Source: a virus
IMG/VR virus record: IMGVR_UViG_3300025096_000004
Coordinates: 124,001 to 188,000 of that record
Length of the DNA stretch: 64,000 bases
Reading direction: 5' to 3' (one strand)
Of the stretch, positions 1-64,000 are shown one piece after another. A model generated the notes under the pieces. That model saw nothing but the letters and a program-made list of their open reading frames with translations, did no database searches and was not told the origin of the DNA. Positions within the stretch are counted from its first letter, which is position 1. Every line of letters starts with the position of its first letter. A program made the position numbers and the translations under genes.

Positions 1-2
1 TT

Positions 3-458
3 ATGACAAACCCCGGCGGCATCATGGCAGTTGATAATTTGTCTGCCCCAGCTTTTGGCTCAGGCCAAGAAGGCGCAGAACTTGCTTTAAAGGCAACACA
101 GTTGGCCATCGCCGGAATCGCCGGAAATGTTGTCACAAATGACACTGATGTTAATCTTTTAGAAGTAGATGTTGCCACTTTGGAAAAATATGTTTTAAGT
201 AGAATAAGTGATGAAGTTGTGCAAATGCTTTTTAATGCCGAAAAGATACCCAAAGCGGATAAAAGATTGGCTGCCAAAATGTACGGCAAGAATCTTATGT
301 TGGTCCAAAGAGCACAAAAGGGTAAATTCCAAAGAAAACTTGGCATGCCTCAAGCCGCCGATTCCGGAACTAACCAAGCTAAAGTCAACAAGGCCCTTGA
401 ACAAGGTCTTGTCAATTTTGATTCCCCTGAGAGAGATGATATAAAGGGCAAAAAATGA
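3..458 (+). CDS. Hypothetical protein, probably head-associated
   Basis: I do not recognise a family. The reading frame begins two bases into the window, so the true start may lie upstream; a second Met at residue 8 (MAVDNLSAP) is an alternative. The N-terminal half is hydrophobic and Ala/Gly/Val-rich without a clear membrane segment. The C-terminal half is lysine-rich and probably helical. Its stop overlaps the next start (ATGA at 455-458), so the two are probably translationally coupled. The position just ahead of virion genes suggests a head or assembly role, which is inference only. Confidence 0.6.
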   Translation: MTNPGGIMAVDNLSAPAFGSGQEGAELALKATQLAIAGIAGNVVTNDTDVNLLEVDVATLEKYVLSRISDEVVQMLFNAEKIPKADKRLAAKMYGKNLMLVQRAQKGKFQRKLGMPQAADSGTNQAKVNKALEQGLVNFDSPERDDIKGKK

Positions 459-856
459 ACAAAAATGAATTAAAAAAGATTTTGAAACCTCTGATTAAAC
501 AGTGCATCAAGGAGGTGATTTTCGAAGACGGCACTCTTTCGAATATCATATCGGAGGTTGCAAAGGGCCTCGGATCTACAACTGTTATTTCCGAGGCTCA
601 ACCAACTATACAAAAACCAATGCAGCTTGAGTCTGATAGTACAGCAGCAAAGCGTCTAGAAAGGAAAAAACGTATGCTTGATTCTATTGGTAAAGATGCC
701 TATAACGGCGTTGACTTGTTTGAGGGAACAACCCCAACTACCCAGCCCAAAGAACGGGGCCAAGGTCCCCTTGCAGGAGTAGACCCAAGAGACCCCGGTG
801 TAGATATATCTAACTTTGGCTCTTTAGGGCACTGGAAGAAGCTGGCAGGAAACTAA
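455..856 (+). CDS. Small virion-type protein with putative capsid-targeting N terminus
   Basis: 133 residues, function unknown. The N terminus (MNKNELKKILKPLIKQCIKE) is a basic amphipathic helix ending in I18-K19-E20, followed by V21. This resembles the (I/L)-x-E site cut by T4 gp21-type prohead proteases and so may be a capsid-targeting sequence. The middle (residues about 60-85) is basic. The C terminus holds a Pro/Gly/Asp-rich stretch (GVDPRDPGVDISNFG) ending near a Trp. The start is coupled by ATGA overlap to the upstream gene. The packaging role is inferred from the N-terminal pattern and gene context. Confidence 0.65.
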   Translation: MNKNELKKILKPLIKQCIKEVIFEDGTLSNIISEVAKGLGSTTVISEAQPTIQKPMQLESDSTAAKRLERKKRMLDSIGKDAYNGVDLFEGTTPTTQPKERGQGPLAGVDPRDPGVDISNFGSLGHWKKLAGN

Positions 857-857
857 A

Positions 858-1094
858 ATGAGAAAACGAATACCAAAGAAAAAAAACAATTTAACAATTT
901 ATCCTCGAAGAAATGAATCTCCAGAAAGACTTGTAAAGAGGTTTAATAAAAAAGTTAAAAAAATGGGAATAATCGATGAAGCAAAAGACCGACGCTATTA
1001 TACAAAACCTTCTGAAAAAAAACGATTGGCGAGAAAACGCGCCATCGCAAGAAGAAAAAAGGAAGAGGCAAAAGCCAAGAGAAGAACTAATTAA
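858..1094 (+). CDS. Ribosomal protein bS21-like protein
   Basis: 78 residues, very rich in Lys/Arg. Residues about 20-68 follow the bS21 pattern: an acidic-Pro entry (ESPERLVKRF), a basic helix ending in Gly (KKVKKMGIID), then arginine-rich RRYYTKPSEKKR where E. coli S21 has RREFYEKPTTERKR, and a final Arg/Lys helix. bS21 is a small-subunit protein near the 3' end of 16S rRNA and the Shine-Dalgarno helix, and S21 homologues are known from some aquatic and huge phages. Unusually, it lies in the virion operon, one base after the previous gene. It could instead be a basic DNA-binding virion protein of similar composition. Confidence 0.7.
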   Translation: MRKRIPKKKNNLTIYPRRNESPERLVKRFNKKVKKMGIIDEAKDRRYYTKPSEKKRLARKRAIARRKKEEAKAKRRTN

Positions 1095-1113
1095 GTTATC
1101 GAGGTAGAACATT

Positions 1114-1509
1114 ATGTCAAAGTATGGTGTAGGCTTAAGAAGTGTTGGCTCTTATCAAGTATCTGGGACCCCTTTTATAACAGGGAGTACAGTCCCAGCA
1201 AACGATGAAGATATCATTTCTTTCCCATATGTTACAAAAAAGGTATGGGTTAAAAATACAAAATCATCGGGGTCCACAAAGGTTATTAGAGTTCACTTTC
1301 AAGCAACCGGCTCTGGAAATGTGATTTCTGGCAAACATTTTGTTGAATTAGCGGCACAAGAGAGTGTAACTCTTGATGTAAAGTGTAGTAAAATATATAT
1401 AACAGTCAAAGCATCAGGCCAGACTTGCGATTATCAAGTTTATGCATCTTTAACAAATATACCAACTGACAGCATGTATACCCTGACAGGATCAGGAATA
1501 ACGGAGTAA
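1114..1509 (+). CDS. Virion-type beta-rich protein, paralogue A
   Basis: 131 residues, Ser/Thr/Gly/Val-rich with alternating hydrophobic residues typical of beta structure; no known family recognised. It begins MSKYGVGLRSVGSYQVSGTP and ends LTGSGITE, and both ends are shared with the next gene, so the two are tandem paralogues. A GAGGT Shine-Dalgarno precedes the ATG. The location upstream of fibre genes suggests a small exposed virion component, such as a decoration or fibre-base protein. This is inference. Confidence 0.7.
   Translation: MSKYGVGLRSVGSYQVSGTPFITGSTVPANDEDIISFPYVTKKVWVKNTKSSGSTKVIRVHFQATGSGNVISGKHFVELAAQESVTLDVKCSKIYITVKASGQTCDYQVYASLTNIPTDSMYTLTGSGITE
1143..1172 (+). repeat. 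30-bp direct repeat, copy 1
   Basis: A 30-base tract inside the first paralogue is identical to 1549-1578 in the second. The surrounding DNA has diverged, so this is either a strongly constrained segment or a trace of recent duplication or gene conversion. Confidence 0.9.
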
Positions 1510-1519
1510 GGAGTGAATT

Positions 1520-1930
1520 ATGTCAAAATATAATGTAGGATTGAGAAATGTTGGCTCTTATCAAGTATCTGGGACCCCATGGTTAACTGGATCTAGTATA
1601 GCCGCCGCCACAACATATAATGTCTCCGGCGTAGCTGGAGAAATGATGTTGACATTTCCATATGTTACACAAACAGTCACGGTTGTCAACACTTCCGCCT
1701 CTGGGGCCACATTAATTCATTTTGTTTCTTCAAGTTCTCCGGGAAATGTTCACACCAACAAACATTTTATAACTTTAAACGCCGGGGAGTCTATCTCTTT
1801 TGATGTTAAATGTAAAGAAATATTTTTACACAACAACAGTGGGACCCAAACTTTTGAAATGATTGCTGATTTAACAAACATACCAATTCGTCGTATGTAT
1901 GAACTAACAGGATCTGGTATAACCGATTAG
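1520..1930 (+). CDS. Virion-type beta-rich protein, paralogue B
   Basis: 136 residues, tandem paralogue of 1114-1509. Shared blocks include VGSYQVSGTP near the N terminus, FPYVT in the middle, the NVH/NVI-KHF region, DVKC, LTNIP and the C-terminal LTGSGIT. The N-terminal third carries an insertion (AAATTYNVSGVAGEM) relative to copy A. The SD is AAGGAG eight to nine bases before ATG. Probably a structural protein with a beta-sandwich-like fold; function unknown. Confidence 0.7.
   Translation: MSKYNVGLRNVGSYQVSGTPWLTGSSIAAATTYNVSGVAGEMMLTFPYVTQTVTVVNTSASGATLIHFVSSSSPGNVHTNKHFITLNAGESISFDVKCKEIFLHNNSGTQTFEMIADLTNIPIRRMYELTGSGITD
1549..1578 (+). repeat. 30-bp direct repeat, copy 2
   Basis: Identical to 1143-1172; the spacing between copies is 406 bases. 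See the paralogue pair at 1114 and 1520. Confidence 0.9.
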
Positions 1931-1943
1931 GAGATGAACACAA

Positions 1944-2432
1944 ATGAGTAATAAAAGTTTTAGCAACCTATCCCCTGTGGGAACTTGGGTTTTAACTGGA
2001 GATGGAAGAATCACTGGCACCCTAACTGTGGAGGGAGCCACAACAACAGTTGAAAGCACAACCATCACCGTTGATGACAAAAACATTGAACTTGGTTCTG
2101 TAGATTCTCCCTCTGATATAACTGCCGATGGCGGAGGTATCACGCTTAAGGGCGCTAGTGACAAAACCATCCTATGGGAGAATGATACAGATGCTTGGGT
2201 GTTCAATCAACACCTCCTCCCCGCTGGCGACGGAGATTTTCACTTAGGCACCGCTGGAATCCGCTGGGGAAACATATATGCCGACGATGTGTATACTGGT
2301 GACCTTCATTTATCAAATGAGAGAGGAGATTGGACTGTTATTGAGGAAGAGAACTATTTAACAATAAGAAATAACAAGAACGGAAAGCGTTACAAACTTC
2401 TTATGGAAGAGCTTCCCGAGGATGAGGATTAA
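1944..2432 (+). CDS. Short modular tail-fibre/virion protein
   Basis: 162 residues. It carries two modules common in marine T4-like fibre proteins. The first is a Thr/Val-rich block with TTTVESTTITVDDKNIELG, the TADGGGITLKG motif and ILWENDTDAW. The second is a C-terminal cassette with DVYTGDLHLSNERGDW, TVIEEENYLTIRNNKNGKR and an acidic tail. Both modules recur in the 810-residue protein at 2939, at its middle and C terminus, so this gene looks like a minimal fibre made only of the shared parts. A receptor-related or baseplate-attached role is inferred. Confidence 0.7.
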   Translation: MSNKSFSNLSPVGTWVLTGDGRITGTLTVEGATTTVESTTITVDDKNIELGSVDSPSDITADGGGITLKGASDKTILWENDTDAWVFNQHLLPAGDGDFHLGTAGIRWGNIYADDVYTGDLHLSNERGDWTVIEEENYLTIRNNKNGKRYKLLMEELPEDED

Positions 2433-2435
2433 TTT

Positions 2436-2921
2436 ATGGCTGCAACATTAGGATGGGTCAACATACAAGCAGGCACAGCGTCAAGTGTTATAGGCACCGA
2501 TAATGGCCTTGTTTTTAAAATTTCAGGCCAGCAGCTTGAAGCTGCATCTGATATTATATGGGACTCAACTGCCAAAACCCTCACGATCACGGGTACATCT
2601 GCATCATCGACCACTTTAACAATCACTGGCAAAATAACATCGGATGCCATCGCCATAACAAACGATATTACGGCAGCCACTGTCACTACCACTGGCGAAA
2701 TCTATGCCGGCAGTCACTCCAGAACTTTAAGCAATATGGGACAAATTTTAGGTCAAGGAAATGTTTTAACTATTTCTGGAAACGAAGTGGTCCCTGCTGA
2801 TTTTCGAAGTCTAGTGTATGGTCCATTATCGGTATCAGCTAACGCCACATTGGCAATTGGAACTGGCGCCATCATCGCAGTCCGTCCTGACGAAGACTTA
2901 CCAGCTATTTTGCAATCATAA
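2436..2921 (+). CDS. Fibre-associated beta-rich virion protein
   Basis: 161 residues dominated by Thr, Ser, Ala, Ile and Gly in repeating short strands (TLTITGTSASSTTLTITGK), as in the shafts of trimeric fibres. The C-terminal 60 residues read more like a globular cap (SLVYGPLSVSANATLAIG). It starts four bases after the preceding gene. No specific family is recognised. The composition and neighbours support a fibre subunit or adapter. Confidence 0.65.
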   Translation: MAATLGWVNIQAGTASSVIGTDNGLVFKISGQQLEAASDIIWDSTAKTLTITGTSASSTTLTITGKITSDAIAITNDITAATVTTTGEIYAGSHSRTLSNMGQILGQGNVLTISGNEVVPADFRSLVYGPLSVSANATLAIGTGAIIAVRPDEDLPAILQS

Positions 2922-2938
2922 TTACGGAGTAAAAATTA

Positions 2939-5371
2939 ATGAGTACACTAAAAGTAAACAACATGAAGGTCTATTCTGGTAGCGATTTGGCCATTGGAGA
3001 AGCTGCTACTGAAATTAAGACAGTTGGGAACACAACCCTTGGTGACAGTAGTAGTAATACTGTCACCTATAATGCTAAAGTTGATTCGGCTGTCATACCA
3101 GACACTGATGGGACTCGTAATTTAGGTTCTTCCACGGCTCGTTGGAATATTTATTCCGCCACATCAACACTGGCCTCTGTAACTACTCCTGTCTCAACAG
3201 ATTTAACACTTGGCTCAACTCAAGATATCATCTTAAGTCCCGGTTCAGGCTTTGGCGTGGGTCTAGGAACATCCGACCCCGCCTCGGGCATGCTTTTACA
3301 CCTTTCAAAGGCTGATTGCCGTGCGAGAATTGAGGCAACAACAGCCGATAACAATTGTCAATTAGACTTTTACAATGCTAATGGCAAATATGCCAATATT
3401 GGAAACAGTATCAATGTTGCTGGTTCGCTATTTGAGATAAACGAAGTTAGCCCAGCCGCTTCGTCAAGAATGACAATTCTCACAGGAGGGAATGTTGGAA
3501 TTGGAACAACTACTCCTACCGCCCTCCTTCATGTAAATGGAGCAACCACAATAGAGGGCGACTTAACTGTCAATGGCACCACTACAACCGTTAATAGTAC
3601 AACACTAACGGTTGATGACAAGAATATTGAATTAAATACGAGCCCAAGTGGTACCGCTGGAACCGATTCTACCGCAGATGGCGGAGGACTTACACTTAAA
3701 GGCGATACCGATAAGACTATCCTTTGGGAGAATGACACAGATGCTTGGCACTACAACCAAGGAATCAACATTACCAGTGGAAAGCTTGGTATTGGAATGT
3801 CAACAGCGCCTACTAGCCAATTGGAGATTGAAGGGTCATCAGGAGACCTTGTCATTGAGATAGACAACAACGCAGCAAACTCGTCCAATTTCAAGATTAA
3901 TAATGGAGCAGGCAACGCCCGTACCGATTTTGTTTTAGATAACAACACCCATGTTACACTAAAAGGTCAAAGAGTTGGTATATTGGATACAAGTCCTTCA
4001 TACACTATGGACATCAACGGAACACTTCGATCAGTCGCAGAGGCATACTTTAATACGGACGCAACGATTGGCGATGACCTTTCTATGCTTTCAGACGCCG
4101 CCGTCATAAATTTCGGTGCGGATAGCGATATAAAGTTAACCCACACTGCTGATACAAACTTGGTTCTGTCAGGGGTCGGCTCTTCTACCGGCTTGGTTAT
4201 TAATAATACGGACACCGGTGATTCATTCTTGGCCTTCGCTGTGGATGCTTCATCACCGCCTACTCAAGTCTTTACCATGGGCGTCGATGATGCTGATGCT
4301 GATAAATTTAAGATCGGTACCACATCAATAGCATCTAATACCCGCTTGACTATTGATAGCACCGGTAAAGTTGGTATTGGAGCAGATACTCCGACCAGTC
4401 TTTTGGAATTAGAAAGCGCCAGCGGCGATTTGACATTCGAGATGGATAACAATGTATCGAATTCATCAAACTTCAAAATCAAATGTGGCGCCGCCGACGA
4501 CAGAGTAGAAATGTCTGTGGATGATCAAATGCACATAACGTTGAAGGGTCAAAGGGTTGGTATTTTGGACACAAGCCCTTCTTATACCTTAGATGTAAAT
4601 GGCACTGGTCAAATTACAAGCAATCTCATCGTCGGAGACGACTTATTTTTACAATCCGATGCGGCTGTTTTAAGTTTCGGTGCCGGTGACGATGTTACTC
4701 TAACTCACACAAATGATGTTGGCCTTCACTTAAACGCCGGCATGAGACTTGGTTTTCGGGACCAAGGCGGCGAGTACATTTATTCTGTGTCTGATGGCAC
4801 TCTTGGAATTGTTGCTGCAACCGAGATCGACCTAACAGCAACAACAATTGACATTAATGGCGCTTGCGACATAAGTGGAGCTTTCACTCTTAACGGTACA
4901 ACTTTGGCCGAGACCATCGCCGATACAGTCGGAGCAATGGTTGGCTCAAACACAGAAACTGGCATTGCCGTAACTTATGAAGACGGTGATAATACACTTG
5001 ATTTTGTTCTCGCAGCAGCCCAAACCACAATCACCTCTTTGTTGGCAACAGACATCAAGATTGGTGAAGACGATCAAACTAAGATTGATTTTGAAACTGC
5101 GGATGAAATTCACTTCTATGCAGCCAACGTCCATCAGGTAAAACTTACAGATAATATGTTTGGACCTCAAGCAGATAGTGATGTTGATCTGGGAACAACT
5201 GGCGTCCGCTGGAAGGCCGGCTATTTTGATGATGTTCACACTGGTGACCTTCATTTATCAAATGATCGTGGAGATTGGACAGTTATAGAAGAAGAAGACT
5301 ATTTAAGTTTAAGAAATAATAAGAACGGGAAACTGTTCAAAATCGTCATGCAAGAAATTTTGGAGGAATAA
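2939..5371 (+). CDS. Large modular tail-fibre-type protein
   Basis: 810 residues. It contains strand-rich repeats, including two copies of a block with GQRVGILDTSPSYT (residues about 342 and 538), repeated DDLSMLSDAAVINFGA-like units, a TTTTVNSTTLTVDDKNIEL/TADGGGLTLKG module near residues 213-265, and the same C-terminal cassette as the gene at 1944 (GDLHLSNDRGDWTVIEEEDY then NNKNGK). Such LSDAxxxFGAxxxxTLTH repeats are typical of virion fibres in marine phages. It probably forms part of a trimeric fibre. No chaperone domain is visible at the C terminus. Confidence 0.75.
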   Translation: MSTLKVNNMKVYSGSDLAIGEAATEIKTVGNTTLGDSSSNTVTYNAKVDSAVIPDTDGTRNLGSSTARWNIYSATSTLASVTTPVSTDLTLGSTQDIILSPGSGFGVGLGTSDPASGMLLHLSKADCRARIEATTADNNCQLDFYNANGKYANIGNSINVAGSLFEINEVSPAASSRMTILTGGNVGIGTTTPTALLHVNGATTIEGDLTVNGTTTTVNSTTLTVDDKNIELNTSPSGTAGTDSTADGGGLTLKGDTDKTILWENDTDAWHYNQGINITSGKLGIGMSTAPTSQLEIEGSSGDLVIEIDNNAANSSNFKINNGAGNARTDFVLDNNTHVTLKGQRVGILDTSPSYTMDINGTLRSVAEAYFNTDATIGDDLSMLSDAAVINFGADSDIKLTHTADTNLVLSGVGSSTGLVINNTDTGDSFLAFAVDASSPPTQVFTMGVDDADADKFKIGTTSIASNTRLTIDSTGKVGIGADTPTSLLELESASGDLTFEMDNNVSNSSNFKIKCGAADDRVEMSVDDQMHITLKGQRVGILDTSPSYTLDVNGTGQITSNLIVGDDLFLQSDAAVLSFGAGDDVTLTHTNDVGLHLNAGMRLGFRDQGGEYIYSVSDGTLGIVAATEIDLTATTIDINGACDISGAFTLNGTTLAETIADTVGAMVGSNTETGIAVTYEDGDNTLDFVLAAAQTTITSLLATDIKIGEDDQTKIDFETADEIHFYAANVHQVKLTDNMFGPQADSDVDLGTTGVRWKAGYFDDVHTGDLHLSNDRGDWTVIEEEDYLSLRNNKNGKLFKIVMQEILEE

Positions 5372-5374
5372 TAA

Positions 5375-8300
5375 ATGGCAGGATTAACAACAACAACAGT
5401 AGCGGCAGTCGCGGATGATGTCACATTTAAAGACGGCAATGGAAATGAAACATTGGTTCTTAAAGAAACAGCGTCCGCTGAAAACCATGTGCAAGTTCAA
5501 AATGCAGCAGATGGTAATGGCCCTACTATATCTGCCATTGGTGATGATACCAATGTTGATTTGAATGTCGCCGCCAAAGGTTCTGGTGTGGTTAATGTTA
5601 CCTCCGACATGAAAATCACCGGCACAACCCCAACTCTTACAGTTGGAGACGCAGGTGCCGAGGATACAATGATTGTATTCGATGGTAATGCTGCCGACTT
5701 CCGAATTGGTCTAGATGATGGTACAGATTCTCTTGAAATTGGAGCAGGCTCTGCACACGGAACAACTGCTGGACTTGTGATAAATTCTTCTGGTCAAGTT
5801 ACTGGTATCGGAGATGATACTCCTTCAAATGAGCAAGTTTTAACTTGGACAACCTCTGGTACTGCACGAGCAGTATGGGCCACTGCCTCAACTGGCGGAG
5901 AAGCAGACTCTGTCGCTGCTGATAATATCTCCGATGGCAATGCTGCGGTAAACATTATTACAACTTCAGGCGATATCACAATTGATGCCCAAGCAAATGA
6001 CGCAGACGTAATTATTAAAGTTGATGATGCCGGCTCTTCGGTAACAGCAGTAACATTTGATGGTAGCGACGAAGGTAACGCAATCTTTGTCAATGACCTT
6101 AAGCTACAATCAGACGCTTCCGTAATTCACTTTGGTGCAAATGATGAAATTACAATGACGCATGTTCATAATAGCGGATTAACCATAACAAATACAGTTA
6201 ATGGGACAGATGACTCACCTGTCATTTTAACTTTAAAGTCTGAAGAAGATGCAATCGTTGCTGATGATGTAATTGGAACAATTAACTTTACAGCAGGCGA
6301 TAGCGATGGAACAGATGGAGCGGCAATAGCTGCTTCAATTGAGGCTCTGGCCGAAGACACCTTCTCTGCTAGTGTCAATGAGACAAGTTTAATATTTAAG
6401 ACCGGTGCTTCGGAAGCAGCAGTCGAAAAAGCGAGATTGTGGTCTGACGGTATGCTTGAATTGACAGATTGTGTTTCTGTCGCCGGTGCTTTTGCTGCGA
6501 TCCAAGGTGCTGGTAGTTATGGAGTTATGGATTATGCGAGTAACCATACTCGCATCATTTCAAGAGGTGCAAACGGCTCCACGTTGGGAGGAATAACACT
6601 TGTTCAGGAAGCTAACGACGCCAGTCCAAGTCAAAACACCTTAGTCTTGGATACTTCTGGAAATGCAGCTTTTCTTGCTGACCTGTCCGTTGGTGACGAT
6701 CTTTCATTAGTATCCGATTCCGCCGTGCTCTCTTTCGGCGCAGGATCAGAGACCACGCTTACTCACACAAACGATGTAGGACTGGCTCTCCGCCAAACTG
6801 GCGCCAATGCAATACAATGGAAAATTTTGCAAAATAACGCGACCGATGGTTGGGGTTTTCATGCCGATAGCTCCGATGGCAAAATGAAGATTTCCCGTAT
6901 CTCCGCAAGCCAAACTGGATTCTTTTCAGTCAGTAGCGAAGGCGCCGCAGAACTTGAGGGAGAGTCCGCCAGTCTGGTGATTGATAATGATGCGACCGAT
7001 GCCGACCCAATGGTCCAATTCGCCCTTAGTGGAACTGTTAAATGGTCTGTTGGTTGCGAGGATGGCGACTCCGATAAATTTGTTATTGAAAATGGTGCCG
7101 GTGCTCTGGGCGCTGCACCCGCATTAGAAATAGATTCTAGTTCAAATGTTACTGTAACCGGTGATGTTAACGTTGGAGACGATCTTACACTAACGTCTGA
7201 TGCTTCTGTTTTAACTTTCGGAGCCGGCAGTGATGTAACTTTTACCCACGACAACGGAACAGGGATGGATATTACATCTGCTGGAAATTTAGATATTGAT
7301 TGTACTGCTGGTTCTATTACACTGGGCGCTTCCTTAGCAGACGGCCAGACACTTAAACTCGGAAAGAATGGAGCAGTTGAAACTATCATTGCTCCTCATG
7401 GAACGGCAGGTAGTGAACTCTATTCTGTAATCAACACATCAGGAGTTACCGATGGTACCGACGCCGCCGGCTCAATCTTACTCAGCGCGGTTGCTGGCGG
7501 AATTGGCCTTGCTTGGGCTGATACCAAAGACCTTTGGGCTGAAGGTGGCGCCATGTCGTTTGTTGCTAATGAGAATAGAGCTAATGCTATTCACCTCCAT
7601 GCAGACGCTGGCGCAGATCAAACAATCTTATTGCAAAACGATGAAGGAACGGGTACCGGAGCCGATGATGGTTCTAGTGCTATTCAACTCCACTCAGGGG
7701 CTGGTGGTATAGGTATAACTTGCGCGGCTACAAAGAAGCTTTATATGGATGCCGGAACATTTACTTTGAAGACATCCCAAAATGATTCTGGTGCAATCTT
7801 GCTTCATGCCGATGAAGGTACAGCACAGGTTATTAAACTTGTTAACGATGAAGGAAACACCGACGGAACCGCTGGTGCCGGAGCAATTGACATTGAAGCC
7901 ACTGCTGGTGGAATAAGTCTTTTATGGGCAGACACCAAAGACCTGTGGGCCGAAGGCGGCCAAGCTATGATTGTTGCAAATCACAACACCGCCAACGCCA
8001 TCAAACTACATGCAGATGCTGGAGCCGCCCAAACCATTCAGATCCTTAACGATGAAGGTACAGTAGACGGAACCGCCGGAGCCGGAGCAATTGATATTGA
8101 AGCCACAGCCGGAGGCATGAGCCTCTTGTGGGCCGACACCAAAGACCTTTGGGCTGAAGGCGGAGCAATAATGCTTGTCGCCAATGAAAATAAAGCATCG
8201 GCCATTCAAATCCATGCTGATGCCGGCGCAAACCAAACGATTCAGATCATCAATGATGAAGGATCAGTTGAGGGAACTTACGGCTCTGGAGCAATTGATA

Positions 8301-9202
8301 TTGAAGCCACTGCTGGCGGAATAAGCCTCTTATGGAATGATGCAAAAGATCTTTGGGCTGAAGGTGGACAGTTTATTGTCACCGCCAATCATGATACTGC
8401 TGATTGTATTAAATTGCATGCTGATGCGGGAACATCTCAACAGATAACGGTTCTAAATGATGCAGGCACAAATGCCGCAGCAATTGGATTGACAGCCTCT
8501 GCTGGTGGTATTTCATTGACTTCTGCCGCCACCACTGCGACTGATGGTGTTACAATCACAGCATCCCAAACCACAAAAGATGCGGTTCAAATTACAGCAA
8601 ACTCACTTACAACCGCATACGGAATTGATATGGAGGCTGACGCTCTTACAACCGGTGGTCTTGCTCGTTTTGTTTCTAATGCAAGCAGTGATGACAATCG
8701 TAGTCTTGTAACCATTGATGCAGAACATGCAAATTCTGATAATGTTGTGCCTCTTGATATTTCAAATGCATGTACTCATGCTGATGGAAATATTATTGCT
8801 AGGTTCACTGGGCCTCTTGATGGGCTGAATGTAAAAACTAAGCAGGTAATACTAAATAGCGTCAACCACGGCTCGAATTTCTGGGTCGATGCGAGTAACT
8901 TCTTTCCTGCTGGGTGTACAGTTCTTGGTTTGACAGCAAAGGTAACAACGGTCATCCCCGCTTCTAAATATATTTCACAAATCGGCATCGTCCAAGGCGG
9001 AACGCCTGATCTAGATGCATTTGGCGTTTTTGCCAATGCTGCTACACTTGGTGCCGAGGACACCTCGGCCAAAATGGTTCCAAGAGTATTTCTAGATCAT
9101 TCCGCCCAAGCAGACCTAAGAATAACTTTTGATGGGAACCCCGGCGCCACATCTGGTGTAATTCGGGTTACGCTGTTTTACACGGACCAAGTTCCGGGAT
9201 AA
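5375..9202 (+). CDS. Giant repeat-containing tail-fibre-type protein
   Basis: 1,275 residues. The N-terminal half has LxSDASVIxFGAxxExTxTH fibre repeats like its neighbour. Residues about 700-1060 contain roughly six copies of a 68-residue repeat with the recurring core ISLLWADTKDLWAEGG, an AxxLHADAGxxQTIxxxNDEG segment and a GTAGAGAIDIEATAGG linker. The last 160 residues are non-repetitive and form a plausible globular tip (for example HGSNFWVDASNFFPAGC). It starts four bases after the preceding gene, in the same operon. The likely role is a long fibre or host-range protein. I see no enzymatic motif. Confidence 0.75.
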   Translation: MAGLTTTTVAAVADDVTFKDGNGNETLVLKETASAENHVQVQNAADGNGPTISAIGDDTNVDLNVAAKGSGVVNVTSDMKITGTTPTLTVGDAGAEDTMIVFDGNAADFRIGLDDGTDSLEIGAGSAHGTTAGLVINSSGQVTGIGDDTPSNEQVLTWTTSGTARAVWATASTGGEADSVAADNISDGNAAVNIITTSGDITIDAQANDADVIIKVDDAGSSVTAVTFDGSDEGNAIFVNDLKLQSDASVIHFGANDEITMTHVHNSGLTITNTVNGTDDSPVILTLKSEEDAIVADDVIGTINFTAGDSDGTDGAAIAASIEALAEDTFSASVNETSLIFKTGASEAAVEKARLWSDGMLELTDCVSVAGAFAAIQGAGSYGVMDYASNHTRIISRGANGSTLGGITLVQEANDASPSQNTLVLDTSGNAAFLADLSVGDDLSLVSDSAVLSFGAGSETTLTHTNDVGLALRQTGANAIQWKILQNNATDGWGFHADSSDGKMKISRISASQTGFFSVSSEGAAELEGESASLVIDNDATDADPMVQFALSGTVKWSVGCEDGDSDKFVIENGAGALGAAPALEIDSSSNVTVTGDVNVGDDLTLTSDASVLTFGAGSDVTFTHDNGTGMDITSAGNLDIDCTAGSITLGASLADGQTLKLGKNGAVETIIAPHGTAGSELYSVINTSGVTDGTDAAGSILLSAVAGGIGLAWADTKDLWAEGGAMSFVANENRANAIHLHADAGADQTILLQNDEGTGTGADDGSSAIQLHSGAGGIGITCAATKKLYMDAGTFTLKTSQNDSGAILLHADEGTAQVIKLVNDEGNTDGTAGAGAIDIEATAGGISLLWADTKDLWAEGGQAMIVANHNTANAIKLHADAGAAQTIQILNDEGTVDGTAGAGAIDIEATAGGMSLLWADTKDLWAEGGAIMLVANENKASAIQIHADAGANQTIQIINDEGSVEGTYGSGAIDIEATAGGISLLWNDAKDLWAEGGQFIVTANHDTADCIKLHADAGTSQQITVLNDAGTNAAAIGLTASAGGISLTSAATTATDGVTITASQTTKDAVQITANSLTTAYGIDMEADALTTGGLARFVSNASSDDNRSLVTIDAEHANSDNVVPLDISNACTHADGNIIARFTGPLDGLNVKTKQVILNSVNHGSNFWVDASNFFPAGCTVLGLTAKVTTVIPASKYISQIGIVQGGTPDLDAFGVFANAATLGAEDTSAKMVPRVFLDHSAQADLRITFDGNPGATSGVIRVTLFYTDQVPG
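7480..8540 (+). repeat. Tandem 204-bp (68-residue) coding repeats
   Basis: The DNA encoding the ADTKDLWAEGG core recurs at about 7515, 7927, 8130 and 8334, with a diverged copy (AATKKLYMDAG) at about 7721. The last two intervals are each about 204 bases. The reading frame is maintained throughout, and synonymous differences show the copies are not brand new. Confidence 0.8.
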
Positions 9203-9274
9203 TAATCCATTATGACTTTTACCCAAGACTATACTAATTATAAAAGAATACAAATACCTTTAGGAGAAAATTGA

Positions 9275-10483
9275 ATGTCCTCAATGTTGGAACAAGCAAT
9301 TGTAGATGCCGCATCACTAAGAGAAGCAGCACTAAAAAACGCTGAGCAAGCTATTATTGAGAAATATGCACCCGAGATCAAAAGCGCTGTTGAAAGCATG
9401 CTGCAAGAAGAACCCGGCCAACGAGGAATGGGATCTCCCGTTCGACATGGTGGACAATTGGCACGAGTTACAGTTGAGTCCGATAACGGACAAGTTGGAA
9501 TCCAATACACTTCCGGCGGCAAGACTCATTTAGTTAACGAGGCCGATCTTGAGGAAGCTACAGAAGACGATATCCTCCAAGAAGAAGAAGGTGATATGAT
9601 GGGCGGAGCTATGTCTTCCGAACCAGCCGGCTCTGACATGAACATTCCACTCGGCGCCGCAGGCGGAGAAGCTATGTGTCCTTGCCCAGATGACGAAGAT
9701 TCTGTATCTTTTGAGTTCTCAATGGATGATTTTAAGGACATGGCTCAAGAGGAAGAACCCGGCGAACCATTCCCGACCCCCGGAGCAGACGAATTGGGTT
9801 TAGATCTCGGAGACGAAGAAGAAGACCCTCTCGCTCTTCAAGAGGACAACCGCTTTCAAGAAGTTCTTGATATGCTTGACGAAATCGCCACAAGCGACGA
9901 TGCCGAGGTCATTGCAGAGGATACTCTAGAAGAAGAATTAGTTATTGATATGGCAGGCCAGCACAAGAATGGCACCATTGAGACCAACGAATCCACCCTT
10001 GCCTATCAGCAAGAAATGGAATTAGCAAAGCAAGAATCTACCAAACATAAGGAAGAGAACGAAGCTTTGGGAAAGAAACTCGAAGAGCTTGATGAAGCTT
10101 ACAATAAGTTAAGCAAAGAACATGAACTCTACGAGAACACAATTTACAAATTAAATCAGAAGGTTCAAAGTACCCTTCTGTCAAACGCAAAATTACTTTA
10201 TTCAAATCGTGTATTGAGAGATGCCTCCTTGAATGAGCGACAAAAAGTTAAAATTGTCGAAGCCATCCAAAAAGCACGTAAACCAGAAGAAGCGAAAGCT
10301 CTTTGGGAAACCCTCAGAACTACAGTGGGATCTGACAATAAAAAGAAAGGTCCACAATCACTTAGTGAGTCAGTCAACCGAAGGTCCAACCTTTCTTCTA
10401 TGTTGCCTCGTCGCAACAACGTACAATCCAAGCAAGAAGATTCATTCTCAGAGAGGATGAGGAAGCTTGCAGGCATTAAATAA
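9275..10483 (+). CDS. Prohead core scaffold protein, gp22-like
   Basis: 402 residues, highly acidic in the middle (residues about 85-220, Glu/Asp-rich), then a coiled coil (about 250-310) and a basic C terminus. The segment SNAKLLYSNRVLRDASLNER followed by QKVKIVEAI is the conserved core of T4-like gp22 prohead scaffolds. An early L-R-E/A sequence near residue 17 could be a prohead-protease site. It sits immediately upstream of the capsid gene, as in T4. It should form the internal core on which gp23 assembles and then be degraded. Confidence 0.85.
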   Translation: MSSMLEQAIVDAASLREAALKNAEQAIIEKYAPEIKSAVESMLQEEPGQRGMGSPVRHGGQLARVTVESDNGQVGIQYTSGGKTHLVNEADLEEATEDDILQEEEGDMMGGAMSSEPAGSDMNIPLGAAGGEAMCPCPDDEDSVSFEFSMDDFKDMAQEEEPGEPFPTPGADELGLDLGDEEEDPLALQEDNRFQEVLDMLDEIATSDDAEVIAEDTLEEELVIDMAGQHKNGTIETNESTLAYQQEMELAKQESTKHKEENEALGKKLEELDEAYNKLSKEHELYENTIYKLNQKVQSTLLSNAKLLYSNRVLRDASLNERQKVKIVEAIQKARKPEEAKALWETLRTTVGSDNKKKGPQSLSESVNRRSNLSSMLPRRNNVQSKQEDSFSERMRKLAGIK

Positions 10484-10503
10484 CATTTAAGGAGGTTTAA
10501 ACT

Positions 10504-12435
10504 ATGTCTATAATTGAAAAATTGACAGAAGGCATTGTGAACCGTGACATGAAGAAAGAAGGGCAAGCTCTTCTTAACAAATGGACGGCCACAGGTCTTC
10601 TCGAAGGTCTTGAAACTGAACAAATGAAGCATAATATGGCTCGTTTGCTCGAAAATCAAGCCAAAGAGCTTCTCCGAGAAGCATCTGGTATGGGAGCCAG
10701 AGGTGACGTTGCAGGTTTTGCTGCTGTCGCATTCCCAATTGTTCGGCGTGTATTCGCCGGACTGATCGCTAATGATCTTGTTAGTGTTCAACCGATGAGT
10801 TTGCCATCTGGCCTCATCTTCTTCCTCGATTTCGTCTATGGTGATGAACTCGGCGCCGGAACAAATGCTGCTGGAGCAACTCGCTTTGGTAACACAATGG
10901 GTAACCAAACCGGTCCAGCCGAAGGCGATTCAATCTATGGTGGTGGCAAGGTCGCCTCTGGTATCTCAGAAGGTGTTAATCTTGTTGGTGCCACCAATAA
11001 AGAAACCCTTGGTGGTCCTCGTCAAGCTGTTGGTTATGCTTATGGCTCTCCAACTGGCTCCAATGCTGATGCACTTGCAAACGGTAATGCTGAATCTAAA
11101 CTTGTTTGTGCGTATCACTTAGATGGAACCATTAATGCAGATATGGGTAACGCTATTCTTTGGGATCCTGATTTGCTGGCATCTACCGACAGTTCATTGA
11201 TTATTTTTGCAATTGATGTTGTTGCTGGTACTGTGGGTTCCGCTGATTCTAATGCTTTCGAATCGGTTACAAGTGGTGTTGTCGATGCAGACTTTGACAA
11301 TCTTGCAGCGTTTGAATTGGATACTGCTGAAGCCGCAATTTATTTGAATGACTGTACAAACATTTCAAGTGTTGCAGCCGGCGATATCCAACAGATTCGT
11401 CGCTTGACTCATCTTGTAGACGCAAATTCTGCTTTTGTGTCGTCTTTGACCAACAATGCAAAAGCAGTTCGTTTTGTTTTTGTCGGAACAGCATCTGGCA
11501 TTACATTCACTTCTGCAAATAATACCACAACTCCTGCAAAACCATCATCTGCTGATTGGGGTGCTACTAAAGTTACATTCCCCGTAAAGGATCAAGCTAA
11601 GTCAACTGCTACCTCTGCTGGTGCATTGACCTCATTCGCCATGCCATTGGAAATGAATGATAAGATCCCAGAGATCGACATCAAGGTCGATAGCATCGCT
11701 ATCACCGCTCAAACCAAGAAACTGAAGGCCAAATGGTCACCAGAGCTTGGTCAAGATCTTAATGCATACCACAACTTGGATGCTGAAGTTGAGTTGACCT
11801 CTATCCTTTCTGAGCAAGTTGCTCTTGAAATCGATCGAGAAATCTTGGCTGATCTTGTGAATGGTGCAAAAGCTGCGACCTATTATTGGTCTCGTTCTCC
11901 CGGCCTTTTCGTTAATCGCTTGACTGGTGCTGAACTTGGTGCAACTTCTGCTGCTCCCGACTTCACTGGAACGGTTTCCGAATGGTATGAAACCTTGATT
12001 GAAACAATTAATGATGTTTCTGCTCAAATTCATATGAAGACACTTCGCGGTGGCGCCAATTTTGTTGTTTGCTCTCCTGAAGTTGCTAACATTCTTGAGT
12101 TTACCTCTGGTTTCCGAGCTAATGTCACTGCTGATGCAGATAAGGGCGACATCGGAGCAGTTAAGGCTGGTTCTCTGAATCGTAAATTCGACGTTATCGT
12201 TGATCCTTACTTCCTTCGTAACGTAATCCTTATTGGGCGTAAAGGAAATTCTTTCCTTGAGTCTGGTTATGTGTATGCACCTTATGTGCCTCTCCAAACC
12301 ACTCCAACGATCTTCGGCGTAGAGGACTTCGTGCCTCGTAAAGGGGTTATGACCCGTTACGCTAAGAAGATGGTCCGTCCTGATATGTACGGTCTCGTCA
12401 TCATTCGAGGTCTTCTTGGAGAGTCTGGTTCCTAA
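10504..12435 (+). CDS. gp23: Major capsid protein, gp23-like
   Basis: 643 residues, longer than T4 gp23 (521). The region FPIVRRVFAGLIANDLVSVQ then PMSLPSGLIFFLDF is the conserved gp23 signature. The C-terminal part keeps the family blocks around ANFVVCSPEVANIL, FDVIVDPYF and VPRKGVMTRYAKKMVRPDMY. A likely prohead-protease site is L57-L-R-E59/A60, in the position of the T4 cut that removes the N-terminal 65 residues. The extra length is mainly in a Gly/Ala/Thr-rich insertion between residues about 120 and 370. A strong SD (AAGGAGG) precedes the ATG and a terminator follows the stop. Confidence 0.95.
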   Translation: MSIIEKLTEGIVNRDMKKEGQALLNKWTATGLLEGLETEQMKHNMARLLENQAKELLREASGMGARGDVAGFAAVAFPIVRRVFAGLIANDLVSVQPMSLPSGLIFFLDFVYGDELGAGTNAAGATRFGNTMGNQTGPAEGDSIYGGGKVASGISEGVNLVGATNKETLGGPRQAVGYAYGSPTGSNADALANGNAESKLVCAYHLDGTINADMGNAILWDPDLLASTDSSLIIFAIDVVAGTVGSADSNAFESVTSGVVDADFDNLAAFELDTAEAAIYLNDCTNISSVAAGDIQQIRRLTHLVDANSAFVSSLTNNAKAVRFVFVGTASGITFTSANNTTTPAKPSSADWGATKVTFPVKDQAKSTATSAGALTSFAMPLEMNDKIPEIDIKVDSIAITAQTKKLKAKWSPELGQDLNAYHNLDAEVELTSILSEQVALEIDREILADLVNGAKAATYYWSRSPGLFVNRLTGAELGATSAAPDFTGTVSEWYETLIETINDVSAQIHMKTLRGGANFVVCSPEVANILEFTSGFRANVTADADKGDIGAVKAGSLNRKFDVIVDPYFLRNVILIGRKGNSFLESGYVYAPYVPLQTTPTIFGVEDFVPRKGVMTRYAKKMVRPDMYGLVIIRGLLGESGS

Positions 12436-12462
12436 TCAGATAATCTAGGAAATTAAAATATG

Positions 12463-12491
12463 CCCCCGGAGGAAACTCCGGGGGTTTTCTT
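12463..12491 (+). terminator. Intrinsic terminator after capsid gene
   Basis: A perfect 9-bp stem (CCCCCGGAG/CTCCGGGGG) with a GAAA loop, followed by a T-rich run. It lies 27 bases after the capsid stop and should end or attenuate the capsid transcript. Confidence 0.95.
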
Positions 12492-12500
12492 TTTCTGGAT

Positions 12501-12510
12501 ACTATTTACT
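12501..12510 (+). promoter_or_regulatory. Recurrent ACTATTTACT motif (candidate late promoter)
   Basis: Directly follows the capsid terminator and precedes the next gene by 54 bases. The same ten bases occur at 13681, 14308 and 16996, and a variant occurs at 22509; all are in intergenic gaps of the virion module. Confidence 0.5.
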
Positions 12511-12563
12511 AATGATTACGCACCGAGCGTAAAGAAGAATTACATACTAAGGAGATATAAATT

Positions 12564-13034
12564 ATGTCAAGAGTTGCAAGAAGCGCAAGAGTCGCAAGCC
12601 GACAAAGAGTTGAGACACTTAGTGGAGCAAAAACCATTGAATCGGCAGAAACCGGTGAACTTTACTTGGTGTCCGCCGCCTCTACAGTGACTTTGCCACG
12701 CCCACAAGAGGGTGCTTACTTTAAATTTATTGTTAGTGCTGATATCACAAGCGCCAGCGCACTGGTTATTCAATCCCATGCTGCTGGTTCTGGAGATATG
12801 GCCGGAAGTGTTCAATGTGTTACTGAAGGTGGCAGTGGACATGCTGGCGATAATCATGCTGATGCCCAAGCTGCAATTGCCGATGGGCATGATAAATTGA
12901 CTATTGGTGATGGCTCAAACCCTATTCATGCGGGCTCTCGTGTGGAGTGCGTTTCTGATGGTACAAACTGGTTTGTTCATGGGTTCATATGGGCAAACGA
13001 TAATGGTGCCGCAGCAGCATTTGGCGACCAATAG
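12564..13034 (+). CDS. Putative capsid decoration protein, paralogue 1
   Basis: 156 residues, beta-rich, with an Arg-rich N terminus (MSRVARSARVASRQR). It shares with the next gene the blocks GELYLVSAASTVTLP, GAYFKFIV, DITSASALVI, DGHDKLTIG, a VECxSDGTxW element, and the C-terminal FGDQ. No known family is recognised. The gene is its own small unit, with a candidate late motif upstream and a UUCG-loop terminator downstream, directly after the capsid gene. That suggests a highly expressed head component such as a decoration protein. SD AAGGAG with nine-base spacing. Confidence 0.7.
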   Translation: MSRVARSARVASRQRVETLSGAKTIESAETGELYLVSAASTVTLPRPQEGAYFKFIVSADITSASALVIQSHAAGSGDMAGSVQCVTEGGSGHAGDNHADAQAAIADGHDKLTIGDGSNPIHAGSRVECVSDGTNWFVHGFIWANDNGAAAAFGDQ

Positions 13035-13062
13035 TCTCACAAGCTCCTCAAGAAAAAGACAA

Positions 13063-13085
13063 GGCTCACTTCGGTGAGCTTTTTC
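13063..13085 (+). terminator. Intrinsic terminator with UUCG tetraloop
   Basis: Stem GCTCAC/GTGAGC closed by the stable TTCG loop and followed by TTTTT. It isolates the first decoration-type gene from the second. Confidence 0.93.
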
Positions 13086-13158
13086 TATATGAGAGCACTA
13101 CTTAGTAATGAAGAACAAACATGTGTTCTTAATTAATTTTATAAGGAGAAACCTATAC

Positions 13159-13626
13159 ATGTCATATGTCGCAAAATATCAAAGAGTCGCCACCATTTCT
13201 GGCAATTACGCCATTGGCGGAACCAACCAAGCTGACCACGCTCAAGAATCGGGCCGACTCTATTTAGTTAGTGCTGCTTGCACAGTTACTCTTCCCGCAG
13301 TCAGAGATGGCGCCTATTATAAATTTGTTGTTAAGCAAGATATCACCAGTGCCAGCGCTTTAATTATCAATGCTGTTGCCGGAGAAGATATGGCTGGATC
13401 CATTCGGGTTCATGTTGAGGGAAGCTCAGGAAACGCCGCTGAACTCACCGCCATTGCACAGGCAGACCCCGCTGATGGTCACGACAAATTAACTATTGGC
13501 GGTGGCTCCAATGCCCTCCATGCTGGTTCTTGGGTTGAATGTTTCTCTGATGGCACCTATTGGTATCTTTATGGCGACATGTGGGCCAATAATGATGCTG
13601 TTGTTGCTACTTTCGGAGATCAGTAA
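13159..13626 (+). CDS. Putative capsid decoration protein, paralogue 2
   Basis: 155 residues, paralogue of 12564-13034. I chose the ATG at 13159 because AAGGAG lies ten bases upstream, the spacing used by other late genes here; the frame is open to 13108, but that extension (a Phe/Ile/Arg-rich leader) has no SD. Shared blocks are GRLYLVSAACTVTLP, GAYYKFVV, DITSASALII, DGHDKLTIG and FGDQ. It has its own terminator, a near copy of the previous one. The function is inferred to be a virion surface protein. Confidence 0.72.
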   Translation: MSYVAKYQRVATISGNYAIGGTNQADHAQESGRLYLVSAACTVTLPAVRDGAYYKFVVKQDITSASALIINAVAGEDMAGSIRVHVEGSSGNAAELTAIAQADPADGHDKLTIGGGSNALHAGSWVECFSDGTYWYLYGDMWANNDAVVATFGDQ

Positions 13627-13650
13627 CTTTTCTTCAATAGTAAGATCAAA

Positions 13651-13671
13651 GCTCACTTCGGTGGGCTTTTT
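13651..13671 (+). terminator. Second UUCG-loop terminator
   Basis: Stem GCTCAC/GTGGGC (one G-U wobble) with a TTCG loop, then TTTTT. Nearly identical to the terminator at 13063, consistent with duplication of the whole gene-plus-terminator unit. Confidence 0.93.
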
Positions 13672-13680
13672 CTGTTTGAG

Positions 13681-13690
13681 ACTATTTACT
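13681..13690 (+). promoter_or_regulatory. ACTATTTACT motif (candidate late promoter)
   Basis: Exact copy of the motif at 12501, placed nine bases after the terminator T-run and 24 bases before the next ATG. Confidence 0.5.
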
Positions 13691-13713
13691 ATATAACCTA
13701 GGAGAAGATTGTA

Positions 13714-14058
13714 ATGGGTAGAAGAAATAGAAGAAGAAAGGCAATGATGAGAAAAGTTAAAGCTGGGCACCAACTGGATGATACTCTTTTGCGTAAAGTA
13801 GGATTAGGACATGTTGTCGATGAAAGACTAAAGTTGGAAGCTGAAGAGAAAGCCCAAGCAGCCGAAGAAGTACGATTGAAGGCAGAAGAAGAGGCCCAAT
13901 TAAAGGCCCAAGCTGAAGCCAAAGCCGCCGCTGATGCGAAAGCAAAAGCAGAAGCAGAAGCTGATGCGAAAGCAAAGAAAGCCATCCCCGCAAAAGCTAA
14001 AAAACCCAAGCCCAAAAGAGCCCCACGGCGGAAATCCACTGTAAAAGAGAAGAAATGA
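13714..14058 (+). CDS. Ala/Lys/Glu-rich coiled-coil protein
   Basis: 114 residues. The N terminus is strongly basic (MGRRNRRRKAMMRK). Residues about 45-95 form a long alanine/lysine/glutamate helix with repeats such as AEAKAAADAKAKAEAEADAK. The C terminus is basic and Pro-rich (KPKPKRAPRR). There is no homology I can name. The composition resembles histone H1-like or other DNA-condensing proteins. The position after capsid genes would fit an internal head or DNA-binding protein, but a simple structural coiled coil is equally possible. Confidence 0.6.
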   Translation: MGRRNRRRKAMMRKVKAGHQLDDTLLRKVGLGHVVDERLKLEAEEKAQAAEEVRLKAEEEAQLKAQAEAKAAADAKAKAEAEADAKAKKAIPAKAKKPKPKRAPRRKSTVKEKK

Positions 14059-14297
14059 AAAAATTATCTAAATTACAACAAAAATTGTGGGATTCTGGCC
14101 AATTAAAGCCAAACCCCATCCCAAGACAAGAAGACAATTCGGTAATGATTGACAAAATGAAAAACCAATCCAACATTAACCTTATGAAGCTTAAAAAAAA
14201 TGATCTTTTAGCAATCGCCGAAGGCATGGGGTGTAAAGTGACCCCTAAGAATACTAAGAAACAAATCATTGAAGCCATTGAAAAACAATCCGCATAA
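14055..14297 (+). CDS. Small protein with SAP/Rho-N-like C-terminal motif
   Basis: 80 residues. The C-terminal 35 residues (LKKNDLLAIAEGMGCKVTPK, then NTKKQIIEAI) have the two-helix L-x-x-L-A-x-x-x-G pattern of SAP or Rho N-terminal-like nucleic-acid-binding motifs. The start overlaps the previous stop (ATGA), implying coupled translation with the basic coiled-coil protein. A DNA-binding role is plausible, but family membership is only suggested by the pattern. Confidence 0.6.
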   Translation: MKKLSKLQQKLWDSGQLKPNPIPRQEDNSVMIDKMKNQSNINLMKLKKNDLLAIAEGMGCKVTPKNTKKQIIEAIEKQSA

Positions 14298-14307
14298 TAA
14301 ATTTAAG

Positions 14308-14317
14308 ACTATTTACT
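14308..14317 (+). promoter_or_regulatory. ACTATTTACT motif (candidate late promoter)
   Basis: Third exact copy, 22 bases before the ATG of the neck-protein gene and upstream of its SD. Confidence 0.5.
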
Positions 14318-14338
14318 TGAGACTGGAGGATTATATGA

Positions 14339-15619
14339 ATGGCTGTACCAACTTTAACACCCGTCTCTAAGACAAGTGCAATTGTGCTCCCATCCGCTGG
14401 CACACCAGAAAACGTCGCCGCTGCATGCCCAATTGGCGTATACATTGGTTCTGTTGATTTTTTGTCTGGCGCATCGGCACAGGTTGCTTATACCTATAAG
14501 AAGCTTGGTGGCGATATACTTGATATCGAAATTACTGAACAAAACGTTTATGCTAACTATGAAGAGGCTTGCCTCGAGTATTCTTATTTGGTTAATATAC
14601 ATCAATCGAAGAATTCCCTTGGCTCTGCTCTCGGAGCAAGCACGGGATCTTTCGACCACACAGGCGAGTTCTCAGGCTCGGCATCAGGCTCTGCTGCTAA
14701 CGTGGGTGCAAATGTTAAATTTCCAAAAATTCGTTTTGAAGCTTCAAATCGCTTAAGTGATACTTATTCGACCACAACAGGTATTGGTGGAACAGAACAA
14801 GTGTATTCTGCCTCTTTTGATACAGTCAATGAGAAACAAGATTATGATTTGCAAAGTATTGTTTCTTCCTCAGCCGCTGATTCAGATAATAGCGCATATC
14901 CGTACTATGATAAAGTCGGAGACAAAAGAATAATTATTAAAAACGTATATTATCGAACCCCATTTGCCGTCTGGAGATTCTATGGTTATTATGGCGGGCT
15001 GAACGTTGTGGGCAACTTTCATAATTACGGACAATACACAGATGATAGCTCATTTGAGGTTATTCCGTCATGGCACAACAAGATGCAGGCCGTAGCCTAT
15101 GAAGACCACCTTTATACGAGAACATCTCATTATTCTTACGAAGTTATAGACAACAAGCTGCGTATTTATCCTGCCCCCGACCGAGGAATGTCTCCGGTCA
15201 AGTTTTGGTTCAGATTTACAATCAAGACCGGCCCATTCGAGGACGAAGGAAATAACGAAGACGGCTTAAATGGCGTTAACAACATGAGCAATCTTCCATT
15301 TGAGAACATTGCATATAATACAATCAACTCAATTGGCAAACAATGGATTCGAAGGTTTGCCCTTGCTCTTTCAAAAGAGACTCTCGGCCAAGTCCGAGGT
15401 AAATTTGGAGGCGCCGTGCCCATACCCGGCGACTCTATATCGTTAAACGCCTCAGATTTGCTTGGACAAGCAAAGGAAGAGCAAACAGCCCTTCGAGATG
15501 AGCTAAAAACCGTCCTCGACGAGATGACATATGACAAAATTATAGAAAAAGAAGCAGCAATGGGCGAAAATTCAATGAAAACGCAAGAAAAGTCGCCCTT
15601 GCCGGTCTTTGTGGGGTAA
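14339..15619 (+). CDS. Neck protein, gp13-like (head completion)
   Basis: 426 residues; T4 gp13 is 309. The N-terminal region KLGGDILDIEITEQNVYANY followed by EEACLEYSY matches the gp13-type pattern 'LG.P.I.IE.T..Q....I..A'. A later segment with NKLRIYPAPDRGMSPVKFWF is also typical of this group. A Ser/Gly/Ala-rich loop (residues about 95-125) is an insertion. gp13 works with gp14 to close the portal after packaging and attach the tail. The gp14-like gene follows after four bases. SD GGAGG, nine-base spacing. Confidence 0.7.
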   Translation: MAVPTLTPVSKTSAIVLPSAGTPENVAAACPIGVYIGSVDFLSGASAQVAYTYKKLGGDILDIEITEQNVYANYEEACLEYSYLVNIHQSKNSLGSALGASTGSFDHTGEFSGSASGSAANVGANVKFPKIRFEASNRLSDTYSTTTGIGGTEQVYSASFDTVNEKQDYDLQSIVSSSAADSDNSAYPYYDKVGDKRIIIKNVYYRTPFAVWRFYGYYGGLNVVGNFHNYGQYTDDSSFEVIPSWHNKMQAVAYEDHLYTRTSHYSYEVIDNKLRIYPAPDRGMSPVKFWFRFTIKTGPFEDEGNNEDGLNGVNNMSNLPFENIAYNTINSIGKQWIRRFALALSKETLGQVRGKFGGAVPIPGDSISLNASDLLGQAKEEQTALRDELKTVLDEMTYDKIIEKEAAMGENSMKTQEKSPLPVFVG

Positions 15620-15623
15620 ATAA

Positions 15624-16115
15624 ATGGCAGATGATAAATGGAAAGCACCAGAACAGTCGCCTCCTCCGATGTTTTTCGGAGATAAAGAGAAAGATTTGGT
15701 CAAACAGATCAATGACGAGATCATAGAGCGTGTTGTCGGCCAAGAAGTCCTCTATTTTCCGATTGATTTGAATTATACCAACTTTCATCCGTTATATGGC
15801 GAGGCCATAGAAAAAACTTTCTTACCTCCGGTAAGGGTATATGCAAGAGTTGAGTACGGTGGTGTAGAAACCATGTTTATGGAGAATGTTGGTCTCGATA
15901 AGAAGACAACTCTTAAAGTTATGTTTCATAAGAGACGCTTAACAGAAGACCAGAACCTGTTTGTCCGTGAGGGCGATTTCCTTAAGTATGGATCTATCTA
16001 TTATGAGATAGTAAAATTAAATGAACCAAAACACCTTTTTGGTCAGGCCGATAATCAGTTCGAAATCCAAGCCGAATGTATAAGATCAAGGGATGGACTT
16101 TTCAATGCAAAGTAA
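15624..16115 (+). CDS. Neck protein, gp14-like
   Basis: 163 residues, shorter than T4 gp14 (256). Family-like features are an early D/E-x-I-I-E-R-V-x-G segment, YFPIDLNYTN (T4: YYVPREYV), LYGEAIEKTF, and the C-terminal DFLKYGSIYYEIVKLNEPKH, then LFGQADNQFEI, paralleling T4 '[20 protein letters not shown]'. It should form the neck with the gp13-like product. The assignment rests on motif memory plus the 13-14-15 gene order. Confidence 0.72.
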   Translation: MADDKWKAPEQSPPPMFFGDKEKDLVKQINDEIIERVVGQEVLYFPIDLNYTNFHPLYGEAIEKTFLPPVRVYARVEYGGVETMFMENVGLDKKTTLKVMFHKRRLTEDQNLFVREGDFLKYGSIYYEIVKLNEPKHLFGQADNQFEIQAECIRSRDGLFNAK

Positions 16116-16974
16116 AACCAGAGATGTAGAATTTCTTCCATCAACGATGGAAACTATTGACACTGCTTTCTATGAGTGGGTTGATGAGTCTCTTAACATA
16201 TCTGTTAATTCTAATGCTGGCTGGAATAAGGTTCCTGTATTGTGGCTGTCGGCCGAACGTGCCTATCAGGTTAAACATACTAAAGAGTTGCGAGACTCTG
16301 TTGGTAAGTTAAAGCTACCAATTATAACAGTGACTAGAATGTCTATAACTAAAGATAGACAATTCAAGGGAGCAATGCAAGCTCACTTTCCAAATGATTC
16401 TTTATACTCTGGAGATTACAAAGGCGGCACGATACAAATAGCTCGAAGAATTAAGCAAAATAAAACGAGGGATTTCGCTAATAAAGACCTCCGCAAGGGA
16501 ATTCTTGGTGTAACACCCACCGGAGAGTCTGAATATACTGGCCCTAGAGACAACAAGAAGGTGGTCTATGAAACCTTGTCTATTCCTATCCCAACCCATG
16601 TTACTGTTAAATATAGCATCACTTTGAGATCTGAGTATCAACAACAGATGAATACTATGATACAACCATTTATAACTCGTACTGGCAATGTGTCTGGTTT
16701 TATATTTGGAAAAGATAATCATAAATTTGAGGGCTTTGTGGAACAAGACTTTAGTGATTCCAATAATATGACAAACCTTGGAGAAGAGGAAAGAAAGTTC
16801 GAAACAAAGGTCGAAGTGAAAGTTCTTGGCTATTTAATAGGTGAAGGCCCCAATGATCCAAGGCCCAAAATAACAATTAGGGAGAATCAAGTTGAGGTTA
16901 GAATCTCCCGAGAAAAAGTTATTACAGGCGATTTGAGACCTTGGGCCAAAGATGATGGTAAATACAGAGAATAA
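16093..16974 (+). CDS. Tail sheath stabiliser / terminator, gp15-like
   Basis: 293 residues (T4 gp15, 272). The segments VPVLWLSAERAYQ, LPIITVTRMSITKD and PIPTHVTVKYSITLRSEYQQ followed by MNTMIQPF match the gp15 layout. The start is uncertain: ATG 16093 overlaps the upstream gene by 23 bases and has AAGGG directly before it, while ATG 16105 (MQSKTRDVEF) overlaps by 11. gp15 caps the completed tail and joins it to the neck. The 13-14-15-18-19 order here resembles T4 without 16 and 17. Confidence 0.75.
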   Translation: MDFSMQSKTRDVEFLPSTMETIDTAFYEWVDESLNISVNSNAGWNKVPVLWLSAERAYQVKHTKELRDSVGKLKLPIITVTRMSITKDRQFKGAMQAHFPNDSLYSGDYKGGTIQIARRIKQNKTRDFANKDLRKGILGVTPTGESEYTGPRDNKKVVYETLSIPIPTHVTVKYSITLRSEYQQQMNTMIQPFITRTGNVSGFIFGKDNHKFEGFVEQDFSDSNNMTNLGEEERKFETKVEVKVLGYLIGEGPNDPRPKITIRENQVEVRISREKVITGDLRPWAKDDGKYRE

Positions 16975-16995
16975 TGGTTATTCAACGAACAAGAT

Positions 16996-17005
16996 ACTAT
17001 TTACT
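16996..17005 (+). promoter_or_regulatory. ACTATTTACT motif (candidate late promoter)
   Basis: Fourth exact copy, in the 64-base gap upstream of the tail-sheath gene, 33 bases before its ATG. Confidence 0.5.
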
Positions 17006-17038
17006 ACAAGATATAGTTATAAAAGGAGATAATTCTTA

Positions 17039-19999
17039 ATGCCTGCTAAATTTGATTTTTTATCACCCGGAGTGTCCCTCCGCGAGATTGACCAGTCTCA
17101 AATCCCTTCCGTTACTGCTGAGGACGGTATTTTAATTGTTGGAACGGCTCCCGCCGGTCCTGCCATGAAACCAGTAAGAGTTAGGGATCTTGATAGTTTC
17201 TTGGAAGTGTTTGGATATCCCGGATCTGGGAAACAAGCTACCGATGTTTGGCGAAACGGATCTTTTGGTCCAACATATGGTATGTATGCCGCCCAAGCTT
17301 GGCTGTCTGCGGAATCTTCTCCCGTTACTTACGTTCGTGTGCTTGGGGAACAACATCCATCGCAATCCACCGGATTGCTAGCTGGTTGGACAACCACAGA
17401 TGATATGGATACTGTCCAAGCTGACAACGGCGGCGCCTACGGCTTCTTCGTCGGCCCATCTGGCAGTACCACTGCTTTCAATAAAGATAAACCAGCAACA
17501 TTGGCTGCAATTGTATATTGCGATCAAGGCTCGTTAAAGTTAAGTGGCACCGTCTATCAACCGACAGATGCCACCCCCGGTACTACTGCTTCGGTAGGCA
17601 AGGCAATTCAATCCTTGACCACCAGCGGTGTTGCTAATGAGTTTTTGCTCCAGCACGTTGACTCTGCTGGAACTACGACAACAGATTATCTTATCAATTT
17701 TGATAAAGCAGCTTCTAATACAAATTCAAATTTTATTCGAGCAATTATACCAACAAATCCTGAAAAAACTAACGATAATCTTTATTCGACGGTAAATGAG
17801 CTTTGGCTTGGCGAAACCTATGAAGAATCGGTTAATAGATTTGTAACTTCCGAAGTGTCCACCGCTGGTGGCCAGTGGGGCATACTCGTCCATTTGGGAA
17901 AAGCCAATGATACCGATGGTTGGGCTAAATTTGAAGATCATCGTCGTGAAGCTGAAGCTCCAAAGTCAGGTTGGTTTATTTCGCAAGATTTTGGATCTGC
18001 AACAAATTATGACACGACAAAGGCCCAAAGGCTTTTCCGAGTTGTTGGTCTTCACGAAGGTGAGTGGCTTCAAAAGAATTTCCAAATTGGGATTGAAATA
18101 GTGAGACTTGGAAATAATGTAGATCCTTATTCTACTTTTAATTTATATGTAATGGATCTAAATGATAACAAAGTTGAGCATTTTAAAAACTTAAATTTTA
18201 ATCCGGGCTCTTCGAATTTTATTGCAAAAAGAATTGGAGATCAAACTCAAGTTTGGAACACCAATCAAAAGAAATATCGGGTACAGGGTGAATACCCCAA
18301 CATTTCAGGCTATATTCGAGTTGAGCTTGCCGAAGCTGTCAAAAATGGCTCTTTGCAATCATTATCGTCAGTTCCATTCGGCGTCCAAGGTCCGGTGACT
18401 TTTAAGGATTTTTTCGCAGTCCAAAACGCAACGGCACAGAAAATTTCAAAGACATCGGCTGGAACCACAGCTTATGCTTATGCGGACTGCATTGGTTGGC
18501 ACGACGGCGATGTCGTCAATGGTAATGACACCTCCAACATCGTCGATGATATTTTTGGTTTCGATCATTCTACCACCAAGGTTGGCTTTACGTGGCCACG
18601 CCTTCGCCTGACGACAACATCTTCTAAGGGCTCTTCGAATACAGATTATGCCACTAGTGACTGGCTTGGGGTTTCTCATCGCCTTTCTGGTTCCACATCT
18701 CTTTCTCAGTGTTATTATGATTTGGTTCGACAAGGTCCAAAAAACACAACTGTTGCTCATGACGTACATTTGGCTGAATCAACCGACGCCCCAACAACCG
18801 CATCCGAAAAGGAATTTCAATATTTCTTTACTTTGGATGATGTTAAGTGGGATCAAAACACAGATCTTGTATATTATGCGTCTGGCTCGCGATCTGAGGC
18901 CCTCGCCACTGATCAATCTTATACAGCAACTAGTGGTTCGGATGCGCTTATTAACACAATTCGAGTTCGCAAGTTTAAGTCTCCTTTGTTCGGTGGCTTT
19001 GATGGCGTAAGCATCACGGAAGCAAATCCTTTTGCTAACCACTCTGAAGCTCTTGGGTCAAACAGCAGCAATGAAATGAACAATTATGCTGTTTATAGTA
19101 TAATGAAAGCTCTTGATACTGTCGCCGATGAAGAAGTTGTTCCATACGATCTCATTTCTGTCCCCGGCGTGACAAATAACAAAATTACAGATCGAGTTTT
19201 AGAAATCGCCTCCGAACGCGGAGACTCTTTGGCCATCATTGATCTTGAATCCGGTTTCGCACCCGCACAGGTCGAAGGCGCAACCCAAACGGTTGGGTCT
19301 GTAAGAGAAACAATTAGTTCTCTTGTTGGCAGAGACATCAACACAAGTTATGGTGCATGCTACTATCCATGGATTCGTCTTCGTGACACTTTAAGTGGAA
19401 ACAATGACGTAATTATGGCACCTCCATCTGTCGCTGCAATCGGTGCAATCGCTCGATCTGAAGCAATTTCTGAGCCTTGGTTTGCACCTGCTGGATTTAA
19501 CCGGGGTGGCATCCGCCAACTTGGTGGAGTAAAAGGCCCACAATGTGTTGGGACTTGGGAACACTTGACCAAGGATAATCGTGATGATCTTTACGCCGCA
19601 AACGTCAATCCGATTGCAAGATTTCCTGCTATCAATGAGATTGTTATTTTTGGCCAAAAGACACTTCAACAGACCCCATCTGCACTTGATCGGATTAATG
19701 TTCGTCGTTTGATGATTTATTTGAAAAAGTCGATTAAAAACATCGCAGACACGATTTTGTTTGATCAAAATGTTAACACCACTTGGTTGCGCTTCCGAGG
19801 AGAAGCAGACCGAGTATTGTCTTCGGTACAAACCCGACTTGGTCTGACAGAATATAAGGTTGTTTTGGATAAAACAACCACTACTCCTGATTTGATTGAT
19901 CGCAACATTCTTTATGCTAAAATCTTTGTAAAGCCTGCGAGATCAATTGAGTTTATTGCTGTTGATTTCATAATCACCAGAACAGGCGTAGAATTTTAA
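17039..19999 (+). CDS. gp18: Tail sheath protein, gp18-like, enlarged
   Basis: 986 residues versus 659 in T4. The N terminus (LSPGVSLREIDQSQIP, then GILIVGTAPAGPA and FLEVFG) and C terminus (NEIVIFGQKTLQ, RINVRRLMIYLKKSI, LRFRGEADRVLS, FIAVDFIITRTGVEF) are the conserved contractile-sheath core. The central residues (about 130-640) are a large, less conserved region rich in Ser/Thr/Asn/Gly, where sheath proteins carry surface-exposed domains. The product should polymerise around the gp19-type tube and contract on infection. SD AAGGAG with ten-base spacing. Confidence 0.93.
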   Translation: MPAKFDFLSPGVSLREIDQSQIPSVTAEDGILIVGTAPAGPAMKPVRVRDLDSFLEVFGYPGSGKQATDVWRNGSFGPTYGMYAAQAWLSAESSPVTYVRVLGEQHPSQSTGLLAGWTTTDDMDTVQADNGGAYGFFVGPSGSTTAFNKDKPATLAAIVYCDQGSLKLSGTVYQPTDATPGTTASVGKAIQSLTTSGVANEFLLQHVDSAGTTTTDYLINFDKAASNTNSNFIRAIIPTNPEKTNDNLYSTVNELWLGETYEESVNRFVTSEVSTAGGQWGILVHLGKANDTDGWAKFEDHRREAEAPKSGWFISQDFGSATNYDTTKAQRLFRVVGLHEGEWLQKNFQIGIEIVRLGNNVDPYSTFNLYVMDLNDNKVEHFKNLNFNPGSSNFIAKRIGDQTQVWNTNQKKYRVQGEYPNISGYIRVELAEAVKNGSLQSLSSVPFGVQGPVTFKDFFAVQNATAQKISKTSAGTTAYAYADCIGWHDGDVVNGNDTSNIVDDIFGFDHSTTKVGFTWPRLRLTTTSSKGSSNTDYATSDWLGVSHRLSGSTSLSQCYYDLVRQGPKNTTVAHDVHLAESTDAPTTASEKEFQYFFTLDDVKWDQNTDLVYYASGSRSEALATDQSYTATSGSDALINTIRVRKFKSPLFGGFDGVSITEANPFANHSEALGSNSSNEMNNYAVYSIMKALDTVADEEVVPYDLISVPGVTNNKITDRVLEIASERGDSLAIIDLESGFAPAQVEGATQTVGSVRETISSLVGRDINTSYGACYYPWIRLRDTLSGNNDVIMAPPSVAAIGAIARSEAISEPWFAPAGFNRGGIRQLGGVKGPQCVGTWEHLTKDNRDDLYAANVNPIARFPAINEIVIFGQKTLQQTPSALDRINVRRLMIYLKKSIKNIADTILFDQNVNTTWLRFRGEADRVLSSVQTRLGLTEYKVVLDKTTTTPDLIDRNILYAKIFVKPARSIEFIAVDFIITRTGVEF

Positions 20000-20039
20000 T
20001 TAAGTTACTAGTTAGAGTATTAATAGGAGAAACTAACAC

Positions 20040-20651
20040 ATGTCATTTTGGACTTCAACTGCATTAGAGCCTAAGAGGCAATTTAGATTTAGACTGACCA
20101 TCACGGCAGTCGATGGTGAAGCAGCTATTTGGTTTGCGAAAAAGGTTACTGTTCCTGCCTTTACGGTTGGAGAAGTTAAACATTCTTTTGTTGACAAGAC
20201 CTTTTATTACCCCGGACGAGTCGAGTGGAATACCATTGAAGCCACTTTGGTAGATCCTGTAAGTCCTGATGCAGTTGGGATGACTAATGCTATGTTGGCT
20301 AAGTCTGGATATTTCATACCTTCTTCTCCCAATGCTGAGGGAGCTTGGGGTTCGATATCAAAAGCAGAAGCTGTTACAGCGGGCATTGGTAACGTTATTA
20401 TTGAATCAATTGATCAAGATGGCAATTCTCTTGAACAGTGGTCATTGCAAAATCCTTTTATTAAGTCTGTTAAATATGGAGACCTTTCGTATGATTCTGA
20501 TGAATTGAGAGAAATTTCAATTGAATTTAGATATGATTGGGCAGAATGCTCTATTATGTCCGAAGGTGGCGGAGTTTATAATGATGAAGTTGGAGATAAA
20601 GCCCAGCGTTACCTCGGAGCCTCAAATCAATCCGGAAATCCTCAATTTTAA
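20040..20651 (+). CDS. gp19: Tail tube protein, gp19-like, copy 1
   Basis: 203 residues (T4 gp19, 163). Characteristic features are FWTSTALEPKRQFRFRLTIT at the N terminus, VTVPAFTVGEVKHSF, FYYPGRVEWNTIEATLVDP, and the late FIKSVKYGDLSYDSDELREI with EFRYDWAE. It forms the inner tube inside the sheath encoded just upstream. A second diverged homologue follows after 12 bases. SD AGGAG, ten-base spacing. Confidence 0.9.
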   Translation: MSFWTSTALEPKRQFRFRLTITAVDGEAAIWFAKKVTVPAFTVGEVKHSFVDKTFYYPGRVEWNTIEATLVDPVSPDAVGMTNAMLAKSGYFIPSSPNAEGAWGSISKAEAVTAGIGNVIIESIDQDGNSLEQWSLQNPFIKSVKYGDLSYDSDELREISIEFRYDWAECSIMSEGGGVYNDEVGDKAQRYLGASNQSGNPQF

Positions 20652-20663
20652 TAGGGGTTTATA

Positions 20664-21386
20664 GTGCCATTTTGGAATTCATCAAAGCTCGAGCCAAGCA
20701 AACAAAACCGATTTAGGGTTGTGTTCACTCCTTCCCTAGATCATCAGACAACACTTCTGCTACTAAATCAAGAAGCAAACAAGCAACAAAAAAAGGGCGT
20801 TTCACTGCCCCCCGAATCCGAAATCCAAGAGAATACCAAAGCCCACTTGTGGAACACCAATTTCGAAGCTACAACCCAAGAAGATTATTGGTGGTGGGCC
20901 AAAGCTTGTAATCTTCCTTCTTTCGAGATTGCGATGTCAGAGTACCAATTGGTTAATCATAAATTTAAATATCCCGGAATGCTTGTATGGAATGATGTAA
21001 CAATCACTTTAGTGGACGTTGGCAATAAAGCAGAAGAAATTATCACAACGCTTAAATTGGCAGGTTATGGCGCCGGCGCTAGTTGCGGCTCGGGGATCTC
21101 TAAGGGCGCATTTTCTGCCATGGGTGATTTCCGAATACAACTCATCAAGCCTAATGGATCCGTCGCCAAGCAATGGAGATTGGACAACTGGTTTTATAGA
21201 TCCGTTCGATTTGGAGATTTAAGTTATGAAAGCGATGAATTTGTTACGATCGAATTGACTTTGGGATATGATTTTGCCGAATTGGAAACAGGCCCTCAAC
21301 CTGAAGAGGTGGCAACAAAAGTCGCCACAGAAAAGAATGAACCCGAACCGGAGTCTCAGCCCGGAACAGAGGAACTTAAATTTTAA
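20664..21386 (+). CDS. Tail tube-like protein, gp19 paralogue 2
   Basis: 240 residues. It keeps the tube pattern (FWNSSKLEPSKQNRFRVVFT, ACNLPSFEIAMSEYQ, KYPGMLVWNDVTITLVD, FYRSVRFGDLSYESDE, LTLGYDFAEL). It has an insertion near residues 25-75 and an acidic Glu/Pro-rich C-terminal tail after residue 210. It starts with GTG behind AGGGG. Two different tube-type subunits in tandem may mean a specialised tube tip or neck-proximal ring; alternatively both are mixed in the tube. The acidic tail is absent from copy 1. Confidence 0.82.
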   Translation: MPFWNSSKLEPSKQNRFRVVFTPSLDHQTTLLLLNQEANKQQKKGVSLPPESEIQENTKAHLWNTNFEATTQEDYWWWAKACNLPSFEIAMSEYQLVNHKFKYPGMLVWNDVTITLVDVGNKAEEIITTLKLAGYGAGASCGSGISKGAFSAMGDFRIQLIKPNGSVAKQWRLDNWFYRSVRFGDLSYESDEFVTIELTLGYDFAELETGPQPEEVATKVATEKNEPEPESQPGTEELKF

Positions 21387-21435
21387 TGACAAGGCCCACG
21401 AGTCTTGGGATAAGCAAACTACAAAGAGGTGAAAA

Positions 21436-22305
21436 TTGAGTAGAAACAACGAATCGCGAACTGGGGTCCAAAACCCCGGCGATGCGACAGCGGCGACAGA
21501 AGTCGCAACAACAGAAAAACAAGAGACAAGAAGTCCATTGGAGTTTATTACTCCTACGGATTTTGTAACACTTCCGTCAAAAGGCAAGAGTTACCCTTCA
21601 AATCATCCGCTTCATAACCAAGAAGTGATTGAGATTAAATATATGACAGCAAAAGAAGAAGATATTCTTACTTCTCGAGCTTTATTGAAAAAAAATCTTG
21701 CAATTGAAAGATTTCTTCAAAGTGTTATAAAAGATAAACGCATTAACCCAAAAGACATGCTCATTGGTGATCGTAATGCGGTAATTGTCGCAGCCAGAGC
21801 CTCTGGCTATGGTTCTGATTATGAAACTAGTGTTGGTTGCCCAGCATGCGGCGAGCGTTCAATGGTTAATTTTGATCTTTCAGATCCCCAAATATATGAG
21901 GGATCACTTCCAGAAGTGGGTGATGTTGAGATAACACCAAACGGGACTTATCTTTTAACTGCTCCAGTCTCTAAGTTCAGGATAGAGCTTAAAATGATGA
22001 CTGGGGAGGATGAAACATATATTTCTCACATTATGATGTCCAACAAGAAGAACAAATTACCAGAAACCAATATGTCTGAGCAATATAAACGAATGGTGCA
22101 GTCTGTATCGGGCTACACTGATCGAAGAGCTATCAACCATTTTTTAACAAATGCACCAGCCCGAGATATGCGTTTTATTAGAACAATCTATAAATCTATT
22201 TCTCCCGATGTTAAGGTTATTAATGATTTTAATTGCCAGTCCTGTGGCCATAGTCAGGAACTGGAGGTGCCGTTTGGAGCGGACTTTTTTTGGCCTGACG
22301 GATAA
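21436..22305 (+). CDS. T4 gp26-like baseplate/tail assembly protein
   Basis: 289 residues with a TTG start behind AAAGAGGTG. The block FVTLPSKGKSYPSNHPLHNQ, then IEIKYMTAKEEDIL, is typical of the T4 baseplate (gp26-type) family. There are two zinc-finger-like pairs, C135-P-A-C138 and C267-Q-S-C270. The C-terminal coding end contains seven consecutive T (22285-22291) read as TTT TTT T. A +1 slip there would extend the protein into the following 55-codon gene. Position before the tape-measure gene suggests a tail-assembly chaperone or hub-assembly role. Confidence 0.72.
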   Translation: MSRNNESRTGVQNPGDATAATEVATTEKQETRSPLEFITPTDFVTLPSKGKSYPSNHPLHNQEVIEIKYMTAKEEDILTSRALLKKNLAIERFLQSVIKDKRINPKDMLIGDRNAVIVAARASGYGSDYETSVGCPACGERSMVNFDLSDPQIYEGSLPEVGDVEITPNGTYLLTAPVSKFRIELKMMTGEDETYISHIMMSNKKNKLPETNMSEQYKRMVQSVSGYTDRRAINHFLTNAPARDMRFIRTIYKSISPDVKVINDFNCQSCGHSQELEVPFGADFFWPDG

Positions 22306-22309
22306 ATAT

Positions 22310-22477
22310 ATGGAATCTGTCTATGAGCAGTTCTTCTTGCTTAAACACCATGGAGGCTGGTCACTTATAGAAGCATACAATTTGCCTGTTGGCTTGCGAA
22401 TGTGGTTTTTGAAAAGATTACAAAAACAGTTTGAAGAAGAAAAGGCAGAAATGGACAAAAGCAATAATAAAAGATAA
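22310..22477 (+). CDS. Small tail-assembly ORF, possibly a frameshift extension of the gp26-like gene
   Basis: 55 residues from ATG 22310 (MESVYEQFFLLKHHGGWSLI, then EAYNLPVGLRMWFLKRLQKQ), helical with a charged C terminus. It begins four bases after the upstream stop with only a weak GGA as SD. The frame is +1 relative to the upstream gene and is open back through the T7 run. It may be made by re-initiation or by frameshifting into a roughly 345-residue fusion, as happens in tail-assembly chaperones of many phages. Clearly coding: Trp/Tyr/Phe-rich and followed by a terminator. Confidence 0.7.
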   Translation: MESVYEQFFLLKHHGGWSLIEAYNLPVGLRMWFLKRLQKQFEEEKAEMDKSNNKR

Positions 22478-22480
22478 TTA

Positions 22481-22503
22481 ATGCCCGAGAGGGCATTTTT
22501 TTT
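22481..22503 (+). terminator. Intrinsic terminator
   Basis: Stem TGCCC/GGGCA with a GAGA loop and a run of eight T. It separates the gp26-like unit from the tape-measure unit. Confidence 0.93.
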
Positions 22504-22508
22504 ATTAA

Positions 22509-22518
22509 ACTATTTATA
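22509..22518 (+). promoter_or_regulatory. ACTATTTATA motif (variant of candidate late promoter)
   Basis: Differs from ACTATTTACT at the last two bases. Like the others, it directly follows a terminator and precedes a gene start, here by 18 bases. Confidence 0.4.
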
Positions 22519-22536
22519 TTATGCGAGGTGTAAACA

Positions 22537-22893
22537 ATGGTGATTGATTTTAGTGATAATAATAATTTAGCGGAAGGTTATACTGATGCTTTTGGTCAAG
22601 TTTCTCAATATTTATTGGGCAAGATCTTCGGCGCAAGCGACGAAGAACTACAGCATTATGCTTGGTTAACTATGAAAGAGGAAAACTCCGACCCTAAAAC
22701 CGATTTCGTAATTCGAGGAAAATATAGAGATATCAAGGCATATGCTCAAGCTCTTGCTTATGAAAAGGACTATATCATCGCAATTGAAAAATATGGCGAA
22801 AACCATATGAAAACTGCCAAAACAAAGGCTGAACTTGATCAGGCAACAAATAAATTTGAGAGCTTAACAGGGATTCAGTGGCCATTTAAATAG
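22537..22893 (+). CDS. Hypothetical protein upstream of tape measure
   Basis: 118 residues, mainly alpha-helical (YRDIKAYAQALAYEKDYIIA, then a Lys/Thr-rich helix), ending TGIQWPFK. I do not recognise a family. It is the first gene after the terminator at 22481 and lies 11 bases before the tape-measure gene, so it may assist tape-measure or hub assembly. An AGGTG SD precedes the ATG. Confidence 0.65.
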   Translation: MVIDFSDNNNLAEGYTDAFGQVSQYLLGKIFGASDEELQHYAWLTMKEENSDPKTDFVIRGKYRDIKAYAQALAYEKDYIIAIEKYGENHMKTAKTKAELDQATNKFESLTGIQWPFK

Positions 22894-22904
22894 AGACCAA
22901 TCTT

Positions 22905-25900
22905 ATGTCAATGATGACCCAAAAACAATTTGAAGAACTGAAAGAACTTTTGAAGAAATTGGCCACCGATAAGGGTAAAGGCAAAGATTCTTCCGGCCCA
23001 TCCGTGGAAAAAATAGAAAAAGGCGAAGAAGGAACTGCGGCTGGAAAAGCCAAAATGGAGCGAAATAAAAAAGCTCTCGCAGATCACCAACGTCGCGTCA
23101 CATTGAGGTCTGAAGAACTTCGTCTCGAAACTGAGTTGAATCTAGGCTTATTTAATAGACAGGAAGCCATGGATGGTCTTCTTAAGATGGAAGACCAAAA
23201 ACATGAACTGATAAAAGCTTCCAACACTGCTTATAGTGAAGGAAACATTGAAAAAGCCAACGCCCTACAGAAAGAAATCGCTCAAGTCGATGTGGTCTTA
23301 GGCAAAAATCAGAAGCTTTTAAAAGCCGCCAAAAAACAAACTGTTGCACAGAAACAAGCACACCAATCCGGCGAAAATTTGTTCAGAGGTCTTGCCGGAA
23401 CCATCGGGCTGGCCAAAAAAGCGCAAGATACTTTTGCCGGAAAACTTTTTAAAATGATTAAAGTCCTTTCGAAGCCCGGAGGGGTGAAGGCTTTTTTCAA
23501 AGGAATATTTCAGGGCATCATGCAACTGCCCTTTGCTCTTCTTGATAAAGTAATTCAACACACAATCCAGCTAATATTTGCCCTTGATAATGCTCAAAAT
23601 GCCTTTTCCGCAGCAACACAGCAAGGCGATAAGTATAACCAAATGATTAGTGATTCAACATTTGCTAATATTCAATTTGGAATATCCGCCGCCGAGACCG
23701 AAAAAGCCCACCGTACTATGTATGAGAGTTTTTTCGCCTTTACTCAGACCGGCCCTGCTGCCCGAAGGCAAATGGGAGAGCTTGCCAGCAGGATGGAGAA
23801 ATTAGGGGTTTCTGCTGAATCAACAGGCAAGATGATGAATTGGTTCAATAAGAACCTAAGCCAAACATCAGAGGATTCAATGGAATCCGCCGCCCAAATC
23901 GCCCTGTTGGGTAGAAATATAGGGATCAGCGCCGGGCGAATGTCAAGGGACTTTTTAGCGGCTATTCCTAAATTAACTGTATACGGTAACCGAGCCGTGG
24001 GTATCTTTGGTAACCTTGCTGCTATGGCACAAAGATCCGGAGCCTCTATGCAGGCCATGCTTGATGTCGCGGGCAAGTTTGATACATTCCAAGGCGCCGC
24101 CGAAGCTGTCGGAAAATTAAATGCCATCTTGGGAACTCAAATGTCGGCAACGGAAATGCTGATGATGACAGAGGATCAAAGAATTGAGACTCTTATCTTA
24201 CAAGTTCAAACTTCTGGAATGGCATTTCGCGATATGGATCGATTCACCCAAAAAGCAATTGCCGCCGCTGCGGGAATTAGTGATATGAACGAGGCCCAAC
24301 GCATTTTCGGTGGTTCATTGAGCGACTATCATGAAGCTCAAGAATTGATGGTGAAAGAAGCCGAAGCTCAAGAGAAGGTAGACAAGGCTGTAAAAAATGC
24401 TCTTCCGGCAAAACAAAAGCTGCTCATTGCCTTTAATCAAATGGTATCGCAGCACATTACAGATGAGTTTATAACAAGAATGCACCAATTTGTCGATTGG
24501 TTGATCAAATTGACAGAGCCCGAGCGCTTTCAAGCGTGGTTAAAGACAATGGGGCTGAGCAAAGACCAACTAGTTGCTCTCGGCGAGAAAATTTTATGGT
24601 GGGGTGGCGTTCTCGGCGCCGCCTATCTTTTTCTTCCAATGCTCGTTGGGGGTTTAAAATCATATATTATGTATAGCAAGCTTAGTAAGATTGCTACAAA
24701 TGGCCAAGTCGCAGCCGAGAAAGCAAAAGGCATCATTTTGCCAAAAAACAAAGTCCAAATGAAAATGTATACCAAAACCACAAAAATGAATACAGCGGCA
24801 ACTCAAGCAAACTCAAGGGCTGCATTTGCCGCCGCCGCAAAAATAGCTGCCGTCGGAGCCGCTATCCTGTTGGCCGGCATAGGTATATATATAGCCGTCA
24901 AGGGTTTTGTTGATTTAGCCAATGCCATGAGCGAAATGAAGAGTAACGTCGGCGCACTGGTTGCTATTGTTACTGTCATCACTGCCGGTTTTGTGGGAAT
25001 GACCTTCGCACTCAGCCTGATGGGCGGAGCATCCGCTGCCGCTGCTGGTCCTATTATGGCTGTTGGGTTCGCTGTATTACTAATGGGCGCAGGCGTGGGC
25101 CTTGCTGCAATGGGTTTTGCGGTTCTGGTCATGGCCATCGGCGATCTTAATTCTAAGGGTCTCGAGGCTATTCAAACATTTGCCCTCTTGGCGTTTGGCA
25201 TTGCTGCCATTGCCGCTGGTCTGCTTTACGCCTCTGGCGCCACTTTGGCCATAGGCACTGCTGCCATCGCCGCTGCACCCGGCTTGGCCACATTCACTCT
25301 TGCCATCAAGGGGATTGGCTTTGCCCTTGCTCTTGTTGCCGGCGCTTTGGCCCTTATGTTTGATAGAATGGCAGCATTCGGAAGGGCAATCAAAGGAACC
25401 GCAAAAGATTCAAAAGCCATGGCAGGAGCATTGCGTGAAGCCGGCTATGCTGCGATACTTAATGGTAACCCAATTGCTCTTGCTGGTTTGGCAGCACAAA
25501 CGCTTTATGCCAAAGCATCCAAAACTACCGTTTCCATCTCCGGCGGTGCTAATCTGAAAGCAATGGCGGAAGGTATGGAACAAACCGCCTCTTTGGCGTC
25601 GTCTTTTGAAAAAGTGGCTGAAACCATGAATGCAATTGCCACTGGCATCAACGAGATAGACACGGCTATTGGCTCTGGCAAACGAAGGGTTGAAATCATT
25701 TCTACATTGTCCCATTTAGCTTCGATTTCCACCGCTGAAGTCGCCACTTCGGCTAGAGGAAAAACTGCATCTTCAATCAATACAACTCAACAAGCAATAA
25801 AGGTAGAGATCGAGAATAAATTTGAGGACCTTCAGCTTGTGGTTGATGACGGCAAAACACACTCTTTTGCAGCGTATATACGCACGAAGAGCATTAATCG

Positions 25901-25916
25901 CAAAGGCGTTGCTTGA
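22905..25916 (+). CDS. Tail tape-measure-like protein (gp29 position)
   Basis: 1,003 residues. The first 160 residues are charged and coiled-coil-forming (repeated KxxE heptads). Residues about 160-560 are mixed helical with many Ala/Met. Residues about 565-830 contain several very hydrophobic segments (for example AAILLAGIGIYIAVKGF and MAVGFAVLLMGAGVGLAAMG). The C terminus is mixed. Long helices plus central membrane-like segments are the usual tape-measure design. The place in the order before the gp48/gp54-like pair matches T4 gene 29. It should set tail length and may enter the host membrane at ejection. Confidence 0.75.
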   Translation: MSMMTQKQFEELKELLKKLATDKGKGKDSSGPSVEKIEKGEEGTAAGKAKMERNKKALADHQRRVTLRSEELRLETELNLGLFNRQEAMDGLLKMEDQKHELIKASNTAYSEGNIEKANALQKEIAQVDVVLGKNQKLLKAAKKQTVAQKQAHQSGENLFRGLAGTIGLAKKAQDTFAGKLFKMIKVLSKPGGVKAFFKGIFQGIMQLPFALLDKVIQHTIQLIFALDNAQNAFSAATQQGDKYNQMISDSTFANIQFGISAAETEKAHRTMYESFFAFTQTGPAARRQMGELASRMEKLGVSAESTGKMMNWFNKNLSQTSEDSMESAAQIALLGRNIGISAGRMSRDFLAAIPKLTVYGNRAVGIFGNLAAMAQRSGASMQAMLDVAGKFDTFQGAAEAVGKLNAILGTQMSATEMLMMTEDQRIETLILQVQTSGMAFRDMDRFTQKAIAAAAGISDMNEAQRIFGGSLSDYHEAQELMVKEAEAQEKVDKAVKNALPAKQKLLIAFNQMVSQHITDEFITRMHQFVDWLIKLTEPERFQAWLKTMGLSKDQLVALGEKILWWGGVLGAAYLFLPMLVGGLKSYIMYSKLSKIATNGQVAAEKAKGIILPKNKVQMKMYTKTTKMNTAATQANSRAAFAAAAKIAAVGAAILLAGIGIYIAVKGFVDLANAMSEMKSNVGALVAIVTVITAGFVGMTFALSLMGGASAAAAGPIMAVGFAVLLMGAGVGLAAMGFAVLVMAIGDLNSKGLEAIQTFALLAFGIAAIAAGLLYASGATLAIGTAAIAAAPGLATFTLAIKGIGFALALVAGALALMFDRMAAFGRAIKGTAKDSKAMAGALREAGYAAILNGNPIALAGLAAQTLYAKASKTTVSISGGANLKAMAEGMEQTASLASSFEKVAETMNAIATGINEIDTAIGSGKRRVEIISTLSHLASISTAEVATSARGKTASSINTTQQAIKVEIENKFEDLQLVVDDGKTHSFAAYIRTKSINRKGVA

Positions 25917-25947
25917 TGAATTTTGACATAGTCCGAGAGACATAGAA

Positions 25948-26922
25948 ATGAAAAGTGTAAATGATATAATTCGTAAATACGCAAATTGCCAAGGCGGCGA
26001 TCTCTTTTTTGGTGATCCATATATGCGCCACCCTCAGATATCTTTTTTGGCGTTTATTCAAGAAATGAACCAAACATTTTCTTTATCTTATGACCAAGAA
26101 GAGGTATATGGGAGAAACGACCCCATTACATCATATAGAAACACCAAGAGAACCCTATCGCTAAGCTGGATCATACCATCAGTTGATCTTTATGATGCCA
26201 AGTTGAACCACGCGAAGACAAGGCACCTAATGCGCTTACTTTACCCAAGATATGAAAACTTGGTAGATCAAAAAATGAGTCAAGATGAATGGTTGAAAGC
26301 AATGCATCCTCGATATTATCTGGAAAAACAAGTGTCCGCCGCAGTTCAGAGACAATTGAAACCTAAAACTGCCGACCCCCGCCCCGATACTGTCTTTAAG
26401 TTTTTTCATTACATGGAAGCGGATGGTCATCATCTGATGATGGGCGCCGAGCCACGCCTCCGCTCAGGCTCTGGAGAGTACGGCAGCGGCCACTACACCG
26501 ATGCCGAAAAGATTTTCGCCCAAAGACGAGAAAATGAGAACAACCAAAACGAGGATGGCAGCGAGTGGAACCCCGAGCCCTTGGCTCAAAATATGTCAAT
26601 TGATAGAGGAATAAAACATACCCAGACCATGATCGAGAACCCGATAGTGCTGATAAGATATTCAAATTTGATATCCGATGGTTTGGGCCTGCCCTTAATG
26701 GGCTATTTAGACGGTCTCTCAATAAAGCCATTACTGGATGAGGGCCACTTTACCGAGTGCCAAGGTGAGGTTCTAAATCCGATAACCAAGAAAAAAGTCA
26801 TGATGTCCGCAGGCACCTACCCAAGGGTATATACTATTTCGTGCAATTTTAATGTAATTCATACAGAAGCTCTTGGATATGATGCACTGGGTGTCCCAAT
26901 GAGTGACATATTTTTCATTTGA
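25948..26922 (+). CDS. Baseplate tube-cap-like protein, paralogue 1 (gp48/gp54 position)
   Basis: 324 residues. The block ISFLAFIQEMNQTFSLSYDQ, then EEVYGRNDPITSYRNTKRTL, recurs in the next gene as the SAMFYAFVNDFDESF / YYGKTDAIVGFKNTKRTI region, so the two are paralogues. The C terminus (YPRVYTISCNFNVIHTEALG) is shared too. In T4 the homologous pair gp48 and gp54 follows gp29 and joins the baseplate to the tube; size, pairing and position fit. Residues about 180-215 are Asn/Glu-rich. The assignment leans on order and pairing more than on motif identity. Confidence 0.6.
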   Translation: MKSVNDIIRKYANCQGGDLFFGDPYMRHPQISFLAFIQEMNQTFSLSYDQEEVYGRNDPITSYRNTKRTLSLSWIIPSVDLYDAKLNHAKTRHLMRLLYPRYENLVDQKMSQDEWLKAMHPRYYLEKQVSAAVQRQLKPKTADPRPDTVFKFFHYMEADGHHLMMGAEPRLRSGSGEYGSGHYTDAEKIFAQRRENENNQNEDGSEWNPEPLAQNMSIDRGIKHTQTMIENPIVLIRYSNLISDGLGLPLMGYLDGLSIKPLLDEGHFTECQGEVLNPITKKKVMMSAGTYPRVYTISCNFNVIHTEALGYDALGVPMSDIFFI

Positions 26923-26950
26923 AGACTAATTATCTCCGGAGGGCCTATTG

Positions 26951-27787
26951 ATGTCATCTATTTACACCATGCACAAATATTCGCTTAATGAATATGCAAA
27001 GCAGACCAATGCATATTTGTCTTTTTTTGCTATGCACCCCAACAAAGGCCGGGCATTCAAGATGGCAAGTATTCAAGGCTCCACCGCCGATCTCGATGCC
27101 AAATACCTGCCGAAGGCCGGCAAAGAACCAAGACAATCTGCTATGTTTTATGCATTTGTTAATGACTTTGACGAATCTTTTGCTTCTTCGTGGGATGCAC
27201 AGCAATATTACGGCAAAACAGACGCCATTGTTGGATTCAAAAACACCAAAAGAACTATTTCTTTGTCTTGGAAAACACCAGCGGCTGATTTGGATGCAGC
27301 TAAGGATGTTTACAAAAATTTGAACTCCTTGGCAACGATGCTTTATCCGACTTATTTGGGAGTGAATGCTATTGCCGAGGCGGCGCCAAATCCACACAAA
27401 AAAGACACCAATGACTGGAACGATCTGGTCGAGTCAGTGAAAACAATATATAGGGCACCCGCGTCCAGACCCTTGGCCAAGCCTCCGATTATTGGAGTCT
27501 CGTGGGGGAACCTGATTGCAAATAGAGATCCTAATTACGACGCAGCCCCAACCTTCGCCCCAATGGGCGCCATGCCGTCTCATTCGCCAGATGCTCCCAA
27601 TCCGACCTATTATTTAACTGAAGCTAGGGCTTTAATTTGTCATGTGGAAAATTTCGCTCTGGCCCCCGCTGTGGAGAATGGATATTTCTCTGATGCTGGC
27701 AAGCTATACCCAAGAATTTGGAATTGTTCGATCAATTTAACCGTCCAACATACCCATGCATTGGGCCGCCAAGCTCGAAGCTGGTAA
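26951..27787 (+). CDS. Baseplate tube-cap-like protein, paralogue 2 (gp48/gp54 position)
   Basis: 278 residues, paralogue of the preceding gene: FxxFVNDFDESF, YYGKTDAIVGFKNTKRTISL, MLYPTYL in the middle and YPRIWNCSINLTVQHTHALG at the end. I chose ATG 26951, eight bases after GGAGG, over the in-frame TTG at 26948. It should sit at the tube-baseplate junction with its sister protein if the gp48/gp54 analogy holds. It is followed 12 bases later by the gp53-like gene. Confidence 0.6.
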   Translation: MSSIYTMHKYSLNEYAKQTNAYLSFFAMHPNKGRAFKMASIQGSTADLDAKYLPKAGKEPRQSAMFYAFVNDFDESFASSWDAQQYYGKTDAIVGFKNTKRTISLSWKTPAADLDAAKDVYKNLNSLATMLYPTYLGVNAIAEAAPNPHKKDTNDWNDLVESVKTIYRAPASRPLAKPPIIGVSWGNLIANRDPNYDAAPTFAPMGAMPSHSPDAPNPTYYLTEARALICHVENFALAPAVENGYFSDAGKLYPRIWNCSINLTVQHTHALGRQARSW

Positions 27788-27799
27788 AAGGAGAAGAAA

Positions 27800-28138
27800 A
27801 TGTCAAGATATAGAAAAAGAACACTTGGATACAATATCCATCAGATGTACACTGAACACTTTAAGGCTCGAGATGTGTTCTCGATTGATCATTATGCAAC
27901 GCCGAAACTTATCTTTCCATCGGACAACCAATCAAAGCTAATATCATTTATGACTCATATATGGTCTTCTAGGGATAAATATTATCAACTGGCCCAGAGG
28001 TATTATAATGATTCTAAGCTGTGGTGGATCATAGCTCAATACAATCAAGCTCCAACCGAGCAGCATCTTGTGGAGGGTCAGGCCATTAAGATACCTTTCC
28101 CTCTTTCTGCTGTATATAGCTATATAGGACAAGAGTAA
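27800..28138 (+). CDS. Baseplate wedge protein, gp53-like with LysM-type domain
   Basis: 112 residues (T4 gp53, 196). The C-terminal half, SSRDKYYQLAQRYYNDSKLW then WIIAQYNQAP and IKIPFP, is the LysM-like fold seen in gp53 (D-x-Y-x-x-L-A-x-x-Y-Y-x-D-x-x-L-W-W). The N-terminal half carries aromatic and basic residues that could contact other wedge proteins. SD AAGGAG is present. The stop overlaps the next start (TAATG). Confidence 0.75.
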   Translation: MSRYRKRTLGYNIHQMYTEHFKARDVFSIDHYATPKLIFPSDNQSKLISFMTHIWSSRDKYYQLAQRYYNDSKLWWIIAQYNQAPTEQHLVEGQAIKIPFPLSAVYSYIGQE

Positions 28139-31100
28139 TGCCAGCCCCGACCGCATCCCAGCTTCAGGACGAAAAGTATCGCAACAAAAGATATTCCTAT
28201 GACAAGCCCTCGCTTGTATTAGAGATGATTTGGAGTAAATTGTATTGGGACTCCAATGGCAAGAATGGCACCGACTTCGCGTGGAAGAATAAATTCACAG
28301 TCCAGCGCAATGAGTTGCTTTGTTATGCCGCCGCAATCAATGCTTTCTTGGACCCCGGCGAGAACCATTTTGAAGAAGCCAATGCTGATCTTTTGCGAGA
28401 TATAAAGGATTCCAAAAGTGGTATGAACAGCACCGAACACTTTTTCACGAACCCAACTGAAGGTTATTTTCTTAAGGGCGGATATTGGCCCGGCTGGGCG
28501 AGTCAATATACAGCGAACCCCGCCTCCGCCGGAGATATTATACCTTACAATGAGTGGAAGAAAGCGCTGAGTGACTCAGACACTGCTGCTCAAACCGTCG
28601 CTCTCAATAAGTCCACAGATGGGTGGATTGACGGTGCAAATGAGATTCACTTGAAGAGCCACCATTGGGCTTGGCAAGTTCATCTCCCATGGCAGCAAGC
28701 TTTGAAGGCCAAAATCGACCAACTTATGCAACCTTGGCTCGACGAAGATAAACCGCCAGAATGGGTACTTCCCGCCGATGACTGGCGATATGCCAAAGCG
28801 CTATCAATTATTTTAGATGCAGGTATGCCATCGAGGGCAGAAAGGTCAAGCGGCTACGGTTACAAGGGTGGAATGCAATATCCACTGTTTTTATATTATC
28901 AGAGAACAGATGGAAAAGGCGGATACCAACCTTGTTGGGGTTATATTCATTGGTGTTCCGAAGTTCCGGCAGAGCCCACCAATGTTTTTGCCGACTCTCC
29001 ATGGATGTCTGGAGACTCTTGGCTAGCCAAAAAGTGGGTTCCTTTTTGGAAGGCAATCCAAAATTCTAAGATAGCTGATGATTTGAATGTTCCGTCAAGA
29101 GAAAAGTTTGTCAAGATGGTCACTAAGAAGATCAAAGAGGTTATACAAAAAATTAAACATGCAGATCATGGTAGATCTTGTGTTAACATCAACGAAATGG
29201 ATGAGACGATTGATTGGCCTCGACAAAGTGGCTTCACCGCCCCCGACTGGATCTTTGAAACCAATTCCGCATGGAACCACTTCAGCCCATTGAACGACGT
29301 GAAGAATTTAAGGGACACAATAGACTCCACAGAGGTGGTGGAACAACTCCAGAAGGCCGGCAAGCCCCCGTACTCCGCCGGGATAAACCCTTGCAACTCC
29401 TTTTGGGGAAGCCCCCACAAGGCGATGTCGTATTGGGCAAATAAAAAATCAACATTCCCCTCTCAAGGTAAAGGACCCACTTGCATCCGAGGTGCGCCAA
29501 CGGTCTGGCACTTCGATAAAGTTGAAGAGTCTGCAAAGGCTACCACTTTACAGTGGAACTGGTCAATCTACTGGGATATTTTTAAGCCCATGGCTGCTGA
29601 TTATTCCACAGTCTCTTCATCGCCGGGAAACAAGGCCTACATGTCTGGCATCTCGGAGGGCTGGTGGGACCCCGCCTCTGGCGGCTTCTTGGTTTTTAAC
29701 TTTCTGAAAGGACTCCAAGGCACAAATGTGGAAAGAGATTATAAGCTTTGGGATCTGATCCACCCCGGCGATTTCGGCGGCGACAATGACACCGATGGTT
29801 TTGACGAGTCTTGGATACCGGAAACCGACGATGTCCGGGGACGAATGTGTGTAAAGATGACGTCCGACGATGTGAAAAAAATGCTCAATGAATGGTTTGA
29901 AAAGAACCCTGATACAACTTTGTATGGATTGGACAAGGATGGAAATACCAAGGCCATTCAAAAAGGCTTTACTTATAATCTCACCCTCGCCAATGCAGTC
30001 TACCGCAAGTGGGGTGAACATTGGGAGGATAACAAAGATCAATGGAAGAACGAATTTTGGAAACCACAACCATTGGATCGTGATATAGATGATCAACGTG
30101 TGGACTTAAACGATGCAACGAATTACGGCGGTGCTGTAGATGAGGCTTATTTTCAAGGGCTGGTCGAGTTTCATAAAAACCTCGATGCATATTACCAAAA
30201 GGCACAAAATTTCAATCCTGATCCAGACATCAACCCCAATGCCGACAAGGTCCAACACCATGCCATGTCTTGGGGTTTCGCCAGAGGCTTTGGTACTTCG
30301 TATAACAATGACGCGAGATATAAACGAATAATGCAAAAAGGGGAAACATATGAAAACGCCTTGCACTCTTTTGATTGGGACGATGAAGATGAGCGGGCTG
30401 AATTTAAACAATATATAGAAGATTTATTTGTTGATCATTGTGCCCTCGCCATCGCCGCCCATTATGCAGGTCATGCTCGGATGGAAGAAGCGGAAGCATT
30501 TTTGATTCAAATTTTAAAAAAAGAAACTGAAGATCCAAAAAAGCTCTCAAAAACAGATCTTTTAGAGGCCGAAGGCGATGCCAAGAAAGATTTACTGAAT
30601 AACAATATCACCAGCGCCAGCCCAACCAAAGGTTCCGGAGCCCTTACAGACGAGGAAATTGAAAAAAGACAGAAATTTTTTAAACAATGCGCTCTTTTGT
30701 TAAATTTGGAACAGTTTGTTCAAGCCCATCGATTTAGAGTAAATGCTGCCATCGCCGACAAGACCTCCGGCATCCATAGTAACGGAAAAGGTCCGTATAA
30801 TGGAAGATTTTGGATGCTCGAAGACGGCGGCGGCGGCCAAGCCTCGTCCGTTCCAGACCAATCTTCAATGGTCAATAAGTTATTCATTAGAGAGGATTTA
30901 TATGCTTTTATGAATATTCCGCAAGCTGTTGTTGCCCTTATGACACCAAAATTGAGATTATATCAGGTATACAGCAAGGCAATTCAAATCGATGGCAAAC
31001 CCGGAGATACTTTAATCGAAACTGAGTTTGAATTTCCGCAAGAAGGTCTCGGCCTTACCGAGACCGACAATGCAGCAAACCGCATTAAACAGATGTGGTC

Positions 31101-33501
31101 AACCGAGTTTGATAAAGGCAGTGGCGCCGGCATTAAAAGTTTTTCGTGGATTTATGAAGGGACCAGTCCAGCAACGGCACGGAATGATATTTCTTGTGAT
31201 TTATCGCTCCATTTTCAATCTTTTAATGATTTTTTTAAATCGAGGGTAAACTCTATTAATGGTCGTTATTATAAGTTTGTTGATTTGGTTCTTTATCCCC
31301 AACATCGCACCAGCGACCGCCGCAGAGATTATGACCAAGGTGCAAAACAAGAATATGACCCTTCGGATTATAGAATAAGGGTGGATGTTGGTTGGAACGT
31401 TCCTCCTGAGTCACTTAGGGGAGAGATTAATCGAATTGCGAGACTAAGCCAAGTCGATTTGTGGTCGACTACAACAGACGACGCCGGCACGGTTATAGAC
31501 TATTATGATCAATTGAGATTGATTATTAATAATAGCAACAAGTCTTTTTATCTAAACATGGTTGACCACAAGATGGACATTAAAGATACTGGTGCGGTTC
31601 AAATAGACATTAACTATAGGGCGTATGTTGAGACTGCTTTAAAATCAACCCGCTTTAATGCTCTCTTAGATGAAGAAACTTATATAATGAAGCGCAATCA
31701 AAAACAGCAACTTATAAATGCTAAAAAGAAAAAGTGTACCAGACAAGACTTTATGATACTCCGAAGAGAAATAGATAGGCAAAATGAGTTAATTACAAAA
31801 AATGCACACCAATCTATCATGAAGAGACTCATTAAAAGAAATAAAATATATTTTGTTGATGTTGAAGAGACAGACAAACTAGAATTTGAACGAAGGGGGT
31901 ATTTTCCAAATAGACCTAAATATGTGAATTATGACAAAAAACAAGCGCAGTCCGGCATGGCAGTGATGACGCCCGATACCCAAACGCGCCTTAAAAAACA
32001 TGCCAAGAGCAGCAATATTCGCACCTCAAGCTATCACCTTCTAAGAGACAAGTGGATAGACGAAAATGTCTCTAGAAATGTTCGCGTGAATTATTTTTTC
32101 ATGGGCGATTTGATATATACAATTCTTGATGTCATTAACGGCATTCAACCAGATTTGGAAAAAACCAAAATATTGTTGGGAAGTTTTGAGTATATTGATT
32201 TTGACGGAAGATCAAGGCTTGCAAATATAGCAGATATCCCCGTGTCCTGCGATTATTTCTTCGAATGGTATACTCAACATGTTGTGAAAACGAAGAGACA
32301 ATCATTTCCCGTTGCTTATTTCATTCGTACCTTGTGTAATCATTTTATAACTGAGTTGTTGTCTGATAAGTGTAGAAACAAGGCCCAAGTTTTGAAAATA
32401 TCTTTCAAAACAGGTACTTTTATGTCTGCACCACACAAAGATAGAGATCCATTTGAACACATGGTAACCACATCAGATACAACCGCAAAGAGATCTAATG
32501 GATTGGAAAGGCTTTTGGTTCAGGTGGGAAAATATTATGATGGCACCTACACCTCGGCCACCCTCCCCTTGACTCATTATGACCGATCACCGGGAGCGAA
32601 TATTACTCAAAACTTTTTTCATTATATGATGGTGTACCCAGTTGTTTCTCCTGCGATCAACCACCCCGGCACGGGTGATGAACTGCAAGACAGGAAGCGC
32701 GGCGTCCACCACATACATATCGGCGCACGGACAGGTGTTATCAAAAAAGTTAGTTTCGACAGAACAGATATCCAGTACATCCGAGAGTCTCGTTTTTTAA
32801 ATCAGGGTGAAGATGGTCTGCTTCAACTTGGGGCGGTCTATAAGGCGACGATTGATATGGTGGGGAACACTCTTTGGTTCCCGGGAATGGAGCTATACGT
32901 CAATCCTCTTGGCGTAGGTGGATTGGAGCTTGGTTTTCCAAATGATTCTTCTTCCGCTGCTAACAAGCTGGGCCTTGGAGGTTATCACATTATAACAAGA
33001 ATTAAATCTACAATAGCCCCGGGTGTGTTCAACACACAGGTGGAGGCTCAATTTCACTATTCCGGCGATAAATCTGTTGACAAGCAGCGCCTCGGATTTA
33101 TAAAAGCCGATGATAAGACATCAATTGTTGATGTCAAGGGCGAAATATCTGACCAATGTGAGAGTATTTTGACCCAATTACAAAAAAGCACAGCCCATCT
33201 TGGCGGCAAGCTGTCTCGTATTGATGAAGAGACTAGTTATTCAACCGGAAAAGACCTCGAAGAGCAAAATATGGATAAAATGACAGAGAATGCAAACAAA
33301 ACTATTCCGAATGTTCCAAGTAAATATGGCGTGGCCCCTAAAATCGAGTCCAAAGCGCCACGGACTCCGGATAACAAGCGCAATAACCCCGGCGGCTCCG
33401 GCGGCCATCGAAAGCCCGATACGCCTGCCAACCCGATTCGACCAAACCCGTCTCCCCCGGTCAGCAATGTCACCTATGGGCCAAATACAAAGAAGCGCTG
33501 A
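28138..33501 (+). CDS. Giant baseplate/tail structural protein
   Basis: 1,787 residues, the largest gene here. Residues 1-560 are unusually rich in Trp, Asp and Asn. Residues about 860-1,030 are helical and charged. The last 300 residues include GLLQLGAVYKATIDMVGNTL, WFPGMELYVNPLGVGG, and LGLGGYHIITRIKSTIAPG, a pattern I associate with large virion proteins near the baseplate hub of marine phages. The extreme C terminus is Pro/Gly/Asn-rich and disordered (NPGGSGGHRKPDTPANPIRP). No catalytic motif is recognised. Its coupling to the gp53-like gene suggests a baseplate role. Confidence 0.7.
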   Translation: MPAPTASQLQDEKYRNKRYSYDKPSLVLEMIWSKLYWDSNGKNGTDFAWKNKFTVQRNELLCYAAAINAFLDPGENHFEEANADLLRDIKDSKSGMNSTEHFFTNPTEGYFLKGGYWPGWASQYTANPASAGDIIPYNEWKKALSDSDTAAQTVALNKSTDGWIDGANEIHLKSHHWAWQVHLPWQQALKAKIDQLMQPWLDEDKPPEWVLPADDWRYAKALSIILDAGMPSRAERSSGYGYKGGMQYPLFLYYQRTDGKGGYQPCWGYIHWCSEVPAEPTNVFADSPWMSGDSWLAKKWVPFWKAIQNSKIADDLNVPSREKFVKMVTKKIKEVIQKIKHADHGRSCVNINEMDETIDWPRQSGFTAPDWIFETNSAWNHFSPLNDVKNLRDTIDSTEVVEQLQKAGKPPYSAGINPCNSFWGSPHKAMSYWANKKSTFPSQGKGPTCIRGAPTVWHFDKVEESAKATTLQWNWSIYWDIFKPMAADYSTVSSSPGNKAYMSGISEGWWDPASGGFLVFNFLKGLQGTNVERDYKLWDLIHPGDFGGDNDTDGFDESWIPETDDVRGRMCVKMTSDDVKKMLNEWFEKNPDTTLYGLDKDGNTKAIQKGFTYNLTLANAVYRKWGEHWEDNKDQWKNEFWKPQPLDRDIDDQRVDLNDATNYGGAVDEAYFQGLVEFHKNLDAYYQKAQNFNPDPDINPNADKVQHHAMSWGFARGFGTSYNNDARYKRIMQKGETYENALHSFDWDDEDERAEFKQYIEDLFVDHCALAIAAHYAGHARMEEAEAFLIQILKKETEDPKKLSKTDLLEAEGDAKKDLLNNNITSASPTKGSGALTDEEIEKRQKFFKQCALLLNLEQFVQAHRFRVNAAIADKTSGIHSNGKGPYNGRFWMLEDGGGGQASSVPDQSSMVNKLFIREDLYAFMNIPQAVVALMTPKLRLYQVYSKAIQIDGKPGDTLIETEFEFPQEGLGLTETDNAANRIKQMWSTEFDKGSGAGIKSFSWIYEGTSPATARNDISCDLSLHFQSFNDFFKSRVNSINGRYYKFVDLVLYPQHRTSDRRRDYDQGAKQEYDPSDYRIRVDVGWNVPPESLRGEINRIARLSQVDLWSTTTDDAGTVIDYYDQLRLIINNSNKSFYLNMVDHKMDIKDTGAVQIDINYRAYVETALKSTRFNALLDEETYIMKRNQKQQLINAKKKKCTRQDFMILRREIDRQNELITKNAHQSIMKRLIKRNKIYFVDVEETDKLEFERRGYFPNRPKYVNYDKKQAQSGMAVMTPDTQTRLKKHAKSSNIRTSSYHLLRDKWIDENVSRNVRVNYFFMGDLIYTILDVINGIQPDLEKTKILLGSFEYIDFDGRSRLANIADIPVSCDYFFEWYTQHVVKTKRQSFPVAYFIRTLCNHFITELLSDKCRNKAQVLKISFKTGTFMSAPHKDRDPFEHMVTTSDTTAKRSNGLERLLVQVGKYYDGTYTSATLPLTHYDRSPGANITQNFFHYMMVYPVVSPAINHPGTGDELQDRKRGVHHIHIGARTGVIKKVSFDRTDIQYIRESRFLNQGEDGLLQLGAVYKATIDMVGNTLWFPGMELYVNPLGVGGLELGFPNDSSSAANKLGLGGYHIITRIKSTIAPGVFNTQVEAQFHYSGDKSVDKQRLGFIKADDKTSIVDVKGEISDQCESILTQLQKSTAHLGGKLSRIDEETSYSTGKDLEEQNMDKMTENANKTIPNVPSKYGVAPKIESKAPRTPDNKRNNPGGSGGHRKPDTPANPIRPNPSPPVSNVTYGPNTKKR

Positions 33502-33546
33502 TTTTCAAAAAAAATATGACTGAAAAAATAAAGGAGAAGCTTGATT

Positions 33547-34839
33547 ATGGCAAAATATAACGCCAATAACGATATGGATTCACTATCTGAATTGACCATT
33601 GAACGCGCTCGATATCAACTTGAGGCGTGGGGACCAACAGTGCCCGAGCAAATCGTTGATTTTAATTTTGCAGAGCGCAATCGCTATGGAAGAATAAATC
33701 AAGACAGAAACGCCATTATTCCTAGGCCAGAGTTCTTGCAAACAATTAGCTTTTCAGTCCCAGATCAGACAACATCAGTAATGATGAATTTTGTTGCCAC
33801 TGCCTTTAATGAGATGAGAGACAGAATGACAAAGGCCTGTCGCCTCGGAATCATTACAGGTGATCATCCATTTCTTCATTCGCTTGAAATTTCCCGTGCA
33901 TATATTTCACCCATCAAGCTTTATCGAGGCTATATGAACTATATTCTTTCTCGATATAACAATGAGTATCTTCCTAGTATTGAATCTCATACCCCGGTTA
34001 TAAATTTTGATGATTATTGGAAAAATATAATTAACTTTTGTAAGATGATTGGGTCTCAAAATCCAATTACATTTACCGGTTGGCACCGAAGCAAACATTC
34101 TTCTATATTTACAAGTGGGTTGGCAATAGATATAGCCGGATTGCCCATTGATGATGATAAGCCAAAATTTGACATGTTTATAAGCGCCGCCGAGTGGGGA
34201 TATTATTCCAACGTGGCAAAATATCATGGTTTTTCGATATCACACAATGCTCCGTGGCTGTTGGTTGCTGATTTACAATCTCCTGCAATGCTACAATATA
34301 TGCATGCCGAAGGTCTTTCCAATGAGAATCATTTGTTTGCCGCCCAATACCAACTTGCTATCGATTTTGAACTAGAGTTGTTGAAAAACGTTCTTATAGA
34401 CGGGTACAACACTTATGTTGCCGCCCGGCCATATTATAAAAAGCCTTTTATATGCCCAGAGTATAATTTGGTAAATAAAATAAAGTTTAGAGAATCTACT
34501 AGTGCCCAAGCAGTTGCGGCGAGAATCCCCAATTTAATTTTTTATGTGTTTTATACACAAATAAGAAATATTGAGGAAGACCTGCCACTAGCGCCGGCCG
34601 ATCTAGCTAGAGTGATTTCAAAACTTAAATATTTTTATAATTCCCTTGGCCCAGAGGAAGCAATGAGGTATCTCAATGAACAGTATCGCTCTTTATATAA
34701 GTTCAAGCCCGGAACTACATATCAACACGCTAAGAGAACGAAATTAAGAAAGGAAATCATAGAAGCTGAAAATGCAGCAGAAGAAAGAGCCTCCCCGCTT
34801 TCAGTTTTGCTTCCTGATCCAACTAAAGGAAGTTATTAA
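33547..34839 (+). CDS. Large virion-type protein of unknown function
   Basis: 430 residues from ATG 33547 (AGGAG ten bases upstream); an in-frame TTG at 33541 would add two residues. No family recognised. The protein is rich in Tyr, Phe and Asn, with regular helical segments, and ends with a charged helix (KLRKEIIEAENAAEE) and SVLLPDPTKGSY. It is the last gene before the early promoter at 34846 and so closes the virion module; a baseplate or tail component is likely. Confidence 0.65.
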   Translation: MAKYNANNDMDSLSELTIERARYQLEAWGPTVPEQIVDFNFAERNRYGRINQDRNAIIPRPEFLQTISFSVPDQTTSVMMNFVATAFNEMRDRMTKACRLGIITGDHPFLHSLEISRAYISPIKLYRGYMNYILSRYNNEYLPSIESHTPVINFDDYWKNIINFCKMIGSQNPITFTGWHRSKHSSIFTSGLAIDIAGLPIDDDKPKFDMFISAAEWGYYSNVAKYHGFSISHNAPWLLVADLQSPAMLQYMHAEGLSNENHLFAAQYQLAIDFELELLKNVLIDGYNTYVAARPYYKKPFICPEYNLVNKIKFRESTSAQAVAARIPNLIFYVFYTQIRNIEEDLPLAPADLARVISKLKYFYNSLGPEEAMRYLNEQYRSLYKFKPGTTYQHAKRTKLRKEIIEAENAAEERASPLSVLLPDPTKGSY

Positions 34840-34845
34840 AAAAAC

Positions 34846-34874
34846 TTGACAAGTTCTCCAAGATATGTTATATT
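34846..34874 (+). promoter_or_regulatory. Sigma-70-type promoter, extended -10
   Basis: TTGACA, 17-base spacer, TGT-TATATT. Drives the polymerase gene at 34893. It is the first of ten promoters of this form and marks the switch from the virion to the replication module. Confidence 0.88.
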
Positions 34875-34892
34875 ATATAAAACGGAGAAACA

Positions 34893-36083
34893 ATGGCATT
34901 TCAAGTTATTGATGAAAAGGATGGATGTTATGGAATTTACACAAACGGAACCTTCGTATATGATCGGGTTCCTAATGCTTTGCGCGGGACTTGGGATTGG
35001 TCTCATCATCTCGTTGGTCACGATATTGACTATGCACATATCTGGAGCGGCGGTAAAGCGCTTGCTAAGGCTTGCCCCGAACACTTACAAAACCGACTCG
35101 AGTCACACGAAAAAAAAATCAAAGCCCAAATCAAATCACATTTGAATGCGAAGATAGATATATCGGAGATATGTTTGTTTGACATGGTGCCGGAACAACA
35201 ATTGAAGGCATATCTTGAAACTAAGAGCTTGATATGTCAATATATTTTTGAAGAGATCGAAAAACCAAAGAATTATTCTTTTCTGTCTCAGACGCATGAG
35301 ACATGCAGAGAAATAGCAAAACAGAATCTTAAAATAGATTGGGAATTGGCCAGACATCTCGCCGTCAAAGACCCCAAAGCTCGTTCTATAGTGGAACGCT
35401 TTGATCCTGCGAGAACATTCATTAATTACAATGTGTTTGGGTCAATAACGGGTCGTTTGGCAACTCATCCTGATTCGTTTCCCATCATGAACCTTAAGGC
35501 AGAACACAAGGGGATTCTGCTTCCGAAGAACAATTGGTTCGTTGAGTTTGATTATAATGGTGCAGAGATACGAACATTGCTGTCATTGACCAAAAAGGAG
35601 CAACCTCATGAGGATATTCACGAGTTTCACATGAAGAACATATATCGCGATCTTACAACGAGAACTAAAGCTAAAGAGCGTTTCTTTGCTTGGCTCTACA
35701 ATTCCAATTCGGAGGACTATTTGACTGAACGTTACTATGACCGCCAGTCTATCCTAACCTCCTACTACCGGGGTGGGTGCGTGTATACACCCTTCGGGCG
35801 TGAGATCGAGACAGATGACTTTCATGCTCTCAATTATCTGCTTCAAAGTTCATCATCCGACAACTGCATGACTCAGGTTAACAAGATCCATCGATTTTTG
35901 AGAGACAAGCGATCAAATGTTGCTTTCGCGATTCACGACTCGGTTGTAATTGACCTTGCTCATGGCGATCGTAACCTTTTGCCTCAAATTAGAGAGATTT
36001 TTGAAGACACAACGCTTGGAAAGTTCAAAGTTGGGGTTAAAATAGGCCAAAACATGGGCGAATTAAAGGAGTTCTCATGGTAG
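34893..36083 (+). CDS. Short DNA polymerase, family A (Pol I-like)
   Basis: 396 residues, much shorter than Klenow (about 600). It retains a template-handling segment (FINYNVFGSITGRLATHPDS), motif A around D220 (EFDYNGAEIRTLLSL), a motif B-like TRTKAKERFFAWLYNS, VYTPFGREI, and motif C I-H348-D349-S-V. No 3'-5' proofreading or 5' nuclease domain is present; a separate 5' exonuclease is encoded at 42176. The N-terminal 150 residues are not recognised. It may fill gaps or process lagging strands, while DnaE at 51942 acts as replicase. Its last bases overlap the next start. Confidence 0.85.
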   Translation: MAFQVIDEKDGCYGIYTNGTFVYDRVPNALRGTWDWSHHLVGHDIDYAHIWSGGKALAKACPEHLQNRLESHEKKIKAQIKSHLNAKIDISEICLFDMVPEQQLKAYLETKSLICQYIFEEIEKPKNYSFLSQTHETCREIAKQNLKIDWELARHLAVKDPKARSIVERFDPARTFINYNVFGSITGRLATHPDSFPIMNLKAEHKGILLPKNNWFVEFDYNGAEIRTLLSLTKKEQPHEDIHEFHMKNIYRDLTTRTKAKERFFAWLYNSNSEDYLTERYYDRQSILTSYYRGGCVYTPFGREIETDDFHALNYLLQSSSSDNCMTQVNKIHRFLRDKRSNVAFAIHDSVVIDLAHGDRNLLPQIREIFEDTTLGKFKVGVKIGQNMGELKEFSW

Positions 36084-36886
36084 TGATAGGATTGGGCTCC
36101 GCTGGTGCCAACATAGCAAGAGAGTTCGAGAAGTACTCTCAATATAGGGTTGTTACGCTAGAAGTGGACAAGGAAATCCCTCGACAGTCAACCGTTGAAG
36201 AGTACGAGGCGAACACTCCGAGGCTTAAAAGAAAAATTAAGAAAATCGAAGGTGAAGTTTGGTTTGTTGTAGCCGGAGCCGCAAAAGTTGCAGCCTCAAC
36301 ATTGGCCGTTCTTGAACAGATTAAAGACCACAAGATAAACGTTGTTCATATATCTTCAGATCCAATGTTTATGTCGGCTCAAGCTAGATTAAGAGAAAAA
36401 GTCATAATTGGTGTGTTGCAGCAATATGCCCGCTGCGGCCTACTTAATGCAATTTACTTGGTTTCCAATAAGCATGTTCTTGATCTCCTCGATGGCATCC
36501 CATTTCATGAGGCGAACGCAAAGATCAACGAAACAGTGGCATCTATGATTCATTATTTCAATATTTATCAAAACACTGATCCACTTATGGGCTTCAAAAT
36601 GGAACCAAAAGAAATTTCTCGTATTAGAACCTTTGCAATGGTCGATGTGGAAAAAAGTGAAGAAAAGTTGTTTTTTCCCCTTGACAATATCACCGAAACA
36701 TGTTATATTTATAATATCAAAAAGACGGAAAAGTCTAATGATAAAAAGATCCAAAAGATCAAAACTATGATGGAGGTAAAAGAAACATCATGCAAAACAT
36801 CATTCGCAATGTATACGACAGAGTACGATCAAAGCTTCTGTCACGCGATACAAATGACTCATTACATACAACAGGAGGAACAATGA
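36077..36886 (+). CDS. Divergent tubulin/FtsZ-like protein (candidate)
   Basis: 269 residues. The N terminus VVIGLGSAGANIAREF is a glycine-rich loop like the FtsZ start, followed by a strand ending in D31. VWFVVAGAAKVAAS (62-74) sits where FtsZ has its GGGTGTG loop but lacks those glycines. Residues 95-170 (LREK...YLVSNKHVLDLLDGI, PFHEANAKINETVASMI) resemble the FtsZ segment with IPNDKLL, AF-x-x-AN and AVQGI. The T7-loop catalytic aspartates are not visible. Polymerisation and GTP use are therefore uncertain. It overlaps the polymerase gene by seven bases and has an AAAGGA SD. A Rossmann-fold nucleotide-binding protein is the alternative. Confidence 0.6.
   Translation: MVVIGLGSAGANIAREFEKYSQYRVVTLEVDKEIPRQSTVEEYEANTPRLKRKIKKIEGEVWFVVAGAAKVAASTLAVLEQIKDHKINVVHISSDPMFMSAQARLREKVIIGVLQQYARCGLLNAIYLVSNKHVLDLLDGIPFHEANAKINETVASMIHYFNIYQNTDPLMGFKMEPKEISRIRTFAMVDVEKSEEKLFFPLDNITETCYIYNIKKTEKSNDKKIQKIKTMMEVKETSCKTSFAMYTTEYDQSFCHAIQMTHYIQQEEQ
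36681..36709 (+). promoter_or_regulatory. Promoter inside the tubulin-like gene
   Basis: TTGACA, 17-base spacer, TGT-TATATT, fully inside the coding sequence. Likely gives extra transcription of the small gene at 36883 and possibly beyond. Confidence 0.7.
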
Positions 36887-37131
36887 ATCAATACAATACA
36901 TACACCGGAACCTTTACCAAGCGCGACGGCCAATCTCGAACCATGACTTTTGTCAAAGGAACTGATGTTCCACAACATATTCGTGGAACTGGTAAAACCC
37001 CCCGGCTTTCTAAAGGTGAAGAGATCGTTTATGACGTAAAAGCCAATGGATGGCGAGTATTTAACCACAACACTATCCAAGGACAAATTACTGAAAGTAA
37101 TGTTAAATTTTCATTTGACAAAATCTCATAA
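36883..37131 (+). CDS. Small SH3/Sm-like phage protein
   Basis: 82 residues from ATG 36883, directly behind AGGAGG and overlapping the previous stop (ATGA); the frame is open further upstream to 36790 but that start is far from any SD. YTGTFTKRDGQSRTMTFVKG, then a KGEEIVYDVKANGWRVFN stretch, suggests a small beta-barrel like the phage WYL-associated/SH3 families. Function unknown. A further promoter lies over its 3' end. Confidence 0.7.
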   Translation: MNQYNTYTGTFTKRDGQSRTMTFVKGTDVPQHIRGTGKTPRLSKGEEIVYDVKANGWRVFNHNTIQGQITESNVKFSFDKIS

Positions 37132-37142
37132 CGTGTTATATT
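37115..37142 (+). promoter_or_regulatory. Sigma-70-type promoter, extended -10
   Basis: TTGACA, 16-base spacer, TGT-TATATT, overlapping the end of the preceding gene. Drives the GHKL ATPase at 37208 through a leader with a strong hairpin. Confidence 0.83.
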
Positions 37143-37156
37143 AATATATGAGCAAC

Positions 37157-37179
37157 GGGGGAGTGCTCTAAACTCCCCC
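37157..37179 (+). other. Leader hairpin upstream of GHKL ATPase gene
   Basis: Perfect 7-bp stem GGGGGAG/CTCCCCC with a nine-base loop, about eight bases after the expected transcription start. There is no T-run, so it looks more like a 5' stabilising or regulatory hairpin than a terminator. Confidence 0.7.
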
Positions 37180-37207
37180 ATATTAATTAAGTAGTCTTGG
37201 AGGAATA

Positions 37208-38524
37208 ATGCTTAAACACAATGGAACAATCTTTAATGCACATAGATATGCAACAACTGTAGACCGGTCCGTATCCGGGGTACATGTAATTCAAGAATAT
37301 ACGGACAACTCGATCCAATACGGATCTAAAGAAGTTATGGTTATTGTTGATTCACATAAGAATCAAATCATAACGATGGACATTGGAACAGGGATTGCAA
37401 AAGATATTTTTTGCACCAATTATCATACTTTCCATAACGAACCTAAAGATACTAGTGGGATTTCAATGGCTGGTTTGGGGTCTAAGCTGTTTTATAAGCT
37501 TTCGGACACAAGAGTAACAATAACTAGGCACAATGGAACCTACTATTACTCTACATGGGACTTCTCATCTAAAGAGAGTTTTGCAAAACCAGTTATTGAC
37601 TATTTAGACACAGACAATATACCTGAAGAACTGCGAGATCATGAGGATATAATCAAAAGGTTTGTCAGCATCGACCATGACGGCACGACTACGATTTTGC
37701 CAAACATTAAAACTTGGGGCAAATATGGCACCTCATCATTAAGATTTTTTAACGCCTTGAGGGAGTATTATGCCAACCGATATGGCCACTTTCTTCATAC
37801 AAACAAATTGACAATGGCAGTATCATATGTAGACAACAAGGATAAAAGAGAGTGGTTCAAGATATCTTCCGCAAACATATTCAATTCAACTTCGTACAAC
37901 TCGGCTTTTAACAAGGCAGGAAATATTGAGGTTAGAAGCTGGATTGTAGAGCCGAACAAAGAACAGGCGAAGCTTACCAAGTGCGGTATTAATATTTATC
38001 GCAACGACGTTAAGGCTGTTACAAATCATTTTCTTAAGATCGGTCAACGCAAAAAGAAGGGGCAATCAATTAGTGTTGTTAAGGCGGCCCCTCATGATCA
38101 CAAAAGCATCCGCCAAATCGTATTTTTTAACTCTGAGTCTGATGACGAGTTTGTCATTAACCACATTAAAACTCAAATTGAGTTTGGAGACGAGATTGAG
38201 CAACTTTGTGCATCTGAATTTACAAAAATCGTTGAACAATATGAAAAACAACAACAAGAGGCGCAACAGGAGAAAGTCGCTGAGGCAATCGAAGAGGATA
38301 CTTCCTTAGTATTTACAATCGAAGAGCTTGCAGCCAAGACGGCATGGAAAATGGCCAATGGCCAGATATCATTTAATAAATCATCGAAGGTCTATAGTAC
38401 CATTGAATCCCTCCCTACGGATGGAATAGATTTAATCAAGAGTCTTTTGGCCTCTATCCCATCACGCCAAGTAAACCAATTGGGTAAAACATTGGAAAAT
38501 AACATTGGAGGCGACAATGTATAG
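37208..38524 (+). CDS. GHKL-family ATPase (HSP90/MORC-like)
   Basis: 438 residues. The ATP-binding Bergerat motifs are visible: N-box E30-Y-T-D-N34, G1 box MDIGTGIAKD (57-66), and G2 box SGISMAGLGSKLF (83-95). There is no transducer, cleavage Tyr or GyrB-type Toprim region, so this is not a type II topoisomerase. After residue 200 no known domain is recognised. Residues about 340-375 are Gln/Glu-rich and helical. Its start lies behind TTGGAGG. Its stop is overlapped by the next gene, suggesting a functional pair. The role may be DNA handling or chaperone-like; unknown. Confidence 0.8.
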   Translation: MLKHNGTIFNAHRYATTVDRSVSGVHVIQEYTDNSIQYGSKEVMVIVDSHKNQIITMDIGTGIAKDIFCTNYHTFHNEPKDTSGISMAGLGSKLFYKLSDTRVTITRHNGTYYYSTWDFSSKESFAKPVIDYLDTDNIPEELRDHEDIIKRFVSIDHDGTTTILPNIKTWGKYGTSSLRFFNALREYYANRYGHFLHTNKLTMAVSYVDNKDKREWFKISSANIFNSTSYNSAFNKAGNIEVRSWIVEPNKEQAKLTKCGINIYRNDVKAVTNHFLKIGQRKKKGQSISVVKAAPHDHKSIRQIVFFNSESDDEFVINHIKTQIEFGDEIEQLCASEFTKIVEQYEKQQQEAQQEKVAEAIEEDTSLVFTIEELAAKTAWKMANGQISFNKSSKVYSTIESLPTDGIDLIKSLLASIPSRQVNQLGKTLENNIGGDNV

Positions 38525-39008
38525 CAAAGAGCCAAGCACTTTTACAACAGTGTTTCCATATACTGATCGCTTTTCAGTCATGGCATCATCAGATAATGAT
38601 GTGAAGATATCACACAAGCACTCGATCATTGGCAAATCCAACAAAGCAGGTAAAGCCTATGTCGGTGATCAGGTACTTGTTGTAGGACACAAAAAAGAAG
38701 GCGTTCATGTGTTTGCAGCAGAGGTTGGCAAATGGGTGTCCGATGATCGAAAGAATGTCTGGTATAATCAAGGTGGAAATTTGTGGGATTTCAATTATGA
38801 AATATCATCCAAGACTAATCAAGTATTCATGACTTGGGATGAAATTAAACAAATCACCGGCGCGGAAGAAGATCTTGATATAAAGCGAATTTTTCTAGAT
38901 CGCTATAGGCCAAAAAATTTCGGGACGAAAATTTCCAAACTTGGAAAATATAGAGATAAACTATTTACACATTTAAGTAAAAATAACTTGACAAATGATA
39001 ACCAATAG
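38517..39008 (+). CDS. Hypothetical partner of the GHKL ATPase
   Basis: 163 residues from ATG 38517, five bases after GGAGG; an upstream in-frame TTG at 38505 is less likely. The stop of the ATPase lies within its first three codons, so translation is coupled. Central residues (YVGDQVLVVGHKKEGVHVFA, then EVGKWV) suggest a beta-rich domain; the C terminus is helical and basic. No family recognised. The promoter of the ssDNA-binding gene begins inside its 3' end. Confidence 0.65.
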   Translation: MYSKEPSTFTTVFPYTDRFSVMASSDNDVKISHKHSIIGKSNKAGKAYVGDQVLVVGHKKEGVHVFAAEVGKWVSDDRKNVWYNQGGNLWDFNYEISSKTNQVFMTWDEIKQITGAEEDLDIKRIFLDRYRPKNFGTKISKLGKYRDKLFTHLSKNNLTNDNQ

Positions 39009-39016
39009 GTTATAAT
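38988..39016 (+). promoter_or_regulatory. Sigma-70-type promoter for ssDNA-binding protein
   Basis: TTGACA, 17-base spacer, perfect TATAAT. It leaves a leader of about 80 bases before the gene at 39102, holding a small GGG-TGAAT-CCCC hairpin (39058-39069). Confidence 0.88.
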
Positions 39017-39101
39017 ATATAAGACAGCAAAGAGTGAGATTATACTTTTTGACTTTAGGGTGAATCCCCAAAATGACCATAAACTATAAGGAGATAACAA
39101 T

Positions 39102-39866
39102 ATGGCTTTAAATTTAGATGCAATGCGAGCGAAGCTCGAACTTTCCCGCAACGGCGGAAGAAAACAAGATAATACAAAATGGCGTCCGCAAGAGGGCGAC
39201 CAAACCATTCGTATTTTGCCCACTTCTGATGGAGATCCTTTCAAGGAATTTCATTTTCATTATAACGTGGGACGAAACCCCGGTATTCTTTGTGAAAAGC
39301 GAACTCACGGCGGTGAATGTCCAATCTGTGATTTCGCATCACAACTGTGGCGAGATGGTGTGGATAACAATGATGACCGGGCAAAACGCGAAGCAAAAAA
39401 GCTTTTCGCTCGGAAACGTTATTTTTCGCCAATTTTGGTTCGTGGACAAGAATCACAAGGAGTAAAGGTTTGGTCTTATGGCAAGACTGCTTACGAAATG
39501 CTTCTTGGGTATGTTCTTGACCCGGATTATGGGGATATTACTGATCCCGAAACTGGAACAGATATTGTTCTGAATTATTCAGTCCCCGGCACCCCCGGAT
39601 CTTTTCCAAAAACTCAATTAAAACCAAGGCGTAGACCATCGGCTCTTTGTGATGATATGGTGGCTGACTGCTCTCAATTGCTTGACAGCATTCCAGATAT
39701 CGAATCTCTTTTTGAAAGAAAAGCCAAAACAGAGGTTCAAGCCATTCTGGATGAGTATCTGTCAACTGATACTTCCTCCGAATCAACCTCTACCGAGACG
39801 CAGAAATACAACACTACGTCATCGTCAAAAGTTGATAAAGCATTCCAAGAATTAATGGGCGCTTAG
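39102..39866 (+). CDS. gp32: Single-stranded DNA-binding protein, gp32-like
   Basis: 254 residues. It has a zinc-binding pattern H51-x12-C64-x8-C73-x2-C76, within one residue of the T4 gp32 spacing H64-C77-C87-C90. The context GGECPICDFASQLW is typical of the family. An N-terminal basic stretch (residues about 10-30) could mediate cooperativity. The C-terminal tail is Ser/Thr-rich and less acidic than in T4. It should coat ssDNA during replication and recombination with the RecA, helicase and polymerases nearby. The strong promoter and long leader suggest high, possibly leader-controlled, expression. Confidence 0.9.
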   Translation: MALNLDAMRAKLELSRNGGRKQDNTKWRPQEGDQTIRILPTSDGDPFKEFHFHYNVGRNPGILCEKRTHGGECPICDFASQLWRDGVDNNDDRAKREAKKLFARKRYFSPILVRGQESQGVKVWSYGKTAYEMLLGYVLDPDYGDITDPETGTDIVLNYSVPGTPGSFPKTQLKPRRRPSALCDDMVADCSQLLDSIPDIESLFERKAKTEVQAILDEYLSTDTSSESTSTETQKYNTTSSSKVDKAFQELMGA

Positions 39867-39884
39867 TTTTAATTGGACCGCAGG

Positions 39885-39908
39885 AAGGCATGGGTTTACA
39901 GATGCCTT
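39885..39908 (+). repeat. Intergenic hairpin element, copy 1
   Basis: Stem AAGGCAT/ATGCCTT with a ten-base loop GGGTTTACAG, preceded by ACCGCAGG and followed by TATTTAAAT. A near copy lies at 40376, after the next gene. Confidence 0.8.
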
Positions 39909-39930
39909 ATTTAAATATTCGGAGGATAAT

Positions 39931-40359
39931 ATGAGTGTAAATAAAGGACAGAAAGTCGCTGTTCACTATGTGGGAACATTAGATGATGGCACTGAGTTCG
40001 ACAATTCTAGAACAAGAGGCGAACCCTTAAAATTTGAATTTGGAGCCGCCACCATCATGCCAGCATTTCAAGATGCTATTTCAGAAATGAATATCGGCGA
40101 GATTAAAAAAATAGAAGTTGAACCAGATCAAGCTTATGGGCCAATAAATCCCGATGCCTATACGGTTGTGCCGCTTCAAAATTTTAAAACGCCTGAAGAT
40201 CTGGTTGTTGGATCTATTGTCCATGGCCAAAACGCATCAGGGCAACGCTTTGCTGCTAAAATCGATGAAATAAGTCAAGACAGCGTTAAGTTGGATTTTA
40301 ATCACCCGATGGCCGGCAAGAAGTTGAGTTTTGAAATTGAACTTATAAGCGCGAGTTAG
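39931..40359 (+). CDS. FKBP-type peptidyl-prolyl isomerase, SlyD-like
   Basis: 142 residues. Motifs: VAVHYVGTLDDGTEFDNSRT at the N terminus, the MPAFQDAISEMNIGEIKKIE strand-helix, an inserted flap domain (residues about 65-120), and the closing DFNHPMAGKKLSFEIELI, all as in SlyD/FkpB-type isomerases. The His/Cys-rich metal tail of SlyD is absent. It probably assists folding of phage proteins, in line with the GroES and GroEL genes. It is flanked on both sides by copies of the same intergenic hairpin. Confidence 0.92.
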   Translation: MSVNKGQKVAVHYVGTLDDGTEFDNSRTRGEPLKFEFGAATIMPAFQDAISEMNIGEIKKIEVEPDQAYGPINPDAYTVVPLQNFKTPEDLVVGSIVHGQNASGQRFAAKIDEISQDSVKLDFNHPMAGKKLSFEIELISAS

Positions 40360-40375
40360 GTCCAAAACCGCAGGG

Positions 40376-40396
40376 AGGCATGGGTTACAGATGCCT
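40376..40396 (+). repeat. Intergenic hairpin element, copy 2
   Basis: Stem AGGCAT/ATGCCT with a nine-base loop GGGTTACAG, preceded by ACCGCAGG and followed by TAATTTTAAAT. Same layout as the element at 39885. Confidence 0.8.
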
Positions 40397-40420
40397 TAAT
40401 TTTAAATGAATGGAGCAAAC

Positions 40421-40660
40421 ATGGCTGGTAAAAAAAAGATTCCTGCCCAAAGGGCAATTGAGTTGTCTGCTATTATGGCAGGCTGCACTTTATTGGAAGT
40501 TAACGAGATGTTAAAAACAGCAGGATTTCCAGATATGAATGAGACTTCCTATACAATGGTTAAAAAACAATATATCCCCTTTTTAAGGTCTGCGGGAGAT
40601 AAATATATCAAAGAGCATTTGTATAGCCCCCGCAGACTTAATCAATTAAAAGGAGAATAA
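40421..40660 (+). CDS. Small helical protein, possible HTH
   Basis: 79 residues from ATG 40421, just behind TGGAG; an earlier ATG at 40406 would place the SD inside the gene. The sequence is basic and helical (AQRAIELSAIMAGCTLLEVN, then EMLKTAGF), with the spacing of a helix-turn-helix. The end is LYSPRRLNQLKGE. No family recognised. It may be a regulator; the evidence is weak. Confidence 0.6.
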   Translation: MAGKKKIPAQRAIELSAIMAGCTLLEVNEMLKTAGFPDMNETSYTMVKKQYIPFLRSAGDKYIKEHLYSPRRLNQLKGE

Positions 40661-40663
40661 AAA

Positions 40664-40984
40664 ATGATTATTAATCTAAACGATGAAACATTTGAAGAAT
40701 CAACTTCATCGGGCATCACTTTAGTTGACTTTTATGCAGATTGGTGTCAACCGTGCATAAGAATGATGCCAAAAGTCGAATCAGTAGCCTCTAAGCTTGG
40801 CGAAGATATAACCGTTGCAAAAGTTAATGTTGATGAAGCTCGAAATACTGCTGCCAAATTTGGTGTGCGAAGTATTCCAACTTTTGCTCTAATTAAAGAT
40901 GGAAAGGTTCTTCGTATCTCTGCTGGTTCCAAGAGCGAACAAGATTTACTTTTGTTTGCTGAATCTTACAACAGAGGTGTATAA
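40664..40984 (+). CDS. trxA: Thioredoxin
   Basis: 106 residues, standard thioredoxin length. The active site is W27-C28-Q29-P30-C31, with Gln replacing the usual Gly. The preceding VDFYAD and the cis-Pro SIPTFALIKDG are conserved. It may reduce the class II ribonucleotide reductase at 44578, whose C-terminal Cys pair needs a thiol donor. The Gln in the CxxC may alter redox potential. It begins three bases after the preceding stop. Confidence 0.93.
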   Translation: MIINLNDETFEESTSSGITLVDFYADWCQPCIRMMPKVESVASKLGEDITVAKVNVDEARNTAAKFGVRSIPTFALIKDGKVLRISAGSKSEQDLLLFAESYNRGV

Positions 40985-42103
40985 TTGGGAAAGGTAGTAC
41001 AAATGAAGAAAAAACCGGGAAAAATGGATCTTGAAGCAATCAAAAAGCGAATCAATAAAACGACTGGCATGAATGTTGCTCACGATCTAACGAAAGATAA
41101 TCCCACTGAAGTTAAACAGTGGATTCCGACTGGCTCCCGTTGGTTGGATTCGATTATCTGTAGGGGCAAGATGGCTGGCATCCCCGTTGGTAAAATAACA
41201 GAAATAGCTGGTCTGCCAGCTACAGGCAAGTCTTTTATGGCTGCGCAGGTAGCAGGTAATGCACAAAAAATGGATATGCAAGTAGTCTATTTTGATTCTG
41301 AATCTTCACTCGATCCAGCTTTTTTGAGAAGAGCCGGCTGTGAATTGAGCACACTAATGTATGTTCAGGCCGTTTCGGTTGAGAAAGTTTTGGAAACAAT
41401 TGAGGATTTGATGTCAGCAAGCTCAGAAACACAATGGTTGTTTATCTGGGATTCCATTGCAAATACAGCATGCGAAACAGATATTGAAGGCGACTTCAAT
41501 CCCCTGTCAAGTATGGCAGTCAAGGCACGGACCATGGGTAAAGCTTTTCGAAAGTTAACTATTCCTTTGGCCAATCAACAATCAACGCTAATTTTAATTA
41601 ATCAGTTGAAAACCAATATTACGAGAAGTATCGCAGAGGCTATGACCACCCCCTTTGTAGCCCCCGGCGGCAAAGCAATTGAATATAATTGCTCTCTCAG
41701 GGTTTGGCTTACTAAACGGAAAGCTAAAAATGCATTCACTACGGATAATAGTGGATTTCGAATTGGCTCTGAAGTTAAAGTTAAATTAGAGAAATCTCGT
41801 TTTGGTACTGAAGGCCGCAGAGCAACTTTTCAAATTCTCTGGGGCTCTGACGTCGGAATTCAAGATGAAGAAAGCTGGTTTACAGCATTGAAATTGTCTG
41901 GAACCGATAAGTTAAAACAGGCCGGCGGTTGGTATACTCTGATTGACAAAAAGGGCTATGAACATAAGTTCCAAGTCTCTAAGTGGGTGGAAAAGCTAAA
42001 AGACAAGAATTTCCGCCAATTGGTATATGATTTGATGGATGAGGTTATCATTCATCGCTTTGACAAAACGGCAAATGAGATAGATTTGGGCGACGAAGAA
42101 TAA
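40985..42103 (+). CDS. recA: RecA-family recombinase
   Basis: 372 residues with a TTG start directly after the thioredoxin stop, behind AGAGGTG. Walker A is G76-LPATGK-S83. YFDSESSLDPAF corresponds to the catalytic Glu region (RecA DAEHALDP). LILINQLKTNI precedes the L2 DNA-binding loop, ended by VAPGGKAIEYNCSLRVWL. It looks nearer to RecA than to T4 UvsX in these motifs. It should act in recombination-dependent replication and repair with the gp32-like protein. The N-terminal oligomerisation helix is present (residues about 10-25). Confidence 0.93.
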   Translation: MGKVVQMKKKPGKMDLEAIKKRINKTTGMNVAHDLTKDNPTEVKQWIPTGSRWLDSIICRGKMAGIPVGKITEIAGLPATGKSFMAAQVAGNAQKMDMQVVYFDSESSLDPAFLRRAGCELSTLMYVQAVSVEKVLETIEDLMSASSETQWLFIWDSIANTACETDIEGDFNPLSSMAVKARTMGKAFRKLTIPLANQQSTLILINQLKTNITRSIAEAMTTPFVAPGGKAIEYNCSLRVWLTKRKAKNAFTTDNSGFRIGSEVKVKLEKSRFGTEGRRATFQILWGSDVGIQDEESWFTALKLSGTDKLKQAGGWYTLIDKKGYEHKFQVSKWVEKLKDKNFRQLVYDLMDEVIIHRFDKTANEIDLGDEE

Positions 42104-42115
42104 AAATAAAATTAC

Positions 42116-42144
42116 TTGACAAACCACTTCCTCCGTGTTATATT
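42116..42144 (+). promoter_or_regulatory. Sigma-70-type promoter, extended -10
   Basis: TTGACA, 17-base spacer, TGT-TATATT; drives the exonuclease gene. The spacer carries CCTCC, which forms an inverted repeat with GGAGG of the leader at about 42152. Confidence 0.88.
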
Positions 42145-42175
42145 ATAGCATGGAGGTTTTTTTATGGAGGAAAAG

Positions 42176-43162
42176 ATGAAAAAGGTTATTATAATTGATG
42201 CACTTAATCTGTTTATTAGAAATTATGTTGTGAATCCCACAATGGACAGAAAGGGCATTCCCATCGGCGGCTGCATTGGATTTCTTAAATCAATGCAGAA
42301 AATTACAAGAATACTCCGACCTGACGAGATTATAGTTTGTTGGGACGGCATCGGTGGATCTCAAAGAAAGAAAGCAAAAAATAAAGACTATAAGGCCGGA
42401 AGAAAGCCTCTTCGGTTTAACAGACGAATGATTGAGCTTGACCCAGCCTCTCAGGAGCAAAATAGAATTTATCAACAAATTCGCCTTTATGAATATCTTA
42501 ACGAAATGCCAGTGATACAAGTATCGTTGGATGGAATAGAGGCAGATGACTTAATAGGACACATAGTACACCAAGATTACTATTCTGGTTGGGAAAAGGT
42601 CATTGTTTCAAGTGATAAAGATTTTTTTCAATTGGCTTCTGATGAAACAAGTGTATATCGACCCATTCAAGATACATTTGTTACGATTGAATCGCTTTTG
42701 GACAAGGACAGGATACATCCCAACAATTATGCACTTGCGAGGGCGTTGGTGGGCGACAAATCCGATAACTTGCCGGGAGTTCCGAGAGTTGGACTGAAAA
42801 CGGTGGCAAAGTTGTTCAACTTTCTGTTGGAGTCAAAAAAATACACTGTATTCGATATTATTGAAAATTGCCGGAAACAGGATAAAATCACCGCCGCCCA
42901 TAGAAATATTATAGACAACAATCAGTTGGTTTTTGAAAATTATGATATGATGCAGTTATATGATCCAATAATATCTTACACGAACAAACAATCGATTGAC
43001 TATCAAATTCAAAATTTTGAATTTGATTTTGCAAAAATTAATGTTACAAAGATGCTTTTTGAAGATGGCCAAGGTTCTTTAAATTTCAATGAGTTATACA
43101 CATATTTCAGAAGCTTTTCTGCATTAAACATTCATGAAAAAAAAATAAAAAATAGTATTTGA
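42176..43162 (+). CDS. 5'-3' exonuclease (Pol I N-terminal / FEN-like)
   Basis: 328 residues from ATG 42176, with GGAGG five bases upstream; ATG 42164 (MEEK extension) is an alternative with its own GGAGG. Family signs: IIDALNLFIRNYV, IVCWDGIGGSQRKKAKNKDY for the helical arch, GIEADDLIGHIVHQ, VSSDKDFFQLA, then LVGDKSDNLPGVPRVGLKTV, the helix-hairpin-helix. These are the acidic metal sites and HhH of FEN/Pol I exonucleases. It removes RNA primers or flaps, complementing the Pol I-like polymerase that lacks this domain. Confidence 0.92.
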   Translation: MKKVIIIDALNLFIRNYVVNPTMDRKGIPIGGCIGFLKSMQKITRILRPDEIIVCWDGIGGSQRKKAKNKDYKAGRKPLRFNRRMIELDPASQEQNRIYQQIRLYEYLNEMPVIQVSLDGIEADDLIGHIVHQDYYSGWEKVIVSSDKDFFQLASDETSVYRPIQDTFVTIESLLDKDRIHPNNYALARALVGDKSDNLPGVPRVGLKTVAKLFNFLLESKKYTVFDIIENCRKQDKITAAHRNIIDNNQLVFENYDMMQLYDPIISYTNKQSIDYQIQNFEFDFAKINVTKMLFEDGQGSLNFNELYTYFRSFSALNIHEKKIKNSI

Positions 43163-43186
43163 CAATGTTCTGTCAACGTGTTATAT
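43158..43186 (+). promoter_or_regulatory. Sigma-70-type promoter for helicase gene
   Basis: TTGACA, 17-base spacer, TGT-TATATA. The -35 hexamer is the left half of a perfect inverted repeat TTGACA-N6-TGTCAA (43158-43175), so a repressor or sigma competitor could act here. Confidence 0.83.
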
Positions 43187-43212
43187 AATTATATTAGGTT
43201 TTGGAGGAAACT

Positions 43213-44568
43213 ATGGCTAATCAAACGGAGACTCTTTCCCGTTTCGGGAAATCGTTTCAAGAAAAGTTGTGTCAGCTTATCTTGGAAGATAGACCATTCT
43301 GTGATCAAATCTCAGAGGTCTTAAATATAAATTTTTTAGAACTCAAATATCTTCAGGTGTTTGTAGAGACAATATTCAACTATCGAGATCGATACAAGAC
43401 TCATCCCAGTTATGAGTTGATGGCTACAATGCTTAAATCAGGTTTGTTGCAAGAAAATGGAGCCGTTAAAAAGCAGGTCCGAGATTATTATTCTAGAATA
43501 ATGAGCGGTGCTGTCGTCGGTGCAGATTATATTAAAGAACAGGCCATAGATTTTTGCAAAAAACAAGTTCTAAAAGAAGCTATGATCAAATCTGTTGGGC
43601 TTTTAAAATCATCTTCTTATGATGAAATACAGAAGATCATCAATGACGCATTAAGGCTCGGTGTGGAAAACAACTTCGGCCACGATTATTTGAAAGATTT
43701 TGAACAGCGGTTTATCCTGAAGCCAAGACACCCTGTGAGCACCGGATGGGAACGCATAGATGATGTTAGTAAAGGCGGTCTTGGAAGAAGAGAGCTTGGA
43801 GTTGTTATTGCTCCCACTGGCGCCGGGAAATCGATGGTACTGTGCCATTTGGGCTCCCACGCTGTTAAGGATGGCAAAACAGTTATCCATTATACTCTTG
43901 AGTTGGCAGATACGGTAGTTGGACAAAGATATGACTCTTGTATAAGTGGTGTCCCACTTGGCGATTTGTTGAGAAATAAAGAAAAAGTTTTTGATGTTGT
44001 CCAAGACCTCGAAGGCCAACTAATTATTAAGGAATATCCAACAAAGTCGGCATCGACTTCCACAATTAAGAGTCATCTTGAAAAATTAAGGAAACGCTCA
44101 ATTGAGCCTGATATGATTATTGTCGATTATGCCGATTTATTAAAACCAATCAAATCAAGTAGCGAAAAGAGGCACGAATTGGAAAACATCTATGAAGAGC
44201 TTAGAGCAATAGCTCAGGTTTATAATTGTCCCGTGTGGACAGCCTCGCAGACCAATAGGTCTGGCCTGAATGCAGAGGTTATCACGATGGAATCTATATC
44301 GGAAGCCTTTAATAAGTGCTTTGTTGCCGATTTTATCTTTTCTTTGTCTCGAACAATTCAAGATAAACAGGCGAATAAGGGCAGAGTTTTTGTAGCCAAA
44401 AACAGAAATGGACCAGATGGCTTGGTATTTCCAACCTTTATTGATTGGTCAAGCATATGTATGAAGGTATTGGAGAATACCGGAGAAGACACAGACGATG
44501 CTGTTAAGGAAACCACGGCATCCGCGTTACAGTATTTGAAAACAAAATACGAACAACACAAGAAATAG
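43213..44568 (+). CDS. dnaB: Replicative DNA helicase, DnaB/gp41-like
   Basis: 451 residues from ATG 43213 (GGAGG five bases upstream). Residues 1-170 form a helical N-terminal domain. The RecA-like core starts at about 178 with STGWERIDDVSKGGLGRREL, Walker A A200-PTGAGK-S207, Walker B IIVDYADLLKP, and WTASQTNRSG for the sensor region, as in DnaB/gp41. It unwinds DNA at the fork. No primase is seen in the window, so priming may come from a gene elsewhere or from the host. Confidence 0.93.
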   Translation: MANQTETLSRFGKSFQEKLCQLILEDRPFCDQISEVLNINFLELKYLQVFVETIFNYRDRYKTHPSYELMATMLKSGLLQENGAVKKQVRDYYSRIMSGAVVGADYIKEQAIDFCKKQVLKEAMIKSVGLLKSSSYDEIQKIINDALRLGVENNFGHDYLKDFEQRFILKPRHPVSTGWERIDDVSKGGLGRRELGVVIAPTGAGKSMVLCHLGSHAVKDGKTVIHYTLELADTVVGQRYDSCISGVPLGDLLRNKEKVFDVVQDLEGQLIIKEYPTKSASTSTIKSHLEKLRKRSIEPDMIIVDYADLLKPIKSSSEKRHELENIYEELRAIAQVYNCPVWTASQTNRSGLNAEVITMESISEAFNKCFVADFIFSLSRTIQDKQANKGRVFVAKNRNGPDGLVFPTFIDWSSICMKVLENTGEDTDDAVKETTASALQYLKTKYEQHKK

Positions 44569-44577
44569 GAGAACATT

Positions 44578-46551
44578 GTGGTGAAACTAGCAGACATTAG
44601 TGTGAGAAAGTTTAAACTATCGGATCAATTTATTAACCAATATAGAGAAAAGACCGTTCCGTGGGGACCAGTCGGATATATTACATTTAAAAGAACCTAT
44701 GCAAGGCGTTTGAGTGAGTTTGATCCCAACGCTACAGGCACAGAAGAGTGGTATCAAACATGTCGCAGAGTAATTGAGGGCATGTTTGATATTCAAAAGC
44801 GCCATGTTGTGGCCACAGGTCTCGAATGGAATGATGCCAAAGCCCAAAGAACAGCAAAAGAAGCTTATGATAGGCTGTTTACTCTCAAGTGGACACCTCC
44901 CGGCAGAGGATTGTGGATGATGGGTACAAAGTTTATTTATGAGCGCACAGGCGCAGGACTTTTTAATTGTGCATTCCGCTCTACCAAAGATCTTGGCTCC
45001 AAAGGCGGCTATTTATTCTCTTGGATGATGGATGCTTTAATGGTCGGAATTGGTGTTGGGTTTGATACTCTTGCCGCCGGTACTTTCACGGTCAAAGAGC
45101 CTCAGTGGACCAACGACATTCACATGATTGAGGACTCTCGCGAGGGCTGGGTCAACTCTGTCCACCTGATATTAGATGGCTATTTCTTGGGCAAGAAAGT
45201 GCCCCAGTTCGATTACTCCTTGATCCGTGGTATCGGAGAGCCCATCAAGGGCTTTGGTGGCACCGCAAGCGGAGCAGGTCCCTTAATTGAGCTACACAAG
45301 AATCTTAAAGAGCTATATGTGAACAAGGCCGGAGAAGAGATAACATCGGTTGATATTGTCGACACAGAAAATCTTATCGGACGGTGCGTCGTCGCAGGCA
45401 ATGTCCGCCGTTCCGCCGCACTCGCCCTCGGCCAAGCCGAGGATAAAAGTTATTTAACAATGAAGAATGACCAAGAAAAACTCTATCACCATCGATGGGG
45501 CTCCAACAACTCATTTGAGGCTAAAGTTGGAATGGACTATACTTGGCATGCCGAACAAAGTCAACAAAATGGTGAGCCGGGCTACATTTGGCTTGACAAT
45601 GCAAGATACTATGGTAGGATGAAGGATGGCATTAGATATGATGATACAAAGGTGATGGGATTTAATCCCTGTGTCGAGCAACAACTTGAAGACGGAGAAT
45701 TATGTTGTCTTGTTGAGACATTCCCCGCAAAGCACGACACCTATGAAGACTATCTTAGAACCTTGAAGATCGCTTATCTGTATGGCAAGACAGTTACCCT
45801 GATTAATACCCATTGGCCTGAGACTAATGCCATCATGTTAAAAAATAGAAGAATCGGCCTATCTCAATCTGGTGTGGTCCAAGCGTTTAATAAGTTTGGC
45901 AGACGACAAGTCTATGAGTGGTGTGACAATGCTTACGATGAAGTTCAGGCAATGGACATTGAATATTCAGATTGGCTTTGTATACCCCGTTCTGTTCGTA
46001 TGACATCGATAAAGCCTTCTGGAACTGTATCTTTGTTAAATGGTTCAACTCCCGGCATACATTTTCCCGAGGATGAATACTATATTCGACGGATCCGCTT
46101 TGCCACAACATCCGATTTACTTCCAGCACTTAAGTCCGCTGGCTATAAGATAGAAGAAGATGCTTATTCTCCGAATACAATGTGTGTTGAGTTTCCTGTT
46201 TACGAGCCTCATTTCACAAAAGGAAAGCGCGATGTTTCTATGTGGGAGCAATTGGAGATAGCAGCCCAGTATCAGCACTTTTGGGCCGACAATAGTGTGT
46301 CCATTACAGTCACGTTCAAACCATCCGAAGCGCCTCAGTTGAAAGATGCACTTGAGATGTACGAAACCCGCCTCAAGGCTGTTTCTTTTTTGAAATATGA
46401 AGAAACTGGCTACAAACAGGCTCCTTATGAGCCAATTACAAAAAAACAATATGAAGAGATGATCTCGAAGGTTGTCCCAGTTCAGAGAATAAACACTGAA
46501 CAAGCCGGAGCCGGGTCTAAATTTTGTACAAACGATACATGCACAATTTAA
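44578..46551 (+). CDS. nrdJ: Class II (B12-dependent) ribonucleotide reductase, RTPR-type
   Basis: 657 residues; GTG at 44578 or 44581 behind AGGAGA. The layout follows monomeric adenosylcobalamin-dependent ribonucleoside-triphosphate reductases: PPGRGLWMMGT, FNCAFRST with the first redox Cys, VGIGVGFDT, GFNPCVEQQLEDGELCC with the radical Cys and second redox Cys, SIKPSGTVSLLNGSTPGIH, and a C-terminal FCTNDTC pair. It makes dNTPs without oxygen or a small subunit but needs cobalamin, presumably from the host. Thioredoxin (40664) is the likely reductant; ThyX and dUTPase are in the same module. Confidence 0.93.
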   Translation: MVKLADISVRKFKLSDQFINQYREKTVPWGPVGYITFKRTYARRLSEFDPNATGTEEWYQTCRRVIEGMFDIQKRHVVATGLEWNDAKAQRTAKEAYDRLFTLKWTPPGRGLWMMGTKFIYERTGAGLFNCAFRSTKDLGSKGGYLFSWMMDALMVGIGVGFDTLAAGTFTVKEPQWTNDIHMIEDSREGWVNSVHLILDGYFLGKKVPQFDYSLIRGIGEPIKGFGGTASGAGPLIELHKNLKELYVNKAGEEITSVDIVDTENLIGRCVVAGNVRRSAALALGQAEDKSYLTMKNDQEKLYHHRWGSNNSFEAKVGMDYTWHAEQSQQNGEPGYIWLDNARYYGRMKDGIRYDDTKVMGFNPCVEQQLEDGELCCLVETFPAKHDTYEDYLRTLKIAYLYGKTVTLINTHWPETNAIMLKNRRIGLSQSGVVQAFNKFGRRQVYEWCDNAYDEVQAMDIEYSDWLCIPRSVRMTSIKPSGTVSLLNGSTPGIHFPEDEYYIRRIRFATTSDLLPALKSAGYKIEEDAYSPNTMCVEFPVYEPHFTKGKRDVSMWEQLEIAAQYQHFWADNSVSITVTFKPSEAPQLKDALEMYETRLKAVSFLKYEETGYKQAPYEPITKKQYEEMISKVVPVQRINTEQAGAGSKFCTNDTCTI

Positions 46552-46561
46552 AGGAGAAAAA

Positions 46562-46846
46562 ATGCATTTTTTACCATTTAATCGTCACTTAGTTGTCGAT
46601 TTGATTGAACAAGAAGAAAAAATAGATGAAAGTATTATAGTGCTGCCATCTGATTATGAAAAGCCTGTGTCACCCTATGCCAAGGCTATACTTATAGAAG
46701 CGTCCAGAGATTCAAAATTTTATGACTCTTTGCAAACCAATGATACAATATTGGTTGAAAGGAGAATGTTACATAAAATTGAAATTGATGACTCTTCTTT
46801 CTATTTAATATTAGAAAATTATATTTTTGGGAGAATTGATACATGA
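46562..46846 (+). CDS. GroES-like co-chaperonin (gp31-like)
   Basis: 94 residues. FLPFNRHLVVDLIEQEE, then IIVLPSDYEKP, SPYAKAILIEAS, NDTILVERRMLHKIEIDD and FYLILENYIFGRI follow the strand order of GroES/gp31. The mobile loop (EEKIDESIIVLPS) is where it would contact GroEL and keeps an I-I-V-L-P pattern. It probably caps the phage GroEL at 62785, the host chaperonin, or both. SD AAAGGAGA. Its stop overlaps the next start (ATGA). Confidence 0.82.
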   Translation: MHFLPFNRHLVVDLIEQEEKIDESIIVLPSDYEKPVSPYAKAILIEASRDSKFYDSLQTNDTILVERRMLHKIEIDDSSFYLILENYIFGRIDT

Positions 46847-47436
46847 AATTAACAAAAGACAACCTTCGCTCTTTAATCAAAGAAGTGACTTTCGAGAGAC
46901 AGAAAAGCTCTATGATTCTGTCCGAGACACCACCTGACACTGAAGATCCGCTTCCCAGCGACGTATCAAGGAAAACTTACGACAGAATCATAGACGTTTT
47001 GGAGGGCCGAGACCCTTCCGTGGAAACCATCGTCATAATGTCGGGCCAAAACCCTATGGCCCAAGAAACAGACGCAGCTAAAAATGCCATGCTAGACAAT
47101 AGACTTAAAAAAGATCTCACCAGCATGAATTTGCAATTCATCCCGGTTGGTGGCAAATTTGACAATGATGAGGACTCTGTTTTGATTATGAACCCATCTC
47201 GCGCACAGGCCGAAAGTTTAAACAGAAAATATAACCAATGGGGTTATGTCTGGGGCGAGAAATTGCCAAATTTTCAAATGATCCAAGTTGATTATGATAA
47301 AGATCAGGGCGAATTTCAGGCTCCCGGCTCCAAAGTGACCACCTTTGTCATAAAGGACAAAAAAGCTCAATTGGCCCAAGACAATTATACTTTTGATTAC
47401 GAGTCTGGTCTTAAATTTCTCATTCCATTATATTGA
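46843..47436 (+). CDS. Unknown protein with putative capsid-targeting N terminus
   Basis: 197 residues. The first 14 residues (MKLTKDNLRSLIKE) are basic and helical and end in I12-K13-E14 before V15, a prohead-protease-like site. The body includes ETIVIMSGQNPMAQ, LQFIPVGGKFDNDEDSVLIM, and YNQWGYVWGEK, suggesting an alpha/beta domain of unknown function. It is coupled by ATGA to the GroES-like gene. Packaging and injection with the DNA is an inference from the N terminus. Confidence 0.65.
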   Translation: MKLTKDNLRSLIKEVTFERQKSSMILSETPPDTEDPLPSDVSRKTYDRIIDVLEGRDPSVETIVIMSGQNPMAQETDAAKNAMLDNRLKKDLTSMNLQFIPVGGKFDNDEDSVLIMNPSRAQAESLNRKYNQWGYVWGEKLPNFQMIQVDYDKDQGEFQAPGSKVTTFVIKDKKAQLAQDNYTFDYESGLKFLIPLY

Positions 47437-47444
47437 GGTGATTA

Positions 47445-48155
47445 GTGAAAAGTATATTTTTATATGATGACAGCATCGGCAAGGTAGACCTTGTACAGCA
47501 TATGGGTTCTGACTTGACAGTTGTCAATAGCGCAAGGGTGTCATTTGGAATAGAAAAAGAAGAACTGGATACCCGAGACAAAAAGTTGATCAATTATCTT
47601 ATAAAACACAGACACACTTCAACTTTGGAGCACTGTAGTGTAACTTTTAAATTTACAGTTCCGCTATTTGTTCGATCACAGCACCACAGACATAGAACGT
47701 GGAGTTATAATGAAATATCCAGACGCTATACTTCTAAAGATTTACAATTTTATACTCCCGACTCGTTCAGAACCCAGCATGAATCAAATCGACAAGCATC
47801 TAATGAGGCTGAACTCATCGACCCGGTAATTATCCCAGATTTATATGATATTGGTTATGGAGTAACAGCTTCGAATTTAATAAATCGAGCCACTAAGGAG
47901 AGCGTTGGATTGTTTAACATGCTTTTAAAATCCGGCGTGTGTCGTGAGCAGGCAAGAATGGTTTTGCCTCAAAACTTATATACAGAATATTATGGAACGG
48001 TCAATCTTAATAATTTACTTAAGTTCGTCGACTTGCGAACCCACGAAGGAGCCCAATGGGAAATTAGAAGAGTTGCAGAGGCTTGTTTACAGTTTGCTAA
48101 TGACCTTTTCCCAATAACGGTTAAGTCCTATAGGGAACTTAGAGGTGGGAAATAG
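47445..48155 (+). CDS. thyX: Flavin-dependent thymidylate synthase ThyX
   Basis: 236 residues with a GTG start behind GAGGTG. The ThyX signature RHRTWSYNEISRRY is present, preceded by HTSTLEHCSVTFKFTVPLFV. Downstream GVCREQARMVLPQNLYTEYY and FVDLRTHEGAQWEIRRVA match the FAD/dUMP-binding parts. It converts dUMP to dTMP using methylene-THF and reduced flavin, giving dTTP independently of ThyA. It fits with dUTPase and class II RNR in the same module. Confidence 0.95.
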   Translation: MKSIFLYDDSIGKVDLVQHMGSDLTVVNSARVSFGIEKEELDTRDKKLINYLIKHRHTSTLEHCSVTFKFTVPLFVRSQHHRHRTWSYNEISRRYTSKDLQFYTPDSFRTQHESNRQASNEAELIDPVIIPDLYDIGYGVTASNLINRATKESVGLFNMLLKSGVCREQARMVLPQNLYTEYYGTVNLNNLLKFVDLRTHEGAQWEIRRVAEACLQFANDLFPITVKSYRELRGGK

Positions 48156-48441
48156 GCCACTAAGGGTTGGCAATTTAATTATTTTGAGTGCTTTTGGCAA
48201 ATCAGTTATGAAACCAAACAATGCCAAAGTCGGAATCGTGATTTCAGGCCCTTATGAAAAGAATTATATGTGTGCCAAAACTGGCCTATATGTCAAATAT
48301 TTCACCTATGATGTTATCTTGGGAGAGGAACTACTTAAGGACATACCAGAAGACTTTATTTATAGAATGGGAGACGATGACCATGAAGAGAATCCACGAG
48401 GGTTGGAAGAGATATTTGAACGAGATGGAGATGAAGAGTGA
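48145..48441 (+). CDS. Small acidic protein with SH3-like N terminus
   Basis: 98 residues with a GTG start inside the end of thyX. RVGNLIILSAFGKSVM, then KVGIVISGPYEKNY, suggests a small beta-barrel, followed by an acidic tail (MGDDDHEENPRGLEEIFERD). Unknown function. The 3' end overlaps the next gene by 59 bases in another frame, one of the longest overlaps here. Confidence 0.6.
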   Translation: MGNRPLRVGNLIILSAFGKSVMKPNNAKVGIVISGPYEKNYMCAKTGLYVKYFTYDVILGEELLKDIPEDFIYRMGDDDHEENPRGLEEIFERDGDEE

Positions 48442-49114
48442 CCCCCATCAAAGTCGATTAAAAGTTGGCGAAAAGATGCGGGATTTTCTTTTTTCCCCTT
48501 TACAAATCGTAGATCCAAGTCTTGACATGTCAATGCGGGCAAGTGGGAATGTCGCCTCCACATATAACTTCTTATATTGGGCTGTGTTTGGGACAAAGCA
48601 AGAGAGAAAAGAAAACCCGGGAAGAATTTATCGCCCCAAATTGGGCCTAGAGTTTGCGCATCAAAAAGTTGAAATGCTGATGTTAAAACTTACTGACGAT
48701 GAAGAGAGAACTCTCGCTGCTGACATTGATACCATCATAGAGGTGGTAAAGACTAAACAACACCCCACAAGTAGTGTTCAAATACCAGTGACACTGACTG
48801 GGCATCCAAACGTGGAGCCTTCGTTTGGAACAACATTTTTCGGTGGCTCCGGGGCAGTTGACTGGGGCATGGGTGGTTCGATTTTGACACCAGATGGCAA
48901 GAGTTATTTGATTTACATCTTGGAAAAAATTAAAAGCCAATTACCTGAAACAGATATTGAACCTCTCCCACCAAAGGACTTGACTAGTTTGTATTTCTTG
49001 GGCCAGCCCTTTGTTCCTGCTGGTCCTGCTGATGGTGTCGAAAAGGGACACTTCTCTTCAAAAGCATTTGATTATGAAGCTTTTTTGAAGTCAATTGGCA
49101 GAGGTGGTAAGTGA
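48383..49114 (+). CDS. Unknown protein with putative capsid-targeting N terminus
   Basis: 243 residues from ATG 48383, nine bases after GGGAG. The N terminus MKRIHEGWKRYLNEMEM is a basic-aromatic helix with L12-N13-E14/M15, again (I/L)-x-E at position 14. The body is mixed alpha/beta. FGTTFFGGSGAVDWGMGG is a notable Gly-rich stretch, and the C terminus is DYEAFLKSIGRGGK. No family recognised. A packaged internal protein is inferred from the N terminus. Confidence 0.65.
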   Translation: MKRIHEGWKRYLNEMEMKSDPHQSRLKVGEKMRDFLFSPLQIVDPSLDMSMRASGNVASTYNFLYWAVFGTKQERKENPGRIYRPKLGLEFAHQKVEMLMLKLTDDEERTLAADIDTIIEVVKTKQHPTSSVQIPVTLTGHPNVEPSFGTTFFGGSGAVDWGMGGSILTPDGKSYLIYILEKIKSQLPETDIEPLPPKDLTSLYFLGQPFVPAGPADGVEKGHFSSKAFDYEAFLKSIGRGGK

Positions 49115-49920
49115 TAGGTCACACCTTTTCGATGGACAAATTGGTCATCGGGGGGAGTTTAGAGTCCCTTTTGTATTCATATATAACCGAAACTCCAATT
49201 GTTATTGACCAGCCCCGCCGACCGTCTGAAATAAGCGAAGTACACCCTACTTTGAACTTTTGTTTTTTAGGATATAGACCAGAAGAAAAGATATTTTCTC
49301 TTCAACTCTGGGATCGCCTATCTTTTTTATTATCGTTGTCTGGTCTTCTCTTGTTTCCCAATTCAATTGAAAACATTCGAGGAGAAGTCGGTAAACTATA
49401 TGTTTCGACTTATAATCTGGGAAAGTTTGAAGTCACATTTAATAAGTTAAAGAAGTTCGATTCGCAGTTGACAAATTTCGCATGGATGCATGATTGGTTC
49501 GCCGTTCGATCTGGAGGAAAACATGATATCGATAAGCTTGAAGATGAGGAATATTTAGCGAACAAATTGGTGTTCTACCCCTCTAAAAGAATCGGAGTCA
49601 GGGGAGCCAGAGATGTCGTGTCGATAACTTATCTCAAAATTGATAAGATTTATGATATTGAGTATTCTGAGGCGTATGTTTCTCTTAAAACTAGAATGAT
49701 GATGAAACAAGCAGGTATCCGAGGTACCAGTAAGGGATATGATAGGTATCGAAAAAGAAAATTTGATCCAATCAAAATAGAACACCTCCATCGAGATATT
49801 ACAGAGCAAATAGTTCCCAATATGACTTTGGGACAGATATTAGACTTACCAAGAAACACCAAGGGTAAATTATGGAAAATGACAGCAAGCCTTTTCAGAC
49901 GACAGTTTCCTTTCATCTAG
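49111..49920 (+). CDS. Conserved-looking phage protein, paired with sugar/nucleotide transferase gene
   Basis: 269 residues, GTG start overlapping the previous stop by four bases. The N terminus (KLVIGGSLESLLYSYITETP, then IVIDQPRRP) resembles the entry of a nucleotide- or FAD-binding fold, but without the full GxGxxG. The C-terminal half is basic and includes KGYDRYRKRKFDPIKIEHLH. It overlaps the next gene by 49 bases in another frame, which suggests a tight functional pair. Function unknown. Confidence 0.65.
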   Translation: MIGHTFSMDKLVIGGSLESLLYSYITETPIVIDQPRRPSEISEVHPTLNFCFLGYRPEEKIFSLQLWDRLSFLLSLSGLLLFPNSIENIRGEVGKLYVSTYNLGKFEVTFNKLKKFDSQLTNFAWMHDWFAVRSGGKHDIDKLEDEEYLANKLVFYPSKRIGVRGARDVVSITYLKIDKIYDIEYSEAYVSLKTRMMMKQAGIRGTSKGYDRYRKRKFDPIKIEHLHRDITEQIVPNMTLGQILDLPRNTKGKLWKMTASLFRRQFPFI

Positions 49921-50795
49921 CGGGAATCGTACCAGTTGCTGGCCAACCGTTGGATTTTGATCTTGACGTGCCTGATTGTCTTATGCCAATTGCCCCCAAC
50001 TATACACTTGTTGAACATGCCATTTATGAATGTGCGATGGCCGGCTGCGAAACTATTTGGCTAGTGTGCAATGATGATATAGCACCCCTGATAAGACATC
50101 GAGTGGGTGATTATATTCAAGACCCTGTTTATATTGGGAGAAAATCTAGATTCCCATCTACTGAAAGAATCCAGATTCCTATTTTTTATGTCCCCATACA
50201 CCCCAAAGATAGGGACAAGAGAGATTGTTTATCGTGGTCTGTTATCCACGGCGCTCTGATCAGTTTAAAGGTTAGCTCTCAATTGAGCAAGTGGGTTATT
50301 CCTGATAAGTATTTTGTTTCTTTCCCATATGGAGTGTATCCTGTTGAGGAGTTGCGAGAACATAGAAAGCTAATTTCTTCTAAAAATAATTTTTATATAT
50401 CTTATCAAGATAAGGACATATCGAATGATTTGTATTGTAGCTTTACTTTTGGTAAGGACGATTTTGTAAAGTATAGGAGAAACATTCGCAAAAAAGGGAC
50501 TGGAATGTATACCACTGACGTAGTTGATGAGAGGGGCATACCCAGATCATTTCTTCCGGTAGAACAAAGATATTCCGCAAGGTTTTTTAAACCATCAGAT
50601 GTTTTTACTGATTTGGACATCTCCACATCAGCAATTTTTTCGCCATCTAGTTTTCAAAATATATCTTCGTGGCAGGAATATCGCGAATATATGACCTCTG
50701 CGCTTTCTATGGAGATTAAACGCCCATGGAAGGGAATATTGAAATATAGAGAGTTTAATCCTATAGGCGTAGATGTCGTTGATAGCGAAAACTAG
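49872..50795 (+). CDS. Nucleotidyltransferase-like protein (GT-A type)
   Basis: 307 residues. LAGIVPVAGQPLDFDLDVPD, then LMPIAPNYTLVEHAIYECAM and AGCETIWLVCNDDIAPLIRH, has the layout of sugar-1-phosphate nucleotidyltransferases (AG-x-x-P-x-x-G; acidic substrate patch). The canonical KPL and GxGxR/K signatures are weak. It could activate a sugar for DNA or surface modification; this is not proven. SD: AAATT context only, with the start inside the upstream gene. Confidence 0.62.
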   Translation: MENDSKPFQTTVSFHLAGIVPVAGQPLDFDLDVPDCLMPIAPNYTLVEHAIYECAMAGCETIWLVCNDDIAPLIRHRVGDYIQDPVYIGRKSRFPSTERIQIPIFYVPIHPKDRDKRDCLSWSVIHGALISLKVSSQLSKWVIPDKYFVSFPYGVYPVEELREHRKLISSKNNFYISYQDKDISNDLYCSFTFGKDDFVKYRRNIRKKGTGMYTTDVVDERGIPRSFLPVEQRYSARFFKPSDVFTDLDISTSAIFSPSSFQNISSWQEYREYMTSALSMEIKRPWKGILKYREFNPIGVDVVDSEN

Positions 50796-50825
50796 TTAAA
50801 TATATAGAAAGACAGGAGGATTTAC

Positions 50826-51038
50826 ATGAACACAACAAAGAAAAACCCTAATTTCCCCTCACATGGGCGGAAAATAACCTTTTCGCAGATGCGAACTATT
50901 CGCTTGATAGCACTATTATCATTGTCATTGAATTGTTTTTTGTTTTTATGTTTGTGGATTTTAGAAGCTAGAGTATCCAAGTTGGAATCCAAACATGTTG
51001 ATAATACCCCTTTAGAAATCAATTTTGGGTCGAAATAG
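50826..51038 (+). CDS. Small single-pass membrane protein
   Basis: 70 residues. Basic N terminus, one hydrophobic segment (LIALLSLSLNCFLFLCLWIL, about 28-47), then a charged C terminus (EARVSKLESKHVDNTP). The topology resembles holin/spanin-type or superinfection proteins but is too general for a call. A strong AGGAGG lies eight bases before the ATG. Confidence 0.65.
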   Translation: MNTTKKNPNFPSHGRKITFSQMRTIRLIALLSLSLNCFLFLCLWILEARVSKLESKHVDNTPLEINFGSK

Positions 51039-51051
51039 AATACTTACTTAT

Positions 51052-51282
51052 ATGGAGCCAAAATTTTTCATAGGCCAAAATGTGGTTATAACCAAGAATG
51101 TTACCTTTCTTTTTGAAGATGTTGTCGTTCGTGCCGGAGAAGTCGGAGAGGTCGTGGAGCACGATTTTTTTGTTTTAGCGCCTGACGACGAACCAATGAT
51201 AGACTATATTGTTAAGGTTGGAACTCGAACTTTGTTTTTTTATGTATTTGAGTTGGCCCCATACCCAACATTGGAGGATTAA
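51052..51282 (+). CDS. Small SH3/KOW-like protein
   Basis: 76 residues from ATG 51052; an in-frame TTG at 51025, overlapping the previous gene, is an alternative, and neither has a good SD. FFIGQNVVITKNVTFLFED, then VRAGEVGEVVEHDFF, looks like a KOW/SH3 barrel strand pattern. Function unknown; similar barrels follow at 51440. Confidence 0.55.
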   Translation: MEPKFFIGQNVVITKNVTFLFEDVVVRAGEVGEVVEHDFFVLAPDDEPMIDYIVKVGTRTLFFYVFELAPYPTLED

Positions 51283-51285
51283 GCT

Positions 51286-51471
51286 ATGCTTTCTGGCTGT
51301 GCTTTGCGTGTCATTAAAGAATGTGAGCCATTGATTATTGGAGAAACCGTATATTGTATTGAAGATTGCCCCAAAAGGCAAATAATTAGGGTGTGGTGCA
51401 GCCGCACTGTATTTGGAGTCAATGAGGTAATCTTCAACTATGCAAGAAGAGAGTGCTTTAAAATTATTTAA
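51286..51471 (+). CDS. Hypothetical Cys-rich small protein
   Basis: 61 residues with cysteines at positions 5, 13, 24, 28, 38 and 57. The SD GGAGGA overlaps the stop of the previous gene. It overlaps the next gene by 32 bases. No family recognised. It could be a small beta domain (VIKECEPLIIGETVYCIED). Confidence 0.55.
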   Translation: MLSGCALRVIKECEPLIIGETVYCIEDCPKRQIIRVWCSRTVFGVNEVIFNYARRECFKII

Positions 51472-51694
51472 AGTAGGTGAATTAGTTCAATATGTATCGT
51501 ACTATAACGATCCCGATGGCCCGTGGAAAATGTTTGGCGATCTGGGCATCATTGTGTCTATTAGGGTTGTTGAGGATAAATACCAAGTTGTTAAAGTTAG
51601 GTGGTTTTCCGATAATTCTGAAATTGATATGGCACCAGAGTGTTTGATGAAAGTCAAAATTTCTGAAGATTCTGACTTGACAGGTGAACAATAG
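51440..51694 (+). CDS. Small SH3-like protein
   Basis: 84 residues. FKVGELVQYVSYYNDPDGPW, then LGIIVSIRVVEDKYQVVKVR and WFSD, follow the pattern of SH3-like barrels common in phages. The acidic C terminus contains the next promoter within its coding sequence. It overlaps the preceding ORF by 32 bases. Function unknown. Confidence 0.62.
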   Translation: MQEESALKLFKVGELVQYVSYYNDPDGPWKMFGDLGIIVSIRVVEDKYQVVKVRWFSDNSEIDMAPECLMKVKISEDSDLTGEQ

Positions 51695-51705
51695 TTTGTT
51701 ATAAT
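51677..51705 (+). promoter_or_regulatory. Sigma-70-type promoter, extended -10
   Basis: TTGACA, 17-base spacer, TGT-TATAAT. Overlaps the end of the SH3-like gene and drives the short gene at 51724. Confidence 0.88.
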
Positions 51706-51723
51706 ATATAATATGGAGAAAAT

Positions 51724-51900
51724 ATGTCTTATTCTACAGAAGAAAGTCAATGGATGTTTGTAACCAGCACGATTAGAAAATTAAAAACCCTAAATCACTG
51801 GGTTATGACTGGGGAACCGCACAAGCAGCATATAAAGAATGCAATAAAGGAATTAGAAAAAGCTCAAGAAATCTTGCGAAAAAAGGTTGACAAAGACTAA
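51724..51900 (+). CDS. Small helical protein
   Basis: 58 residues: MSYSTEESQWMFVTSTIRKL, then a His/Lys-rich helix ending in LRKKVDKD. GGAGA lies five bases upstream, and the gene has its own strong promoter, so expression is likely. Short early phage proteins of this type are often host-takeover factors, but no family is recognised. The following promoter's -35 lies in its last codons. Confidence 0.65.
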   Translation: MSYSTEESQWMFVTSTIRKLKTLNHWVMTGEPHKQHIKNAIKELEKAQEILRKKVDKD

Positions 51901-51915
51901 GTTTCATGTTATATT
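51887..51915 (+). promoter_or_regulatory. Promoter of dnaE with flanking inverted repeat
   Basis: TTGACA, 17-base spacer, TGT-TATATT. GTTTCAT (51901-51907) and ATGAAAC (51922-51928) form a 7-bp inverted repeat around the -10 element, a possible operator. Confidence 0.85.
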
Positions 51916-51941
51916 ATTAATATGAAACGTGGAGGTTTTAT

Positions 51942-54900
51942 ATGAATGATATTAAATTTGTGGGGTTGCATGCACATAGCGGCGTAGGTTCCCCATTTGA
52001 TGGTTTTGGGTATCCCCAAGAACATATGGAGTTTGCCTTTAACAATGGCTGTGAGGCTCTCGCCCTAACAGATCATGGAAATATGAATGGTCTGGCATAC
52101 CAGATACAACATGCCAAAAGAATGTTGGCTGATGGGAAAAACTTCAAGCCGATCTTTGGGGTTGAAGCCTATTTTATTAAAGATTTGGCGGAATGGAAGG
52201 ATGAATTTGAAAAGCATAAACTAGATAAGAAGAAGGCGAGACAGATTGATGCCGACCAATCGGGCACTAATGTGGAAAACGAGGGCGCATCTAAAAGCAA
52301 AAGCCGTTCCTCGATCAATCGCAGCCGACATCTTGTCCTCTTGGCAATGAATCAAGAAGGTTTAAACAACATTTTCAAACTTATTTCGGAGAGCTATACC
52401 GGTGAATATTTCTATAGAAAGCCTCGAATCGACTACAATCTATTACGTAAGTATGGTGATGGCGTTATTGCTGCTTCTGCTTGTCTTGGTGGCGTATACG
52501 CTGGCTGCTATTGGGAAAAGCGCGATGAAGGCGAAGAAGCAGTTCTCGAATGTATGCGCGAGACAACCCAAACGATGCTCGACATCTTCGGAGACCGCTG
52601 GATCGGAGAGCTTCAATGGAACGCAGTGCCAGAACAGCACGAACTCAACAATTACATTATCCAAATGCACAAAGAGTTTGGCATCCCCCTGATTTCTACC
52701 GCAGATTCTCACTATCCTCACCCAACAGCTTGGAAGGATCGTGAACTTTATAAAAGACTTGGCTGGCTTGGTAAAGGCAAGCCCGAGTGGCTAGATATGA
52801 ACCTCCCCCTTTCCGTTGACGAGATCGATTATGAACTCTATCCCAAGAACGGCAATCAAATGTGGGAGGACTACAAAAGATATTCTAAACAATGTGGAGT
52901 TGAATACGATGATAAACTTATACTGGATAGCATTCAAGAAACTCATAGAATTGCTTTTGAGCGTGTTGAAAGATTCGATCCTGATGTTACCGTTCGTCTT
53001 CCTGATTTTGTGGTTCCTGCTGGTTTTACTGCCGACGATTATTTAGAACGCCTATCTATCACTGGTTTAATTAATTTTGGAAAAACCAGCGGCAAAGATT
53101 TGGCAGAATATCACAAAAGATTGAAGCATGAGTTGGCCATCATTGCCGATCGTGGTTTTTCGAAGTACTTCTTGACAATGAAAGCAATCTCCGATAAGAC
53201 CAATGAGATCCAATTAGCAGGTCCCGGAAGGGGTTCTGCCGCTGGTTCGCTGGTAGCATATGTCCTCGGCATTACACAGATCGACCCCATCAAGTATGGG
53301 CTTCTGTTCTCTCGTTTTATGCGCTCAGATGCCACCGATTATCCCGACATTGATTACGATGTGTCAGACCCAATGACGCTTAAAGCGAAGCTTATTGAAG
53401 AATGGGGAAGCAATACGGTTGTCCCTATTTCTAATTGGAACACATTACAGCTTCGCTCTCTCATCAAGGACATCTCTAAATTCTATGAGATCCCGTTCAA
53501 TGAAGTCAACAACGTGACGAATAAGATGATGCATGAGGCAACCCCAATTGCAAAGAAGAAGCATGGCATCAAAGCCGGGGTCTATACTCCAACCTTTCAT
53601 GAGGTCATGGATTACTCCGAGAGCCTTAAGGCATTTTTTAATAAATATCCTCAAGTCAAGGATCACGTTCAGGCATTGCAGGGCTCCTATCGCTCATGCT
53701 CCAGACATGCCGGTGGTGTTGTAATAGGTGAAGAACTGGACAAGTTCATGCCCCTTATAGCATCGAAGGGGGTTAGACAGACCCCTTGGTCTGAAGGCCA
53801 AAACGTTCGCCAATTAGAGCCAATGGGATTCATTAAGTTTGACATCCTTGGGCTCTCCACGTTGCGTATGATTGAGGATTGTATCTCTCGGATCTTGACA
53901 CGTCACCATGGGATTGAGAACCCCTCCTTCTCTGACATCAAGTCCTACTACGATACCCACCTGCACCCGGATGCGATAGACCTACAAGACCAGCAGGTCT
54001 TTGAGAACATCTTTCACAAAGGCCAGTGGATCGGTGTGTTCCAGTTCACAGAGAACGGAGCCCAACGTTTTGCCAAAAAAGTTAAGCCCCGATCAATTAT
54101 CGATCTCTCTGCTATCACTTCGATCTATCGACCCGGACCTTTGTCTGCTGGTGTTGACCGTGACTTCGCCGAAGCAAAGGAACAACCTCAGTATGTTGAA
54201 TACCTCAACGACACTGTCCGCGAGATCACAGAAGAGACCTATGGATTCCTCATCTTTCAAGAACAGATAGCCATGCTTGCACACAAGTTAGGTGACAATT
54301 TGAGTCTGGATGAAGGGAACCTCCTCCGTAAACTACTTACAAAGAAGGGAACGGGGAAAGGGAATGAGGTCAAAGAAAGGATCTACAACAAATTCATCGA
54401 AGGATGTAGACATAAATGCATTCCGGAAAAGGAAGCAATCAGTCTCTGGAGAAATTTTGAGTATTTTTCAGGCTATGGCTTTAATAAGTCTCATGCCATT
54501 GCTTATTCTATTATCAGCTATCAGTGCGCTTATCTTTGCAATTATTATAAACCCGAATGGACCGCAAGCTTCCTCGACAGAGAACCAGAGACAAGAAAAG
54601 AAAAAGCAATAAACCTTGCTAAGCAGCATGGCTTCGCCATTCGAGACTTGAACATTAATACATCTGGCTATCGGTGGGATCTGGTGGATGACAAGACATT
54701 GGTCGCTCCACTGACAACGATCAAAGGACTTGGAGAGAAAGCAATTGAACAAATCATTGCCAATCGACCCTTTGTCAATGCTGAAGAACTCTTGTTCAAT
54801 GAGAACATTGTCTACTCTAAGTTCAACAAAAAGGCAATTGATGTCCTTTGTCGGGCGGGAGCTATGACTGACCTTATTGATGACAGATTCACTGGTGACA

Positions 54901-55370
54901 AACACTTCTGGTCTGTGATATGCGTTGATAAACCAAGGAGCAAGAAGAAGCTCGATGAGAAGATCGAACTGTATCGACCCGAAGGTTCATTCACAGAAGA
55001 GGAGCGAATTGAGTATTTGACTGATTTAACCGGAATGTTTCCTTTTGCTTTGGTGATGACAGAAGACGTCAATCGCCGCTTAGGAGAACTTTACATTCCG
55101 CCCATCTCTGAGTTTGATAGGGACTTGGGAGTGTGCTGGGTCATTCCAAGACAGATTGTTAAAAAGAAGACTCGCAATGGTAAGCCATTCTATGTTGTGG
55201 ATGTCATTGACGAGAACTCTGTGCAGACAAGAATTCGCTGCTGGGGTGTCGATCCCACTAGGGATAAGTTACATCGCAATCGTCCCTATATGATCCGCCC
55301 TGCGTACTCTTTGGACTGGGGCTTCTCAACCAGAGGTCCGATAAATAAAACTTGGAAAATGTTGGGATAA
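51942..55370 (+). CDS. dnaE: DNA polymerase III alpha subunit (DnaE)
   Basis: 1,142 residues, bacterial DnaE length. N-terminal PHP domain: GLHAHSGVGSPFDGFGYP and ALTDHGNMNG. Polymerase core: G427-PGRGSAAGS and the catalytic P-D469-I-D471-Y-D motif. A helix-hairpin-helix region follows (LTTIKGLGEKAIEQIIANRP). Late residues suggest the OB domain (about 1,040-1,120). The PHP metal residues look largely kept, so proofreading by PHP is possible. A C-terminal clamp-binding motif is not obvious. Pol III alpha is rare in phages; here it probably acts as replicase with the DnaB-like helicase. Confidence 0.95.
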   Translation: MNDIKFVGLHAHSGVGSPFDGFGYPQEHMEFAFNNGCEALALTDHGNMNGLAYQIQHAKRMLADGKNFKPIFGVEAYFIKDLAEWKDEFEKHKLDKKKARQIDADQSGTNVENEGASKSKSRSSINRSRHLVLLAMNQEGLNNIFKLISESYTGEYFYRKPRIDYNLLRKYGDGVIAASACLGGVYAGCYWEKRDEGEEAVLECMRETTQTMLDIFGDRWIGELQWNAVPEQHELNNYIIQMHKEFGIPLISTADSHYPHPTAWKDRELYKRLGWLGKGKPEWLDMNLPLSVDEIDYELYPKNGNQMWEDYKRYSKQCGVEYDDKLILDSIQETHRIAFERVERFDPDVTVRLPDFVVPAGFTADDYLERLSITGLINFGKTSGKDLAEYHKRLKHELAIIADRGFSKYFLTMKAISDKTNEIQLAGPGRGSAAGSLVAYVLGITQIDPIKYGLLFSRFMRSDATDYPDIDYDVSDPMTLKAKLIEEWGSNTVVPISNWNTLQLRSLIKDISKFYEIPFNEVNNVTNKMMHEATPIAKKKHGIKAGVYTPTFHEVMDYSESLKAFFNKYPQVKDHVQALQGSYRSCSRHAGGVVIGEELDKFMPLIASKGVRQTPWSEGQNVRQLEPMGFIKFDILGLSTLRMIEDCISRILTRHHGIENPSFSDIKSYYDTHLHPDAIDLQDQQVFENIFHKGQWIGVFQFTENGAQRFAKKVKPRSIIDLSAITSIYRPGPLSAGVDRDFAEAKEQPQYVEYLNDTVREITEETYGFLIFQEQIAMLAHKLGDNLSLDEGNLLRKLLTKKGTGKGNEVKERIYNKFIEGCRHKCIPEKEAISLWRNFEYFSGYGFNKSHAIAYSIISYQCAYLCNYYKPEWTASFLDREPETRKEKAINLAKQHGFAIRDLNINTSGYRWDLVDDKTLVAPLTTIKGLGEKAIEQIIANRPFVNAEELLFNENIVYSKFNKKAIDVLCRAGAMTDLIDDRFTGDKHFWSVICVDKPRSKKKLDEKIELYRPEGSFTEEERIEYLTDLTGMFPFALVMTEDVNRRLGELYIPPISEFDRDLGVCWVIPRQIVKKKTRNGKPFYVVDVIDENSVQTRIRCWGVDPTRDKLHRNRPYMIRPAYSLDWGFSTRGPINKTWKMLG

Positions 55371-55373
55371 GTT

Positions 55374-55955
55374 ATGAATTTTATACCTGATAGAAAAATA
55401 TATAAAAATATCATTTCTGCCGAAGAAGCTGAAATTTTGATAGAGTTTGGTGAATTTTGGATACATCCCCTTTTTCTTTTCCGTGAACCCCGGCGACCTG
55501 ACAAACCTACGTTCTTCCCCTCTGGCGATCATCAAAACTCATTTTATCTTGAGGTGGTTCCTGTTGTCATAAGAATCGTGAAAAAAATAGAAAACAGTCT
55601 AGGTGTAAGAGTGGTAAGCGAGCCAACGGAGGATGCATGCCCAAGAGGTATACGGCTGACATCTCATTGGGCAGTTATGAATTATAATGAGGGCAGCATT
55701 GTTCACTATGACACTGGGAGCGCTCAGCACATGCCTTGGTGCAACTTAAGTTGTTCAATATTATTATCAAACCCCGATTCTTTTACTGGCGGTGATGTTC
55801 ATTTTGATGATGGAACTCTAAAGCCCACTGAGCACCATTTGAATGCATTGGTTTACAGCAGCATTGAGGCCGAGGCCCTGAACAAGCATTGGGTTGACGC
55901 TACCGATGGGGCAGACAGATGGATGATGTTGATGTTTTTTAAAGCCATTTTTTAA
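55374..55955 (+). CDS. 2-oxoglutarate/Fe(II) oxygenase-like protein
   Basis: 193 residues. The facial triad seems present: H-x-D in SIVHYDTGSAQH, distal His in NKHWVDATDG, and the 2OG-binding Arg in DRWMMLMFF. LLSNPDSFTGGDVHFDDG is a typical middle strand of prolyl-4-hydroxylase-like proteins. The substrate is unknown; phage members may hydroxylate proteins or modify bases. It starts three bases after dnaE, so it may be co-transcribed. Unusual feature: several Trp and Cys near the active site. Confidence 0.82.
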   Translation: MNFIPDRKIYKNIISAEEAEILIEFGEFWIHPLFLFREPRRPDKPTFFPSGDHQNSFYLEVVPVVIRIVKKIENSLGVRVVSEPTEDACPRGIRLTSHWAVMNYNEGSIVHYDTGSAQHMPWCNLSCSILLSNPDSFTGGDVHFDDGTLKPTEHHLNALVYSSIEAEALNKHWVDATDGADRWMMLMFFKAIF

Positions 55956-55975
55956 AAAATAATTTCAAAATTAAC

Positions 55976-56003
55976 TTGACAAATCTATCAAACGTGTTAT
56001 ATT
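55976..56003 (+). promoter_or_regulatory. Sigma-70-type promoter, extended -10
   Basis: TTGACA, 16-base spacer, TGT-TATATT. Drives the gene cluster 56027-58700 and possibly further. Confidence 0.86.
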
Positions 56004-56026
56004 ATATATGTTCAACGGAGGAATAT

Positions 56027-56311
56027 ATGAACGAACAAACAAGTAAAATTTTGGAACTTGCGGATTCTCTGAATCCAGAGAAGAACAAGGAAACACACAT
56101 GAAGGAATACATCACTTCAGTTAAAGCTTTAGAAGATGCCATGGAGCCCTTTAAGGAGCAGAAGCGTGACCTTCGAAAAGAATATGACGATAATGGCTGG
56201 CTTAACAAAGAAGAACAGCGTATGGTCACCCGGGCATATCGACTGCTCAAAGACGACATTGACATCGGAGAGCTTATCGATATGTACGATGCATTGCGAG
56301 GTTCTAAATGA
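56027..56311 (+). CDS. Small helical protein
   Basis: 94 residues from ATG 56027, behind CGGAGG. Charged coiled-coil helices (KEYITSVKALEDAMEPFKEQ, then KRDLRKEYDD) and a C-terminal helix. No family recognised. Overlaps the next start by ATGA. First gene of a coupled cluster leading to dUTPase and IMPDH/GMPR. Confidence 0.65.
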   Translation: MNEQTSKILELADSLNPEKNKETHMKEYITSVKALEDAMEPFKEQKRDLRKEYDDNGWLNKEEQRMVTRAYRLLKDDIDIGELIDMYDALRGSK

Positions 56312-56667
56312 TATTGGGATTATTGCTTGCCTGTGGGGAACAGGTCACAAGCCCCGAGCCCCTCTATTTGACAGAGGAGTATTATGACTGGACATGTCAT
56401 GACTACGAAGACAGGTCAGAAATTATAGTTAGCACCAACACATGTGAAGATCACGAAACAGGCCTTTATTGGCTTATTGCCGAGTCACACCTTGTTGCTG
56501 GCGGGGGTTTTAAACGAAAGTTAGACAAAGCCCCCAATTGGGAAATTGACTGTCTGTATGAGACAAAGCTTCCACTTCTTGATGATTATTGTATTGAAGT
56601 GGGGGGTGTCACATTGACAGCCTACGTCGAACCAGCCACTTGGTCTGGTGCATTATTTGGAGATTAA
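56308..56667 (+). CDS. Possible lipoprotein or Cys-rich secreted protein
   Basis: 119 residues. It begins MILGLLLACGEQ, where L-L-A-C could be a lipobox, but there is no basic n-region and an in-frame stop lies directly before the ATG, so the signal would be extremely short. Later cysteines (positions about 30, 46, 82 and 94) could form disulphides. The sequence is acidic with several Trp/Tyr. Start overlaps the previous stop (ATGA). Function unknown; membrane-anchored superinfection exclusion is one possibility. Confidence 0.55.
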   Translation: MILGLLLACGEQVTSPEPLYLTEEYYDWTCHDYEDRSEIIVSTNTCEDHETGLYWLIAESHLVAGGGFKRKLDKAPNWEIDCLYETKLPLLDDYCIEVGGVTLTAYVEPATWSGALFGD

Positions 56668-56668
56668 A

Positions 56669-57103
56669 ATGGAAGTTAAAATTAAAAAACTGCATCCAGA
56701 TGCTATAATACCATCATATGCCAAGCATGGAGATGCTGGTATGGATATGTATGCCGCTTCTCAAGGGACAGCAGACAAGTATGGCAACATGGTATATCAC
56801 ACAGGCATTGCAATGGAGATTCCTTCTGGCTATGTTGGATTGATATATCCAAGATCATCTGTGTCAAAAACACCCCACTCACTAAGAAATCATGTTGGCG
56901 TTGTTGATAGTGGCTATCGCGGAGAAATTATATTTAAGTTTGGCTGGGTCGAATCTAGCTCACTTGATACACAAGTTTACGATGCTGGTGATCGCATCGG
57001 ACAAATTATTATTATGCCCTACCCAAGAGTGGAGTTTGTCGAGGTTGATCGATTATCCGATTCCGACCGAGGTGACGGCGGGTTTGGGAGTACAGGCCAA
57101 TGA
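56669..57103 (+). CDS. dut: dUTPase
   Basis: 144 residues from ATG 56669 (GGAG eight bases upstream). The five dUTPase motifs are in order: GDAGMDMYA, PRSSVSKTPH, GVVDSGYRGEI, GDRIGQIII and RGDGGFGSTG. It hydrolyses dUTP to dUMP and PPi, supplying dUMP to ThyX and preventing uracil incorporation. The C-terminal Gly-rich motif 5 closes the active site of the trimer. Starts one base after the previous stop and overlaps the next gene (ATGA). Confidence 0.96.
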   Translation: MEVKIKKLHPDAIIPSYAKHGDAGMDMYAASQGTADKYGNMVYHTGIAMEIPSGYVGLIYPRSSVSKTPHSLRNHVGVVDSGYRGEIIFKFGWVESSSLDTQVYDAGDRIGQIIIMPYPRVEFVEVDRLSDSDRGDGGFGSTGQ

Positions 57104-57369
57104 ATAGGCAACAAAGAAGAGAGCATGCCAGACAGCAAAAAAAACTAAAGGAAAAGCCAGAGCTTGAGCAAAAGTTGGGGTTGTTTGATAAAATGCCAGA
57201 CCATTGTCTTGCTTGTCTTAAAGATTTTGACAAGAAAGATAAGACAATGGTCACTTCTTGGTCTGTAGTGGTTAGAGAGAAGGAAGGAATTGTCCGCCTC
57301 TATTGTCCAGACTGTTGGCAGAAGGCCAAAGATGTCGTGGAGGTATTGAAAAATGAGAATACTGATTGA
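57100..57369 (+). CDS. Small zinc-ribbon-like protein
   Basis: 89 residues. N terminus basic (MNRQQRREHARQQKKLKEKP). Two Cys pairs, C-x-x-C at HCLACLKDF and C-x-x-C at LYCPDCWQK, could bind one zinc ion. It lies between dUTPase and a very short gene, coupled by overlaps on both sides. Possibly a nucleic-acid-binding or regulatory protein; function unknown. Confidence 0.65.
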   Translation: MNRQQRREHARQQKKLKEKPELEQKLGLFDKMPDHCLACLKDFDKKDKTMVTSWSVVVREKEGIVRLYCPDCWQKAKDVVEVLKNENTD

Positions 57370-57514
57370 ATCTCACAAGGGAGACTTCAAACAGCAGGGG
57401 TGGTATATAAAAGAGAATGATACTGGCTTCTGGGCATGCCTAAGTCCTGACTCAGATGTAGAATTTAAATTCCCATGGAATTTGTTTTCATTTAATAAAT
57501 TGGAGGAAAAATGA
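57353..57514 (+). CDS. Very short protein, translationally coupled on both sides
   Basis: 53 residues: MRILIESHKGDFKQQGWYIK then ENDTGFWACLSPDSD, ending FNKLEEK. It starts inside the zinc-ribbon gene behind GGAGG (nine-base spacing) and ends with ATGA overlapping the next start. Aromatic-rich (four Trp/Tyr plus several Phe). No family recognised. The good SD and double coupling make it a real gene rather than chance. Confidence 0.65.
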   Translation: MRILIESHKGDFKQQGWYIKENDTGFWACLSPDSDVEFKFPWNLFSFNKLEEK

Positions 57515-57699
57515 TTGAAGACGCACCAAAACACAACCCACAAAAGAAAGTGTGGGAGAATGCAGGTATTTTTGATACCTATCACGAGGCCAGAGCAAAG
57601 GCTGAATTGATGAAGTCGGAGACCAAGATCCGTCGTTGTGGTCCCGCTGGCACAAAATTTAAAATTAAACGAGTTGTGAAGATGCTGGGGGATGGATGA
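57511..57699 (+). CDS. Small basic protein
   Basis: 62 residues. PQKKVWENAGIFDTYHEARA then KAELMKSETKIRRCGPAGTK suggests a small alpha/beta fold of the kind that follows a ribosomal-protein or translation-factor pattern, but nothing specific is recognised. SD TTGGAGG. Coupled to its neighbours by ATGA at both ends. Confidence 0.6.
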   Translation: MIEDAPKHNPQKKVWENAGIFDTYHEARAKAELMKSETKIRRCGPAGTKFKIKRVVKMLGDG

Positions 57700-58700
57700 G
57701 ATCAACAGTTACGTTTGATGATGTTCTTATAGTCCCTCAGTATTCGGAGATAGTTAGTAGAAAATCAATTGATATTGCCAGCATCCTATCTCCCAATGTG
57801 GTTTTAGATTTGCCTATCTTTGGAGCGCCAATGGATACTGTTACGGATCCCTTTATGCTAAACACAATGAACAGCCACGGCGCTTGTGGGATAATGCATA
57901 GATATAACTCAATCTATGAGCAAGTATCATCGATAAAGAGAGTTACTGGAACAAAAGCAGCAGCCATTGGTGTGACTGGGGATTATCTAAATAGGGCAAT
58001 CAAGCTGGTTGAGTCTGGCGTCGAGATCATTTGTGTCGATGTGGCTCATGGTCACCATGCACTTGTCCGTCATGCGATAAAGACACTGAGAAACACATTG
58101 GGGTATGATTTACACATCATGGCTGGCAACGTGGCAACCCTTGAAGCCTTTAATGATTTGTCTGACTGGGGCGCCAATTCTATTAGAGTTGGAATCGGCG
58201 GAGGGTCAATATGTTCTACCCGAATCCAAACTGGCCATGGCATCCCCACTTTGCAGTCTATTATTGACTGTTCTTTATCAGATAGACCAGCGAAATTAAT
58301 AGCCGACGGTGGCCTTAAAAGTTCTGGGGACATGGTAAAGGCCATCGCCGCCGGCGCTGATTTTGTTATGGCTGGCTCCTTGTTGGCTGGAACGCTTGAG
58401 TCTCCCGGAGAGACAACCTTGATCAATGGATCAACTTATAAAAAGTACCGTGGCATGGCTTCCATTGAAGCCCAAATCGATTGGAGGGGGCACTCTTCTT
58501 CTGAAGAAGGTGTTTCACATATGATGCCTTATAAGGGGTCTGTAAAAAAGATTTTAAAAGAGCTAGAAGCTGGAATTAGAAGTGGCTTTTCATATAGCGG
58601 CGCACTAAATATTGTAGACTTTCAAGCGAAAGCTAAATTTGTAAAACAAAGCTCGGCTGGCTTATATGAAAGCCGAACCCACATCAAGGATCGCTTTTAA
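57696..58700 (+). CDS. IMP dehydrogenase / GMP reductase family enzyme
   Basis: 334 residues without CBS domains. TFDDVLIVPQYS starts the TIM barrel; GAPMDTVTDPFM follows; the catalytic-loop Cys is C173 in GIGGGSICSTRIQTGHGIPT; then IADGGLKSSGDMVKAIAAGA. Size is nearer GMP reductase, while the C-terminal AGLYESR echoes IMPDH; the sequence alone does not decide. Either reaction adjusts the guanine nucleotide pool. The second Gly in GIGGGS replaces the usual Pro. ATGA coupling to the previous gene. Confidence 0.88.
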   Translation: MRSTVTFDDVLIVPQYSEIVSRKSIDIASILSPNVVLDLPIFGAPMDTVTDPFMLNTMNSHGACGIMHRYNSIYEQVSSIKRVTGTKAAAIGVTGDYLNRAIKLVESGVEIICVDVAHGHHALVRHAIKTLRNTLGYDLHIMAGNVATLEAFNDLSDWGANSIRVGIGGGSICSTRIQTGHGIPTLQSIIDCSLSDRPAKLIADGGLKSSGDMVKAIAAGADFVMAGSLLAGTLESPGETTLINGSTYKKYRGMASIEAQIDWRGHSSSEEGVSHMMPYKGSVKKILKELEAGIRSGFSYSGALNIVDFQAKAKFVKQSSAGLYESRTHIKDRF

Positions 58701-59026
58701 TGAACAAGGTCAAGAAAAACAAAAAGATAGTTTTCGACGACACAGATATCAGGCATGCCAAGTTGAAGATAAGACTCCAACACGACGGCCTTTCACAGGC
58801 CGAATTTTTTAGAGCTTTTGTTACAGCTTACATTGAAAAGGACAGGGATATAATAAAATTTATTAATAAGTACAAATTGGATAATAAGAAACAAAGTAAA
58901 AAAGCTATCAAAACAACCCAAAAGGATATCGAATCTGGGTTTGTGAAGATGGAGCAGTTCGGAATTGTCGATGGCGAAATCGAGGATATTTTCGATCTTA
59001 TCGCAAGTGAACACCCAGATTTGTAA
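58700..59026 (+). CDS. Small protein with ribbon-helix-helix-like segment
   Basis: 108 residues. KLKIRLQHDGLSQAEFFRAF then VTAYIEKD has the spacing of a ribbon-helix-helix DNA-binding protein (strand, two helices). The C-terminal half is a charged helix. It begins at the last base of the preceding stop (TAATG). It may act as a regulator; no binding site is known. Confidence 0.62.
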   Translation: MNKVKKNKKIVFDDTDIRHAKLKIRLQHDGLSQAEFFRAFVTAYIEKDRDIIKFINKYKLDNKKQSKKAIKTTQKDIESGFVKMEQFGIVDGEIEDIFDLIASEHPDL

Positions 59027-59103
59027 AAAAACCATTTTTTTGGTGTTTTTCTTGTTCTGGAGCATATTTATAGTGAATAAACATTTTAAGGAGTTTATAT
59101 ATT

Positions 59104-59664
59104 ATGGCTAAGAAAAAACTTTTAAGCGAAGCACAAATCCGTCGCTTCATGGGTCTTGCAGGCATGAAACCTATGGTTGTCAGCAATGTCATCCAAGAGA
59201 TGGGAATGTCTTATGAAGCAGAAGAAGACCCAGCAGATATGGAAGCTGGCGCTCCACCCGCTGCCGAAGACCCCGCTGCTATGGCAGGTGAAATGCCCGG
59301 CGATGAAATGCCCGGTGATGAAATGCCCGGAGAGCCAGAAGGCGACATGGAAGTTTCTGTCGATGAGAAAGACATTGAAGAATTGGAAATGGCTTTTGAC
59401 AAGGTGATGTCTGCACTGAAAGGTGAAGAGCCAATGGAAGAGCCAATGGAAGAACCAATGGAAGAGCCCCCAATGGAGCCTGTCGAAGAACCGCTCGAAG
59501 AGCCTGTCGAAGATGAAGAAGCGGCAATGGATGATGAGCTAGCTGAGGTCAGCCTTCAAATGTCTGAAGAAGAAATTGTTCAAGAAGTTGCCCGCCGTGT
59601 AGCCAAAAGAATTCTCAAAGCAAAGCGAGCCAAGAAAGCTTTAGATGAAGCCCTTGGTAAATAA
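59104..59664 (+). CDS. Acidic repeat protein with putative capsid-targeting N terminus
   Basis: 186 residues. The N terminus (KKKLLSEAQIRRFMGLAGMK) is a basic helix; (I/L)-x-E sites occur at L7-S8-E9 and I30-Q31-E32. The middle is strongly acidic with short repeats: GDEMPGDEMPGE, and EEPMEEPMEEPMEEPP. The C terminus is a basic helix (EIVQEVARRVAKRILKAKRA). Such charge segregation resembles scaffold or internal head proteins such as gp22, though the location in the replication side is odd. AAGGAG lies nine bases or more upstream. Confidence 0.65.
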   Translation: MAKKKLLSEAQIRRFMGLAGMKPMVVSNVIQEMGMSYEAEEDPADMEAGAPPAAEDPAAMAGEMPGDEMPGDEMPGEPEGDMEVSVDEKDIEELEMAFDKVMSALKGEEPMEEPMEEPMEEPPMEPVEEPLEEPVEDEEAAMDDELAEVSLQMSEEEIVQEVARRVAKRILKAKRAKKALDEALGK

Positions 59665-59703
59665 TAATTAAAAAAATAAAATTTGTTACACTAAAGAGAG
59701 TGA

Positions 59704-59732
59704 AAAAGGCAGGCCATGATCTGCCTTTTTTA
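59704..59732 (+). terminator. Intrinsic terminator
   Basis: Stem AAAGGCAG/CTGCCTTT with an eight-base loop and a T-run. Ends the transcript of the acidic protein gene. Confidence 0.9.
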
Positions 59733-59745
59733 TTATGGAGGAAAT

Positions 59746-60144
59746 ATGTTTTGGATGCAAATCTTTTTAGCCTTTACGGTCGGAATGATTGTATGTAAGT
59801 TGTTCGGCGGCCTTTTGTCCTTGGGTTATTCGGCTTTTTTGTTTCAAAAAGTGCATGACGATTCATTGAGAATCATGGGAACTATTTGTCAGGATCTGTC
59901 TGAGGTACATCATTTAAAACTTTTGGAACTTCGAAGGATGGGAAAGCCGGAAGAAGAAATAGAGATCGCCCGAAATGTTTCTAATTATCATTTAAACTCA
60001 ATTCGAGCCACTATAGTTCGCAATTTCATATCGACTTTTCCCAAAGCCCAATCTCATATTTTAAGGTTTTCTGATTGGGAATCTGCGATGCAAGAATTAG
60101 ATAGACTAATTAAGAAAGAGAAACAAAATAAATTTAATAAATAA
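59746..60144 (+). CDS. Membrane-anchored small protein
   Basis: 132 residues from ATG 59746, five bases after GGAGG. One N-terminal hydrophobic segment (FWMQIFLAFTVGMIVCKLFG), possibly extended by LLSLGYSAFLFQ, then a soluble helical domain with a basic C terminus (RLIKKEKQNKFNK). No family recognised. Near ClpP and the endolysin; a lysis or membrane role is possible but unproven. Confidence 0.62.
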   Translation: MFWMQIFLAFTVGMIVCKLFGGLLSLGYSAFLFQKVHDDSLRIMGTICQDLSEVHHLKLLELRRMGKPEEEIEIARNVSNYHLNSIRATIVRNFISTFPKAQSHILRFSDWESAMQELDRLIKKEKQNKFNK

Positions 60145-60153
60145 GAGGGCAAA

Positions 60154-60783
60154 ATGTCTAAAAAAATTAAACTGGAAACCGAAGAGGATTCCGCAAAAGA
60201 ACAAGATCAGGACGCAGACGAATCGGCAGCAATCGCAGGTTTGCTTTCAAGCTTAGAAAGGCCTGACATGCGCAGCATGGCCTTGTTTGGAGAAATCGAT
60301 GAAGAAAAGGCCTCTGACATTTGTGTCGGCCTTCTTCTATTAAGTAAAAACAGTGATGAAGAGAAGCTTGGTCCCATTAACTTCTATATATCAACTTATG
60401 GTGGCAATGCTGATGACATGTTTTCCATAATTGATATGATGGATATTGCAAAGCGAAATTGTGAAATCCGCACCTACGGCCTTGGAAAGGTTATGTCAGC
60501 AGGTGTCCTTTTGTTGGCCAATGGAACACCGGGCAGCCGCTATGTTGGCAAACATTGCCGGATTATGATTCATTCATGCAATGCAGGATCTGTTGGAGAT
60601 ATTCATAATTTAAAAAATGAAATGGCCGCAATACAACACCAGCAAGAACAATACATCAACGCGTTGGTAGAAGTATCATCACTCACCAAGAGGCAGTTGA
60701 ACCGTCTTCTTGACAGAAAGGTTAATGTTTATTTAACAGCCACTGAGGCAATTGAGTATGGTATTGCTGATGAAATTATGTAG
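60154..60783 (+). CDS. clpP: ClpP-like serine protease
   Basis: 209 residues. The Ser-His-Asp triad can be placed: S115 (GKVMSAGVLLLANG), H140 (RIMIHSCNAG) and D187 (RLLDRKVNVYLTATEA). The oxyanion loop YGGNADD is kept. The N-terminal 35 residues are acidic and replace the usual ClpP processing segment. It could be a subunit of a phage Clp machine or a maturation protease; the gene order near lysis and chaperone genes gives no answer. No Clp ATPase is seen in the window. Confidence 0.9.
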   Translation: MSKKIKLETEEDSAKEQDQDADESAAIAGLLSSLERPDMRSMALFGEIDEEKASDICVGLLLLSKNSDEEKLGPINFYISTYGGNADDMFSIIDMMDIAKRNCEIRTYGLGKVMSAGVLLLANGTPGSRYVGKHCRIMIHSCNAGSVGDIHNLKNEMAAIQHQQEQYINALVEVSSLTKRQLNRLLDRKVNVYLTATEAIEYGIADEIM

Positions 60784-60794
60784 GAGATAAATTA

Positions 60795-61715
60795 ATGGCA
60801 ATTGATAGAGAATTTTACAACGAAGCCTCAGCCGCAAAGCTCGGCTGGGAACCCGAGTGGTTTGGTGTATCAACACACGACGACAGACTCACCAGAGCTA
60901 TTCGCAAGTTTCAAAAAGACAACGAACTGACTGCCGATGGCCTCTGTGGCCCATCTACTTTTCGTAGAATCTGGACCCATCGAGAGTCAAATATAGATGA
61001 CTATCGACAACCCTATGTTGTCGAGAAAGAAACCTCAGTCATTGTTCACAATGGCAAGTTCTTTCCAATTGAATGGCCTCGGGTTGTCCTGTGGTCAGAA
61101 AACCCATCCGGCCTCGATGCCAAAGAGGGAACCTATTCTTCTTATGCCGGCCACCCTGACAGGAAGCCCAGTTTCTTCGTTACACATTGGGACGTATGTC
61201 TTAGCAGCAAGTCGTGCCAATCTGTGCTTGCGAAGCGAGGAATCAGCATCCACTACATGATTGATAATGATGGTACAATTTACCAAGCATTGGACACCCA
61301 ACATGCCGCATGGCATGCCGGAGGGCGCAGGTGGAACCATAGCTCCATCGGGGTCGAAATAAGTAACGCATTTTCACTGAAGTACCAAAAAACATATATA
61401 TCTCGGGGGTTCGGAGAGCGCCCAGTAGTCACAGATGCCCGTGTACATGGAACCAAATTAAAGCCGCACTTAGGCTTCTATCCGGTACAAATTGAAGCCT
61501 TGAAGGCATTGTATAAAGCCATTCACGGAGCTACGGGTATCCCGTTGGAAACCCCACTCGACAGCAATGGTGATATGTTAACGAAAGTGTCCTCAACTGC
61601 GAAAGCAAACAAATTCAAGGGCTTCTTATCGCACTTCCATCTCACCAGAGGCAAGATCGATTGTGCAGGTCTTGACATCCAAAGGCTTTTAGAGGAGATC
61701 AAGAATGATCAATAA
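60795..61715 (+). CDS. N-acetylmuramoyl-L-alanine amidase endolysin with peptidoglycan-binding domain
   Basis: 306 residues. Residues about 25-60 are a PG_binding_1-like domain (LTRAIRKFQKDNELTADGLC, then GPSTFRRIW). The amidase part carries FFVTH131WD, SIHYMIDNDGTIYQALDTQH170, AAWHAGG, and SH280FHLTRGKIDCAGLD near the end, consistent with the zinc ligands of amidase_2. It cuts the bond between MurNAc and L-Ala in peptidoglycan. No signal peptide is visible, so a holin is expected. It overlaps the next gene by 11 bases. Confidence 0.9.
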   Translation: MAIDREFYNEASAAKLGWEPEWFGVSTHDDRLTRAIRKFQKDNELTADGLCGPSTFRRIWTHRESNIDDYRQPYVVEKETSVIVHNGKFFPIEWPRVVLWSENPSGLDAKEGTYSSYAGHPDRKPSFFVTHWDVCLSSKSCQSVLAKRGISIHYMIDNDGTIYQALDTQHAAWHAGGRRWNHSSIGVEISNAFSLKYQKTYISRGFGERPVVTDARVHGTKLKPHLGFYPVQIEALKALYKAIHGATGIPLETPLDSNGDMLTKVSSTAKANKFKGFLSHFHLTRGKIDCAGLDIQRLLEEIKNDQ

Positions 61716-62727
61716 GTTAAGCGAACTAGACAAGCTAATCACAGAAGTCATGAGTATGAGGGGCGTGGTTGCAGAGAAGGAGATGGCCACAAAAGATATT
61801 GACTTCGACCAAGAGGAAAAGCAACTTACAATCAAACTGCCGCAGTTCCGAATCACAGAGGATTGGGGAACCAAAGAGGGAAGACCCGATGTAATAAAAA
61901 AATTCTTTTCCAAAGTTGAAGGGGACACACTTGAGGCCAAAATCAAATCTTTGAACGATTTTGTTACCAATTGCGATGAAGAGTCGTGCATTAACGATGT
62001 CTCTGCTCCACAAGTTTTAACAAATCTCGTGACACTGGACATCTTGGCATCAATCATTCATCAATTCGGCCCTTCGCCTGCTGGCTTCTTGTTCGAAGCA
62101 TTCTTGGCAGCCCTTGTGAGCGGCACTCAAATCGTTCCTGATAAATCAATTTCCACTGAAGACATTATAAATAAAGATGGCCAACCAATAAGCATTAAAT
62201 TATTAAAGAAGGATGGTTATGTTCACGGCAGCTATAAAGACCTCGCCGCAGCTTGGACCCAAACCGGCCCAGATAAAGAAAAACCAGTTGTACAGGAAGC
62301 CGGAGAAGCATGGGACGGCACAATGAAATATCTTGTTGTCAACAAGTTGGGCTCCGAAGATGAACTGATCCTTCAGTGGTATCTGTTTCCCGTCACTAAG
62401 GTGCTTATGGCCGACATGCTAAAGGCAACAAAGTCCTCCGGCAAAAAAGGCCGCTATGCCGATATACACGGAACCCAATTCCGAATTAAAAAGGAATACT
62501 ATAAGCAATTCCCCCTTGCCACGCTAAACATTGGATCACGATCCAATATTGTTGAAATAGCCAGACGATACGCAGACAAGCTTGGAGATTCAATGTTTCA
62601 AATTTATTCATTGCTTGATTCTCTTGGCAACAACATTAACAACTACTTCTTAGACCAAGACACCAAAGCAGCGAAACTCGCCGCCGACCAAGCAGAAGAT
62701 CTCAAAAAAGCAATAGAAAATTATTAA
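61705..62727 (+). CDS. Unknown protein with putative capsid-targeting N terminus, nuclease-like core
   Basis: 340 residues. The N terminus MINKLSELDKLITEVMSMRG has I12-T13-E14/V15, the same position as two other candidates. PSPAGFLFEAFLAALVSG, then about 30 residues and PISIKLLKKDG, resembles a PD-(D/E)xK spacing (E...D...xK). GSYKDLAAAW follows. The likeness is suggestive only. The C terminus is Ala/Lys-helical. If packaged in the head, it might be injected to attack host DNA. Start overlaps the endolysin gene. Confidence 0.6.
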   Translation: MINKLSELDKLITEVMSMRGVVAEKEMATKDIDFDQEEKQLTIKLPQFRITEDWGTKEGRPDVIKKFFSKVEGDTLEAKIKSLNDFVTNCDEESCINDVSAPQVLTNLVTLDILASIIHQFGPSPAGFLFEAFLAALVSGTQIVPDKSISTEDIINKDGQPISIKLLKKDGYVHGSYKDLAAAWTQTGPDKEKPVVQEAGEAWDGTMKYLVVNKLGSEDELILQWYLFPVTKVLMADMLKATKSSGKKGRYADIHGTQFRIKKEYYKQFPLATLNIGSRSNIVEIARRYADKLGDSMFQIYSLLDSLGNNINNYFLDQDTKAAKLAADQAEDLKKAIENY

Positions 62728-62735
62728 CTTTTTAC

Positions 62736-62763
62736 TTGACAAAACATCAAAATGTGTTATATT
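62736..62763 (+). promoter_or_regulatory. Sigma-70-type promoter for groEL
   Basis: TTGACA, 16-base spacer, TGT-TATATT; drives the chaperonin gene at 62785. Confidence 0.87.
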
Positions 62764-62784
62764 ATATAAGAACATGGAGGATAA

Positions 62785-64000
62785 GTGAAACACTATCAAA
62801 ATGGACAAGAACTCAATGTAAAGATTTTAAGAGGCATTGATATTCTTGCAGACAATGTGGCATCCACACTTGGACCAAAAGGCCGCAATGTGATCCTATA
62901 TCACAAAGAAGAAAACATTCCCGTTATTACCAAAGATGGTGTGACGGTAGCAAAGTTTGTCGAGCTTGAAGATCCCTTCGAGAATGTCGGAGCGCAGATC
63001 ATCAAGCAAGCAGCAGCCAAGACGAACGAGACAGCAGGTGATGGAACAACCACCTCCACCGTATTGGCCCGAGGCATACTTAAAAAAGCACAAAAATACC
63101 TTATGGCTGGGGTGTCGCCTATTGAGCTTAAGCGAGGTATTGATCTCGCAGTGGCTGCAATCTGTACCAATTTGAAGGAAATGGCAACCCCAATTCAATC
63201 AGAGGAAGATATAGCACACATTGCAACCATCTCGGCTAACAATGATAAAGTTATTGGTACACTGGTTGCAACAGCAGTTGATAGAGCGGGTAAGGATGGC
63301 TCGGTGATAGTTGAAGAGGCCCGTTCACTTGAGACGAGCTTGGATCTTATTGAAGGATTTCGTTTCGACTCAGGCTATGCAGCTACTGCGTTCATTACGA
63401 ATGAGCGTAGTGGAACAGTTGAATATGAGACTCCGATGATTCTAGTGACGGACGAGAAGCTTGAACGTGTTGACCAAATTCTACCAGTCCTTGAATTAGC
63501 ATCCCGAGAAAATCGCCCTCTTCTGGTTATTGCGTCTGATATTGTGGACCAAGCCCTCGCCGCTCTTATTATGAATGCGGTTCGTGGAACGATGAAAGTG
63601 GCTGCAATTAAAGCTCCACGTTATGGCGAAGAAAGACGCTCAATAATGAAAGATCTCTGCCTTTCAACCGGAGCCACTATGATTACCCGAGAAAACTCGT
63701 TAACCCTAAAAGATGTTAAATTAGCACACTTTGGAGGGTGTAAAAAGGTATCTGCGGATAAAGGCTGGACAACAATAGTTGGAGGTAAAGGAAACTATGA
63801 TGAGATCGATAAGAAGATTGAAGCACTTAAAACAGAAATTCAACAGACTGAATCACTCAAAGCTTGTGAAAGAATACAGGAACGGATTACAAGACTTGCG
63901 TCTGGCATTGCTGTTATTCGTGTTGGCGCTGCTACTGACGTTGAAATGATTGAAAAAAAGCACCGCATCGATGATGCACTTGAAGCAGTCCGCTCAGCCC
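62785..64000 (+). CDS. groL: Chaperonin GroEL (N-terminal about 405 residues, runs off the window)
   Basis: Starts with GTG behind GGAGG and is open to the window end. GPKGRNVILYHKE, then ITKDGVTVAKFVELEDPFEN, AAGDGTTTST-like TAGDGTTTSTVLARG, ISANND, and the late AVIRVGAATDVEMIEKKHRI with DDALEAVRSA, are classic GroEL. The ATP-site Asp of TKDGV and GDGTTT and the Asp of the late D-D-A-L are kept. Apical-domain landmarks (RFDSGYAATAFITN, RGTMKVAAIKAPRYGEERR) are present. With the GroES-like gene at 46562 it may form a phage folding chamber. The C-terminal part is not visible. Confidence 0.96.
   Translation, partial: MKHYQNGQELNVKILRGIDILADNVASTLGPKGRNVILYHKEENIPVITKDGVTVAKFVELEDPFENVGAQIIKQAAAKTNETAGDGTTTSTVLARGILKKAQKYLMAGVSPIELKRGIDLAVAAICTNLKEMATPIQSEEDIAHIATISANNDKVIGTLVATAVDRAGKDGSVIVEEARSLETSLDLIEGFRFDSGYAATAFITNERSGTVEYETPMILVTDEKLERVDQILPVLELASRENRPLLVIASDIVDQALAALIMNAVRGTMKVAAIKAPRYGEERRSIMKDLCLSTGATMITRENSLTLKDVKLAHFGGCKKVSADKGWTTIVGGKGNYDEIDKKIEALKTEIQQTESLKACERIQERITRLASGIAVIRVGAATDVEMIEKKHRIDDALEAVRSA

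Follow-up and report, generated by a model that had tools for sequence, protein, structure and literature searches.

Candidate head-entry tags of the T4 type on unrelated proteins of uncultured phages

Do short N-terminal peptides ending in (I/L)-x-E address a set of otherwise dissimilar phage proteins to the head? In T4, the internal proteins IPI, IPII, IPIII and Alt carry a capsid targeting sequence (CTS) that is cut by gp21, and such a targeting peptide is known from only a handful of its head proteins. The DNA analysed here (the window, 64,000 nucleotides) comprises bases 124001-188000 of a 191,495-bp virus record, which belongs to an uncultured, T4-like, probably marine phage. A preliminary description had read five N termini of the window as T4-type targeting peptides removed by a gp21-like protease, on cargo proteins encoded in the early/middle region. 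The five proteins are named below by the first base of their genes (455, 46843, 48383, 59104 and 61705). All five N termini are present in the sequence as they were written there, and so are the sites of the same type in the scaffold candidate and in the capsid protein (Table 1).

Site position and two tag families

The position of the site was tested because (I/L)-x-E by itself is a frequent motif (about 2.6 occurrences per position over the 225 predicted proteins of the whole record, and 80 N-terminal sites with the Glu at residues 10-24), so that five examples by themselves prove little. Among these 225 proteins, the Glu fell on residue 14 in 17 cases (2.6 expected), with eight occurrences or fewer at every other position. 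The full motif, hydrophobic-x-x-hydrophobic-(I/L)-x-E (hydrophobic at P7 and P4), was found at 26 N-terminal sites in the whole record (4.3 expected; N-terminal versus internal sites, Fisher P = 2.6e-6). An excess at residue 14 was also seen in relatives: in 1318 of their proteins, picked via capsid or 455 homology, position 14 was occupied 89 times (15 expected), a count inflated by orthologues. In random viral contigs the same position was occupied 9 times (5.8 expected). The non-random feature of these N termini is the position of the site, not the bare motif.

Two families of tags were recognised. Class A reads MK(I/L)TKxQLKQIIKE/E (nine proteins in the record, with 46843 as the member in the window), and class B reads MKLIMENWRx(F/Y)(L/I)xE/ (about nine proteins, with 48383 as the member in the window). 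At least 15 more tagged proteins are encoded in the record outside the window, and the genome has about 20 in all. Conservation at the site was counted in loci that had not been selected for class A: with class A recognised by residues 1-9 alone (residues 10 onward not imposed), I12 was present in 48/48 proteins and E14 in 45/48; with class B recognised by its Trp core, 25/29 proteins had L, V or I at P3 and 21/29 had Glu at P1. Residue P1' is Glu in 45/48 class A proteins, unlike the capsid site, where a small residue (A/S/N/T) mostly follows the cut across relatives; in class B it is mixed (E, S, A, G or D). The consensus is lost beyond residue 22. A putative third class (MKIRIRKKKVPFLNE and MIKIKIRKNPVLQE, from two large proteins of this genome) was set aside as not generalisable: none was found in relatives, and two matches in the tag loci look like class A.

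The bodies behind the tags were clustered separately. Most tag loci had been retrieved by the tag itself, so that the search pattern accounts for much of the class A logo, but not for the diversity of the bodies. The 268 distinct class A proteins fell into 205 body clusters (179 singletons) and the 100 class B proteins into 59, which rules out a single expanded paralogue family. Both tag families are portable: the same peptide stands on unrelated bodies. Most tagged bodies have no recognisable domain; those recognised were Nudix hydrolase, guanylate kinase, C5 DNA methylase, AAA_33 kinase, M23 peptidase and cytidylyltransferase-like domains for class B, and YkuD, HD, GNAT, FliG_C, LRR and DUF3293 for class A. 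The Nudix, guanylate kinase, methylase and cytidylyltransferase domains begin at residues 20-25, immediately past the tag. Searches with Pfam and PHROGs gave mostly no match for the cargo candidates of this genome, and PADLOC gave none for class A bodies.

The tags were sought outside the lineage in several collections. Class A was absent from 1.1 Mb of random viral DNA and the tag pattern from 18 control virus records. Among 84,980 prokaryote species (one genome per species), the class A pattern occurred in seven stretches on five contigs, all from environmental metagenome-assembled genomes (MAGs), and a general prokaryotic signal was ruled out on this confinement. One of these contigs (306 kb) carries 12 tag sites and an S77 protease gene, and therefore is most likely a phage. 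Essentially no class A or B tags were found in cultured phages; Flavobacterium phage immuto has a few tag-like N termini (e.g. MKKSQLRQIIKEALD), and a virion proteome of immuto was looked for and not found. Neither the tag strings nor phage capsid targeting with injected proteins led to a relevant paper in the literature covered, which included few subscription papers.

Linkage of the tags to the S77 protease and the capsid gene

A gp21-like protease, which the preliminary description had proposed to look for, is encoded just upstream of the window: a Peptidase_S77 (gp21-type) gene lies at record positions 122027-122473, about 1.5 kb before the first base of the window. The nearest named records by capsid protein were an uncultured 484-kb phage, immuto, Microcystis phage Mel-JY01 and Rhodothermus phage RM378; T4-type head modules are present in the three cultured ones. 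No nucleotide-level match to cultured phages was found for the first 20 kb of the window, nor any tblastn match against cultured phages for proteins 455, 46843, 48383, 59104 and 61705. The C-terminal scaffold motif, R-M-x-K-L-A-G-(I/L), occurs 88 times at ORF C termini in the relatives' loci and also ends the scaffold of immuto, Mel-JY01 and RM378.

The S77 protease was encoded in 19/21 class A records, and both exceptions also lack gp23. For class B it was encoded in 8/15 records; six of the seven exceptions lack gp23 and the seventh has gp23 cut at the contig end. All the tagged records without S77 therefore appear to be fragments that lack an intact head module. In a control with random 14-mers, which was not size-matched, S77 was found in 1/22 records (1/14 when only records of 55 kb or more are counted). 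Common descent within a single T4-like lineage may account for part of the co-occurrence.

Distances and gene order were also compared. Of 51 tags in records below 200 kb, 33 are at most 20 kb from S77 (15.6 expected), against 2 of 46 in records above 200 kb. Tagged genes were found in the head module as well as elsewhere, and so not in an early/middle region alone. Across 96 S77 loci of relatives, the next gene belongs to the 455 family in 56, and a class A or B tagged gene intervenes in 31. The tagged genes in the slot directly after S77 have bodies that form 14 clusters. That different phages place different tagged genes in the protease-adjacent slot is the most telling linkage evidence.

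Proteins of the window

The features of the window are collected in Table 1. The five N termini do not make up one type: 46843 and 48383 are, by their sequences, clear members of class A and class B respectively, 61705 is probably tagged, and 455 and 59104 are unlike the portable tags. For the first two the case for T4-type targeting and gp21-like removal is strong, for 61705 it is reasonable, and the other two are read otherwise.

Table 1. Features of the window discussed in the text (window coordinates unless stated otherwise)
Feature	Position	Strand	Evidence
C-terminal part of class B tagged protein, 299 aa, MSYSSDKKHKLIFENWRRFLKE	1..458; start at record 123559, outside window	+	whole-record ORF call
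Conserved head-module protein, 133 aa, site I18-K-E20/V21	455..856	+	follows S77 protease or tagged gene in relatives
Scaffold candidate, 402 aa, site L15-R-E17/A18	9275..10483	+	directly precedes capsid gene; C-terminal motif common to relatives
Scaffold C-terminal motif SERMRKLAGIK	10448-10480	+	common to scaffolds of relatives, RM378, immuto and Mel-JY01
Major capsid protein, Gp23 family	10504..12435	+	Pfam Gp23, E 2.1e-74
Capsid maturation site L57-R-E59/A60	E59 codon 10678-10680	+	L57 and E59 invariant in 78/78 relatives
Class A tagged protein, 197 aa, DUF3293 body; tag MKLTKDNLRSLIKE, 46843-46884	46843..47436	+	residue-by-residue class A match
Class B tagged protein, 243 aa, body without assignment; tag MKRIHEGWKRYLNE, 48383-48424	48383..49114	+	W at P7, Y at P4, L at P3, E at P1
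Acidic protein, 186 aa, sites L7-S-E9 and I30-Q-E32 (V-I-Q-E32/M)	59104..59664	+	RRFMGLAGM near N terminus
Probable tagged protein, 340 aa, PD-(D/E)xK-like candidate body; tag MINKLSELDKLITE, 61705-61746	61705..62727	+	L8, L11, I12 and E14 fit shared motif

The DUF3293 match of 46843 (Pfam, E 1.2e-8) covers residues 69-132. The mechanical ORF of 48383 opens at 48254; a Shine-Dalgarno sequence (GGAG, 48370-48373) stands 9 nt before the ATG at 48383, which is therefore likely the true start, and the start given in the preliminary description is supported.

The tag of 61705 was compared with its homologues: one, 55% identical (L005 10001), reads MNKNLSQLDNLIVE/I and keeps I-x-E14 (LIVE), and distant homologues have other N termini. 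Residues E131, D153 and S163-x-K165 are invariant in the family (seven sequences). The structure model had a pLDDT of 59 and its best PDB match was HincII (E 0.17, not significant). The nuclease-like core proposed for this protein is plausible on the conserved residues.

Position 18 of the 455 family is I or V in all 88 homologues and E20 is kept in 97%; P12, C17, G26, L28, S29 and E34 are as conserved as E20. Conservation flanks E20 on both sides, and 455 is therefore read as a head-module protein, probably a core protein of that module. The N-terminal RRFMGLAGM of 59104 copies the conserved C-terminal motif of the scaffold, and a homologue (L005 at 7332) has L-K-E and V-N-E at the corresponding sites. 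The scaffold motif at this N terminus suggests that 59104 may be a core component, or may use a different, scaffold-mimicking address.

Interpretation and comparison with known systems

We consider it likely, from the sequence features and linkage above, that the tags are head-entry propeptides of the T4 CTS type and that the phage has a greatly expanded T4-style internal-protein system. For the tagged proteins, we infer docking, cleavage, packaging, ejection and effects on the host, which would proceed as follows: the short helix, hydrophobic at P7, P4 and P3, would dock the protein on the scaffold core during prohead assembly; once the prohead has closed, the S77 protease would cut after the P1 Glu; the trimmed body would be retained inside the head; and, by analogy, it would leave the head with the DNA, enter the host and act early in infection. 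A weak point of the S77-cleavage model is the Glu at P1' in class A.

Some or all of the listed proteins might instead be prohead core components (like T4 gp67, gp68 and gp22) that are degraded at maturation and are not cargo. This is unlikely and does not fit classes A and B, whose bodies differ between genomes and include enzymes; it is the preferred reading for 455, which has 88 homologues in relatives, next to S77, and several conserved hydrophobic-x-E sites, and a possible one for 59104, which is acidic and bears the scaffold motif. T4 offers a parallel in that genes 67 and 68 adjoin gene 21 and gp67 is cleaved (PMC9026906).

It is rather improbable that the tags address a target other than the prohead core (a membrane, a transcription or replication complex, or the tail), with the final Glu a mere part of the helix. 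A helix could bind any partner, the Glu-Glu at residues 14-15 of class A could be a helix feature, and some of the tagged genes are distant from the head module, especially in records above 200 kb; against this, two dissimilar families converge on hydrophobic-x-Glu, they are linked to S77 and gp23 and occupy the protease-adjacent slot, and they match residues mapped by experiment in T4. Chance or common descent, in the form of a frequent motif or of paralogues of one family, is scarcely credible: (I/L)-x-E is common and some head-module orthologues raise the count in relatives, but the spike at residue 14 only, the relatives and the controls, with no class A in random viral DNA, rule chance out, and the 205 and 59 unrelated body clusters contradict a single family.

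Beyond head entry itself, the sequences point, with moderate confidence, to a general protein-delivery system in an uncultured T4-like phage lineage: at least two interchangeable head-entry tags would be carried by hundreds of unrelated, genome-specific effectors (kinases, Nudix hydrolases, methylases, nucleotidyltransferases and HD phosphohydrolases), which would be loaded through the scaffold, released by S77 and co-injected with the DNA. The tag by itself would then show which genes without assigned function encode effectors of the first minute of infection. If the tags work as in T4, a short N-terminal code makes it possible to recognise, across widespread uncultured phages, hundreds of proteins without assigned function as cargo of the virion that reaches the cell at the very onset of infection. 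Many "hypothetical proteins" would then become testable injected effectors, the tags would add new portable signals that direct proteins into phage heads, and the bodies would reveal the enzymes that a phage requires in its host ahead of its own gene expression.

The CTS principle is already known from T4; the novelty lies in the tag families themselves, in the scale of their use and in their portability. In the T4 CTS, residues 4 and 7 serve targeting, and residues 8 and 10 serve processing by gp21 at L/I-x-E (PMC9026906). The IPII/IPIII N terminus of T4 reads MKTYQEFIAE/A, and the spacing of these four residues is that of L8, I11, I12 and E14 in class A and of Trp, Phe/Tyr, Leu/Ile and Glu in class B. 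As in the T4 CTS, the tags are short N-terminal peptides that end in (I/L)-x-E with hydrophobic P7, P4 and P3; as in T4, an S77 protease and a gp23 capsid protein with an L/I-x-E maturation site are encoded in the same genome, and unrelated mature bodies stand behind similar tags. Unlike T4, with its handful, this genome has about 20 tagged proteins, known here from sequence alone; there are two tag families that differ in sequence, one of them (class A) with Glu at P1'; and hundreds of unrelated bodies from many phage genomes share the tags. The CTS has been suggested as a route by which T4-like phages gain cargo (PMC9026906), for which the present tags are large-scale sequence evidence.

Two other systems were compared. 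No shared portable short tag is known to us in proteins of the P1 DarA/DarB/Hdf type. Those are head-loaded anti-restriction proteins delivered together with the DNA, and are likened to the tagged proteins by their description (PMC12810830). In phages of the phiKZ/SPN3US type, several head and ejection proteins have propeptides that a distant homologue of gp21 cleaves off behind a Glu (PMC5694885, PMC9026906); their sites are S/A-x-E and their propeptides mostly exceed 100 residues, whereas here P3 is I, L or V and the tag ends near residue 14.

Scaffold tail motif and two adjacent paralogues

The motif R-M-x-K-L-A-G-(I/L) at the C terminus of the scaffold candidate is kept from the Rhodothermus phage RM378 through to the present phage (motif comparison), and recurs close to the N terminus of the acidic protein 59104, of its homologue at locus L005 and of one protein of the Flavobacterium phage immuto. 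Judged from the sequences, these N-terminal copies possibly constitute a second head address, by mimicry of the scaffold tail. Two adjoining paralogues are flanked by head-module genes (window 455-857) and the scaffold, and similar genes are carried by relatives.

Positions of the features (slash: putative protease cut after Glu)
Feature	Position	Sequence or motif
Scaffold C-terminal motif	window 10448-10480	R-M-x-K-L-A-G-(I/L)
N-terminal copy, 59104	window 59104-59166	
N-terminal copy, 59104 homologue	L005 7332	
N-terminal copy, immuto protein	immuto record 111675	ILSEQFRRMQKLAGIITE/S
Paralogue, 131 aa	window 1114-1509	MSKYGVGLRSVGSYQVSGTPF
Paralogue, 136 aa	window 1520-1930	MSKYNVGLRNVGSYQVSGTPW
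Large protein, 736 aa	record 30359-32569	N terminus MKIRIRKKKVPFLNE
Large protein, 757 aa	record 33837-36110	N terminus MIKIKIRKNPVLQE
Protein, 522 aa	window 62785 to past window end (record 186785-188353)	N terminus ADNVASTLGPKGRNVIL
Class B tagged protein	L187:4765-5892	YHYT-/YHVA-type start after tag
Class B tagged protein	L436:4030-4488	YHYT-/YHVA-type start after tag

N-terminal patterns elsewhere in the record

The 736- and 757-aa proteins begin with alternating basic and hydrophobic residues, followed by L-N-E/A or L-Q-E/A; this shared pattern, which was not seen in relatives, may represent a third tag. Approximately 20 small proteins (roughly 50-75 aa, N terminus MKVGDLV/MKIGDxV) are arranged in tandem runs at record 8043-22660, and by their sequences are one greatly expanded small protein family. 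Three consecutive proteins (394-553 aa, record 65458-69690) have a common N-terminal motif, (N)PDL(I/L)ADD(H/F)SLSQ, that differs from the tags. The N terminus of the 522-aa protein looks, by eye, like that of a GroEL-type chaperonin.

Tagged proteins in other sequences

GTDB lists the 306-kb contig NHDW01000006.1 (loci L422, L425 and L426) under a Methylococcaceae MAG. This contig has 12 tags as well as a gene for the gp21-type head protease (S77), and is therefore most likely a large phage binned together with a bacterium. Two proteins with class B tags, one of the two portable N-terminal families, gave no match in Pfam; the motifs that open their bodies look, by eye, like those of ADP-ribosyltransferases, the enzyme class of T4 Alt.

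Follow-up and report, generated by a model that had tools for sequence, protein, structure and literature searches.

The 64,000-nucleotide window analyzed here (bases 124001–188000 of a 191,495-base virus record) encodes a protein that is predicted to have the two-domain fold of tubulin and FtsZ but has lost most of the canonical GTPase motifs. Fold and motif loss, taken together, are held with high confidence. The gene (36077–36886, + strand) is an open reading frame of 269 amino acids with an ATG start. Its ATG overlaps the stop codon of the polymerase gene upstream (ATGGTAG, 36077–36083), and its TGA overlaps the ATG of the next gene (ATGA, 36883–36886), which is preceded by AGGAGGA. We give slightly better than an even chance to the reading that this pseudo-tubulin has been repurposed as a non-catalytic accessory or scaffold in phage replication or repair.

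The AlphaFold2 model of the window protein, built with 44 family members as input, has a pLDDT of 92.1 and a pTM of 0.91. The model of a relative with 37% identity (locus L055) has values of 94.8 and 0.92. A Foldseek search of the PDB with the window model gave 350 matches at E ≤ 0.001 (best E 3.9e-12), and the best 50 of these are all FtsZ, TubZ or CetZ, with query-normalized TM scores of 0.65–0.73. The best 50 listed for the L055 model likewise belong to FtsZ, TubZ or CetZ (best E 2.0e-12). Over the PDB matches listed for both models, TM scores of 0.63–0.73 and alignments of approximately 300–357 columns indicate that both domains are aligned. Sequence identity in the structural alignment of the window model with FtsZ is 8–12%. 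The best viral matches, in BFVD, are proteins of uncultured phages annotated as FtsZ-like (A0A6J5RW92, 452 residues, TMq 0.75; A0A8S5UFG9, 387 residues, TMq 0.65), which are likened to the window protein by fold match and differ from it in length; weaker matches follow, among them a phage tubulin. An earlier note, made from the sequence alone, had called the protein a divergent tubulin/FtsZ-like one and proposed structure prediction with a fold search as the check. With FtsZ, TubZ and CetZ on top for two high-confidence models, that call is borne out. Membership in the tubulin/FtsZ superfamily by predicted fold, with two domains and the core helix H7, is well supported.

Sequence comparison agrees with this fold weakly, yet above shuffled controls. 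The family profile aligned to PhuZ by hhalign scores 37.3 (E 2e-4, N-terminal part only), whereas 100 column shuffles reach 20.9 at most; for FtsZ the score is 25.1, against a shuffled maximum of 23.1. The Tubulin HMM matches 9 of 44 members (best E 0.0048) and the ftsZ HMM 10 of 44 (best E 0.0041), the window protein being matched by neither. None of the 44 members exceeds the cut-off of the curated family models (PF00091, TIGR00065). PF00091 finds nothing in the window phage's own genome, and no tubulin match in ten related records, immuto among them, so the curated model misses this family. Single-sequence searches with the window protein gave no significant homologue in Pfam, PHROGs, PDB sequences or GenBank phages. 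The fold assignment fills an annotation gap, since neither Pfam, NCBIfam, PHROGs nor the PDB sequence search names this protein.

The profile searches also raised a Rossmann-type dinucleotide-binding protein (NAD/FAD), unrelated to tubulin. TrkA_N of Pfam weakly matches 31 of 44 members (best E 6e-4), other Rossmann families match near the N-terminus, and the PDB sequence search gave weak matches to KtrA. These matches span about the first third of the protein, and for the window protein none lies above the curated cut-off. The earlier note had named a Rossmann dehydrogenase-like fold as the result that would speak against it; no such structure is among the best 50 PDB matches of either model. 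As these hold FtsZ, TubZ and CetZ alone, we rejected the Rossmann/TrkA_N identity, which is extremely improbable.

Conservation of the nucleotide-binding elements was counted over 95 non-redundant family members. Residue equivalences come from a local hhalign alignment and predicted secondary structure (a global hhalign against FtsZ gave no sensible alignment). The equivalent of the T1 loop is GLGSAGAN (residues 5–12; 36089–36112, + strand), and its glycines are retained: G5 and G7 in 95/95 members, G10 in 94/95. The equivalent of the T4 loop, GAAKVAAST (residues 67–75; 36275–36301, + strand), has lost GGGTGTG. No member (0/95) matches GGG[TS]G[STA]G, and a gap in the local alignment leaves the loop two residues shorter than that of FtsZ. 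Strand S2 and the strand before T4 are about 31 residues apart in the window model, compared to roughly 50 residues in FtsZ, which shows that the T2–T3 region has been cut down.

The residues on the guanine side of the pocket are kept. N131 (36467–36469, + strand), conserved in 94/95 members, aligns with N165 of E. coli FtsZ, the T6 asparagine that contacts guanine (PMC8456036). Core helix H7 corresponds to residues 143–165 (36503–36571, + strand; helical over this whole span by DSSP). Within it, N151 (91/95) aligns with N186 of E. coli FtsZ, so that both the T6 asparagine and the polar residue of H7 are present, and residue 147, a tyrosine in 82/95 members, aligns with F182. The T7/H8 equivalent is KMEPKEISR (residues 174–182; 36596–36622, + strand). 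It has no NxDxxD motif, and an acid pattern of the T7 type (N.[DE]..[DE]) is found in this region in only 4/95 members. Helix H8 is absent from the DSSP assignments of both models; in each of them the T7 region runs directly into a strand (residues 183–190 in the window model). Each FtsZ active site is completed by T7 aspartates from the adjacent subunit (PMC8936486).

Several of these features had been read correctly by eye: the GLGSAGAN loop, the sequence AGAAKVAAS (residues 66–74) in place of the GTP loop, the FtsZ-like region around residues 120–170 (VSNKHVLDLLDGI, residues 129–141, and PFHEANAKINETVASMI, residues 142–158), the missing T7 aspartates, and a length below that of known relatives (269 residues, where the translations used here give PhuZ 315 and E. 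coli FtsZ 383). The suggestion of a degenerate, probably non-GTPase member extends to the whole family, with GGGTG[ST]G in 0/95. A canonical GTPase cycle is unlikely because the T4 signature, the T2–T3 region, the T7 acids and H8 are lost or reduced, and the window protein is accordingly unlikely, judged from its sequence and model, to hydrolyze GTP or to run dynamic filaments. The strong conservation of the guanine-side asparagines may nevertheless mean that nucleotide binding, and even polymerization, persist in a non-canonical form.

Two further sets of invariant residues lie outside the FtsZ motifs. One is QQYARCG (QEYARSG in the family) at the end of helix H5 (residues 115–121; 36419–36439, + strand), an invariant specific to this family: Q115 and R119 are conserved in 95/95 members, S120 in 91/95 and G121 in 94/95. 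The other is the pair R182/T185 (36620–36631). They probably mark a different conserved function and may form a putative partner-binding site.

The same residues could instead form a subunit interface if the protein were a filament-forming phage tubulin that positions or segregates DNA like PhuZ or TubZ, albeit one whose nucleotide pocket and interface are unusual. The fold shared with FtsZ and TubZ and the invariant residues in the pocket elements (G5, G7, G67, N131 and N151) are consistent with such a role, and phages do use tubulins for DNA positioning (PMC4244570, PMC3678025). However, the T4 signature is missing in 95/95 members, the T7 acids are unconserved and H8 is not predicted; it is with the T7 loop that an FtsZ subunit completes its neighbor's active site (PMC8936486). 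No TubR-like DNA-binding partner was recognized in the conserved neighborhood either. We consider a filament of this kind unlikely.

The genomic neighborhood points to replication. Immediately upstream is a family-A DNA polymerase-like protein of 396 residues (34893–36083, + strand; DNA_pol_A E 3e-10, phrog_17 E 1e-17). Motif A (DYNGAEIR) and a motif B of the form R-x3-K-x3-F-x3-Y are retained, but motif C reads HDS, not HDE. A full DnaE-type polymerase III alpha is also encoded by the window phage (51942–55370). Downstream is a small SH3-like gene (36883–37131, + strand) with a weak WYL_2 match (E 6e-4, below the Pfam cut-off); both neighbors are those named in the earlier note. The replication module continues on the + strand with a gp32-type single-strand DNA binding protein (SSB; 39102–39866; gp32 E 7e-18, phrog_1192 E 9e-27), a UvsX-like recombinase (40985–42103; phrog_97 E 2.5e-57), a FEN-like 5′-3′ exonuclease (42164–43162; its profile matches the annotated exonuclease of immuto, E 4.5e-105) and a DnaB-like replicative helicase (43201–44568; its profile matches immuto's annotated DnaB, E 3e-161). 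Within the module there is also a GHKL ATPase-like protein (37208–38524; HATPase_c_3 E 3e-5, just under the Pfam cut-off). Nucleotide metabolism genes are found at 44578–46551, 47445–48155 and 57696–58700 (a B12-dependent ribonucleotide reductase by Pfam, and ThyX-like and IMPDH-like genes by eye).

This arrangement is conserved. The earlier note had asked whether other phages carry the gene beside a family-A polymerase. Among 112 distinct loci, 106 have enough upstream sequence to judge, and in 104 of these a polymerase-like gene lies immediately upstream on the same strand. In the remaining two, our reading of the table is that the gene order is unchanged and the locus reversed. The pooled loci include some that were fetched with the polymerase; those fetched with the tubulin-like protein behave alike, and where the latter show no polymerase, less than 2 kb of upstream sequence is available. 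With the polymerase as bait, 58 loci were obtained, and a family member adjoins the polymerase wherever the downstream sequence suffices. In the bait loci without a member (L028, L062, L064, L067 and L068), the sequence ends less than about 250 bases past the polymerase or inside it. The start of the gene overlaps the polymerase stop or lies within 10 nt of it in 61/91 cases, with gaps of up to 2.6 kb in the rest. The downstream neighbor is the SH3-like gene at 68 loci and SSB at 35; SSB, UvsX, FEN and DnaB come further downstream in the conserved module.

A profile scan of IMG/VR confirmed at least 588 related coding stretches. Direct searches found five relatives, either close (75–81% identity) or 37% identical, all with the genomic position kept. 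Homologues at these distances that keep their position, together with the at least 588 related stretches, show that the open reading frame is not a chance one. Each of the eleven related records that matched holds exactly one copy. At locus L040 the member is split into two ORFs (1765–2229 and 2257–2676), possibly a pseudogene or a sequence error. tblastn with three different family members gave no match in 50,697 GenBank phage records, a collection that includes 141 PhuZ records, and no family member was found in the bacterial and archaeal genomes scanned. Literature searches returned no description of this family. Its carriers form a large group of uncultured and mostly marine phages, and it is abundant in environmental phage contigs.

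The best capsid matches of the window phage include immuto and Rhodothermus phage RM378, which would place it in or near the Far-T4 group (PMC4360716); Bacteroidetes have been suggested as hosts of that group (PMC7198788). In five sequenced relatives chosen by capsid protein, the family member is found in 0/5. A related polymerase in a similar module is present in two of these phages (Flavobacterium phage immuto and Microcystis phage Mel-JY01), and the family profile matches none of the small ORFs at the corresponding position. Since these two phages replicate with a similar polymerase and without the protein, it is not essential to such replication modules in general.

In the reading that we favor, a protein of the two-domain tubulin/FtsZ fold has kept the base-recognition side of its nucleotide pocket and given up the phosphate-binding T4 signature, much of T2–T3 and the catalytic T7–H8 element. 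From its context, the protein would assist the phage replication/repair machinery without catalytic activity, as an accessory subunit or a scaffold. This role is suggested by the operon shared with the reduced family-A polymerase, SSB, UvsX, FEN and DnaB, and by the usual gene overlap. Genomic context is a matter of linked inheritance, not of physical contact, and we put a role in replication on this basis at about one half. A bound guanine nucleotide might, speculatively, act as a structural cofactor or sensor.

That last idea can be taken further, to a regulatory role in which the protein senses a guanine nucleotide (GTP, GDP or dGTP) and tunes the neighboring polymerase. Retention of the base-recognition residues alongside loss of the GTPase motifs, the coupling to the polymerase gene and the nucleotide metabolism genes in the same genome would all fit; however, the phosphate contacts of T2–T4 are reduced, which makes nucleotide binding itself putative, and we regard a sensor as distinctly improbable. 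The position of the gene bears on another proposal, in which the protein imitates FtsZ and poisons division of the host cell during infection, either capping host FtsZ or assembling together with it. Among solved structures FtsZ is closest in fold, a non-catalytic homologue is plausible as a poison, and phage inhibitors of FtsZ exist (lambda Kil, T5 Hdi and P1 Icd; PMC3961180, PMC10714956, PMC11897509). Those inhibitors are small unrelated proteins, though, the low identity in the structural alignment leaves little for interface mimicry, and the gene is fixed in a replication operon by the polymerase rather than among early host-takeover genes. An FtsZ poison is improbable.

The pseudo-tubulin can be compared with several known systems. 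It shares with FtsZ the N-terminal nucleotide domain, core helix H7 and C-terminal domain, as well as aligned and conserved T1 glycines and T6 and H7 asparagines. It differs in the lost and shorter T4 loop, the shortened T2–T3 region, the lost T7 acids and H8, and the absence of a C-terminal tail; moreover, FtsZ is the bacterial cell division GTPase, whereas the pseudo-tubulin is encoded in a phage replication operon. With the spindle tubulins (PhuZ and the TubZ of phiKZ) it has in common a phage-encoded tubulin/FtsZ fold and an N-terminal profile match above shuffles. Unlike these active, filament-forming GTPases, it is shorter, is without their T4 and T7 motifs, and is encoded in far-T4-like phages next to a polymerase. 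The top fold matches listed include TubZ from Bacillus cereus and B. thuringiensis, but the TubZRC partition system of plasmids and phages has a TubR partner, for which no counterpart was recognized here, and TubZ has a C-terminal extension and GTPase motifs that the pseudo-tubulin is without. Chloroplast ARC3, an FtsZ-like regulator of FtsZ assembly, is a precedent for a regulatory, non-filament FtsZ homologue. The FtsZ-like domain of ARC3 is degenerate. ARC3 is a multi-domain plant protein, however, and is likened to the pseudo-tubulin by role.

Bacterial and phage tubulin homologues are known as GTP-driven filaments. If our reading is correct, this would be a tubulin/FtsZ homologue with a job in DNA synthesis instead of filament mechanics. 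We propose only tentatively, and with clear doubt, that a protein of the tubulin fold has been recruited into a phage replisome, where it would be a stable subunit with no catalytic function, widespread in uncultured far-T4-like phages. A family that keeps the fold, loses the GTPase signature and stays tied to a DNA polymerase gene would widen the known uses of the tubulin fold, and as a candidate for a new replication accessory factor the protein can be tested directly.

In a close relative (locus L002), a structural ORF (27–2438) has a Hint/intein-like stretch at its C-terminal end as well as a match to AXH; Pfam finds neither in the window homologue (28138–33501).
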